Shown here piece after piece: positions 1 through 64,000 of a stretch of 64,000 nucleotides of DNA. The DNA comes from Cliona cf. orientalis (lineage: Eukaryota; Porifera; Demospongiae; Clionaida; Clionaidae), in the NCBI GenBank assembly GCA_963930775.1, contig OZ005704.1, positions 4,216,001 to 4,280,000 on the forward strand. Direction: 5' to 3'. A program made the position numbers and the translations under genes. Position 1 is the stretch's first letter; each line of letters begins with the position of its first letter. The notes under the pieces are model-generated. The model saw nothing but the letters and a program-made list of their open reading frames with translations, was not told the DNA's origin and searched no databases.

Positions 1-422
1 ACCATCGGTAAACCGTTTTCAACAGTTCTTGATTAGCCATTTTTGCTTCTTGGACTTTGTGGAACTGTAGCATAGACCAGAGAGACTTCGGAAATTCAAC
101 TTCGCTGGCCACGTTTAGAGTAGGGACTCCTTCACTGGAATAAGCCTTGTTTAAGTTCGAAACTACTGTTATTTCGTTGCTATTAGTCGATAAGGTGCAC
201 TGCGGTCGCCATTTTCGGCCATTTTTTGCTCAAATTATCATAGCAACGGGTCTATAACACGGATCGCGGAGTTCCGTACGCGCGTACGCGTATACGTACG
301 TACATTCTATTGCTCGCGTGAGCAGTTTCCAATCCCGTTTACGTAGTCTATAATATCTATGATGTGTCAGCCTTGAAAAAGTTTGGGGGGGGGGGGCGGT
401 CGACGCCTTTTGATTACCTGGC
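1..422. other. 5' flank or first-intron sequence, no gene seen
   Basis: No exon could be supported here. The stretch has an alternating CG/TA palindromic tract near 275-303, with several overlapping CGTACG sites, and a G homopolymer near 385-396. It is probably intron or promoter-proximal sequence of NXF1, since the visible gene starts in mid-codon at 1064. Confidence 0.4.
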
Positions 423-641
423 TACTGTATAGCGGGAAATTTTCGAGGGAGAAAACTTTCGCGGATCCGTAGGAAAGGAGCATTTCGCGGAGAAAACTTT
501 CGCGGAACGTTAAAACGTTAAAACTGGTCGCATAATGGGTGTGGCATGCCTAGAATTTCGTGGAGAAAACCTTTGCGGATTTCTGAAAAATCGCGAAATT
601 CGTGAAAGTTTTCTCCCTCGAAAATTTCCCGCTATACGGTA
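423..641. repeat. Inverted-repeat element, TACCGTA-end class, GCGGGAAATTTTC family, copy 1
   Basis: A 219-bp element with terminal inverted repeats of about 40 bp. The left end reads TACTGTATAGCGGGAAA and the right end reads TTTCCCGCTATACGGTA. The inner part repeats the phrase GAGAAAACTTTCGCGG. A second copy lies at 61416-61624. There is no coding capacity, so it is a MITE-type element. Confidence 0.85.
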
Positions 642-644
642 TTT

Positions 645-740
645 ATGCTGCACTGGTACCTCGAATATCGGCCCATGCTCTACCTATGGCCCAATGTAAG
701 GTGCACCGCCCATGGGCCCTCTTTCGCAAGGGTACAAAAC
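645..740 (-). repeat. Terminal fragment of the GGGCCC/GCGAGGGTAC element family
   Basis: It contains CCTCGAATATCGGCCCA followed by CCGCCCATGGGCCCTC and a GCAAGGGTAC end. These are the terminal and subterminal phrases of the larger elements at 61874-62394 and 41868-42973, in rearranged form. Confidence 0.5.
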
Positions 741-874
741 CACGCCCCAATAAGTCTAGGCTTTTGGACAATAATTATCACGGCCGTGTGGTCTGCATAC
801 AGATATGGAATCTGGGAGTCTTGGTGGTGACGCACCGTATAGGAGCGGGGGATGTGAGCTACAGTTATATTTAG

Positions 875-1020
875 GATCGATATGGAAGAGCGAATCCACC
901 ATCTACACAGACCCTGAAGACTAACCCTGCATGCTAACCCTTTACCTGACCCCCTGAGTGTAGTGAGTGTAGTCATACAATTCACGCTTTGTAGATGGTG
1001 GAGTCGCTCTTCGATATTAC
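875..1020. repeat. Small inverted-repeat element just upstream of the first visible exon
   Basis: The left arm, near 879-909, includes GAAGAGCGAATCCACC. The right arm, near 990-1017, is its imperfect reverse complement and includes GGTGGAGTCGCTCTTC. About 80 bp separate the arms. No ORF of note; it ends about 45 bp before the exon at 1064. Confidence 0.6.
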
Positions 1021-1063
1021 AATCCCTTTAGATGGACCGCTTATATTTCACTTTAACACTCAG

Positions 1064-1268
1064 ATGAGCACGATGATAGAGCTGGCAGTGGTGGTGGGAG
1101 AGGAAGTGGAATTAGAGGGGGTAGAGGTCGAGGTAGGCGAGGAGGGAGGTGGATCAGATCCAGGGGTGGTCGTGGACATAGGGAGAAGGGGGACAGTTCG
1201 AGATCACAATTTCAAGATGAAGATGGAGATTTCTCAATGGATGATCGGAACGGCAAGAATATTCGATT
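1064..1268 (+). CDS. NXF1: NXF1 exon: acidic/RGG N-terminal region
   Basis: Acceptor CAG at 1061-1063. The exon starts with the last two bases of a codon and reads EHDDRAG, then a run rich in RGG, GRGRGRR and SRGGRG, then an acidic DEDGDFSMDD stretch. Human NXF1 has the same order in its N-terminal RNA- and adaptor-binding region. The donor GTAAAG leaves phase 2. The longer frame starting at 995 overlaps this exon but is its out-of-phase shadow. Confidence 0.85.
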
Positions 1269-4200
1269 GTAAAGTTGAAGCAAGTTATAATTGTGTAGAA
1301 GTTATAAGTTGGTTGCGTCTATTTCTAGTCGACCTTATACCTCCCGATCATCTTCCAGTGGGGGAGGAGAGGGATCTACTGGAAGGTCCGTGTTCAACCG
1401 ATTGGGTGGACCTGCTGAAGGAGCTTTTGCTCGTTTAAGCGGTCTTGGAGGAGACAGGAGGGGAGAAAGCTGGCACAAAGTAACTGTAAGTATGAATGAA
1501 TGCAACTCCAGTCTCCTGTTGTATTGCCTGGCCTGTTTCATTTATGGTCAAAGTAAGAATCTTTGAATGTCTGGACTGCAATGTTTCCCCCAGCTTGCCT
1601 GAATCAAGGTGGGCCACCCCGTTTGACTTGGATAAACATTAAAGAAATGGGTGAAGTTTAATTAAGCTACAACTTAATTAAAAATCTATGAATTAAGCAT
1701 GAGAGGGGTCAGGGGCTGGATTTCAGGTACAAATGGTTAGTATGACAGCTAGGGTTAAACTTCAGGGTGTTGTATGGCAGGGTTAGTCTCCAGGGTTTGT
1801 CCTGAGGGGGGCGGGGGACCTGTGAACTTTGTGCTGCCATTGCAGGGCTTCGTACGGGAGGGCTATGAGATTCCCCAACATAATCGTCAAAAATAATTAA
1901 GCTTGTTGCTTTGACTAGAGAGCTACTTTATACAGATAAGCGTTCAATGCATTATATATAGCTCGAGGCTGTCTAGATGGCTAGTGTGCCTAAATAATAG
2001 GTAGGCACTGTTTAGGAGGTTTCTAGAAAGAGTGTCTAACATGTTTAGATCCTAGCAACAATGCCCAAAAGCTAGACACACAAACTACTGCCTAGCCTAG
2101 GAAAAACCCTAACCATAAGCAAGAAATTTTACAGAGCTTACATGACTTAATTTCTATGACAGATAGATACTTCAGTTTAACCACAGTATTTGTTACAAAT
2201 AAGATCTAATTCCTTATAGTTTAACCTTTAAAGCAATTGGTTTGTCTGTCTGTTGCTCCACGGGTGTAGGAACAGGGGTGGCTACAGGGGCCAGCCCCCC
2301 CCCCCCCCCCCCCCCCCCCCGGTTTTTGAGCTGACATTTCATACTTGCATGCAGTTCAGAGTGAGATCCAATCCAACTAGTCTGCATGTTAGCTCACAGA
2401 CTCACAAATTATATTGTCACCACATATTTGACCAATAATATTAGAGAACCACATCTGGGCACTTTTTGGACAATAATTATTGCATATATACAGAGTATTG
2501 ATACAATGTCATCTGGGGGAGGACCCACATAGGTATTACTATGGGCCACCCCAACACAAAACATCTTCCTACGCCCCTGTGCTATCATCGTCGGCACGAA
2601 AATCCCCAGATCTAGGCATCTGTGCATGCTATAGGCACAATAAATTGTTAGATATCGGTGAAAAATTGGCTTCTACATGCTTCAAATTGCCTGAAAATTG
2701 CCTACCAGTGCTTTAAATTGTGTTTTTTTTACATTGTACGTGATGTTCAGCATGCCTGTGGTTTATCCGCCACACCCACCCTACTGGCATATGCTGATGT
2801 GACTGTGCATGCTCGAGCTCATGCAATAGCAATTAAAGGGTTGTCAAGCCTGCTCTGCAGTGGAGTGCTGTAGTGCTCTGTACAGTGGCTATAGAACATA
2901 CAAGGTATGAGAGCTGTAGTTTCTAAATACCATATTTATTCAAAAACTAGCCTCAGCTACAGTTAGTTTCAGCCTCACTGGAGTGTGGCTACTAATCAAG
3001 AGCGGCTCTTATTCAAGGGTAGCTTTAATTAATCTTGGAGCAATACCTGTTGGTGGCATAGACATGGTCAATTTGCGCTGAGTTGAACGCCTGATAGGAC
3101 TCAATACATGTACATGTATGTAAGAGATTGCAAGGTGGTACAGGGCCACATGAAAAGATTTTCGCTCTCGGATATTCTTGAAAGGTAAGCTAATATTAGA
3201 TAGATGTATACCGGCAAAAAAGCGGAAACCCACCAATGTGAACATCAATACTACAATGTACATGTAGGGCTCAAGTTTTCTTGAAAAAACGATACATGGG
3301 GCACTGCTCTAGTTGCTATACTATTACAGGAAACTCACTGCAAAAATTGTTTGAGCAATATGTAGTAGTAAAATATGACGCACGGTAGAAGTGCCTGTTG
3401 TTCAGTTTGAAACAGCCATAACGGACATTAATTATCGCGTTATTACGTAACCCTGATTATTGACCAATCACGAAAAAGCGCGGTAAATTTGGTTGCCATG
3501 CGACTTGGCGAATCCTCAATAGTCCATGCATATAACAGGCGACTTTGCAGTTGTTCTCTGCCTAGCCAATAAGGTTTACTTCTAGAATAAAAAGGTGACA
3601 AGAAGAAAAAATTTAATATCAAACACAATTTCAAATAATTTTTTATTCTGTGAAAGCTATATATCTGCAGTTTCTATGTGATGATTTAGAAGACCGAAGG
3701 GACTCCTGTATAACCCGAGCAAAGTGAGGATTCTACGGAGTGCCTGAGGGTTTCTAAATCATGTGAAAGCTTAGTAACCATGGTCTGATGTACAGGATTT
3801 AGATTGTTCCTAGCTACAAGCTGAAAATCTCTTTACAATACTAGCTATAGTGACAAGTCACAAATTGAGCAAAATGCTGTCATCTTTGAGGTTTTGTCAA
3901 TGCTGGTACAAGAGCCATGTCAACTATTGAACTTTTGAACTCAGATAGCCACTCCCATCGATCATCAAGTGTGCGCTTTTAATAGAATCACACCTATTGT
4001 GGCAGCTGCCACTGAGCTGTGAGGACAAGGCAAGCAGTGTGTAGCTATGTAATAAGCCTCTATATAGTTTAGTTTCTATTCTATATCTTACCTGAGCAAG
4101 TCTGCCATGATGGTTAGAAATTTATTGCTATTTACGGTGTAGCTATGGCTTTGAGACATGTCATTTTTATGAGGGCTCCATGAGGATTTACAAGGGTTCT

Positions 4201-7200
4201 ATGAGTCTACATAGAACCCTATGGTTTGGATCAATGAGATTACAGTATTATTGCCTTTCTGTTTCTTCAAGGTTCCAAAAGGAGGAACGCAAAGCACTGA
4301 ATGGTTGATAAAGCAACTGAAAAGCAATATCAGTGAGCCATTCCAGGCTATACAGGTAAGTCATAGACGTACATGTAGCAGTAATGTAGAGAGTATTGAA
4401 CATGTTATATACACATTTATATCCCATTACTATACATGTATATTGGTTGCTAAGTAAAATATACACCATAATGAACTTCCTAGAGACAAGCAGTGCAATA
4501 TGAACACCCTCATATAAGTCACAGTGCATTATGGAACCCACGGTGCAATATTAGTGGCTCAAGGGAAGTCAAAGTGCAATATTAAATACTGCAGGCCTTG
4601 AACAATAAACATGTTGGTAGCAACAAAAGTAAAACTATCCTCTCGCAAGACTATGAGAGATACATGTATATAGTGGACAAGATTATCCCTACAGATACTT
4701 TTGTGTCTCTACTTCATCATTTCATTACTTTTATGCATGTTGCAAAAACTGTATGTTTTTGGGTCTACTTCATCTTTCAATTTCATTACTTTTATACATG
4801 TTTTTGCATTTCATTACTTTTATGCATGTTGCAAAAACATGTATAAAAGTAATGAAATTGAAAGATAAAGTAGAGACACAAAAAATATCTGTAGGGATAA
4901 TCTTGTCCACTATACATCTCTCAGCTTGCTTTTTTTTTGATTATCATGCACCTGCACATACCTCATCCGAGCCCTTAATGTTTAGTAGCTTCGCCTCCAA
5001 CCCTTTACCCCCTTTTCTGCGTGCAACACTGAAGTGTGTAGCTAGTTCCATGCAACACATTGAGGGTTTTGTGCTCGAAAGAGCTCTAGTTTACAAATGT
5101 ACAATTTGTTGCTAATGTGTTGGGTATACAGTCAGCTGACCAAAACACACACGTAACAAATGTTGCAGATCCAGGGAGTGCATCCAGTGCCACATTGAGT
5201 ACGTGCAATTTTGTCATTTATCTATTTTTCTTAGGTAGGTCATTGATCACTTTTAGGATGCCGAACAAAGACCAGAAAACAGAACGATTCCTTTACATTT
5301 GTAATTTCTGTTTGTTTAAGTCCTATAACCCTCATGGGTTCCGCAGTGATCATTTCTGCACGTGTATGCTACTCACAAATCCTCACAGAAAGTGCCTCGC
5401 TTAAGAAGTGATACATGTATGCCTGGTTCTCCCGAGCAGATTCCCATGATACAAGCACCATTCAATAGCTCTTGTGATAGTGTTGCTTTATACAATGAGG
5501 CTGGAAAGGATTTTTCTATGAAGCAGTTCCCTAGTTATGTGCTGTTAAAATTGTGAAAATTTAATATTTCACCATACAGAGATATTTACATGCAACACAG
5601 TTTTCTAGATCGTACAAAGATATCTAACTATCAAATGCCTTCTTGAAGTTGCTATGGAAGCTTTCATAACCAGAGTCTTATGCCATCGATCATGACAGCT
5701 CCGACTGATATGGAAAGCGTTTAAACAGAACAGACATCAATCAAACTGCCTCAAAAGTTGGTACGTGTAACTCAAAATAAAAGTACCTTCTCTGAACTGC
5801 ATTGCTGCCACAATCATCCACTCATCCATCGATAGTGCCAAAGAGAATGTGATGTGCATGAGAAGGGTGTGAGTAGGAGAGATGGAGAGAATAATTAAGA
5901 CATGCTGGGAGAAAGGCGCTACTACATGCAGTTACCTCCCTAGCAAACTCGTGCGTTTTAGCAGCCGATTTAAACAATGGCATCTGTATGACATTGATAC
6001 TTGTATTCATCATGTAAGGCTCACTCTCATCCCACGACTTCATTAAGAATTTTGCCTTATACATTACTTGCTCACACACACCGTGACACGTGCGCAACTG
6101 TTTCATTGATGTATCATATTATTTGATTTCAAAAAGTATTTAGCCACATTCACATGACCACCATAATATTACATGCATGGTCAATCTTGATATTGGACGA
6201 CTCCCAATGCAAGATTCAATTCTTTCGGTAAGACTACTAGCATGCTATTTGTTATTATGCTACTGTAGTCCAAGTATCTGCTGTTTAGCAAAATATACAT
6301 GTAGCAGTCAGTGAAGGATTGCCATGCAGATTTATCCTATGGTGTAATCTTGGTGTAGAGCACGGTAATTCTTAATGATAATTTTATGATTTTTAAAGAA
6401 GATTCATAATTTTCTTTTCCTTTTGCCAACTTACCAACCAGCCTTGTCCCCAGGCCACTCACATGTTTTTGGGGAGACTAGGGACGAGGCTACTATCGAC
6501 CCTATCTGCATGAGCTTTCCATCTGCCCAAGAAGCATAAAATTAATTAGGCATGCACGGCTTTAATACCAATTATATTCTGTCCAGATGTGAGTACAGAA
6601 GGAAACCATCAATCTGAATGAATTAACTTGGAGCTTCATAATTAATTTGTTACACATTCTTGGATCAATTTTCATGCGCCACAAGACTTCAAGAAAACAC
6701 AGAAAATGCCAGTAAATATTTTCTAATTTCAATATTTTAATCGGAAGCCACTCAATTGACCAATCTTGTTCACATGAGCTATTCAATGGTATTCTTATCA
6801 TGGGAATGTATCCAGGGGAACCAAAATGTACCACTTTCTCACGAGGCAATTTATTAGCGCTTGTGAGTAGCATGCACATTAGTGATCACCATGGAGCTTA
6901 TGAATTTCTCTGGGTTATAGGATTGGACTTGAACGAACAGAAAGTAGAATTACTTTGTTTCTGATCTGTGGAGTCCTTGAAGTGAAAGATGGTCTAGATA
7001 CAATTGATAGGAAAAATCGATAAAAATGTGCATACACTGGAATGTGACACCTGATGCACTTCCTAGATCTGCAACAATCTTATGCATGTTATTAGCACTT
7101 ACATGCATGTTGACCCAAACATACCTGTAACATGAATATTATACTCGTGTAGTGCATGTCGCATATCAAAGTAAGGGTAGTATGCATGGTGCATGTAGCA

Positions 7201-10200
7201 AGAGTAACGGGCATATAACAGGCAAGTGACATGCATGTTTCAAGTAAGTGACATGACATGTTTGCTGCATGTTTAAAAAGTGTATGTGCTAAGTATATCA
7301 TATACGTAGGTATTCGTTCTGAATCTCGCAACGTTTCAACGTATGCTGACCTCATCCCACCTAGATCTATATGCGTACATGCATGTGTACACAGCGATTT
7401 CTCAATCGACTGTTTTAATCCTTAATTGTTTTACGCATGTTACATGCATGTCATATAACATGCGTGTAGTATGCATGGAAAACATCCCAAATCCATGCAT
7501 GTTACATGAAACATGCTTGTAGATACAAATGCATATAACATGCGCCAAGGTTAGTGCATGCATGTTACATGCACAAGATTTCGTATAAGGTAGTGTAATT
7601 TTTTGGCTTGAAGTCCAATAATTGTACTGGTCGGCTTCACTGTTATGCAACATCTTACTCAAGGTACATGAGACAGAGAGTGTGGATATGGGCACCGGCA
7701 GTGTTTATGCTCGAATGGCAGTTATGAGTATGACAGTATACATGTATACATGTATATAATTGTATTATAATATTGCAGATTCACCAGCTTGGAGAGAAGC
7801 TGATGTTTTTTGTTAATGATATAAGAGCAGCTAATCAATTGAAGAAGCTTGGTCAAGTTCAGAGCAGGAATGGTCCTCTTACAGTTCTAGTTAAGCCCTG
7901 TCCCCCACCTAAGGGTAGTGGGCAGACTGATAAACGTGATGGTGGAAGCAGATTTGTGTCAGCTTCAAGATACAGGGGAAGAGGACTTGGTAATCGTGAT
8001 GATGATGAGGTAATGGAGGAAGATCCAACAGAAATTGTCAAGGTATAATAATAAGTGTATAGTTATTTTGTGGTGTTCTATTTGAAAGCACGACTACTAT
8101 AAATGCAGATTGAGGAAGGTACTTGCTTGCTCACTTTGGTTTCTCGGGTATTGTACCTACCTTTTAATTTTGTGGTGTTCTATTAGAAAGCATGACCACT
8201 ATAAATGCAGATTGAAGAAGGACTGTATTATTTTTACCTTAATTCTTTCTCACTTTGCTCTCTCTGGTATGTGCAGGTGCACTTACTATGACATGTTGTA
8301 GGTTGATGTCTAATGATGGGAATTTCAGTTTTAATTTATGCCCCCGAATCCATGTAGCATGAATATTTAAACCTACAGGATAATATTTGATGCACAATTT
8401 AAGAATAATAATTTATACCAAGTATAAAAGTGCAATTGAATAAAATTGAAGATGAAGTAGGGATGGCAATGCCAAAAAGTATACAAATATGCAAGATTAA
8501 TATTGCAGGGATAAGATCTCACATCCACTATACATCCCTATGCTTGCTTTTCCCGATAATATCATGCACTTCTGATTCAGTATGTAAAGTGTTGCTATGT
8601 ATAGGTTGTATACCGAGGTGCAGGTCTCTACGCTATTTACACAACCGAGGGCCGAAGGTCCGAGGCTGTGTAAGTCTCGTAGAGACTGAACCGAGGTATA
8701 TAACGGACTTGCACCATGGGCTACATTGGCCTTAACGACTCTTCCTTATGGTAGCAACGACAGCACTGGCTATAAAAGTCGGCTCAAGCAGCACCCAGCA
8801 ACACAGCAAAATAAAAAATTTTGAATTGTCATGACCGTGAAAGCTGTCTAGTATTTAATATACCGTGTTTATGCTAATAAAACGCATGATCTAATTAGCG
8901 CAAGAAAATTTGCGTTCTATGATTTTTCATAGTGTATCTTAATGGAGCGTGTGACGACCTTTACCAGAAAATTGCGCAAAATTAAAAATCGTAATATTTT
9001 TTTAGCTTGCGTTCTATTAGCATAAACACGGTACCTACCATCAGCTCATGGCCAGGCCTTTAAGATGCTTCGAACTTTCGCAGCGATGGCTTTCTTGTTT
9101 GCCAGTGCAGTACTAAACTTCACAAAATGTGCCTTCCTAACCAATATCTTACTCGAGCTCCAAGATTCGCCAACTCAGCATCCAATTACTCCACCCACAT
9201 AATAATGGCAATTAACCTTCAACCTCACCATAGTACATACGCACAGTACTATCACAATGCAATTGCGTAGTAGCAACTAGTACAGTGAGTACAGTCCTAC
9301 TAGAAGTAGTTATCAGACCTCGTATAATTATACAGTGTAAATGCAAGGTGTGATAAGTGATTTACATGTATCAACCTCATGTGGAGAAATCTGATTGGTC
9401 AGAATTTACAACCATGGTACAAACTTTGATATTGACTTTATGCGTGTGAGACATTCATTGGTAGTCAATGTTAATTATCTATTCCTGCAGGTGCCCCATA
9501 TGCATAGCTACTAAAAAAGCAAGCGTAGGGATGTATAGATGTGATACGTTATCCCTACAAAATTAATCTAGTTTGTGTACTTTTTGGCATTGCCATCCCC
9601 ACTTTATCTTCAATTTTATTTTATACTTGTTACTGTTCTTTTTTTATTGCCCTCCGGACAATCCATGATTGTCATTAATTTTCATCAATGCCACCTACAT
9701 GTAGCTGACTAGTCTCGTGGAGCCAGGAGAGGCTGGGCATGAGGTGACTTGATACAGTTTGCCTATTCATCGTAACTGGAACTACAAGTTTGAATTTTTT
9801 TTTCTCGACCAGCTACCTATCCACCTGTTGATATCGACTCCCACAATATAATACAGGGAAGCAGATACCACTGATTCAATATGTTAGTGCTCTCCTTTGA
9901 GTCGGTCACTCTTGACCAAGTCTGTACCAGTTGGCATGTGGGGAGAAATTCATATGGCATGACTCGTGAGGGGAAATACGTTATAGCTGCTGCAGCTGTC
10001 TCCGAAAATTGGCTCAGTGGCTAGGCTAGAGCACCATAGAGGCATTTACCTGGCAACCCGAACACACAGTACCAAGCTTGAATGGCTACTGTCCTAATCC
10101 CGGGCAGTCTTATGGTAGGTAGGATGTCTCCTCTTGCATCACACACTATTAAATTTAAGCATGCATCAATGGGATTTTTTGAGACATACACTGTAGCTGC

Positions 10201-13200
10201 AGCGTCAATCTATTACTCCAAGTGTGCAATTAAACTTGAAAGAAGGCTGTTTAGAACCTGAGCTCCAATTCTGAGCAAATAAACAAATGTGGAGGCCAAT
10301 CAGATGGTGAAACCTATCGACGATTTGCACTCCAGTCTTTCCACAGTTTTACTTCCCATGTAGTGGACTTTTGTGTGTTTGCTGGGACAGCCGATGCCTG
10401 GATGGCCTTCACTTTGTCGTCACCCACGGGATTAGCATATCTTGAAGAGACAGCACTGGATGTCTCACCACATACATCTCCATTGTGCAATTCCAGCTTG
10501 CATGGTTCCATTTGTACATCATCAGGATTGGAATTTAAGACAATAGTTCGTGCAAACAATCCAAGTTGGGCAGATCAGTAGCTTGAAGCAGTGCTTGAGC
10601 ATCGAGCTCTCGCAACTCTGGTGGCAGTATTTCAGGTACAATAAGGCCTTCCATGATACTACATGTAGCTAGTAAACTGCACTGCTTTTTCGTACAAACT
10701 CACAATAGCTAGCCTTTATACACTGACACTAACTCCAATAGTAGACTGTTACTGCCTAGCTATAACTACCAGCATGCCATTTCTGACCTACTGCATCAAA
10801 ATCCATTTAGTCTAGACATCAAAAAGATCAGTATGGTAAGATGTGTACATGGGAGAGTTTCTGTGGTACACTATCTTAAGGGGTCATGTTTCTCTGAAAA
10901 TGCCATGATGTTGCCATTGTTATGCCCTGAAGGGCAGACTAATGAAAATTATATGTATGTGATATTTGTGATCTACTGAATGCCAGGAAATTGCTATGAA
11001 ATATGTACCATACTTGCTGTAATATTATTCAGACATTCTAATAGCCCGAATGGCAAGTTTAAGTAATTTACATGTACAGTGGAACCTGTCTAAAGCGGTC
11101 ACCACTGGGCCAAATATCTGTGGCTGCATTAGAGAGGTGGCTGCAATATGCAAAACATAGCGGGTGTGGCTTGTAGGAGAAGCGAGGCCTAAGTGGTTGC
11201 AAACCTAACTGTGGGCTGCAATAGAGCAGCGTAGGTGCTGGGAATGCCTGCAAGCGCGATTAGCAGGTGGTTTAACAAACCCACAAGTTGTACCTGGCAG
11301 CCAAGTGGGATTTCTCTGGGGGCTGTCCTACAGTAGCCACTATAGGCAAGCTAATTTGTACTAGTGTAAACGCCATGGGACCTGGCTAACTGACCAGTAT
11401 ACGCAATAGGCAGGTGCTGTTTGGGACCTACAGGATGTAGCTGTATTAAGGAGGTGACCGCCTTGTCCAGGTGACCGCTAAGGCAGGTTCCACTGTATTT
11501 TCTTCCTAGTTCACTGAATGTTTTGAATTTCAAGTTTTCTCACCTGCTCTAATCAACTGAATTGCCATGTGGTATGGCATGGCAGGAGCTCGAGGCAATT
11601 CTTCACATTCATTGAAGAGTGGGGCTACCACATCTTGGACAGTATCTAAGAGCGGAAAGGTAACATGGGCATATACATGTGCACAGACCAGGCGATCATT
11701 TTGCGATCGCTCTGATCACGGCAACACTGGAGCTCTGGAGCAGACTATAGTAAACCTATAGTTGGATATTGACTGCTATTTCTTCGTCGCTAGTGCTTTC
11801 TCCATTTTTTTTCACCAGATCCGTTCTATTTATACTTGAACAAGCCATTGGCCAAATTTATTTACTTTCTATTAAACACCGAATGACAATGTTAATAATT
11901 ATTTTGGCCGTTTGGGTAATTAGAGTGAGTACGGTACCCATGAAATTGTTGGTAGCATACATGTATAACATAGCATGATTATGGTGTGAAATTACCATTC
12001 CGATATTATAATATAATCCGCTGAAATTATTTTTATATTTTCATGATATATTATGCGTACATGTATAATATTACCGTATTAATAGCGCCTTAATTTCGTG
12101 GAACTTAAATTTCGCGGATAGCTCTCTACAATGTATGTTTTCGTTGAATAAATTTCGCGGTTCCGGCCTGGTATGGGCGCGCTCTCGTGGGCATTGGAAA
12201 TTTTCGTTGAATAATTTTTGCGGAAGCCGCTGTATTCGCGAAAACAGCGAAAATTAAGTCCCACGAAATTTAAGTGCTATACGGTATTAGGATAAATCAT
12301 GGGATATTCACAGCATGTAAAATACTAACTCAATCAGCTAGATTATGGCATTTTCGTGCCAGCTAGGTCCTGCTTACAAAATCACATAATAATTTTTAAA
12401 GCCTACATGTATGAAATGCAAACTGCACTCACAGATATAAAATTATAGCAACATCATGGCATATGAAAATTCCTGTACTATGCCTTTACTATGCCATGAC
12501 GTGAATTTCATGGCATAATTACATCCCCAGTATAAATTTACTTTTCTATGGTTATTAGGTAATTATGTTGCAATTATGATGTAACCTATGTTGTCATAGC
12601 GCTAAAATTCAGAGCCTTTACAGAACACTTCTGAGACCTGAAAATCCACATTAACTTACGTATATATCCAGCGAATACATTAAAAGCTAAGCTGAGTGCT
12701 ACTTTCTCCGACAAGTAATGCTGGCCGAACTTCACGCGTTATCGTGGCTGACGTAATCCTGTGGATAAATAAAGCTAGGCTTGCGCTATTTATAGCACGC
12801 GTCATGCTATGACTGATCTGAAGTTCAGAAGCTGTACTGTGCTGTCGAGTTCATCTCCTGTGATTGAAGCATCGAAACTCAAAGTCGAGAGTCGATCTTG
12901 GACTCCATCTCTGCGATTGAGGCACCGGCATTGGTGTGTATATTGACGACCTTTTACCACATGCACCATTACTAGCATTAGAACTACATAGCTACTGGGG
13001 ATGTGGTCAAGTTTTTCATTTCACAACAATATCATGGGAATATATCAATTTAATAGAATTTACGTCTACTATATATATATACACATGTATTTCTCTCTTG
13101 GTTTTTATTGTGGCAGTGCTGGTTATTGTGTGTGCTAAATTTTCTCTCCATGCATACACTGTACATGTAGATGGTTTTAGGTCAAAGGTTTGACACGTCC

Positions 13201-16200
13201 ACACGTTCACTAGACCTATCTGATATGTATCATGAACCTGGTATGTTCACCCTTGCAGCTATACATGTATGTATGTATGCAATGTGATTTCTCTTTCAGT
13301 ATTCCGTGAGCATGGTATCAAAGCATCAATGTATAATAGGGAATTTGTTACATGTGTACTTTCTCTAATTGCGCAATATTGTCCTGAGGTGAGTGATTTT
13401 GCTATTTTTAATGAAAAATGTTAATGTTGATTATGCATGTCTAGCTACAAGCTCTTGACTTGAGTAGCAATGGTTTACAACGTCTTGAAGTCTACTCTGA
13501 TCTTCCAGCCAAGTGCAGCAGTCTTCAAATATTGAATTTATCTGATAACCTTTTGCACAATCCAGCTGATTTACAGTCCATTAATGGAATGAACTCACTG
13601 ACTACATTAGTTTTAGAAAATAATCCACTATCACAGTTGATCGACCAAGATGTGGTGGGTTTTGCTGGTAGTCTGAGAAAGCTCTTTCCTAACCTCCAAA
13701 CACTGGTACTGAAGTTTTGACTTTTCGGGGCGAGCCTGAGCATGTTAGCACTATTAAGTTCAATATGTGTTTGTAAAACCTTGGAAGTGAGCAGTCAGAA
13801 AGCAAATAGTAGTACAGGCTGGTGTAGGAGAGTAATGAGCATGCATACATGTAATATTATTGTGCCATTTTGATGACTGTAATGCTAATTGTATAGAATG
13901 TGGAATATGAATGATACAGTATGCATACAGTTTGAGCAGATACCATGTTAATGCTAGCCTCGTCCCCAGGCCTTCTAATGGAGGGGATATGGAAAGAATA
14001 AAGGCCTGCATGGTATTATCTGCATGCACATGCGCTGTTATTATTCATTCAGATTTTGAATACTACATGTAGCTGTATTTATTTGAATAGAAGCGATAGC
14101 CACCCTTGAATAGTAGCCACACGCATGTGTGAGCATAATTAAGTGGGTGTTAATATGGCAGAAAAAACATCCCTGGCTTGGTTCTGCTGCCTATTTCTCG
14201 GCCATATATCTCAGCTATTCCATTATCAGTCCTGAAAAATGATCTTATCGTGTCAGTGTCATCAAGGGGTATCGCTTGAAATTAAATAAAAGCCACCCTT
14301 GAATAAAAACCACCCTCAATAATTATTATCCATACCCCAGCAACTAGTAGTAGCTGCAGCTAGTATTCAGATAAATATGGCAATCAGAATACGTGTGACC
14401 TTTTGACTTTAATCCGGGCTTGGACAGTGGTAGGGAATAGTGTGCTAGTGGAGTAGGAAGTGATCGCGTGTTGCGGGCACAACTGATACTGATTGTCGGT
14501 ATGGCTTTGATTACTGAATTTTGTGACCATAATTTTTCCTTTTTTTTGTAGAGGTCGTATTTTACATGTACATGTATATACATCTAGTGTTAGTAATTAA
14601 ATTTAATCCAAACTTTGGTGAAGAAAGTCTGACACATGATGAAAATTGGAAGAATTATATGTACCTACCCTAGGATTTGTATCAAGTCTGATTATTGTTG
14701 GGGGGGGGGGCAGTGGCCCCCCTACCCCATTTCCTACTCCACTGTGTACAGAAGCCTGTACAGACATGTTTGGGGTAGTTATACTTGGCTCTTTCCCTTC
14801 CCTCTCAAAGGGTATGGGTATGTGGTATAGATGTTTTTTTTCTTGGTCTTTGCTTTCATTCAGGTGTAGTGTTGTGTAGTACTGCATGATTGGTTTTGTG
14901 TGAAGGCTCGCCCCTCATTAATTTGCAATACCCATAACATGTGTTAGTGTGGTGATGTATTTGTCTAATCTTTAGGATGGACAGCAACTGCCAAGTCCCG
15001 TGAAGTTTGATGTACCGGTGACTTCTGGTCAGCTCCCATTAGTTACTGTATGTTGATAGTATGTCACTTTTCAGCTCTGTGATATGCCAATTGTGTCTCT
15101 TACAGAAAAGTTACATAGTTAATGATGATGTTAAGCAGCTTGTTGTAACCTTCATAGAACAGTGAGTCTATTGTATTAAGGGTGAACATAAACTAGTATA
15201 ATTATTCTCTATGTGCATTACCAGATATTATGTGATGTTTGACAGTGATACGAGGGACAAATTATTGGAAGCCTACGCTAATGAGGTATGCAGTACGTAT
15301 TTCAGTGGAACCCCTCAAGCACTGACACCTCCAATATAACGGACAATGTCCATGGACATGCAAATTTTGATGTATTGAAGCCACTCAGTAGCAGATCGAT
15401 GCCTGGTCCCATTTGAGCCGGTGCAATGGTTAACTAGCCATTGATTCCTTTTGAGCCTGTGCAACGGCAAATAATCCTGTACCAGACAACTATTATGATA
15501 TTATTACATGGGCGTAGGAATAGGGGGTGGCCGGGGGACCATGGTCCCCCCCCCTCCCCCCAACCATCTGACTGATTGCTAGCCAGAGAGCCCAAGATAC
15601 AGATATTTCACAGGCCTGACTGAGTCAACTTATGAAACTTCATGAATAAAAAGCTAAGCTCTACTTGACTTACTGCTTGTTCTACAGCCAGGAAACCTCT
15701 TGCCTCACTTGTCACATAGCCTCGTTGATGCGAAAATGGGCATAGTTCGAAGGAACTGTGGGTGTGGTAAAAAAATTGCGCGCGCTTCGTGTGCTGCTAT
15801 CTTTTGGCCCCTCCAACCTTATACGTGTACATGTTCCTACGCCTACGTGTATGTGTTAACCCTCGGCGCATGCACAAGGGTTACAGTACTTAGTCATTCT
15901 GTGTATCTGTCTGTCTGTCTAGCAAGCTAGCTGCTTGCTTGTGAGTCCAATTTGTGCTGTTGTACATACAAGGTTCCTTAGCTTACGGTATTCCAAATAC
16001 ATAATTTGTGTGAATTGTGCCGGAATCGTATTGTTTGCTAGTTTTGGCGTCATTTTGCCAATTTTAAGCCTCTTGACTTTTCCAGGCTAGCAGTGACATG
16101 ACTACATGTTTGTAAACAATAAAATTGAAGGATGAAGTAGGGATGGCAGGGTCTAAAAGTACACCACCAAGATTTGTAAGGGATAAGCATCTGCTATACA

Positions 16201-19200
16201 TCCCTTCGCTTGCTTTTCTCGATGAATGTTGACTTGTTTGTCGAGTGCGGCATGGGGGAGACATTCAGGTTGTTCCCTAGTTGTCACGATGGTTCAGGAT
16301 AGTCAGTTTTGATTCAGTTGCATTATTTTTGCACACCTCAAAGCAAGCGTAGGGATGTATAGCAGATGCTTATGCCTTACAAATCTTGTTTGTGTACTTT
16401 TTGACCCTGCCATCCCTACTTCATCCTTCAATTTTATTGTTTTTATATACTTGTTTCTGTTCTTTTTTTATTGCTCTTAGTTTTACCATCTTACATGGTT
16501 TGCTCATTCAACTCTCAACTTCTATCCAGTGTAACTGAGCTATTAATAGTAGATGTGAGGTACCGAAGTTTGCGCGTGCATGCAAAGTCTTAGCCACGCC
16601 CTTCAAGGTGGCTGACAAAGAAGGCTGGTTTAGGCTGCCCAGGTAGCGGTGTGTCTCTTCCATTAGGGCCCTGAGAAAATCAAGTTGTGAACTGGCTGTT
16701 ATGCTGACTGCTGAGGAACCTCTTGATACCTAGTTTACTGTATAGTGCTCAGCTAGTTAACTATAAGCTATAGTTAGCTCGCGTAGAAGAGCCTGGCGCC
16801 TGGCTCAAGGCTAGAACTAAGCGTGAGTATCTGAGCACTGAGCAATGTAGCTGCAGCTATGGTCCAGTTCATGCTGCATCGTGCGCGCCCCTGACCATAA
16901 TCACATGATTTCACCATGGTAATACAGAGAAGACAGCAACAGAGACCGAACGCGGTAAAAGAGAGCTCGAGCTCGGGATGGAAGTGACGAATGAAGTATG
17001 TCACAGTAGCTTTGTCAGCTTGTGGTACACTAACAAACTCATATTATTTACAAGTCCATTGCTAAATAATTGAGTCTTGATAAAGGAATAAAAGGACGGC
17101 CAGAACCATAGAATCCGAGATGCGCGTGTGCTGATATCAATATCTCTTGCATAATTTGTGCCAGAGCTACGTGTGTCATGCACACACAAACTCGCAAACG
17201 CTCGCCCCCACAATGAAATACATCACATTAGTATTACATGTACATATAATATGGTATATCTGGGTCATCCCTACCTATAGAGTCTACCAACTCTATGACT
17301 CTATGATAAAACACTGTATGTCGCATGCTATGGGTATGTACGTATTATTAATCCTCAGTGCATGCACATGCTGTATAATGATCGCTGATGGTAATCACTG
17401 CTGCCTTCCTAGCTTGTAGGCAAGCTTTCAACAGAAGCCGCCGATGATAGTGTTTTTCTTACAACCTTAAGGGTGTGTATGGTTAGCTGTAGATCCAATA
17501 AGACAATTGGCTCATCACTGATCGGAGCACAGTGGCAGCATAGATATTATCTATAGTGGCAGATACGCTTTTTTGCTAGTAATAATAGACTGCTGACTTG
17601 AGCTGAGGTTTTACACAACACTATAGTGCTTAAGGTGTTTTGAAGTAGCTGGCTAAGCCTAATGTCCCCAAGGAGTCTAGCTACTGTGAGGGAAGCTGAC
17701 TTGTTGTTGGTACCTCAGTGTGGAGTTCAATACAACATTTTGGGGTTGTTCTTGCTGTGAGCCGTTGAATCTTGAACAACACTGCTGTGCTATAACATTA
17801 GCCTTGTCCCCAGCCCTCATGCTTAATGTTATAGTAGCCTCACCTTTAGCTGTGGCTCTTTACCCCCTTTTCTGTGTACAATATTGAAAAATGGGTAGAG
17901 GGTTGAGGATACTATAATATTGTATATTGTCATTGCCTGTTTGTAAAGCCAAGAGTAAATAATAAGGAGGGGAAGAGAGAATCGAATGCGCTATATGCAT
18001 GTACTCTGTATAAGATGTTTTTGGAAAGGCATGCATGCGCACGTTTGATACTATAGCTCTCTTCCCCATCTTATTATTTACTTTTGGTGAAGCTAATGTC
18101 ATGCAATGCGCTGAGGGTTTTGTGCTCTAGAGAGCTTTGGTTGTGATAGTCGGGATTCATGCTAGAGTAGTCGTACGTAGTGCTTTCACACGAGGGTATG
18201 ACATTCTCATGTCACAATCTTTACAACTATATTTAATGTTCTACACCTACAAGTATGTTTGACTTTACAATCATGGGATAATGTGGCTAGTATGCATGAT
18301 CATCCATTAGCAGTATTAGTACATGCTCACAAAACATAGAGATGTAGTTCATGCACAAACAGTATCCTGCCTGGGCAAGATTAATCATTAGTACCATGCA
18401 TATGCGCAGATGGAAGCGGTTGCAGAGGCCACACCCCTCATAGCAAGCAGCCGCTCTGGCTCCAACCAAGTGTGCAATGGTAACGTTCTCGCTCTGTTTG
18501 AATGTTGCTACCAGACTACTGACGGGTATGAGAAGGAACAGACCTCACCTCTTGCTTTGCTCGAGGCTCGGTGGCTAGCGCCAGTGCCTATTTAGCAGGC
18601 CTCGGGAAACACGTGGCGCTTTTGTGTCCATCGTTAGTCAATGCGTCTCTAGCTGTAGCTATGGCCCGAGGCATTAAGGCCACTCTTCTTTTGCACACGG
18701 CCCTACAGCTCTGACCAATCCTGAACCTTGTAGAGCGGACTTTTGCACCGCACATTCATAGCAACCGGGTGCATCCAAGATGCGTATCCATAGTCCTCAT
18801 GTAATGACACGGACTATATAAGAAAAATGATCGTCTAAAAAATATTTTTCATTGTGTATAGTATAATAATGCTATGTAGGTACAAACAATGATGTCATTA
18901 TTGTACACTGTGTTATATGTAGTCTTTTGTGTACCATAATATAGGCAGTGCTCTCCGTAAGTGTTTGCAGTTCCAGGTATGACCATAGTATAACTCTTAT
19001 CTTAGTTTATGATAGCTTCCACTGTAGGGGTGTTCGATTTGATAGCTACATAAAGGATAGTAGGAACATGACTGTTCTGAAAGATTCAGGTTTGGAAACT
19101 ATTTTAGTGCATATTATGGATATACGTACATAGCCATTAATGTACTAATTAATGTTTAGCTAAGCGGCGGTCATTCCTTAAACAAGGACGAATTGATGTG

Positions 19201-22200
19201 GTACATTTTCTTCGTGGATTGCCCAGGACAGTTCATCATTCAAAGACATTCTCAGTTGATGTGATGAGAGCTACGGTACGTTTCATAGGCTAGAAGAAAG
19301 GAGTTAATGTATCCTATACAGATATTTAGGATTGCATATAGAGGGGGGGGGGGGCGCACTGGGTCCCCCCCCCCCCCCCCCCCCCAGAATTCCATAATAA
19401 TATAATATAATATAATATAATATGTAGTATACAGTACAAGTATATGTTTGATGTCACAATCATGGGATAATGTGACTGAACACTACTAAACAGCATGCTA
19501 TGTACAATCGAGTACAGTGCGCATGCGCAGATGAAAGTGAACCAAACTTTGAACCTATGCTATTATGGTGTGGACCACACCCCTCACTGCAGACTAAGAG
19601 CAGCTCAGGCGACGTTCTCACTCCGCTTGAACATTGAATCTACCACCAGACGATGACAAAGAGCAGATATCGCCTCTCGCTTCACTTGAGGCTCGATAGC
19701 CTGCTGAGCAGGCCTGTTGGAACGTGTGGCGCTTGCGCCGCTCGCTTGAGCTCGAGAATGCATCTTTATGGCCCCTAGGCCCTGGCAACCTCGTTTGTGC
19801 ACACGGCACAACAATTCTGACCAATCGTGAGTCTTCTGAGAGCGCATCTTCCAGGTTAAGACACGGACTATATAAGAAAATTGTCACTCTGAAAAATATT
19901 TTTCGTTGTATATAGCATAATATATACACAAGAAGACATCGTTAGTTATCACAGCATTATTATATGATTTATTTACTAGTATATGCATGGCAGCAGCACA
20001 TATACATGTACACACATATAATATAAATCATCTGTGAGATCCGCCCCCCCCCCCCCCCCCCCCCCCCAGAAAAAATCCCCTCTGTATGCAACCCTGATAA
20101 TACTCAGTTTCTGATACAAATTAGTGTTCTCATTGCTTTTGCAAGTTATTTTCTACTCTACTACATATGGCCATGGGCAGATTATTTTTTTTATGCTGCT
20201 ATGACACCTAGGTATTTCAAGCGAATAGCATACCATAAACCTTGAAATCTCATAGTCCTATGGCAGCTATGAAGATTAATCTTGCAAGAACACATAATAT
20301 GTATGTTAATGTGGTCATGCATGACCATATGAAAGTCTCCTCACAAATAGACCATTTTAATTATGGCTGCCATCTAAAGTCTCCCTCAAAAATTAGCCCA
20401 TTAGCCGGCTGCCCTCGCTCTTGATTGGTAGCCATCCTTGAACAAGGCTCACGTCGAGGTTACTATAGCCGTACCCACTATTTTAAGGATAATATTTTTG
20501 CGTCAACCTGGACACTCTTTCGTATCTATTTGTGTAGGTAAAACTTCCACGCTGGTGCTGCGTGCGCCATGCAGCCAGGAGTCAGCGTGGTATACTGCAT
20601 AAATAAATGCTGGCCTTGTTTTCTTGTTTTGAAGCTATCTCGAGAGCCAGGAAGGAAATAGAAGCCTGGGCTTGTACTTGAGCATGTATGGTATATACCA
20701 TACTTTTGCCAAAAAAGGCCCACGGGCAGTGCACCTTGTAGTGGACCTAGACTGGGGGATGCACCGATGTTTGATACAGCAGTCTCTTTAGATCGACTTT
20801 CTGCCCCCTCTAGTCTATGGCCTTTACCTTCTAAAAATCTTCTTGTTTAGAAGCCGGGAGTTCGAGGGGATGTGGTCGTAGTAGTTGCACTTGCTATCGC
20901 GTGCATGAACGAATCTCAAGACCTTCTATATGTATAGCTGCTTCTGTAAGTTTTGTCTACCCAATGGCCCAGAACAAAACCAGTATTTATTTGGTGGAGG
21001 CTAAATTTATATCCTGTAGCACCTGTTATCTATTATTATAATATCACTATTTAGGAGGTTTTTACGTGATTTAGAAGATTAATGGGCTCTATATAGAATC
21101 CGGAGCGAAGCGAAGGTTCTTCCAAAGCACGTAGAAACTGACTATAGAAAGAGTATCTGTCTAACAAGTTTAGAATCTAATCATATTATAGTAAAACACT
21201 GTTGCAGTAATGGCCCGAGGATACAAAGTTATAGAGATCAGAATCTTATAGGGATTCTATCACATATAGATACCTGCTAATGACCAATCAGATTGCAGTA
21301 CATGTACTTGTTGCAATTATGATCTAAGTATTCATATTCTGCAGCCAATGGGTACTGCTTTCGTTGTCTATGGTGTATTCAGCGAAGGTGAGTGGTACAT
21401 ACATATATTATATAAAAGTATAAAAATAGTTGAATAAAATTAAAAGATGAAGTAAGGATGGCAGGGTCAAAAAGTACACAAACAAGATTTGTAGGGATAT
21501 AATCACATTCACTATACATCCCTACGCTTTGCTTTTCTCAATCATCACGCGCTTATTGATGTCCACTTGTTCGTGCTATCCTTCAGTGAGTGTTCTTGAC
21601 TTGCATGCGGGAGAAAACATCTCCTATGGCTCATTGATTCAGTCACATTACTTTTACATCCCATGCATATAGATACTCAAAAAGATTAGGGGCCTTGGTT
21701 CTCCATACTTGTACTAGGTACTGGTTCCATCCGAGGCTTCTAAAGGAGCTATATGGAAGGAATGTAAACCTCAAGTATGGAAGTCTAGGGATGTCTGTTA
21801 CTGAAATGTACCACATTAGAAATTGACCTCAGACACCTAGTGATCGAGATAGTGGCTGTACTGCGAAGGCCACAGAGAGTTTGTTACTAGAGCTGGAGTC
21901 TTTCGAGTTGGATAGTAGCTATGATAGAACTTGTATTTATCGCTTACTAGACGAAATTGCTGCATTCTGGACAAAAGTTAGTCTTGTCTCCATACCCTCC
22001 TGATGTACCGGTATATATAGTGCACAAGAGGAGAGAGGGATCGAGAGTCTGGAACATAATCACAGGCGGAAGTGTCCCGAAGGCAGAAATTCCACGACAG
22101 GTGTTGATTGGCCACAATACAGCTTGTGAAGCTGTTAACATTCGAATGGACGATGGAATATGCACTGCTCGTGCGTGCTTTGTACGTGCATGAAACTGGC

Positions 22201-25200
22201 TTAGGCCACTTCAACTACTATTGTTGTTTCACGGGCCCGACCGACCCTCTAATTTGCAGATTTGAAAAGAAAATAAAAATGACATAAATGCTTAAGTGCG
22301 CATGTGCAATGGCATCGATGAATGCTTGGCCCAGTGTATCTATTAAACGAGGTGGATTGCCAGTCATTTCTCATAAGATTAAGTGCGAGTGGACAGATAC
22401 ACTTGGGGCGATCGTAGAGAAGGTGGACCCGAGTTTGAGCCACAAGAAATCAGCAACTCTAACTGCTTTTTTTTTTTCAAACCGACCTACTACCGACCCT
22501 GAACTTTTGTCTGGTATGCCCGTGAAACAACTATTGCAGTTGAAGTGGCCTTAACCATGAAAGCTAGACTATGTGTCATTATTACGTGCCCGCAATATTC
22601 CTTCAGGACACTTTCACCCAGGGTTATGTTCCAGATCCTCCCTCTCTCTTCTTGCACACTATATACATGTATCAGGAGGGTCTGAGGATGAGACTAGACA
22701 AAAGTTACACGCTGTTGTATTATCTTTAATTAATGTCTCTATAACTCTGAAGATACTCTAGTACAATCATTCTCTGTTGTTATATGAATAATTCAAGGAT
22801 TCTTCTATGTCAGGTTAAAGCCGATAAGCCTAAGCTTGCTGTAACTAAAATGTACCACATAAAACCATAGCGTAACTGCGATAATATCATTTTTGCTTCA
22901 CTTCCGCATGGCAAATTCAACTTGATCACTCACTTTGTAGGGTAACCTTCGCATTTCTTCACTAACTATAGTATAAACCAAGTGGAAAAGCATCCATTTG
23001 TGCGGAAGTTCTTGAAGAGTTGTGACTATATGGCTCGAGTATAGCGCAGATTTGTACCGCGAGACAATCTTGCCATGTGGAAGTAAATTTTGTGCTAGTG
23101 TCTATGGGTGATGGCATCATACGCAGTACATACGTTACTCTATATATCTATACCCATGGTTCAGTGAGAAGTGGCATGACTGGCGCTTTTAGCTCACTAG
23201 TTTAATTGCCAGCTGATGGCCATGAAATCTATACCATCGTTTAGTACTACCCTTGAGCTACATTTTGAGCTCAAGAACAACCTTCTGGGATGCATATGAA
23301 TAGAAGTTACAAAAAGTTGACATGCACTAATTTAGTATGCGGGTATGATCTCCCATATGTACTGTACAAACCATGAAAACATCGACTTCCGGCAGTTGTA
23401 GTGTATACTGTTTGCAGTACCCTAAAAATTCCAAAGTATATGAATGTTGGATTAAGTGAATGGCCATGAGACAAAGTGCGCACGTTGTGATAAATACAAC
23501 ACGACTCAAGGTGTCAATTAGCTCAATGTTCAAGTTTGCCATAGAGGGTTCCATGTTTTCATACAGTGTAGTTGCATTGCCACATGTTGGACAGCATGTA
23601 ATCATAGAAAGCTATATTAATGTGAAAGTGCTAACGATCACTTTGCAATTGTTGCTCAATGACTAGTGGGGCATTGTGGTACGTACTTTACGATCAAGAA
23701 CACTCTTTAGTGTGAAGTATACAAGAAAGCAGTGCTCCACCCTTGAACAGGGAGTACCATTCTATATAAAATAAATACAAATAATTGAAAATTGAAGGAC
23801 GAAGTATATGAGGATATGGCAATGAAAGTATACAAACTAGATTTGTAGGGATAAGATAATCATCCCTACACTTGCTTTTTGAGGGGTGAAAAACAGCCTG
23901 TAATATCTAGCTCCTGCACACAAGTCAAGAGCACTTAACAAACAAGTTAGGTGCATGAAAAGCAAGCATAGGATGTATAGTGCGTGTGATTATCCCTACA
24001 AGACTTGTTTATATGTACTTTTTGGCCCTAGCTGCCATCCTTCAATTTTGTTTTTATGCTCAATGGTCACATATTATGACATATTTGGGCCATCCCTACT
24101 TATAGAGTCTACTGACTCTATGATATGTGCCGTATGAGAGATGAGCATTAAATTAGGTGATCTGAACGCTTACCGCCACAGTGGCAAGTTCATTTAGTTA
24201 AATTAGCGGGTTTTTAATCTGGCCATTTATAATAAATTCCTAAATTTTCAAACAAAAAGCCTCACCTAGTTTTCCTCTATATGGTGTGCGAATAAGAACT
24301 ACTAATTATTTTAATTTGGCAGTTGCCGAGGCAGTCAGCCAAACCGCCAAATTTGATTCTTTGCCAAGTTGTTTCAGCTATACAATATTATGGTGTGCAA
24401 TTTTTACCTGTAAAGTAGGAACTTATACTAGATACTACTATTCTAGTGGCCAGACCTACATGTTTTAAGGGTTACAGTCTAGTCAAGTGGAATATCAACA
24501 ATTTTAGTGGTCACCCATGCATGTACCTTCATGTACACATGTTCATTGTCAATCTATTCAGCTCAGGTTTGAGATACATATATATAATTCATAGTCAATA
24601 AAGGACAATTCATTTTAAACTTGTACACTATTTTGCATAGTTATGAGTACCATTATTTTGTTTAATGTAGTTGATGAAGCGAAGGCTGTACGAGCTTTCA
24701 CTCGAATATTTGTGTTAACAGCTGCTGGAAATGGGTGAGTAATATCTGTTTGATTATCATGCTCAATCAATACTACAGTAGCAGCCCATGGAAAGCTGTT
24801 AATTTTAGCCTCTGCGTTGTTGAATGGTAGTATATGAGCTTTGAGTGACATAGCAACAAATGTTTTATTGCAGGCGAGAAATAATCTTAGCAAGCCCAGT
24901 ACACACTACTATATAGCCTTAGTTACCTCCATTGTTGGCTATTACCATTGCTATCAGGGTTTCATTTAGGATTTTTGTCAAGGGGGGGCAAATGCAACAA
25001 TTCCAGAGTTAAGGGGGGGGGGCAAAGACTATAGTATGTTTTTCCATCTGTGAAGAAGGACGTTGTGCTCATTAACTTCATTATATTAGGGGGGTCTGGG
25101 GGTATGCTGCTCCCCCAGGAAATTTTTTTAATGTTTCAACCTCTTAGACTGTTCCTGGTGGCTTCTGAGCACTCGGATGGGGAAAGTCTGTCAGTAATAT

Positions 25201-28200
25201 CCACTGGTTCCCCTCTATTTCAAGTCAAATGTTGCAAGGATGTGGGATGTGTCTGCTACCGCGCATAGCGCGAAGCTTTAGCTAATTTATGGCGTAAAAA
25301 TAAGCAAAACTACCGCTTTAGATACTTTCACTGGTTAAATCTTTTACTTGTACGTGTATTACATGTATGGATGGTGGCTACTCTCAAGGGGGGGGGGGCA
25401 GCCAGCTTCCAAGGGGGTGGGGGACGAGTGACCCCTCCCGCCCCCCCCCCCCCCCCCCCCCAATGAAACCCTGGCTATACAGTGGAACCCCTCTATTCCA
25501 GACACTCTTAATTGTTACAATTTTAAGTGTCTTGATTAAAGAGGTGTCCTCATTTCATGGTAGTTTGCACACTTCTCTATGTAGCTGGGACCATGCATAA
25601 TGTCTTAATTAAGAGAGATGTTATTCATTCCAGGAGTCCTTATGATATGGAGGGTTTCCACTGTTATATACACTGTAGTATAGACTGTTTCCAACTGCCG
25701 TGTGTGTGTCATTTGTTCAAAGTCGAGCCTATCACATTTTTTGTTTGAAGAGGTCGATTGCTTGCATAAGACGTACTTTGTAAGTGACACCAATAGAAAC
25801 AATGGTGTTCTTTCAGTGTCTGCTACTTACAGTGTAACCTAGTCTGTATGACTAAATAATTATAGCATTATGGCCACACCTACATGTACCAACTGCATGA
25901 ACATTCGTGCACGTGAGTGCACATGCATAAAAACGTATGCAAGTGTTTTATCAGAGCATATTTTGCAGTAGATGTTATTAAGATAGATGGGTAAGTGCAT
26001 CACCTCTGAGTAGCCGCCTTTTAGCTGATAAGAATGTCATTTCTGGCACCTTCACTTGTAATTAGGGGCGAGCCTGAGCAAGCCCCGAATTCACGAGAGA
26101 CAGGAAGCGGTTTTGTATGTATATACATATTTGTGGGGTGATCAATTCAGTGAGGAAAGAGTTAAATTTTGAACGCGTAAGGTAATGGTCGTCATGCGCA
26201 TGTGCCCGCACTGCACCATATGTGCACACGATCTTTGAGACAACTCAGGCCTGTACAGTATAGGCAAAGGCATAAAACTGGAATGGTGAGTGCTGTACCA
26301 CTCTGGCAAGGCTTAGATCCACGATTAACACAACATCACTTCCCTGAGCATGAAAGTGACTGTTTGTCCCCTTAGGGTCTATAGCTATACATGTAGGTAC
26401 TTGGACTCGTGATGGTCATATGACATGTAGACTACTAAATATAGTGTAGGTGATCAACGTTTTGGACTATATATTAGCAGTCTGTGATACTTTCACTGTC
26501 GTGGTAGCTTCTCAGGCATAGCTATTGGGGTACAACCCCATATGCCTATATGCCTGTGTGCTTTCAAAGGAATTTTTTATGACTTTTTCGCAAAGGTTCG
26601 CCCCGCACAGATAATTTTTAGTTGTACTATGTTCCTCTGCTACGAAAACCTTATGCGTTATTACATGTACCTACGCTTAATAGCCAAGTACATGTATACT
26701 GAACTAAAAATAGCTATATTAATTCAAGTATGCATGTACATTCATGGTATCATTTAAGGATTGTGGTCAATCACTAGCACAATCATTCACATCACATCCA
26801 GCTCAAAGTGGCACAAATTGAAGTCAAGGGTGTTTGCATTAGGTGTACGTTATCTTCACTGTAGGAAATGGTTTACTAAGGGCTTGTCCATCACAGCCTT
26901 TGGATTCTCAATTCAGCCTGATTTGACTAGAATACAGTACTTAAAATTAATCCTATATATATCCTACCTACTGTAGTATACATTTTTAGATTAAATTGAT
27001 CATTTTAAGCTCAGATTCGATATAATTATATTACTTGAGAAAATGGACCATTTTGCGCTATTTCCGAAGTTTCACTTAAAAATGTAAATGTCTCTGGTAC
27101 CATATCATTGAACTCTGGCATCATTCATTCCAGCCCACCCAATTTCCGATATGGACAGGGCTTGAGCGTGCATCGATCTTATTCAAGAATGCTTTTAATA
27201 TGAAAAACTCAGCCACATCCCCAGTAGCTGCATAGTCCTAATGGGGCATATGGTTCAAGGTTGTCAATATACCATATAGCCGGAAAAGTTGGCGGGGAAT
27301 TAAATTTGGTGGTGTGGCAGTCTATAATTATTACAACCACCAAATTAAAATCCGCCAAAATTTCCTACTCACATATATAGGTATGGTGATCCTGTACCGA
27401 ACCACCAAATTTAAATCTGCCAATATTCTTGCAATAGCGATTTTGGGCTCAACTGCCAAATTTAATTCCCGCCAATATTTCCAGCTTTTCGGTAGTGTGT
27501 GCTCGGTCTACAAGCCACATCAATGCCAGTGCTTCAATCACAGAGATGCAGTCTGAGACTGACTCGCGACCTTGATAATGACAAGTTTCGATACTTCAAT
27601 CATAGGAGATGAACTTGATAGCGCAATACAACTTCTGAACTTCAGATCGCTCATGGCATGGCACAGATACTATATATACATATAGCGCAAGGCTTGCTTT
27701 ATTTATCCACAAGATTACATCAGCCAAGAGAACGCATGAAGTTCATCCAGCAGTATTTGTCAGAGAAAGGAGCACTCAGCTTTTAATCTATTCGCTAGAT
27801 ACATACGTCTATATGCTTACCGATTTGAAGTCTCAGAAAGGCTCCATGGAGGCCCTGAATTTTCGGATAATTCATAGATTACATCATAATTACCTCATAA
27901 CTGCAAAAAAGTGAATTGCTACTGGGGATATAATGAAAAACTTAGAGACTACGTCCAGAGTCCCTCATGAATACGCCGCCATAAATTCGAACTAGGACAC
28001 ATTGACAAACTGCGCATGCTCCATATACACGTACAATATTGGGGCGCGCGGCTTGAGCCGGTTGACCTTCACCTGCCATGTGCTTGACTGAATAGGGAAA
28101 TCCCCCTGCCCTGAAAGCGAGCTCGCTAGAGAAAGCGAACTGAGAGAAACGCCATAATAGTATCATCAGATAGTCCACGATCTCTTCTACGCTAGGTTCG

Positions 28201-31200
28201 AATTCTGGGTCCCAACAACCTTTCATGCGCGCTAAACATTTTGAAGCAGTCTTCACCCCAATTTCATCATCATTTCATCACAATTACCTCATCGGTCGGC
28301 CGAAGCGATTTGTTGATTGGGACTCTGGACGTAATTATTAGCTCAGCGCTAGGGATAGAGTTCTTGTTACTACCTACACACTAACTAGTAATATATCCTT
28401 GGTACTATACTAACTAAGTCAGAAGCTTGAGGCACTGCACGCCTTTCATTTGAAGAAAATCACAAAATCTCATTTAGCACAAAGTGGTCCCTTCTCTCAT
28501 ATCATAATAGCATATTAAAATTGTTTTATTGTTGTTATTTGATATGATAATCAGAGTTGCTATCGTCAATGATCAGTGGACCATTAGGAGTTCCAGTGAA
28601 AGTAGTAGACAGGTATGTTTTGCGATAATATATTTATATATCATACTGCATGCCGTATTTATTTGAAAAGAAGCCACACCCTAATTAGTAGCCATGCACT
28701 CATGGGGCTCTGCGAAAGAAATAGTAGTCGCATGCATGCGCGAATACGATTAAGTGGGCGTGGCCACGACTTGAAACCATGAATAATCGTTAGCTCGAGG
28801 CAAAAATATGGCAGGAAATGTCCTTGCATGGCTTGATTCTGGTGTTTATTTATTGATCATCTATGTTGAATATTGGAAATAAGTCCTAAAAAACTAGTCT
28901 ATGTCATCAGAGGTGTTGCTCCAAAAGCCGTCCGCGAATAAGAGCTGCCCTCGATTAGTAGCCGCCCTCCAGCAAGGCTGAAATTGATAGTAGCTGTGGC
29001 TAGTATTCGAATAAATATGATAATTCTGTTCTGACTCTACTGGCCTGGATATATACATGTACATGTAGGTGATATATTTAGACAATGTGGATTGGGACGC
29101 AACCAGAGTGCTGGATAGGGCTGCCAGACCTGTCCAGCTAAAGGTAAAGGAAATCTTGCACATCGAGAGGACCTGGGCAAACAACAGGCTCAATCGAGAC
29201 GGGGGCTACGAGCTACCAGGCTGTTGGATCGCAACGATGAAGAAACTAGGGGGCGGGGGCAACCGCGCTAGTGCTAATCGTGCTGGCGCTCCACTGAAAT
29301 CATCAGCACTCTTGCATTTGATAACACGCTGGCTCTTCGCCTCTGCTGCTTAATTCTGCTCATCTTGGTTGGCAGAACACCACCACTGATAAAATTCAGG
29401 ATAAGTGAGCGAATCAAGCTGAGTGGGCCTCTTCAGGTAGGTTTTCCAGCTTGGTCTGCAAGTATATGTCCTCACTATCCTCAGAGAGCAAATCAAGCTC
29501 AAACTTTGGCTTCAGCATTCTTTAGCAAGGATTGAGCTCTGTGCAGAAATATCACTTGCCTAGACATTTGATTTTGGTGGAAGCCTATGAGCACATCAAG
29601 CACTTCCACTGAGCCAGTGTTCTGATCGAGGAATCTCTGGGGATCGCTACACTTTTCTGGGAGTTCTACAGACTAGGCTCAGGTTTTGAGATGTACTTGG
29701 CTAAGTACATCTAATGCCCAACAATTTTGGCAGTTCAGATAATTAGAGCACGAATACGGTATCCCTATTTGTGTACTTTTTGGCACTACCATCTGTCAAA
29801 GTATTTTTGTAAATAATTCATAAGGTGGTTGTTAACTTTATGGGCTTATATATATACCAGCAATTAAGGAAGGAAAAAAACATGCTTAAATGATCATGAA
29901 GTGACATTCTCAGCTGCATGAAATAAACGGAGATTCTCTGTAGACAACTTTGCTGTTCAGTAGAACCTGCCAATGCTTTGACTAGATGCCCTAGTCATCC
30001 TCAGGGCAAAAGTGAATTGCGAGGTGCGAAAATGCTGGTATTCTTATAAGTATGACTCCTGCAATTGTGTGCCCATGCAGCTGAAATGCCAGCGCAATTA
30101 TATACCCACCCCATAGTTTCTTCGGGGTCGCGATCCAGAATCTTCTAGTTCAGCAGTGTCAAGTGTGACCGTTTCTCTAGGATTGCTTCTTGATCTGGAA
30201 TCTACCGATATTAATATACGCTACTCTCGATTAGTCGCTGCTCTCTGCATGACCGTATCTGACAAAACCCGGCATACGGGATCCGCATGCATGCTATTTG
30301 CGCAATGCGTGTTTTTATGGGGGGTGGATAGTGTCAAAAGTACAGTCACTGTTTTGGAGGAGGGTGACTTCTCTGAGGAGGGGGGTGGTTTCAACTGGAG
30401 TGGATACTTTTCTGTTGGAGGATACCAGTTTTTGTGGAGGAGGAGTGCGTTTTGATCTCGAGGAGGGGGTCTAGCGCATCCGGAGTTGGGGGTCATACTT
30501 TGCTGGGGAGGGGTGCATTTTGATCTCAAGGAGGGGGTCTAGCGCATCCGGAGTAGGGGGTCATACTTCGCTGGGGAGGGGTGCATTTTGATCTTGAGGA
30601 GGGGTCTACATCATCTGGAGTAGGGGGGGGGGGGTTACGCACTTTTGCTGGAGGATCCAGGAGGGGTGTGTTTTGATCTCAAGGAGAGCTCTAGTTCATC
30701 TGAAGTAGGGGGTGATACTCTGGTTGGACGAGGATGCATTTGATATCGAGGGGGCGACTACTGAACGGAATATTGTGGGTGTGGCACATTTTTACGCATG
30801 CGCAAATCCGTTAACATTATTTTAGTCTTCGCGCTATGTGCTTGTACCATGATGGTGCGGAACATGTGCTGGGAAGCAAGTCGTTTGGAAATGAGTTATT
30901 TTGGACTACTATAAATGTGCTGGTGGTGTCTCCTGTCGTACAAAGGTTCAACAATTGTATGTACTACGAACAAATTATCAAATATCTGCGCTTCATTGAA
31001 TAAATGTAGCACCTTTGTACAAGAGACACCAGTAATACATCTACAGCAGTCCAGAATCACGCCACTAGCTTCCCAGCCCAAATTCAAAGCACACAAGCCA
31101 TGCCACGTGACACGAAGATTTTGATGCGCATGCGCGAGATGTGCCACACCCACATAATCACAAACGGCATCATCGGCAACTGCTAGCTCCATTCCATTGC

Positions 31201-34200
31201 TTCAAATATGCCCCTCCTCCAGTGGAGGTAGCAGACCCCTCGAGATCAAAATGTACCCCTTGTCCAGCGAAAGTATGATCCCCTCCTCGTGATCAAAATG
31301 CACCCCTCCTCCAGCAAAGTATGACCCCCTACTCCAGATGAGCTAGACCCACCCCTCGCGATCAAAATGCACCCCTCCCCAGCAAAGTATGACCCCCTAC
31401 TCCGGATGCGCTAGACCCCCTCCTCGAGATCAAAACGCACCCCTCCTCCACAAAAAGTGGTATCCTCCAACTGAAAAGCACCCCCTCCAGTTGAAACCAC
31501 CCCCCTCCTCAGTGAAGTCATCCTCCTCCAAAACAGTGACTGTACTTTTGACACTATCAACCCCCCCCCCCCCCCCCCCGTATGTTTTTAGTACCTTTAA
31601 TAGTCAAAAAATGTCAAAGTTGAGTTCTTGTCATAGTATTATTCATGCCAAAGAACCTTTCTACTAACCTTTGCCGTCTTCTATAGAGGCTAACTGTAAG
31701 TTACAAAGGCAAAATAAACCTTCACTTTGACCTACCTAGTCTGTACAGCTGCCGTACATGAAGCCCATTGCTATGGGCGCTAAATAGAATTCCCGCCAGC
31801 GGACTATCTGGATACAGTTTCTTGGGCATCGAAGAACAATCGGGTGTCGTCAACAATGAAATTTAACTCTTGCTCGATCTTTACATTATTTCAGACGGCT
31901 CCGCCCAGGGCCAATTAATCGATTTCCAGATCGCGCGTAGTATGCAGAAACGCCATACGCATGCATAGCAACGCCTTTGGACCATAATTTCTCTATTATT
32001 AGAGGTGTGGCACGGTTGCAAGCGAAGCGCTGTATCTCCACAGCGAAGTGCACTGTCGGTCTGAGCTCAACTTTCACTAAAAGTCCCATATGCCGGGTTT
32101 TCTCAGAGACGGTCACATAGATTCCACACAAAATTCAACAGTGAAATAATATAGTAGCTACGGTGTCTGATCACGTGAATACGGCATTTCTAGAGTTCTC
32201 TCCTCCATGCAGTAACTACTATCCTCCAGTCAGTTCATTGATCATGATCATAATCCTTAAGTGATATATACTAGGCGTCCCTGGGGGTTGTAAGTAATAA
32301 TTATATCACGGGCGCGAGGGATGTATGGCATTTATTGCACCGAAGCCCGAGGGCCTTGTGCCTGGGGGTTGAGGGCAATAAATGCCATGCATCCCGAGTG
32401 CGCGTGATATAACTATAGTTTATATCCCGTGGGCATAGCTACCATATAGATACGCATAGAACACTAAAAAAGAAAGAAAAGATAAGCTTATCTTAATCGA
32501 AACGGACACACAAAGTCGCTCTCTGAGTCAAGTTCTCGAACGTCAATCGTACTTCTGAACGTCTCGTAACCGAGGGGTGTGGTCAAATCCACACAGCTAG
32601 CTACAGCCATTCGACTCTTGACGATGAAATACCATCGTTAGCGTGACCTACAACATCGAGCTCAGAAACCAAGAAGCTAAGCTGGAGCTGTTGACTATCG
32701 GCTACGTGCCTATGCAGTAAGCTTACCTAGATATGCCTATACTGTTTTGACTCACGATCGATCGATCAACGACTCCGCCCATATCCCTTCGAACTGGCGA
32801 TCTCCCGCTACCTTTCCCGCCATACGCTCCATTTGATCTCGCGAGACGCTCCATTGATAGTTTTACTTTTGTTGCTACCAACATGTTTATTGTTCAAGGC
32901 CTGCAGTATTTAATATTGCACTTTGACTTCCCTTGAGCCACTAATATTGCACTGTGGGTTTCCTGGAGCTATTCATATTGCACTGTGGCTTACCTGAGGG
33001 TGTTCATATTGCACTGCTTGTCTCTAGGAAGTGCATTATGGTGTATATTTTACTTAGCAACAACATAGTAACGGGATATAAAGCCTGTAAAAAAACTGCT
33101 TATATAACAGGAGTATGCACTCACCAGTAATCTAAACCTAACAGCCAGCATATCATCATATACTGAACATACTACCATTCCGTTTACCATTATAAGCGCA
33201 TCCGCTTATTAACCAGAGTGTACAGTACCTTAATTAGGGCTACAATTATTTGCAGATGAAAAATTTGACAGATTTTGGAAATAGTACATTTAATGGGTAC
33301 TCACTTCAGTGAATTTTCATAAATTATCGTTCTATTCAATGCTGTTGAAAATTTTAGTATTTGCGAGTACAATTATTTTTGTGAAAATTGCATGGGTAAA
33401 TTGCTAAATTAATTTTAGTACCGGCAACAAAAGTATCCTTAAGGTAGAGCTCTGTAGAGCACATGCATACCCCATGCCACGTTCTAGTTTTACTTTTTGT
33501 GTGCATGCAAAATTTTGCCATGGTGAATTTAACAAAAATGCTGCTTAGTTGTACTTCATAACTTTATGTCAGCCAAAAATCTGCTGATTCTCTGCCCTGC
33601 CCCAGACCTAGACTAGGAAGATACAAACTACATGTACCTATACCGTAGACTCTGGTTAATAAGCGCATGCGCTTATAGCGGTAAACGGAATGACAGTATG
33701 CGCTTAATAAAGGATATGCGCTTATATGGCACATAACCACGCCCACAAACGTTTGGGCACGTGATGGATGCGAGGCCAGGCCCGCTAGCACTAGCGCTCG
33801 ATCGAGCACTTGAACATTTACAGATGCCGCTCAAGATGACGAGTGCTGGCGATTTGTCGATCTTCTTGCATGATAACGTTATTTGTGGCCATCATTTCTC
33901 CAAAGATAGCTGGACTCCAAATACTTTCCAGCCGGTCAAGGTCAGGCTCATAGAACGCCATGCCTATTAAGCGCATGCGCTTAATAAACAATAGCTTACG
34001 ACAAGAAGAGGGCATGCGCTTAATAAATAATGTGCGCTTAATAGCGAGGTGCGCTTAATAACCAGAGTTTACGGTACTTCATACTTCTCTTATATTCTGA
34101 CTTTGGCATCACATTTCTGTCAGCTGACAGCTAGCAGCCGAATAGTACCGTAAATCGCGAATATTTCGATGTTAAAATATTTTCGGACAGCCTGGCTTGT

Positions 34201-37200
34201 GCGAAAATTAAACGCACGAAAATACATGCACAATATTAACGATAATAGGTACAGGGTCGTTTGTCCGAAAATTATTTAACGTGAAAATTTATCGCATGAA
34301 ATATTTTAGACACGAAATATTCGCGATTTACGGTATACTTATAGCGCTATTATGTTATGAGCAATATTTTGACGATATTTACCAGTACCAGACTGTTCAT
34401 GCTACTGTTCATATGTAGTCAGCCTATAGCTCGGTCTCGAGATATGAAAATTTTTGTGCTAATGATAACAACAACACAACCGATTGCTTTTCCCTTTCGT
34501 GTGTGCTCAAGGTGAAAATGTATTCTCGAGCATGTGCATTAAAAATTTGCAATGCTCAAGTGGTCCGCTCATAACCAACAGGCACCAATTAATGAATGCG
34601 TTCAAAAATGGTAGGCGGATGGGTGGTCAAAAATCTTTGGAGTGGCCTTAGTTATGTACCACAATTTTCAGGTATGGCTGTTCTCTACTGTTTTCTTTGA
34701 AATCTTGCAGATGACATATACTTAGAACTCATTATAAATGTTGTAATTTATTCTTTTACAGCTTTTTCAAGATGTTTCAAGTACCCACACAACAACTGCT
34801 GGACCATCTGGCTCCCAGGCTCCATCCAGCCAATCTTCTCTAAGCTTAAGTATAGGAACATCGCAATCCCACGTCCATAACACTCAGGTTGGCAATAACT
34901 AAAAAAATTAAGAGGATGCCACAGCTGTGAACTCACGCTGCTTGCAGCTATGCACAGTTAAGTCATACCATCACTGAGATTGAGAAGTGAAGAGGCCAGG
35001 TTTGAACTAGTTCCTAGGATGTATATACCACCTGTCCTACACTCTGCTGCCGTCATGGGCTCAGTAGGTCCTGGGTTCAAATTTCAGCTTAGTCTTGAGA
35101 TTTGTTCTCTTCCTTGACTTCTCAATCACCTGTTTCAGTAACTATAATAGTACCCATGCACAGCTATGGATCTTCGATCAAGTGTAGTATACTAATTTGG
35201 GCTTCAAGTACAGCTTTGATTCGGGAGGGGAAGGAGAGCCTGGTATCAGTTGCATGTTGTGTGTGCGTGCGCTTAATTTCCCCAGATTCTGGGGAAAATC
35301 GGATATTTTCAGTATACTATCCGTGTATTTGACCTTTAACCCAGGCAAACATTGAGCAGAACTACAAGATGGAATAAACAACAAAGGTTTTTCCGGTAAC
35401 AAGTGGGCTGTATTTGTGCTACAATGGCTTACTGAGCATTCTTGACCTCATTCAATGTTTTTCACTGCTCAAAGGAGTAGGAGATAAGCATTGATCTTGA
35501 TACTAGACAGATACCCAATGAGGCTTGCTTAAATTTGTGAATTAAACTACCGTATAGCTTGATCCAAAATTTTTGTGGCACATGAATTTTATGATTTGAC
35601 ATCTGATCACAAACATTTCCTCATGAAGAGTATTGTGGACATGGCTGCTTTCTGTGTGCACGTGCGCATCACGATCGCAGCACGACTGCGATGGTGTATA
35701 TATATACGCATGCGATACTAGTGAACGTGTGAACTATCTGAAATGAAGTGTTGAATTGCTGCTAAAGATATACGATGTACAGACTCTACGCTTACTTTCA
35801 GAAAACGAGCAAAAGTTGCCTACCAAATCCACCAGGACCTTTATCCATCTGAACAACTTACTTCTTGTATTGAATCCGCCAAAAACCACGTTGAAGAGAT
35901 GGCCAAACAGACAACAGCAGAAGGTGCGAAAGAGAGGCTCGTATAAGTCTTGTCTAGTTTCTCTTCACACTAGCATGCACTGTACTAGCCCAACGCCAAT
36001 CCACGTGCAATCGTGGGTGGGGCAACTGTGAATTGTCTGCACAGGTGCCGCAGTGTGGCGCACTGGCAGTAAGCATGCAGGAATTTCAAAGAATGTGGCA
36101 ATCATGAAATTTTTTTGTCACAAAAATTTTTTTATTCATGGGATTTTCAGCAATTTCACGAAGATTTTGAACCACGAAAATTTGGAGCTACATGTATATG
36201 GTACTCTCTGGACACCACCATTTAATAAAGTAGCTTAGCTGATGAGGCTATAGTACAGATATTTATATTCCTGTGGCGTAGCACTATAATTTGTATGCGC
36301 CAACATCAGCTATATGCATCAAACATTTACCGTAAATTACAAATATTTCGTGTCTAAAATATTTCATGCGATAATTTTTCGCGTTAAATAATTTTCAGAC
36401 AAACGACCCTGTACCACATTGTCGTTAGTATTGCGCATGTATTTCGTGCGCTTAATTTTCGCACAAGCCATGCTGTCCTTAACATCGAAATATTTGCGAT
36501 TTACGGTACTGCAAAAAAATCCCTAATCCCACTATAATATGTATGCACTTCAGTCTGTGTGCATAATTAAAGTTTGTTCTTTTGGAGAAGAAATACTGCT
36601 TAGTTGCAGTGTTCCTGGTTGATGTCAGTAAAGAAATCCTACTGATTCACTAGAGCTAGACTAGAAAGATATGAACTACATGTAACTATGAATAAAACGA
36701 AGATTCTTTGCGGACAACTTAACTGTTCGGTAAAACTTGCCAACGTTTCGACTAGATGCTCTAGTCATCCTCAGGGCACTTTTACCCTGAGGATGACTAG
36801 AGCATCTATCGGCAAGTTAGTTAAGTTGTCCGCAACGAATCTTCATTTTATTCATGCAGATTGCAATAGGTTCAAAGTTCGTGCTGCAGCTGGCATGCGC
36901 ACTGTACTAATGATTGATATATGTACAGCCGAGTATGTGTTCCATTCTTGAGGTATCTACATATTTGTAATGTATTACGTCTATGTGATGTCTGGGCCAT
37001 CTCTACACTTATAGCTGGTTGACTCTACAATTAATATTATAGAAAATCTATGTGCATGAGCTAGGGGTAATCAGTCATGGTCATTCTTATTGTCATTGTT
37101 AAGAGCCATGCATACCTCAAGACCTAGGCACCTGAGTGACTCACAAGCACAATGAATCAGTCAAATTCGGCAAAAAACTGGCTTCAATTATATACTAATT

Positions 37201-40200
37201 GAGGGAGACCACCTGTGAGAATCATAAATAGTGCCTTTTTGATAGCCATACCTATCAACAGTGCCTACTTAATGCATGATGGATGCAGGTTATATGAATT
37301 CTACTCATGTGCACAACTACATGTAAGTGGCCTAGTATATGAACTGATAGCAATGGATCCGCTGACTGAAATATGAAGCCCTATGAAACCGAATCAGAAT
37401 CAAGATAGCTATGGGATAGTTGCATGTATGAAGTGCATCGTTCTCAGTTAGCATTACTTCGTAGACCACACCCCTTGATGCATGTCAATATTGCAATAGC
37501 AGCTGCTCAAACTCGCCACTGCAATGGCGACGTCCTCGCTCTGTCGAATCTACCACCAGGCTACGACAAAGAACAGACCTTGTCTCTCGCTTCGCTCGAG
37601 GCTCAGTGGCCTGCTAAGCATGCATCTCGAAATGTGCGCATCTCTATGGCCACCCTTGTTTATGCACACGGCACTGCAAATCTGACCAACTGTGGGCCTT
37701 CTGAACTTGTAGAAGAGCACATTTTTCATGCCCTCCAGGTTAGGACACGGACTATAATATTATAAGAAAAACGATCATCTATTGTATATCAGTATAATTA
37801 AGTCTATCGATATGATGGTGGCGGTTTACGTATGGAGCCCAAGGATGACAAAAATCGCATTTACTTCTTTCTTTTCACAATGGTGTAACTTGACGCAACA
37901 ATATCTTCAGTTGCTTTTCATATAGTTTTAGAAGCAACTGTGCCAAATCCCAGTCGTTTTCATTCTTCGTCGAAGGTTTTTAGAATAGATGCCAGCCATG
38001 CCTTCATGAGAGAGAAGCCGCTGCCTTTGTGTATTGTCTCCCATGTACTGTCTCAGTTTATAAACTGAGCTTTCCCGCTAGACATAGTAAGCAGTAAGAA
38101 ATTAGCTAATACTATACAATTATGCCCCCCTTACTGATAAGCCCCCTGCACTCGTAGCTCACGTTCTTACATGGTTTGTCTTGCGTACAACCCCCCCCCC
38201 TCTCCGACTGTAAAATAAAGATAAAAGCCAATAAAAACAGAATTTGCCAGTGGCGTGTCCAGGATTTGAAGAAATGAGGTGTTTAGCAAATTTTTTAGCC
38301 TGCATGCCCCTCATTAACACTTCTTGAAGATCTCTTGATGATAAAGAAGTCTGTTTTAGTGTATATGTTGGTCTAAGTTACCACTGGTTGCTTATCAATA
38401 ACAATAATATTTGTCATATAGCTACTGAGTTGGCTGTTAATTGTGCCAGACCTTGGGGGGGCTCGAGCCCTCTGAGCCCCCCACTGGACACGAAGCTATA
38501 TACAGCTAGCATATTATATTAGCTAGCCGTTTGTTTTATCTTGTGCCTTACCTTTGTCATTTTTCACAAGTTTTGCATATCATTTTAAAAGCCAGAGAAA
38601 GTGTAGCTGTCTCAACATGGCATTCATCTGCTGATAATGATCATCAGGTGGAAGGAACTATCACTATCTCAAGTTTAAGCCCCACCCCAATGCTAGTATG
38701 CAAATAGAGGGAGGGGACCTAATTGCAGGATTCTGTGCTTCTGTAAGGATAATAGCTATTTATTATACGTAGCAAAAAAAACTCTGTAGCAAAATTAATA
38801 CAAACAAGTGTAATTGATCCTAAGGAGGAAAAAATTCAAACTTAGCTCCTGAACATGCTACGCACATATTCATGTAGAGCATGAAAAATAAAGATTTGGA
38901 TGTTCCAGAATTTTCAATTTCACTTGCATTATTGAGTTAATTATGAGCAAAAATATCATAGTCTAAACACAAAGCCAGGTATGCTAGTATCCACATGGTC
39001 TAGTGGTTAAGTTTAATGTCATATGCTCCCTCCGGTTCAAATCCAATTTTCTCCAACCTTTTGGTTCATATGCTGCCAGTGATGCTGGGAAGGTTGTGTA
39101 CATGTATACATAGTAGGGTTTTCTAAAAAATAGTAAGATTGAAGTACAGCAAAATGTGTGGTTAGCGAATTAAAACCTGCATGCAATGAATAAACGGTTG
39201 AACTAGACATTAATACAATTTTCTGCTTAGCTATCTGAGGGTATAGTTAGTAAACTAAAAAGAAGGTCAGCATAATGAATACTTCTGCATGCCTGGTTTA
39301 ATTAAACCAATGGCATCAGATCTTGTTGAAGTTAGTTTCTCCAAATATTATTCCCATATAGGATAATATAAGGTACTGTACTCACTCTAATTATCCAAAT
39401 GGACAAAAATAATTATGAATAATATTGTCGTTAGGCGTTAAATAAATAGAAAGTAAATAAATTAATTCGGCAAATGGCTTATTTGAGTATGCGCGTATAA
39501 ATAGAACGGATCCGATAAAAAAAATGGAGAAAGCACTAGCGACAAAGAAACAGCAGTCGAAGTCCAACTATAGGTTTATTGTCATCAGCTCTAGAGCTCT
39601 GGTGGCGCTATGCTCTGAGCGATCGCAAAATAATTGCCATCAGTATGAGTCCGTGTTACCTTTCCGCTCTTAGATGCTGTCCAAGATGTAGTAGCCAGAT
39701 TCTTCGATGAAAATGGAAGAGTACGTTGTCTCAAGCTCCTGCCATACCGTGCATGCCTACCGTGTGGCCATACAGCTGGGTGAGAAAATTTGAAATTCAA
39801 GATATATTGGGAAATAAACTACTTAACTTGCTGTAATTAGGATGCAGTCCGTTTTCTTATTAAACCCTATTATTGTTTACCAGTATGTACAAGTATGTTT
39901 ATCTTGTCACAATCATGGAATAACATAGAGACGTAGATAGTTCATGCACAAACAGTATCCTTCCTGCCTGTGTAAGATTGCCCATTAGTACCGTGCGCAT
40001 GTGCAGATGGAAGCAGGATGAACTTTGAACCTGTACCAATTATTGCAGAGGCCACACCCAATACCTTTATAGCAAGCAGCTCCTCTGGCTCCAACTGAGT
40101 GTGCAATGGCGACGTTCTCGCTCTGCTCGAACGTTGCTACTGGATTACCAATAGGTATGACAAAGAACAGACCTCGCTGCTCACTTCGACCAATCCTGAG

Positions 40201-43200
40201 CCTTGTAGTGTGGACTTTCTTTCTACCCGCGCCACATATTCATAGCAACTGGGCACAGCCTAGACGCATATCCATGCCTTCATGTAATGACACGGACTAG
40301 ATAAGAAAAATGTTTTTCGTTGTATATAGTATAACTATACTATTATCGATGACATATACGCACATTATAATATTATAGATGTATAATACAACGAAACTAT
40401 CGTAATATATTTATGTTGTTCTGGTGCTCCCAATGGGGTGTTCTTGCTCTCTCTATGGCAGTGGAAGTAGATTGGGTACATCACCTCATCCTTGATACAA
40501 TGCCTCCTTCCCTTGACTATAGGTAAAAAATATATACTTCCACATGTGTACAAATTTGAACCTTGAAAAACCTGCGATATGGTCAGCTTCTTGTTTTGTG
40601 AGTTTGGACATATGAAGTACACACACCCCTAGGTTTATTACACTCACCACGTAACTAACTGTGCATCGTGCACTTTTTTGCTACGTACCAGCAATGCGTT
40701 ACTTCCTAGACTGTCCAACCATCCCGATTTTGGCGCGATTCTCCCACTTAATTAATGATGGATTCTCCTGCATCCCGACGCACCTCCAAGCGGGTTAATG
40801 TAAATCCCGCTCACCATGCATCATGGCCTATATACATGCATGTACACACTGATTGGCTAGATAGCTAGATTCAGCACCAAGAAAACTAGACTGTACCTGT
40901 ATCTGACTCAAAATTCGACTGTTAATAGTACTAAAAGTCCTCTTCCACTCAGTTTTCCTCAGGTTTGGGTCCATTCACGGCAGTTATGTGGGCGTGGTTT
41001 TGGTAAAATGGGCGTGACTGGCTTCTTTTGCCATGTTAAGGTTACAGGATAGTGTTCCGCCCACACATGGTCAAAGTTCACATGAATAATAAATGAGACA
41101 GTTATATTCCAGTTTTTGTCCACGTTCTTTGCACAGTCAAGGCACAGGTAAGTAGCTCTCCTGATGCCTGCCCCATGGTCCACAAAAACGAAAAGCAAAC
41201 CTGCCACTGTCTGTCTGCAAGCGCGGGTAAGTTTTGCAATTTCCTGCGTCAGTTTTTGCCAAGGTAAACAGCCTCTATGTAATGATATACAAACGAAACG
41301 ATAGCTTACGAGCCTCTACAGGGCCAGGTATAGCATTTGAACTCTATCGAGTTACACGAACAGAAAGCGAACATAAAAACTTATTGCTCAGCTGCCATGT
41401 GACTCGCTTAATGGCGGCCCTCCAGGACAAAACCTTGTATGACGACTTACCATCCTAGAATTTTCGAAAAAGCGCTATACCTGGCCCTGCTCCGATCGAT
41501 GGACTAGCGTGAACAACAGCGAAGTCAGTTTGTTCGAGTCTCTGGTCTTCAAAATTTGGCGCAGGAACTTGGACTTTGTTTGCATCTGGAAAATGGTCGA
41601 CGTTCGTTCGCGTTCCCGACTAAACCGCATTAAAACATACGTGAATTGTATCCATGCGCAATCATTTATAAATTGCGAGTCGAATACTATCCCATAACCT
41701 TAACCGGGCGGAGCTTCAATAATAAGGGCGTAGTAGTAAAATCATTTCCTTTTCTTGTCTTAAATCCCTCTCGACAAAATTATTTGGTTGGACAGTCTGA
41801 CTTCCTTTGTCATGTTGTTTGGACTTCTCTGAAGAGAGATTGTGGTCTTACAGGGTAGACATATCACAAGATTGGGGAATGGGCCGATATTCGAGGTATC
41901 AGTATCACGTTTGGACGCGAAAGAGCGCCCAGGTAAGTTACCCACACTATCGTCATATAAAAAATAATAGTAGCAGCAGCTACTATTGGTTTCAGTCTTA
42001 TTCAAGCATGGCTACCAATCCAGAGCAAGGGTGGCCTTGATACTTCACCGTGTGTCGTTAACTGCAGCTATATTAAGTGGGCGTGGTTACGATTGCTAGC
42101 CGCACACAATAGTTTGTTTGTGCTGAAACGTGGCATAAAGCTAGTGTTTTACGGCTGGTTATCAGGTTACTTATCGATCTAACAGATTATTCGAAGTTTA
42201 GTCGTCATACAGTAGTGGCCAATAAAAGTTAACGTTCTATTTCCTATTCTACGATTGTTAAACAGTGTGAAAACAAGGAAGGAAATGGTAGCTGAACGGT
42301 ACAGACAAAAAGGTGACAAGCGTTCACTTGGTAGGTGAGAAACGTTCTGAGTGAGCACAATGCGTAATAAGACAGCCTTTGTCGCTTGCTGCGCTGGCTT
42401 CTATGATCGCTAGGCAGCTCTACTCAGCCGCTTGCTGGAAGCCAAGCTGATAGCTTTTTTAGCTCGAGGTGATCACTCGAACTACTCGCTCAAAATGTAC
42501 CTGACAATTGATTATTAAGACACAAAGATACAGCTTTCTTTCAATGTCTGCTACATTATCGGGTCTGTATGAGGGTTGGCTGTGCTTTTCTGTTGCTCAC
42601 GGCTTCCCGAAAGCTCGTTTCTTCCACGAGGCATCGAGAACGGTCAATTATTGCAGTACGGTCACGCCTACCAATTAAGCGTTTGCACGAACGTAAAAAA
42701 GATGGATGCGCGCGCATGCGTACTTCCCCGTACCGCAGAACGGTGTGAAAACAGAAACGTTCTCACCTCAAAACGATCATACAACGGAACTGAACGTTAA
42801 CTTTTTATTGACCGCTACTGTAAACCAGCCATTTGAGCTGCAATTTCAAGGACAGCTACACATGGGCACATATTCGAATAAACACTAGTCTAAAAGACCT
42901 TAGCAGGAAAGTGAGCCCAAAGTGGGGTTGGACCGACATTCCGTAGTGGGCCCTCTTTTGCGAGGGTACGGTATAACTATCTTTTCTAGCTCATTGCTAT
43001 GTTGTTGCTAAGGTATACAGGGTACTGTATATGTGATACAGACCCTCCTTGTAGGGCTCATGTCCATATGTTTACTATTATACAGTTCCTGAGGGCGAGG
43101 GCAAACATTCATACAGTTCTTGAGGGTTAACATGAATACATTGTTACATGGTTACACAGCATAATATGAATGATACAGCAAGTAACAAGTCATACACAGC

Positions 43201-46200
43201 TTAACTGGTATGGCTGTGGCTACAGCTAAATGTTGAGGGCCTGGATACTATGATCATAAGATCAGATAAAGTTTAAGAATTCTTCTAAGTTTGAAGTCCA
43301 CCAGGTCTAAATACTGCTGAATATCTATGTCTGTCTTCAAGTTGGTAGTGCAAACATCCAGTGCTTCCGAAGCACGCTGTGTGAGAGTGGAGCTGCTCGG
43401 AGGTGGGGAGAGTGGTGGAAGCTGGACTGGATGTGTTGTTTGAATCACCTGAACAGAGCAGTTGTTAAAGATATTACTTGCAGATGAAGAGCTGGAAGAA
43501 GAAGGGACGGAAGGAGTAAATAAAGCCTCTTGAAATGACACTTTATTTCTAAAACCAAGAATGGTTGACACTGCTTGATGCTGTGTGGATGTGGTGTGCT
43601 CATAAACATGAAGTGCATCCAGTGATCGATGGCCTGTCCGCTCTTTGATGATCTTTTCGGGAACACCAGCAGCAAATAGCTCGGATGCACCTGTTGCTCT
43701 GAGACTATGATTAGTCTTTCGTCCAGTGATGCCAGCTTCATGGCACATACCTTTCAACATCGTATTCAGTGAATTTTTGCCGATCGGTACTGGTGCAAAC
43801 CATGGCTTCTTTGGATCAACTGGAACTGCTGGTAGTGGACGAGCATAGAAGAAGTCTCTTACTTTAACCTCTTCTGGAAGTTTGCTTATGTAGGTGTCCA
43901 AAATATGGACATGGCAACGATCTCCTGCATACAAGTTGGCAAATATCGGAACAACTTTGTTCTCGACTCGCAGTTGAGCAAACCCTCCCTGACAATTCTT
44001 CAAGGAGTTTTCAGTGTAGATATAGTGATGGTGTGGCTCAGAACAGTGAGTGAATTGCAACAATTTAAGGCATCTGTGTTCTGCACCACCTCTCAAGCAG
44101 AAGTTCTTTCCATTGTAGAAAAAAACTGCTCTCAAGAGTGCTTTGGGAGATGTTGCTAAGCCAAAGACTCCACTTTCCCACAGTTTGTTCTCCTCCTTGG
44201 TTATTATTTCAGTGTGCTTGGAGTCGTTTCCAACCCCTTCCTTCCTCTCGAGCAGATTCTCAGGGATAGCCTTGTCGGACGAGTGAGTAGCGTTTCTCTG
44301 GTTCTTCCAATCGTCGAAGTTTTTAACAGCCCATGCCACTTGGTTGAGTATTCGGTGTTCACAGGCGGTTTAGCTACAATAAGACTGTCCAGTTCTTTCT
44401 CAGTGATGCAGTGAAAGCGTTGTCCCGGTCCGTCCAAAGTCTGTTTGAATTTCTTTTATTTCTGGCTCAGGTTCATCTTCGTCGCTAAACCAGCCTTGTG
44501 GCGCCACTCTCCAGCGAGGGTCACAAAGGTTTACGTCACGAGTTTCAGCGGCCTCGTCAATGCTGGCCAGAAAAGACGTCGAGACACACTCCATTACTTT
44601 CGCCATAGCTTAGCATTTGAACCGTTCATTGCTAGTCCGCATAATGTAGCCATAGTAGCAACGGCTAGAAAATAGTTATCAACCAATCCCTCGCTTTGTA
44701 TGCAATATAGAAGCACTTACCCTCGGGATTCGTGCTTCTATATTGCATACAAACCTCTGGATCGGTTAATAACTAGTACATAATCAGATTCGGTTCCGTA
44801 TTGCAGTCAGTGGATAACAGCCAAACAGTGTCACAAGCGTTATTAATTTTGATGATCTTTCATTTATTTGCGCACATGAGCACATGCCTGTACGCATAAT
44901 GCATTGAGTAAGCATAGGCGTGGCTATGATGGCTAAGACAAAGTCACTATTTATGTTTAATTCTGATGCTCGTGGATTGTGTTCCTCGATTTTGATACAT
45001 AATGAAGCCAGTTTTTCACCAAATTTGACTGATTCATGATGCTTATGAGTCGCTCAGGTACCTATAGATCTCGAGATAATGTATTTCTCGTTATTAGGCA
45101 CATTTCGCTTATAAGCGCATATTCGTTAATGAAGCACATGCTATTTTGTTGGCCTAGGCACTTGCTATTTGGTGCATTTTGCATATAAGCACATACATAA
45201 TATTATGTGACCTTTGACCTTGATGTCTGCACGCTTGCTAGCTTGCCCCAGGGTTCACGATGGCTACTGTCGATTCTCTGATTCTTCCAGCATAGATCAG
45301 GGGTGTGTCCAGCGGGGGGCTCAGGGGGCTAGAGCACCCCCCTAAGGTCTGGCACAAGAGCCAACATAGTAGCTATGTGACAACTATTGTTACTGATAAG
45401 CAACAACTGGTAGCTAAGACCAACAATAACCTTACTGGACTCGCTCTGAACGGCGGTTTCTCGTCGCTGCTAGGCCTAAAACAGCCTTCTTTGTCATCAA
45501 GCTGTCTTCAAGAACGCATTAATGAGGGGTGTGGTCAACTTTTTGGGGGTGTGGCTAAAGATTTTGCACGTGCAATTTGTGCACATTCGGCTCAGCACCT
45601 CCCTTCCTCAAATCCTGGACACGCCCCTGTAGATAGTAGCTATGCTCACAGCAATGAACACCTTTTTGACCCGGCAGAATGCAGCAATGTGAACGATCAT
45701 GATGATCGTGCGATCAATCGATTGGCCATGCCCCTTAAATGATACCGCGGAACGCGCATGCATTCTTGATGTAGCTATTCTTAGTTAGGCGCATCTCGCT
45801 ATTAGGTGCACTTAGCTATTAAGCACAGGTTTTCTTCCTGTGGAGATGTAAGCAGGAAAATACGGTGTGACAATTTTGTGCTCATGACGACAACTACTAC
45901 TACAACGATATGACCAATTATTTTACCCCTTGTGCATGCACATGGGATAATTAGCTTACATTCCATTAGGACGGTAAGTCTTACCCAACTCTCAACTAGC
46001 CCCCGTTGACAAGTAACAATTAGAAGAAGAGTTGTTTTACACAAATCTGGACTTTGATGTATTATCCCATACAGAGGGGTTTTTCCATGTCCTGTAACGT
46101 GCTGCAGCTCCAGATAGGATTAATAGCTCCTGATTGGAATGTGGAGCTTCAATTAATTAACATAAATGCAATGTATTATCTTCAGGATGATGCTGTTATC

Positions 46201-49200
46201 AACTTTTCTCAACAGACCAAGATGAATTTGGAATGGAGTAAACGGTATGATTGGATTAATGGAACGCAGATTTGGCGTTTCATTCAGAATTTTACCAAAC
46301 CATGTATAAGCAACGATCCTCATTGGAGGAGGAGGGACATATTAGTAGTAATACGTGAAGTGAATATTATGTATATTCTGTGCAACATACTCTTCATACT
46401 CTTTACAATACTTGTTTTATGCCCTCATTGATTAATTGGGACTTGACTCTTGTCAGGTACTGCGTAGTGGGAAAGTCACAAATTGTCCACAAAATTTAGG
46501 CATACTCCACGCATCTATGCTATATGGACATTATGCAGAGAAACAATTTCAAGTAATGCATATATGCATTCTGGGTGTACTAGCATTGCTTGAGCTACAC
46601 ACAGAATTTACAATAAATTCATGAACTTTAGTGAAGCATTGCTGACAAATGAGACGAACATAAGCCTTTGTTGAGCGTTCACCTGAAAGAGCTACTCAAG
46701 AAGAGGCACAAAAGTGTAACCTGAAGTATTCTCTCTCTCTCTCTCTCTCTCTCTACATAGTTGAATCCACCACCCAGTGAAGGCACTTTAATGGAGAGAG
46801 AAGTTTCAGGCAACAGTTTCTAGGAAATAGCCTTGTTCGGCTGCACTGCATGGTTCTAGCATGGTCTATATATATATAGTCTATTTTCTGGGTATGATTT
46901 TTTTGGTTGGGCGAGGGTACATATGGATTTCCAGGAAGCAGGAAACATTTGTGTCTTGTTACGTTCTTGTGGTAAAATGAGTACTACCGCTCGAGCCACA
47001 GATCCATTTTCCACACTTTGACAGCTCAAAATCATATACCGTAGAATCCCGCGATTACGCCCCCCCCTCGCGCATAAGCCCCCCCTGCATTTTTAGCTCA
47101 AGTTCCTGCATAAGTAGTTTTGTCTCGCGTATAAGCCCCCCCTCCCTGACTGTAAAATGGAGTCCATAAGTCAATAAAAACAGTAGCTACAGCTAGCAAA
47201 CTAGCTATTTCTATCATACTACGCCTTACTTTGTCGTTTTACTCGAGTTTTGCCCACCAAACAGCCAGAGAAAGTGCAGAGATCGTGCGCCCACGTGGCA
47301 TTCGACGACTGGTAATGGTTGTCACACGGAAATGTAAGGATCCCGTGTATAAGCCCCCTCCCCACTTTTGCCCAATCCTAGCATGCACAAAGGGGGGAGC
47401 GTATTCTCGGGATTCTACGGTACTAAATTAAGCTTATTGGGCATCAAAAACAATTGAGCAGCAACGAAATTTAACCCTTGTTTAATCTACACATTGTGAA
47501 TCTGCCCAGATCCATTTACCGGTTCATACATACAGAAATTGCCTTTGGTTTATAAGTTTCGCAAACAATAAAGTGCTCTACCTCCCAAGCCATGTGTGCA
47601 AAGTGTCTCTAACTTGGAGGTAGGTTAGTCATGTACCATATTTCCTCGAATAAACGCAGGCCCCGTTTATACGCCGGGGGTATAAGGCGCTGTGTACATA
47701 ATAAACGCCGGGCCTCAAATAAACGCCGGGTCATTACGGAGTGGGCGTGGCGCGAAGCAAACAGGGCCACGTGTACGCTTGTGGGTGTGGCGATATGCTA
47801 GTCTAGTCTCGGTATCTGGCTACATGTACGATGGCGCAGCAAAGAAAAAGGTGCTCGTACGACCTAAGCTTTAAGCTTAAAGCGATCGAGTCGGCCGAAA
47901 AGACATCTAAAGAAGCAGTACCAGCTGCAGTTTAGCATGTGCGAAGAACATAAACATTAAACGCCGGCCCCGATTTAACGCCGGCCCTGTTTTAACGCCG
48001 AGTCAAAGAACTCTGTTAATCAATAAACGCCCGGGCGTTTAATCAAGGAAATACGGTAGTTATCCAAATAAACAGCTAAAATTTTACATATGGTTAGTTT
48101 TCTCAGATGTGATCACGCAACTGCAAAGTAGACAGTAAGTGTATAGGGTATGCGTAGCAGAATCACCATAAACTTGGGTTATTAACCATGTATACGTGCT
48201 CTGAGCAGTAAGGAAATAATATATGTGCTTATAAGGGAGACTTATAGCATTCCCCACTAGTTTTTCAAAGCTTATCAGCATTCAAGGTAAATACTGTCAC
48301 CTATGTAAATATCCACTTCATTTACTTCTGAGGCACAATAACTACCTGTAGTACCGGGAGCATCCAGTAGAAGCCATGTTCTCTCTACCTACAATCTTTG
48401 GCCATAGCCACCCAAAGGAAACTTATAGAGCCCTCATTAGCACTGAGTTCTTCAATCATAGTGTTTAATATCTGTTCTGTTTGTTGTTTAAACCTAGCAG
48501 CATTCAATGCTATTGTGCACTTTTAGTGGCATGTGTTTAACAGAGAGTAGTAAAACCAGGAAAGAAGTATGCACTTATGAAAAATGGTACGCTTATGAGA
48601 AAGGTGCACTTATACACGCCAAGTCTATGGTAACCAGGGTCCCCTTTAGTTACGTTCATAAGGGGTGTATAAGCTATGTACATGTATGTACATTACTTAC
48701 TAGCTGTTAACATCAATGCGATTTGTCTCATGGTTTTTGTTCATTATTTGCAGGTGCTTATCTGATAACAACTGGGATATTGATAAAGCTACAGCTGTGT
48801 TTTCCGTGATGCAGGTACTTGTCTGTTACAATTTATTTTCATGTCTGTAATAATTAAGGCCAGACCAACTTTCTTTGTTGCTATTTGGATTTATAAATCA
48901 AAGTTTACTGTACCATGCACAGTATGTTCAGCGATATCCCTTACCAACTATTTCTGATTCTGTTTACCTCTCCATATGCTATGGCTGGACACCTGCACCG
49001 AGCACTTGCACATATTGAGTTTTAGCATAGGGCAGAAATTTATACGTATGATATCCTGAGTCTGAGAGCGATAGCCTGAGAGTGAGGACAGTTTATGTCG
49101 TCATAAGTCCCTGGCAACCGCCTTTAATTAATTATTATATTGGATACCAAGCAACTACCGTATTTTGCTGCTATTAAGCACATGCACTTATATCTGCACA

Positions 49201-52200
49201 GGAAGCATTTAATAGCAATAATAGCAAGGTGTGCCTAACAAAAAATACCTACATTCAAGTATGCATGCACACCGGTGGGCAAATTTAAGGGGTGTGGCCA
49301 GTCGCTGCACGTTATTACACTCCGACATGCTGGATACGGACCTATTACTGCTTTAATAGCGTATATGCCCTTATAAGTGAAATGCACCTAATAATGAGAA
49401 AATACGGTATCCTAACCTGGCAACCAAATTGTTTTGAACAGAAATGGTCGCCATGTCTATCGCTAACTTTACAGCTGAGCAGGTTTGCCTATTTACTGCC
49501 CGAGCATGTAATCTTGGAACGTGGATGCGTGAAATCTTTTTTTCAAGCAAGCCGACACACTAAGCAGAAAAAAAAATTGTCCAGAAAACCGTCATAGTAC
49601 AGCTACACTGCATTGTAGAGCCACACAGTGCAAGCAGGCTCCCCATACTCCATTTTTGGAAAAATTTGGTGAAGGTCGTCACATTTGTGTGTGCACTAGG
49701 CTCCGTCCCTCACGTAGCGCGTGGGCGGGAAACATTGCAAATGCATGGCTTCCCTATACAAACATGGGAATTAATGCTTCAAAGTGCCATAATTTTTAAT
49801 TCTAAGGTGTAAATTAAAATTCCCCACCATCAAATTTTGTATTCTCACCCATTCTGCGTGCCTGTGTAAAACTTACATTCCCAAGTGTTCCCAGTTCCCC
49901 CACGAATTATTTTTTTCTACTTAGCGTGTAATGTGTAACAAGAAGTGGACACACTAAGCAGAAAAAAAACACAGTCCAGAAACCACCACAGAGTTGAGTT
50001 GGATGCATAGTAGGTAGACCCATGCATGCAATGCAAGCAGACAGCCTGAACTTCAATTTAAAGTGGGTAAAGGTCGTCGCATTTCTGTCCATGCGTAGCC
50101 ATGCCCCTCACGTAGCGCATGGGCAGAAAACATTGCAAATGCATGGCTTCCCTATACAAACGTATGGGGAAAACTTTAAAGTGCCATAACTTCAATTCTA
50201 AGGTATGAATCAAAATTCTGTTCCATCAAATTTCCACGTGCGATCCATTTTGCGTGCTCATGGGAACAGTTTGTCATGAATAGCTTCCCAGACTCTCAAA
50301 CGTTAATTAATTAATTATTTGTATAAATAGTTTGTTTTTTTCTAGTTAGTGTGTATCTACTTAGTGTTTAATTAACGAGGAGACCACACACTAAGCAGAA
50401 AAAAATTGTCTGAACACTACCACATACAGTGCTACAGAGCAAAAGAGTAGATTTATTTCTAACTTTGCATGTACACTTATTTTGACCTACAGTGAATAGA
50501 AATAGCACTTTTAGCTACAGTACTGGTGTGCAAAGCATCAAACAAACATCACTCCGTAACAGAAGGTATGACGAACAATGACGTTGGTCTGGTATCACGT
50601 GCGCTATACATAGCAATGCAAACGATAAAAAATCGCTAGATCAAAGGCTATGGACGAGTTGAGGTAAGTTTCTGAAGGTAGAGAATCGCTCTGGTATGTC
50701 TGCTTCTACACAGTAATACCGTACGTAGCTAACGCGAGCGACTGTCGGACCGCCTAGTGAAGCGGTAGCTGTCAACCCCACAAAAATACTACGGAGCATT
50801 AAAAAGGCTTTTAGGCTGCTTATCGTTACTATCTTACCTCGCTTCAACACTTCAGAAGCGAAGCGCTCCACGCGTTGAACGTTAAGAAGTCGGTTCTCGC
50901 TGCCTCTCGTTCTAAGATTGCCAATGGGCGTGGTCAATGACAACGTCACTATTGTATACATGCGTTGGGTACTACGTCATCAAGGCAGACTTCGACCCGT
51001 CTGGAGCAACCGGCAGGAATATTTGCTTCCAGATTGGGCGTTTCCTGCAAGACATTCGCAGTTCCACATATACACTAGGATTGTTAATGCATAAGGATGC
51101 ATAGAGCACAATATTGACTCTTAACTAAAGCTTTCATGCAAGATTCTGTGCCTAACGTAAATAGACCATATTTTAGGCTAGTTTGGTGAATATCTCCGTG
51201 ATGCTTTGTGGTTAAGACTTCTTATTTGGCACAAAGATGTATCTAGTTGGTGCCTATCTTCAATTCAAATCATGATTCTTAACTATAATATAATCCCGTG
51301 AAACTGCCTAACGTAAGAATTGGAAATTTTTGGCCATTTTTGCATGCTGAAGCCATATTGAAGGGGATATCAGCTTTTCTGCTGCATATGCAGATAGTCC
51401 ATCCATTGACCTAACTGGGTATCAAATCAATTGAAGGTTTAAACACTGCAAAAATCACAGTGGTAAAAATCTACTCTCTTGCTCTGTAGTACTGTAGTTG
51501 AGCTGGATGCATAGTAGAGCCATACAATGCAAGCAAGCAGCCTATACATCAATTTTGTAATGGTCGTTACGTTAATATGCTCGTGTGGGCCCGCCCCTTA
51601 TGTAGCGCGTGGGCGGAAAACATTGCAAATGCATGGCTTCCTATACAAACATATGGGATAACTTCAAAGGGCCGTAACTTTAATTCTAAGGTGTGAATCA
51701 AAATTCTCCAAGGTCAAATCCTTAATTTTGGCCCATTCTGCGTGCTAATATAAAAATTGTGGCATAACCTGCTTTATAGACCCCTAAGACTTTTCTTCTT
51801 CCCTATTCCTTTTTTTCTTTTTTTCAAGGGGACCACACACTAAGCAGAAAAAAATGGTCCGAAAACCACCACACAGTTGAGCTGGATGCATAGTAGAGCC
51901 ATACAATGCAAGCAGGCACCCAAACAGTAATATGCACAATGTTCGGTAAAGGATCGTTAACATACCCCGCGCGCCCGTAAAATTTATTCTGTGTGCCCGT
52001 AAAAATTTTTTGGCAAACATTGTAAGTGAATGGCTTCCTATACAAACTTCAAAGAGCCATAACTTTAATTCTAGGGTGTGAATCAAAAAAGTCTCTTGAT
52101 CAAAGTTCGTAATTTGAGCCATTCTGCGTGCCATATAAAATTTACGGTCCCAACCGCTCCCCAGAGTCCCAATAATTAAAATCTTTTTTTTTCTACTTAG

Positions 52201-55200
52201 TGTGTAACTACTTAACTTAATAATTAATTATTAATTAATTAATTAGTTTGTTAATAAGAAGACTAACCACATCCTAAGTGGAAAAAATTTTGCTCATTAA
52301 ATTGTATGCATATTTACAACACAGTAGGCAGCTAGCCTTGCTTGACCCAAGTCATTGGTCCAAAACCAGCGTCTAGGAATACAGTACTATACAATAATAT
52401 AGACCCTGGCTAAAGCAGAGCTATAAATAATGATTTTTAGTTGTGAGATTTGGTTGGCCATCTCCCAGCTTTGGTCAGACACAAGTGTTTGCCATTTTCT
52501 GCATGCATTAATTTTCACAGTAAATTATTCTTGAACCATGGTGTGCGAATTTAAATTGAAAGAAACAAAATGAAAGGATTATCAAAAAGTACATAAACAA
52601 GCTAGATTAATATTGTAGGGATATTCTGTACATCCCCTATATATGTTCAATTTTTGACAATTATCAGGTTATCTCCCACCGTGATGTTCAGTTTTTCAGG
52701 ATAACACTTGTCCCTTTGCCTGAAAGAACTGAACGATACGATGCAGATATCTACAATCAGACTCGCTTGCTCATTAAAAAAATGCCCAGGTACATAAGCT
52801 ACAATATTCATTTAACCCAGGGCTAGAACAGAAACTTGCCGGGTATACCTGTAAAAGATTTCCAAGCTAATTGCGAGATAAATAGAAACAAACTAGCTGC
52901 CACCTCAGCACTTTAGATAGTCTGTATCACGCATGTGTAATGTTTTGATCTTTGCACTTCATTGTTTGGCTTGGCTCTGCAGTGCTCGATTAGCAAAAAA
53001 GTGGCTAAGCCACTATGGCCATGGCCACCCAAGTTGCTGAATGGTTGGTCAAGTGAGTACGATATTTGTATGGAAAACGGCCAATCGGACTGATGGCCGA
53101 CTATTATTTATAGCTCTGCTTAAGCACTAGTAATACTGTTTTGGGATGGTATAGATTTTGTCTATCTTTCTCTTTTTCACAAGAAGACTAACGTCCCGCA
53201 TCCTTAGTAGGAAAAAGTAGCTTTGAAATAGTGAGAACAACATTTACATTAGGCATTAGGTATTAGGCTGGCCATTCGTAATCGAGATAGAATACCGTAT
53301 TTTCTCGTCATTAGGCGCATCTCGCTTATAAGCGCATATTCGTTATTAAGCGCATGCTATTTTCCTGGCCTAAGTACTCATTGTTAGGCGCATTTTGCGT
53401 ATAAGCGCATATGTGACCCTTGACCTTGATATCTGCCTGCTGCTTTCTTGCTAGCCAAAGGTTCCAGCCGTTTCAGGTTACTCGAAATCACAATGGCTAC
53501 TATCGATTCTCAGGTTCTTCGAGTTATGAGCGCCATTTCGAGCTGGGCGGAATGCAGCAACACGAATGATTGTGTGATCGATCGATTGGCCACGCCCCTA
53601 AGTGATACCGCGCATGTGTTCTTGGATGCAGCTACTCTTTGTTAGGCGCATCTCGCTATATTAGGCGCACTTCGTTATTAAGCGCAGGTTTTCTTCCTGT
53701 GGAGATACAAGCGCATGCAATTAATGGCGGGAGAATACGGTATATTGAATCTAGATCATTGGCTATTGTACTATGTTAATATGGTAAGGGTCATCCATAG
53801 CACTAGTGCATATTGTATGGGAAGAATATAGATTTTGTTTTCACAAAAAGATTAACTGCATCCTAAGTGGACAAAATTTTGCTCATATATTGTTGCTGTA
53901 TGCTTATGTAAGCTAGCTTTGCTCTGTATCTACTACCGTATTCGCTCGATCAGATGCCACTCTCGAGTAGTCGCCGCTCTCGAATAGTCGCCACACCTCC
54001 GGAAATGCTGAACGAATAGTCGCCACTCTCGAAAGTAGCTGCGCTACGCCTACTACCGTACTTAATCTAATACTACGCATGGAAAAAGGTAATTTCAATT
54101 TTGAAAAACGCGCATTTTTCTGGTAAAGGTCGTCAATCGCTCCATATATAAACATTATGAGAATTGATAAAATGCTAATGTATTGCGTTAAATTGGATCA
54201 TGCATTGTATTCGATTAACTACGGTATTCGCGAAACACGCAGCACGTGGACATGCCTCGTGACTCCTCGTCGATGGCAGGTTCAAGAAAAGTAACGATAA
54301 ATACTTAGCAGTCTTCTAGAACAAGTTATAGTCTTCTTCTACATCAGCAAAGCCCACCCTGAGAATTCCCAGCAGCACTCTGGAACCTGCTTTTTATACA
54401 AAATTGGACATCAGTATACTAAAAAGTATTGATTTCAAACTGTACGATGCCAGTATTGCAGATAGTACCCTAGAGAGCTACCAGTCATCTCAAAGAATAT
54501 ATTTGAGATTTTGCGAGGCATGTAGCACAGACCCATTTTCTGCTTCAGAGCACCTTTTAATTCTCTTTGTAGCAGACCAATTCCAAAGAGTGTGTTATAC
54601 CTCCATATCACAATGGGACTGGGACACCCACTAGAAAGGAATACAACCAGTACTAAACATAGGACTCAGGATACCTGGCTACCTATCGCACCAGGCATTT
54701 TGAAAATTAAGGATAATGGCTGGGTTGATGAGCATGCGGCAACTGTAGAGCGGTGGCAAGGGGAATGGCAGAACCGATAATACAAACACTCGGAAAATGG
54801 TCAAGGGAAGCTTATATCGCAATCTTAGAAAGCTAATTATCAGCATTTCAAAACCATTGGTACAAGGCTGAGAAACATCAAGTATTATGTGATACTTTTA
54901 TACTGATTTGATCTTCAAAAATATGACAGTATCTGAGAAAAGGGACACTTCCACCATTCCTAACTTTCGTTTTAAAACGCTTATATCTCAGGAATCATAA
55001 CAGCTATGAACTTCAAACCCGGCATGAACATTCTTCCATCATTCTGCTACACTTGCTACGAATTCTGTATCACTGTAATGTTGTTACTTGTATCACTGCA
55101 TGTATGTATCTTATGCAGTATTACGTAATCATTTATTAGTTGATCACCAGACTTTTGTTCTTGTCATGTATTTATCCATACTCCATACTCCGTATGTGTA

Positions 55201-58200
55201 AACGTATTGTACTTTAATTTGATAATACTAATTATGAGATCACGCCATTGTTCTTGGCCAATTGGCTGCTCTGTTTTGTATTCATTACTTCCGCTGGCTC
55301 AGGTATCACACTCCTTTCATGGCTTGTACACCTTTTATCAGAGTGACCGTGTTAACAGTTGAAGTGATGGAGCTAATAGTACAGCCACAACAGGTGGGAC
55401 AACTACGACTTGGTCACCATCCACACTGCCGTTATTGTTTGTCAAGGAATCAAGTATTCCAACATCAAAGAGTATCAACATAGTGAGCACTGAGGTCCCA
55501 CCAAATCCAGAAAATATAAAATGTCGTGTGGGTCTGCCAGAGTCTGCCTTGCTGGACATCCTTTACAAATCAGTCAACTCAAAAACCGCACAAAATGATG
55601 AGCTCCATTCAGCAGTGGGTGATGTATTTCAATGTTGTGGCACTGAAATAACTAGACTGAATGTGATCTTGGAGCAATGGAAATTTCTGCCAGCAATATA
55701 CTAGTGTCTAAAACTGCAGTCCATAATACATACATACATTACAGATCCAGGAAGTGCATCTGGCGGCACATTCCAGTGCATCCAATTTTCTTACCTGTTC
55801 TATCTAGGCCATCTTTCACTTACAGGATTCCAAATATTATGCTATTTTCTGCTCGTTCAAATCCTATAACCCAAGGACATGCTTTGTGGCGACCACTGTT
55901 GTGCATGCAACATGCAAGAACGTACAAGAAGTGGCACATTTTGCTCCCTTGGATGGATTCCCAAGATTCTAATAGGTCTTGTACTGCTCTACAATTAATA
56001 CTATGAGACTGGAAAAAAGTTTTCTGTCGAGCGGTTCCAGAGTTAAACTGCATCTAAAATCGATTATAGTACAACCATGTGATATTCTCTATAATTTATC
56101 AAAGTTTGTTGAGGGACCTCCTATAAAGAACGGACAAGGCCATGTACGTGAGGGGTGAGGGGTTGGATTTCGGGTAAGATTGTTTGTCAGAGTTAGCCTC
56201 CAGGGTCTGTATGGCAGGGTTAGTTTCAAGGGTTAGTCTCCAGGATTAGTTTCGAGGGTTTGTCTGTGTTTGAACTTTGGCCTTGTCCGTTCTTTATAGG
56301 AGATCCGTTCATTCTTGGCAGACACTCAAAAAATTTCAATTAAATTAATATTTATAGTGAAGGGCAAATAGCGAACTTCTGTACCATGGAAATTTTTAAA
56401 ATTGAAGTCCATGTATGAGGGTGAGCCTTATGAGCTCAAGTACCATATATGTTCTAATATAGGCGCCACCCTAATTTAGGCGCCCTTTGGGACCTGCGCA
56501 ATTTTTTCGGTTCTAATTTAAGGCGCCTTTCCGGACATCAATTATTTTTAGGCGGCGCCTATTTAATTGGAACTTTTTGCCACGTGCAATATGGCAATAC
56601 CTCGATCGGTACCGTACCGTACCGTCGATTGATCTATCGAGCTAGCAGTTTAGATGTCAAACTAAGCTGTCTCCTACATTTATATGGGCACTTACCGACT
56701 GCTTTGATGTCTTTCTGGAGTTAGAGACAATCGTTCTGATGGCTACGGTACCGACAACTCGAGAATGATTCAGTGATCAGAGTGAAATTTCCAAAAAGAA
56801 CTGAAACTAGAACCATATTTTTGTTGTTCTCGCCACTCATATTCACTGCCACTAAATAGGACCGATTGGTGATAGCGCTTGTGCTCTGGCAAAGCTTCCA
56901 GAACCGTTCTAATTGCAGCTCTTAGGCGCCTCCCTAATTTAGGCGCCCTTTGACCTGCTCGTGAATTTTTCGGTTCTAATTGGAGGCGCCTGCACGATCT
57001 GTAATTATTTTTTGGGGGCGCCTATATTAGAAAGTATACGGTAGGCACCACCCTAATTTAGGCGCCCTTTGAGACCTGCACAATTTTTTCGGTTCTAATT
57101 TAAGGCGCCTTTCCGGACATCAATTATTTTTAGGCGGAGCCTATTTAATTGGAACGTATAAATTTGCCATACCGCTACCGTACCATCGATCGATCGATCA
57201 AGCTAGCAGTTTAGATGTCAAACTAAGCTATCTCTTACATAATTTTATATGGGCGCTTACCGACTGCTTTGAAATCTTTCTGGAGTTTAATAGAGACAAT
57301 CGTTCTGATGGCTGTGGTATCGACAACTTGAGAAGGATTCAGCGATCAGAATGAAATTTCCAAAAAGAACTGAAACTAGAACCATATTTTTGTTGTTCTT
57401 GCCACTGTCATATTCAGTGCCACTAAATAGGACCGATTAGTGATAGCGCTTGTGCTTTGGCAAAACTTTCAGAACCATTCTAATTGCAGCTCTTAGGCGC
57501 CCTTTTACCTGCTTGTGAATTTTTCTGGAGGCACCTGCACGATCTGTAATTATTTTTTGGGGGTGCCTATATTAGAAAGTATACGGTATGTACTACCCAT
57601 TGTATAAATCAGCAGAAATGTAAGAGTTCAATTGGGAAGTTAATCAACTAGCACTTTACATTTTCTGCATGAGGCACTCTTTGTGAACACTTGGAGAGTA
57701 GCATGTGCAAAAGCGGGTGAAATGGGCATACTGGTGTTCCTACCTACATAAACAAGTGGGCGGGTAGTGAGAAAAAGCAGAATGTACCAACGCTATAGTA
57801 TATATTACTCCAAGAAGTCAGCTTTGAGCAGTGTGCACACACTGGAATAAAAAAATTAGCACAAAAGTAGCCACAGGTATGGTTAGCAGGTAGTGATAGT
57901 GTAACTGGGCACCATTGCACCTTAGATAAGTGGTCTAGATAATTATAGTACGTATATGAGCTAGAGCTGGAAAGTGCAGCTGGTAAAAAATGTCAGAACT
58001 TGTGCTTGTCAACACCATAGGCATACCTGCATACCAGCAAGTTGCTTATAGCATTACAGCATTGGCGGGACAGCAGACTTCACTGGTAGTAGCAAATGGT
58101 ACTTCCACATAAACCATCAAGCTGAAAGCAGCAATGATATTGCTCAAAAGCAACTATCATTGAAGTTCTTGTACATCTGTGTTGGGTATGGTGAATATTA

Positions 58201-58678: not shown

Positions 58679-59244
58679 AGCAAACTGATTTTTGTCCCAG
58701 TGTTTATTCTTTGTACATGAATTTTCTTACTAGCTGTGCTGCATGTACGTACATTACCTTTTTATAACTCGTAGGTTTGATTTGTTACTATGGTTCAGTA
58801 TCTGAAACTTTCATTGTCAAGTAACTTCTCCCCATTATAATAACTAGAGCTCTGTAGAGCACATACCTCGTGCAATCTATAGATATACTTTCGGTACCTG
58901 CTATAATTTTGTGAACTTGAGAGAAATATCAGTGATATTTGAAACAGCGCTCTCTGCACCCAGACCTAGCCCAGACTAGGAAGGCATGAACTTGTACCTA
59001 TATTTTGCTGTGATAATAGTACCATTATAATCTTTGCCAGTCATACGCTTGTTAGTTGTGCGCATGAGCAGAAACTACATGCATGCATTGATGGGTATAT
59101 GGTACTTCGATAGGCGTGGCTACGGTGGCCAACAGAAAGGTACTATTTATGACGCTCGTGGACCGTATCCCTAGATTTGACACACAATGAAACCAGTTTT
59201 TCGCCGAATTCGATGGATTCGTTTTTTTTTTTTCAAGGGGACCA
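58679..59244. other. NXF1 3' region
   Basis: It should contain the 3' untranslated region. No canonical AATAAA was seen in the first few hundred bases. AGCTCTGTAGAGCACATA and CCCAGACTAGGAAGG near 58850-58985 are phrases of a dispersed repeat also at 33450-33620. Confidence 0.4.
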
Positions 59245-59612
59245 CACACTAAGCAGAAAAAAATGGTCCGAAAACCACCACACAGTCGAGCTGGACGCAT
59301 AGTAGAGCCATACAATGTAAGCAGGCATCCAAATAGCACTATGCAGTGTTCGGTAAAGGGTCGTCAACTTACCCCGCGCGCCCGTAATTTTTTTATGGGC
59401 AAACATTGCAAATGCATGGCTTCCTATGCCAATATAAAGGGTGCTGTATCTTGGTACCGAAAGTGAAAATTAAAATTCCGGCTTTAACATCTTTCTAATT
59501 TTGACTCATTCTGTGTGCCCATATAAAAATTATGGCCTGAAGTGGTCCCAGAAGTCTCAAACATTAGATTGTTTAAATTATTTTTTTTTCTACTTAGTGT
59601 TTAATTTTTTTT
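59245..59612. repeat. ACACACTAAGCAGAAAAA element, copy 4
   Basis: Starts ACACACTAAGCAGAAAAAAA and ends TTTTTTTTCTACTTAGTGTT. Shares AACTTACCCCGCGCGCCCGT with copies 3 and 5. Confidence 0.85.
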
Positions 59613-59631
59613 TTTTTTTTTCAAGGGGACC

Positions 59632-59983
59632 ACACACTAAGCAGAAAAAAATGGTCCTAAAGCCACCACACAGCCAAGCTGGATACATAGTAGAGTCATA
59701 CAATGCAAGCAGGCACCCAAACAGCAATATTCAGTGTTTGGTAAAGGGTCGTCAACGTACCCCGCGCGCCCATAAAATTCTTTGGCAAACATTGCAAGTG
59801 AATGGCTTCCTATGCAAACTTCAAAGAGCAAAAACTTTAATTCTAGGGCATGAATCAAAAACTCTCGATCAAAGTTCGTAATTTGAGCCATTCTGCATGC
59901 CTATATAAAACTTACGGTCCCAACTGCTCCCCAGAGTAACAATACTTAAAATCTTTTTTTTTTTTCTACTTAGTGTGTAACTA
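59632..59983. repeat. ACACACTAAGCAGAAAAA element, copy 5
   Basis: Starts ACACACTAAGCAGAAAAAAA and ends TTTTTTTCTACTTAGTGTGT. Adjacent to copy 4 across a T-rich TTTCAAGGGGACC junction. Confidence 0.85.
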
Positions 59984-60189
59984 TAACAATTCTTGTACAA
60001 TACACTGTACAACGGATGGCATGAATAGCCGATGGCTAATACAAGCATGCATCCTGCTATGAGTAACTACTCTGTGCTTACGAGTCGCTTAGACGCCTAT
60101 ATCTTGAGATGTGGCGATTTTTGTGCTAACAACGACGACACGACCGATTACTTTACCCCTTGCGCATGCGCGGGGCAGTAAAATACTTG

Positions 60190-60420
60190 ACCATATCCCC
60201 AGTAGCTGCATAGTAATGGTGCATGTGGTAAGAGATCGTCAATATTGTGTACTATGCATCTACCAGAGATGGAGTCTGAGACATTCAATCACAGAAAAAC
60301 TCAACAGTGCAGATTAGTTGTGGCATGGCACACAAACCGGGCTACTTAAAGGTATTCACTGGATACACGCACAAGATTTAGGGTCCTCAATTTTCTGCTA
60401 GTTACCTCAGATTACACCAT
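60190..60420 (-). repeat. Partial copy of the 12456/27480 repeat
   Basis: TATCCCCAGTAGCTGCATAG, GAGATGGAGTCTGAGACATT and GGCATGGCAC resemble phrases of 27210-27670. Confidence 0.45.
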
Positions 60421-61415
60421 AGGTTTCATATATTGGACTGGTATAGGTCGTCACCCTTATTTGTGCTCTCCCTAGTGTAACTTGTAATTTTTTTCTTATA
60501 ATTAGAATGTTTCCAGAGTATTGTGAACAAGTGTGAATTAGCTAGCTTGAACGTCCATGGTAGCAAAGAAGTACTCAGATATCCAAGTTTCAGTCTACTA
60601 GCTGTCACGCGTGGTGTTTCTAATCATTGCCCATCCTATCGTCTGTCAACATCCAGTCCCAGGGTTTGGCCAATCCAAGTGCGCGCCCACGCTCTTCAAC
60701 ATCTTGTAGGCGGGGACCAATGAGTTGTACAGTCAATGGCGCCTTCCCGCCACAGAGTCAAAAGTTTGTACGGCTGATTAGACTAGTGGGAATGAAGCGC
60801 CAGAACTCGGGGGCGTGGCCCACCCCAAAATCGTACAAACTCTCCACCTGTATAATAATGTTACGTGCGTTTGCTAGCCCTAATCGCCAGCTGGTTGAGG
60901 GCCACGTGACTGATCACTGATGGAGATTCGTGCATCGATCTACCGAGCACGCCTGGCAGTTAAAGTGAAGATCTAGTATACGGACTCGCGTTGTCAAAAA
61001 TCGCGCACGCCATCGAAGGACAAGGCAAGGACTTCGCGCTGCTGCTTGTCGACCTACTAAATGATCTAGCCAGACATAGACATCGCTACTCTGGCAGCTG
61101 AAGACCTTTCTTGGATCTGCTACCGCCAACTACAACCGTTGGTTGGTTACATCACATCTCAACGAAGCGGTTTTGGTTCTTGCATCGACGATATGCTCGC
61201 ACTGGGTGTTGGGGACGACGATGAAAGGATAGTATTGCGAGACCACCTCCCTGAGAGTAGCGGACGTAACCACGTTCATGGTGGGAGCAGTTTACTGTAT
61301 CTAGAAATACAAATGTGGCACTCAGACATATGCTGTATCTGGCAATCATTGCTATTTGTAAAGCGCCTGACGACCTTTACCAACTAAATCCCTACTTCCA
61401 TCGTGTGTACAAAAT
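60421..61415. other. Intergenic sequence with unassigned frames
   Basis: The + frame at 61139-61387 (DDMLALGVGDDDERIVLRDH) has coding-like composition but no recognised family. GTTTGTACGGCTGATTA and AAATCGTACAAAC near 60765 and 60830 are weak inverted repeats. Confidence 0.3.
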
Positions 61416-61624
61416 TACCGTATAGCGGGAAATTTTCGAGGGAGAAAACTTTCGCGGATCGGTAGGAAAAGAGCATTTCGCGGAGAAAACTCGCGGAATG
61501 CAAAAACTGATCGGATAATGGGTGTGGCATGCCTAGAATTTCGTGGAGAAAAATTTCGCGGATGGCTGAAAAATCGCGAAATTCGTGAAAGTTTTCTCCC
61601 TCGAAAGTTTCCCGCTATACGGTA
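61416..61624. repeat. GCGGGAAATTTTC family, copy 2
   Basis: A 209-bp element. It starts TACCGTATAGCGGGAAATTT and ends AAGTTTCCCGCTATACGGTA. Same family as 423-641. Confidence 0.92.
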
Positions 61625-61873
61625 ATCACCGCCGATTCTTCAAGTTCAACTATGAACATCGAACTAAACTGGGGGTCCCCATATTCACGGAAGGGGACCC
61701 GGGGGTCACCAAATTTCATCGCACGCAATGTTTTATGCACACACACGCAATCTTTTTGGGTGACCTGCAATAATTATTTGAACGCAAACTTTTTAAAATC
61801 GCGTAATTTTTACCCGCAGCGCGTTTAAAGTGACGACCATTTCCAAATATTCGAAAACGGCCTGAAATCCTAT

Positions 61874-62394
61874 TACCGTACCCTCGCGAAAGAGGGCCCA
61901 TGGGCGGTGCATCTTACATTAGGCAAGATTCGGGGGTGGGCCGATATTCGAGGTATCAGTATCGCATTTATACGCGAAAGAGCGCTCAGGTAAGTTACCC
62001 ACGCCAGCTTCATAATATGAATAGTAGCATAGGCTACTATTGATTTCAGCCTTATTCAAGCACGGTTACCAATTCAGAGCAAGAGCAGCCGCGATTCTTC
62101 ACCGTGTGTTGTTGAGTGCAGCTCTATTAAGTGGGCGTGGCTACGATCGTTAGCCGTGTGTGTTAGTTATATTTCTGCTGAAACGTGGAGTAAAGCTAGC
62201 TAGGCTTAGTTTTACAGCTGTTTAGCACGTTACTTATCGATTTACGAAGTTCAGTACTCATAAACCAGCCATTTGAGCTGCGTTTTCAAGGGCAGCTACA
62301 CATGGGCGCATATTCGACCTTAACAGGAAATTGAGCCCAAAGTGGGGGGTGGGCGGACATTCCGTAGTGGGCCCTCATTCACGAGGGTACGGTA
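61874..62394. repeat. TACCGTA-end element, CCCTCGCGAAAGAGGGCCC family
   Basis: A 521-bp element. It starts TACCGTACCCTCGCGAAAGA and ends TTCACGAGGGTACGGTA. GGGCCGATATTCGAGG lies near the left end. The long copy is at 41868-42973. Confidence 0.88.
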
Positions 62395-62399
62395 CTTCA

Positions 62400-62650
62400 A
62401 TACTCTGTGTTTTAAAGCAGGCAGCCCGAATTTTGTCAAAAAGTTGTAAAGATCGTCACATTTATGTGCGCGCGAAGCCCCGTCCCTCACGTAGAGCGTG
62501 GGCTGAAGCTTCCTGTACAAACCTATGGGGAAACTTCAAAGGGCTGTAACTTTGATTCTAAGGCATGAATCAAAAAATTCTAACCCATTCTGTGTGCGGT
62601 GCAAAAAAATCTCCCCAGGAAATCTTTTTTTTTCTACTTAGTGTTTAATA
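62400..62650. repeat. ACACACTAAGCAGAAAAA family, right-part fragment
   Basis: TAAAGATCGTCACATTTATG, CACGTAGAGCGTGGGC, AAACTTCAAAGGGC and the right end TTTTTTTCTACTTAGTGTTT match copies 1 and 2. The left end is missing. Confidence 0.65.
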
Positions 62651-62949
62651 AGTCATCGTTAAAAGAATGCTTTGATCTTGCTTTGATGTGGGCAATTACC
62701 TGTCTTTTCTTCTGGGACACTTCCGGTCGCTAATTACAAGCGCATAATCGCCCCTGGCAATTCTGGACACGCCCACCTCTGACCACAAACACTCGTATAG
62801 CCTCCACGGCCATGCCCCCTCACGATTCGCTAATTAAATTGAATCCCGTTATGTACCGAGAAACCCGCGCGTCAAGATGACGTTAATTGATCACGTGTGG
62901 CGCGCGCCTCCCTCACTTCTTAGAAAATTTTCAGAGTATAAGGGAAAAA

Positions 62950-63050
62950 AAAAAAGAAATTGAATGAATAGAGCGAGGATCGAACTGGGGTACATGGATC
63001 CATACACCAGAGCCCTGACCACTGCACCACCGTGAACGCCGCTGCCAGGT
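62950..63050 (-). mobile_element. tRNA-derived SINE
   Basis: On the minus strand GGTGGTGCAGTGGTCAGGGC is a good box A, and CAGTTCGATCCTCGC, about 40 bases later, is a box B (GTTCGATCC). A T-rich run follows (the A-rich run 62945-62957 on the + strand). The head is tRNA-like, but the arms do not form a clean tRNA. Confidence 0.7.
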
Positions 63051-63162
63051 GCTCTTTTGTCACGACTTTAAAGACAATAGTAGTACTAACCCTTATGTGC
63101 CAAACCCTACCCTAAACCAAAACCCTACCTACCCTTAGCCGTTCATATAATACTATGCAATT

Positions 63163-63187
63163 TAGCCCAGCCCCCTACGGGGGCTGG
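63163..63187. repeat. GC-rich perfect hairpin
   Basis: GCCCAGCCCCC and GGGGGCTGGGC flank a short TAC-centred loop. It lies within the 62829-63245 element. Confidence 0.8.
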
Positions 63188-63387
63188 GCCGTGCGCCTAT
63201 GGCGCGCGGGTTTCTCGGTACATAACGGAATTCAATTAAATTAGCCATTGCTTACGGTCCGCCCACGCACTTAAGATCATACATTAACACCTCGTCCAAA
63301 GATATCTGCAACACCTTGCTTTCTACTTAGCATGCACGCATGCGCAGTGCAACTTAGCTCCTCCCACTTATACGATTATGGGCGATA

Positions 63388-63448
63388 GACGCCAATTGGC
63401 GTCATATACGCAATGTACGTTGTAGGCGATTGACGCCAAATGGCGTCA
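63388..63448. promoter_or_regulatory. Two palindromes of the form GACGCCAxxTGGCGTC
   Basis: GACGCCAATTGGCGTC (63388-63403) is perfect. TGACGCCAAATGGCGTCA (63431-63448) is palindromic apart from its centre. They are 43 bp apart and about 320-380 bp upstream of the candidate start at 63771. They look like paired sites for a dimeric DNA-binding protein; no factor is assigned. Confidence 0.4.
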
Positions 63449-63770
63449 AAGCAAGCCGTTTTCTTTCCGTATTTCGTGCATAACGCTAGGCTACTACGCT
63501 CTACGTCTGATTTGTGGTTAGCTGCTGACCACCGCTACTCGGTTATGGCTTCAGGTCGCGCCGGTAGCAATTAAGTGGGTGTGACCGACACTGTAAGGCA
63601 AGCCGATGATGATCGATCCGGGCGAAATTTTGAGGCTGTTAACGTCGAAACGCCGGAGCTACAGTCACGGCGCTTGGTGTATAGGCAGAGCAGTAGGTGG
63701 TGACTATCTACAAATAGCCGCTTTGTGAAGTCAACGTTGAACGCGAACGGCGGACTTGAAGACGGCAGCC

Positions 63771-63779
63771 ATGTTCGAG
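63771..63779 (+). CDS. Candidate first coding exon of a downstream gene (MFE then GTAAGT)
   Basis: ATG at 63771 lies in GGCAGCCATGT, a good Kozak-type context. Three codons are followed directly by a consensus donor, GTAAGT. The preceding 300 bp are GC-richer than the surroundings and free of recognised repeats, as expected for a 5' untranslated exon. The rest of the gene is outside the window, so its product cannot be named. Confidence 0.4.
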
Positions 63780-64000
63780 GTAAGTAGGCTTCTAAGCTTT
63801 TAGACGCTACTACAGCGTTTAGTTCGACAGTGAACAGTAGAATAGAAGAACGTGACGCTCATGGCGACTTACGTAGTTGTCAATAAAGCCTTTAGAGGTA
63901 GCTAAGACTTACCTACAATAAGCTTGTCTATTGGACGCTTTGTTCTCGTGTTAAAAATATCGAACTTCAAAGTTCAATTGACCCGTACAGTCCCCCCCCC

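Follow-up and report, generated by a model that had tools for sequence, protein, structure and literature searches.

Many inverted-repeat elements in the window, by which we mean the whole 64-kb stretch of DNA analysed (C16:4216001-4280000 of a 216.8-Mb assembly in 149 contigs), begin with TACCGTA or a close variant and end with TACGGTA. This raises the question of whether they belong to one transposase group that recognizes a minimal CCGTA tip next to a duplicated TA, as was originally predicted from the sequence. We find that the elements are MITEs, non-autonomous short DNA transposons of the cut-and-paste kind, with a CCGTA tip, and that they probably belong to a diversified group of pogo-like transposons (IS630-Tc1-mariner, DDE_1 transposase). 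Below we describe the elements and their abundance, their insertion sites, the architecture of their arms and the transposase gene to which one family is linked.

Tip-bearing elements in the window

At each of the 12 starts listed in the original prediction (423 to 61874), a left tip is paired with a right tip in inverted orientation. Among these 12 elements the left tip reads TACCGTA in seven, TACCATA in three, and TACTGTA and TACCGTG in one each, while the right end is exactly TACGGTA in ten, the exceptions being CACGGTA (9033) and TTCGGTA (27494). With four elements beyond that list, the set comprises 16 elements of 173–656 bp, which occupy 5,316 bases or 8.3% of the window (Table 1). Three arm types are visible among them, namely class A, class B and a third type, and the elements at 49156-49409 and 53293-53742 are probably one family. 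The sole ORF of at least 150 aa in the window (43254-44339) falls outside all of the elements.

Table 1. Tip-bearing repeats identified in the window, in window positions (TIR, terminal inverted repeat).
Positions	Strand	Feature	Remarks
423..641	.	TIR element, class B arm (TAGCGGGAAATTTTCG...)	61416-61624 is a further member of the family; arm at 3509 places genome-wide with ≤2 mismatches, control 0
8861..9033	.	TIR element, class A arm	duplicates TA at its target; two-base site once in 17/17 empty loci fetched
12072..12286	.	TIR element, class B arm	paired inverted tips
27270..27494	.	TIR element, class B	5' terminus of the pogo-like element on C4 aligns to its first ~95 bp
33641..34076	.	TIR element, class A	right-arm motifs 20, 37, 55 and 94 from tip
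34146..34335	.	TIR element, class B-like arm (ATATTTCG)	paired inverted tips
35548..36203	.	TIR element, class B-like	score 11.5; absent from earlier list; below pair-count score threshold
36328..36508	.	34146 family, second copy, inverted	absent from earlier list
47037..47422	.	TIR element, class A-like arm	paired inverted tips
47634..48058	.	TIR element, class A	left-arm motifs 18, 35, 69 and 87 from tip
49156..49409	.	TIR element, class A, degraded arms	weak arm match, score 5.5
53293..53742	.	TIR element, class A	weak arm match, score 8.0; left-arm motifs 20, 37, 55 and 93 from tip
53934..54053	+	further tip-bearing repeat, left part (TACCGTATTCGCTCGATCAGATGCC...)	repeat into which 54054-54226 inserted
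54054..54226	.	TIR element, class A, nested insertion	TA target duplication; single TA in both empty copies L089 and L090; absent from earlier list
56441..57043	.	TIR element, class A	same right end again at 57588, outline uncertain
61416..61624	.	423 family, second copy	absent from earlier list
61874..62394	.	TIR element, third arm type (CCCTCGCGAAAGAGGGCCC)	a lone end related to it at 42973

TACCGTA occurs 36 times in the window, compared with a mean of 4.87 and a maximum of 10 in 100 shuffles. We also counted pairs of tips with at most one mismatch in CCGTA that lie 70–1200 bases apart and whose inverted arms exceed a score threshold. This gave 14 pairs, which include a TACAGTA element and leave the elements at 35548, 49156 and 53293 under the threshold, compared with none in each of 40 dinucleotide shuffles. 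Searching the real window with 59 permuted tips (TA plus a permutation of CCGTA) yielded a mean of 0.8 pairs and a maximum of 5. The TACAGTA element, at 42208-42822, is set apart from the CCGTA-tip set.

Genome-wide, TACCGTATAGCGGGAAATTTTCG was found at 1767+1742 = 3,509 places with up to 2 mismatches, the 43-base arm of the 27270 family at 459+527 = 986 places with up to 3 mismatches, and TACCGTANNNNCTCGAATAANNGC at 46 places without mismatch, the reversed-pattern control being 0 for each; these places are ends, so the number of elements is roughly half. The tip-sharing elements are an abundant MITE group and not a product of chance. They are short, carry TIRs, contain no ORF of at least 150 aa and occur in high copy (as the 3,509 and 986 arm places of two families indicate), and one of them, 27270-27494, has its 5' end in common with a transposase-bearing element. 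Such elements are a known kind, the MITE.

The outer TA as target duplication at two class A sites

For 21 elements, the two flanks were fused with one TA between them and the joined site was used as a query; 40 of the 5,058 candidates were scored. Among those scored, four of the 21 joined sites had matches crossing the junction, and the remaining 17 had no usable match. The joined site of 8861-9033 matches across the junction at 34 places, and in the 17 that were fetched the sequence is uninterrupted, the two bases of the site being TA in six and CA in 11. Both fetched empty copies of the 54054-54226 site read CTAC-TA-TT. Elsewhere, the L002 element sits in a TA run, the empty-site alignment of the L008 element (class B, 423 family) is gapped at the junction, and, among the sequences compared, the 27270 site has a gapped match and the 56441 site matched its own locus.

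The predicted identity of the outer TA with the target duplication is borne out at the two cleanly readable sites, 8861 and 54054, both of them class A with empty loci. Because TA is the duplication there, CCGTA belongs to the element at both sites as its tip, and CCGTA is the tip that the families have in common. With TA itself built into the search for longer duplications, none of 24 elements agrees over three or more further bases beyond TA; agreement over one further base (5 to 7 of 24) and over two (0 to 1 of 24) is about at chance level.

Phase-locked similarity of the arms

The subterminal arms had been described as differing completely, and this description has to be given up: when aligned on the tip, the arms of 13 families show a weak common consensus in fixed phase, with a periodicity of 15–18 bp. 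For this comparison like elements were merged into the 13 families, and the arms were aligned ungapped on the tip over positions 8–33, with rotated arms as the control. Mean pairwise identity was 0.308 for left arms versus 0.249 (sd 0.010) after rotation and 0.321 for right arms versus 0.252 (sd 0.010), and in neither case did any of 2000 rotations reach the observed value; a previous comparison of 16 arms selected by hand had given 0.328. Self-similarity of the arms peaks at lags of 15–18, with z of 2.6–4.0 on the left and 2.6–4.3 on the right when one arm per family is used, and of 4.6–6.6 when all 32 arms are used.

Part of this pattern can be read as a motif, TA[AGT][GA]CGC, which was picked after the arms had been viewed. 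In five of the 32 arms (33641L, 34076R, 53293L, 56441L and 57043R) it begins at a distance of 20 bases from the tip, and in two (47634L and 48058R) at 18 bases, with further copies at 35–37 and 55 in some arms. Its density is 8.1 per kb inside the elements versus 0.53 outside, a ~15-fold difference that arises partly by construction. The motif is absent from the 8861 and 54054 families.

A pogo-like transposase gene behind the tip

ISL2EU was the first mover that we tried, because DDE_Tnp_4 and YqaJ genes lie convergent at many places in the genome. Descent of the elements from ISL2EU or other PHIS (PIF/Harbinger-ISL2EU-Spy) elements would fit the plentiful ISL2EU-type copies, with DDE_Tnp_4 next to convergent YqaJ genes, and the resemblance of one of their ends, ATGGACCGTATTC...TTCTAAATAACGCACGCC, to class A arms. 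However, TACCGTA did not terminate the top-listed inverted repeat in any of 40 merged regions, the ends that could be read being of the RGACC and AT kind: five of the 40 have an outer end readable as (A/T)AT-RGACC, a sixth reads TATACATGG, and the others yielded none that could be resolved. Read as AT duplications, these ends agree with the AT duplications published for ISL2EU in the accessible part of PMC4482050, and an AT duplication is incompatible with the 8861 and 54054 sites. We therefore rejected ISL2EU as the mover and consider such a descent very unlikely.

A DDE_1 match at C4:4296224-4296763:- (E 1.8e-12, 53.9 bits, above the cut-off) belongs to a gene with a 510-codon open frame and an ATG at 4297627, of which we read the first 96 residues as letters. 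The ATG lies 223 bp inside a tip-bearing arm (TACCGTATAGCCGG... / TACCGTATAGCCGGAAAATTTGGCGGGG / TACCGTATAGCCGGAAAATTTGGCGGGGAATTAAATTTGGCGG), no right end occurs between this tip and the ATG, and the first ~95 bases of the element align with the window element 27270-27494. A 671-base query from C4 that included 160 bases of flank scored 100% at C8:657582-658092 and C18:2295118-2295628, over positions 161–671 only. In this query TACCGTA begins with its first T at 161, and flank positions 1–160 are unmatched at both loci. Because the C8 and C18 copies start at the tip and do not have the C4 flank in common, the tip is the 5' boundary of a pogo-like element. The frame of the C8 copy is again 510 codons long; the frames in the C18 copy, which may be broken, are of 330 and 195 codons. 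Among the matches to the flank alone, 9 of 34, counted by eye, reach position 162, i.e. through the TA.

Ends of this kind are dense, with 16 elements in 64 kb, and a tip-bearing MITE could come to lie within a few hundred bases of a pogo-like gene by chance. Against such a coincidence, the copies on C8 and C18 begin exactly with the tip and continue into the same gene without the C4 flank, and the tip has no right end before the ATG, so that we give this explanation next to no weight.

The full-length, transposase-bearing copies that the original prediction proposed to look for have thus been found by half, as a pogo-like gene behind a tip with a defined 5' boundary, the 5' end only. As for the idea of one transposase group, only the 27270 family and, through the resemblance of the arms, its class B are tied to this gene; no class A or third-type family has such a tie. 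A single-group origin is likely for class B. The two lines of proof meet in no single family, the clean empty sites being class A and the transposase link class B.

The pogo-like gene on C4 was one of five DDE_1 genes probed. In the other four (L091-L094), no tip appears within the 451–551 bases read on the 5' side (for L094, these include 31 bases upstream of the ATG); their frames are of 866, 584 and 654 codons in L091-L093 and of 485 codons in L094. The genome contains at least 150 DDE_1 matches and at least 150 DDE_3 matches (the latter from 548 first-look candidates). With so many of both, the tip could be convergent or older than the group, several TA-inserting lineages (Tc1/mariner proper and different pogo lineages) having each moved part of the families, with class B alone belonging to the pogo-like group identified here. 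The existence of three arm types with a transposase tie for class B only is consistent with this, as is a 27270-type tip at C2:12892951-12892993:-, which has a DDE_3 gene (C2:12891883-12892305) in fitting orientation ~690 bases downstream. We provisionally take the C2 tip to be a chance neighbour, one or a few of which are expected. The position-locked similarity of arms across 13 families argues against a convergent tip, as does the result that none of the 59 permuted tips exceeds 5 pairs, and we regard convergence as unlikely. The nearness of tips to transposase genes was judged by eye, among 100 of the 3509 places and 100 of the 986 places listed, plus the 46 exact ones. A tip at C1:7939605:- also lies near a DDE_3 gene and faces the wrong way.

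The 96 N-terminal residues of the C4 gene have 31 matches in the genome at 32–100% identity. Several of these adjoin DDE_1 matches, among them C10:2934088, C1:34268078, C5:7070584, C1:23794375, C1:25253526 and C6:5313790. Pogo transposases carry an HTH/CENP-B-type DNA-binding domain in the N-terminal part; these 96 residues, which end short of the DDE_1 match, matched no Pfam family at E ≤ 1. To judge from these sequences, the pogo-like transposase group is diverse. Searches of viral contigs and of bacterial and archaeal genomes gave 0 matches, and the N-terminus had no viral relative.

A model for tip and arm recognition

On the pogo-like reading, the elements would have the plan [TA]CCGTA, subterminal arm, filler, arm, TACGG[TA], and would insert at TA with duplication of the TA. 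Complete copies elsewhere in the genome may supply the transposase and move the MITEs in trans. The N-terminal region of the transposase would bind motifs in the subterminal arm, the repeated arm motif being the candidate binding site, and the enzyme would cut at the constant CCGTA beside the duplicated TA. The MITEs would then be internal-deletion copies that have kept tip and arm, and the divergence of the N-terminal region would be expected to track that of the arms. Class A and the third arm type may be served by the same transposase group.

We further hypothesize, tentatively and as something possible rather than probable, that the families stem from a single pogo-like radiation with an invariant CCGTA cut site and a phased array of 16–18 bp motifs that begins at ~18–20 bp, the motifs changing with the N-terminal domain. 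If this is true, the genome would abound in matched pairs of transposase and arm specificity, all built on a single fixed frame. The 31 N-terminal relatives and the 13 arm families with a common tip and spacing offer a natural test of the co-divergence of transposase and ends; apart from this, the system is ordinary MITE biology, to which we add, for one of the commonest repeat types in the window, a link to a transposase, the target duplication and the layout of the arms.

Comparison with known systems

No published description of these elements was recognized in the literature searched, Repbase and Dfam being outside its scope. The usual pogo tip is CAGT-like, and in this the pogo superfamily differs from the elements described here, whose tip is CCGTA. 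The superfamily (Tigger, pogoR, Passer, Fot, Lemi and Mover), as covered in the accessible part of PMC7386202, resembles them in DDE_1, in TA duplication and in gene size: the part available gives TA as the general duplication, with TAA or TAAA in Fot and Fot-like elements, and genes of 300–977 residues. In our case the TA duplication was read in class A MITEs and the DDE_1 gene in the class B partner element.

Stowaway and other Tc1/mariner-derived MITEs are short, duplicate TA and form many families with a common short conserved tip. The elements of the window are like them in all three respects. In contrast, the Tc1/mariner-derived MITEs have other tips, for example CTCCC for DD39D/GT (PMC8472432, in the part available), and the gene linked here encodes a transposase of the DDE_1 rather than the DDE_3 type. 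The same part of that paper describes the first five TIR bases as typical of some Tc1/mariner subfamilies in bees, which provides a precedent for a five-base tip that marks a group. ISL2EU, with its AT duplication, RGACC ends and DDE_Tnp_4 plus YqaJ genes, is unlike the CCGTA elements apart from the one end similar to class A arms, and is abundant in the same genome.

ISL2EU-type elements and CCGTA-like ends elsewhere in the assembly

ISL2EU-type elements, in which a DDE_Tnp_4 gene lies convergent with YqaJ, were found at six pairs of loci in the assembly (L027/L043, L037/L064, L030/L042, L024/L057, L033/L061 and L034/L041). The inverted repeats of these elements are long (~200–430 bases), which suggests that they were active recently. 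One end of the L041/L034 element (C8:4773000-4777239) reads AT|GGACCGTATTCATAATTATTGTTCTAAATAACGCAC and is similar to the arms that CCGTA elements of class A carry, a likeness that is perhaps due to chance or convergence. A tip of the 27270 type was found on another contig, ~690 bases upstream of a DDE_3 (Tc1/mariner) frame of 333 codons, and its orientation fits this downstream frame (tip and frame together, G000:C2:12891883-12892993). The class A element 8861-9033 inserted into a sequence that is itself a repeat, present in at least 34 places with 83–89% identity to the joined flanks (among them loci L069-L073, L076 and L078-L088).

Other features of the window

Judged by its domain matches, the 371-residue ORF encodes a tyrosine recombinase, possibly Crypton-like. 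By eye, a similar frame is present at another locus of the assembly (L001:2196-2960). Two further groups are present: an additional TA-flanked family, and one more tip family represented by three single ends, for which no partner end was found. The TA-flanked element is bordered on both sides by matches to portions of the 61874-62394 element. Shorter repeats are nested in the large inverted repeat.

Additional features, in window coordinates
Feature	Position	Strand	Description
ORF, 371 aa	43257-44369	-	Matches to DUF3504 (E 2.2e-33) and to phage integrase (E 7.2e-9)
TA-flanked element	42208-42822		Ends TACAGTA...TACTGTA, arms GTGGCCAATAAAAGTTAACGTTC
Single end	11936	-	TAC(C/T)GTA...CTCTAATTA(C/T)C
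Single end	39374	+	TAC(C/T)GTA...CTCTAATTA(C/T)C
Single end	29761	-	TAC(C/T)GTA...CTCTAATTA(C/T)C
Large imperfect inverted repeat	30319-31566		263-base arms, 92% complementary
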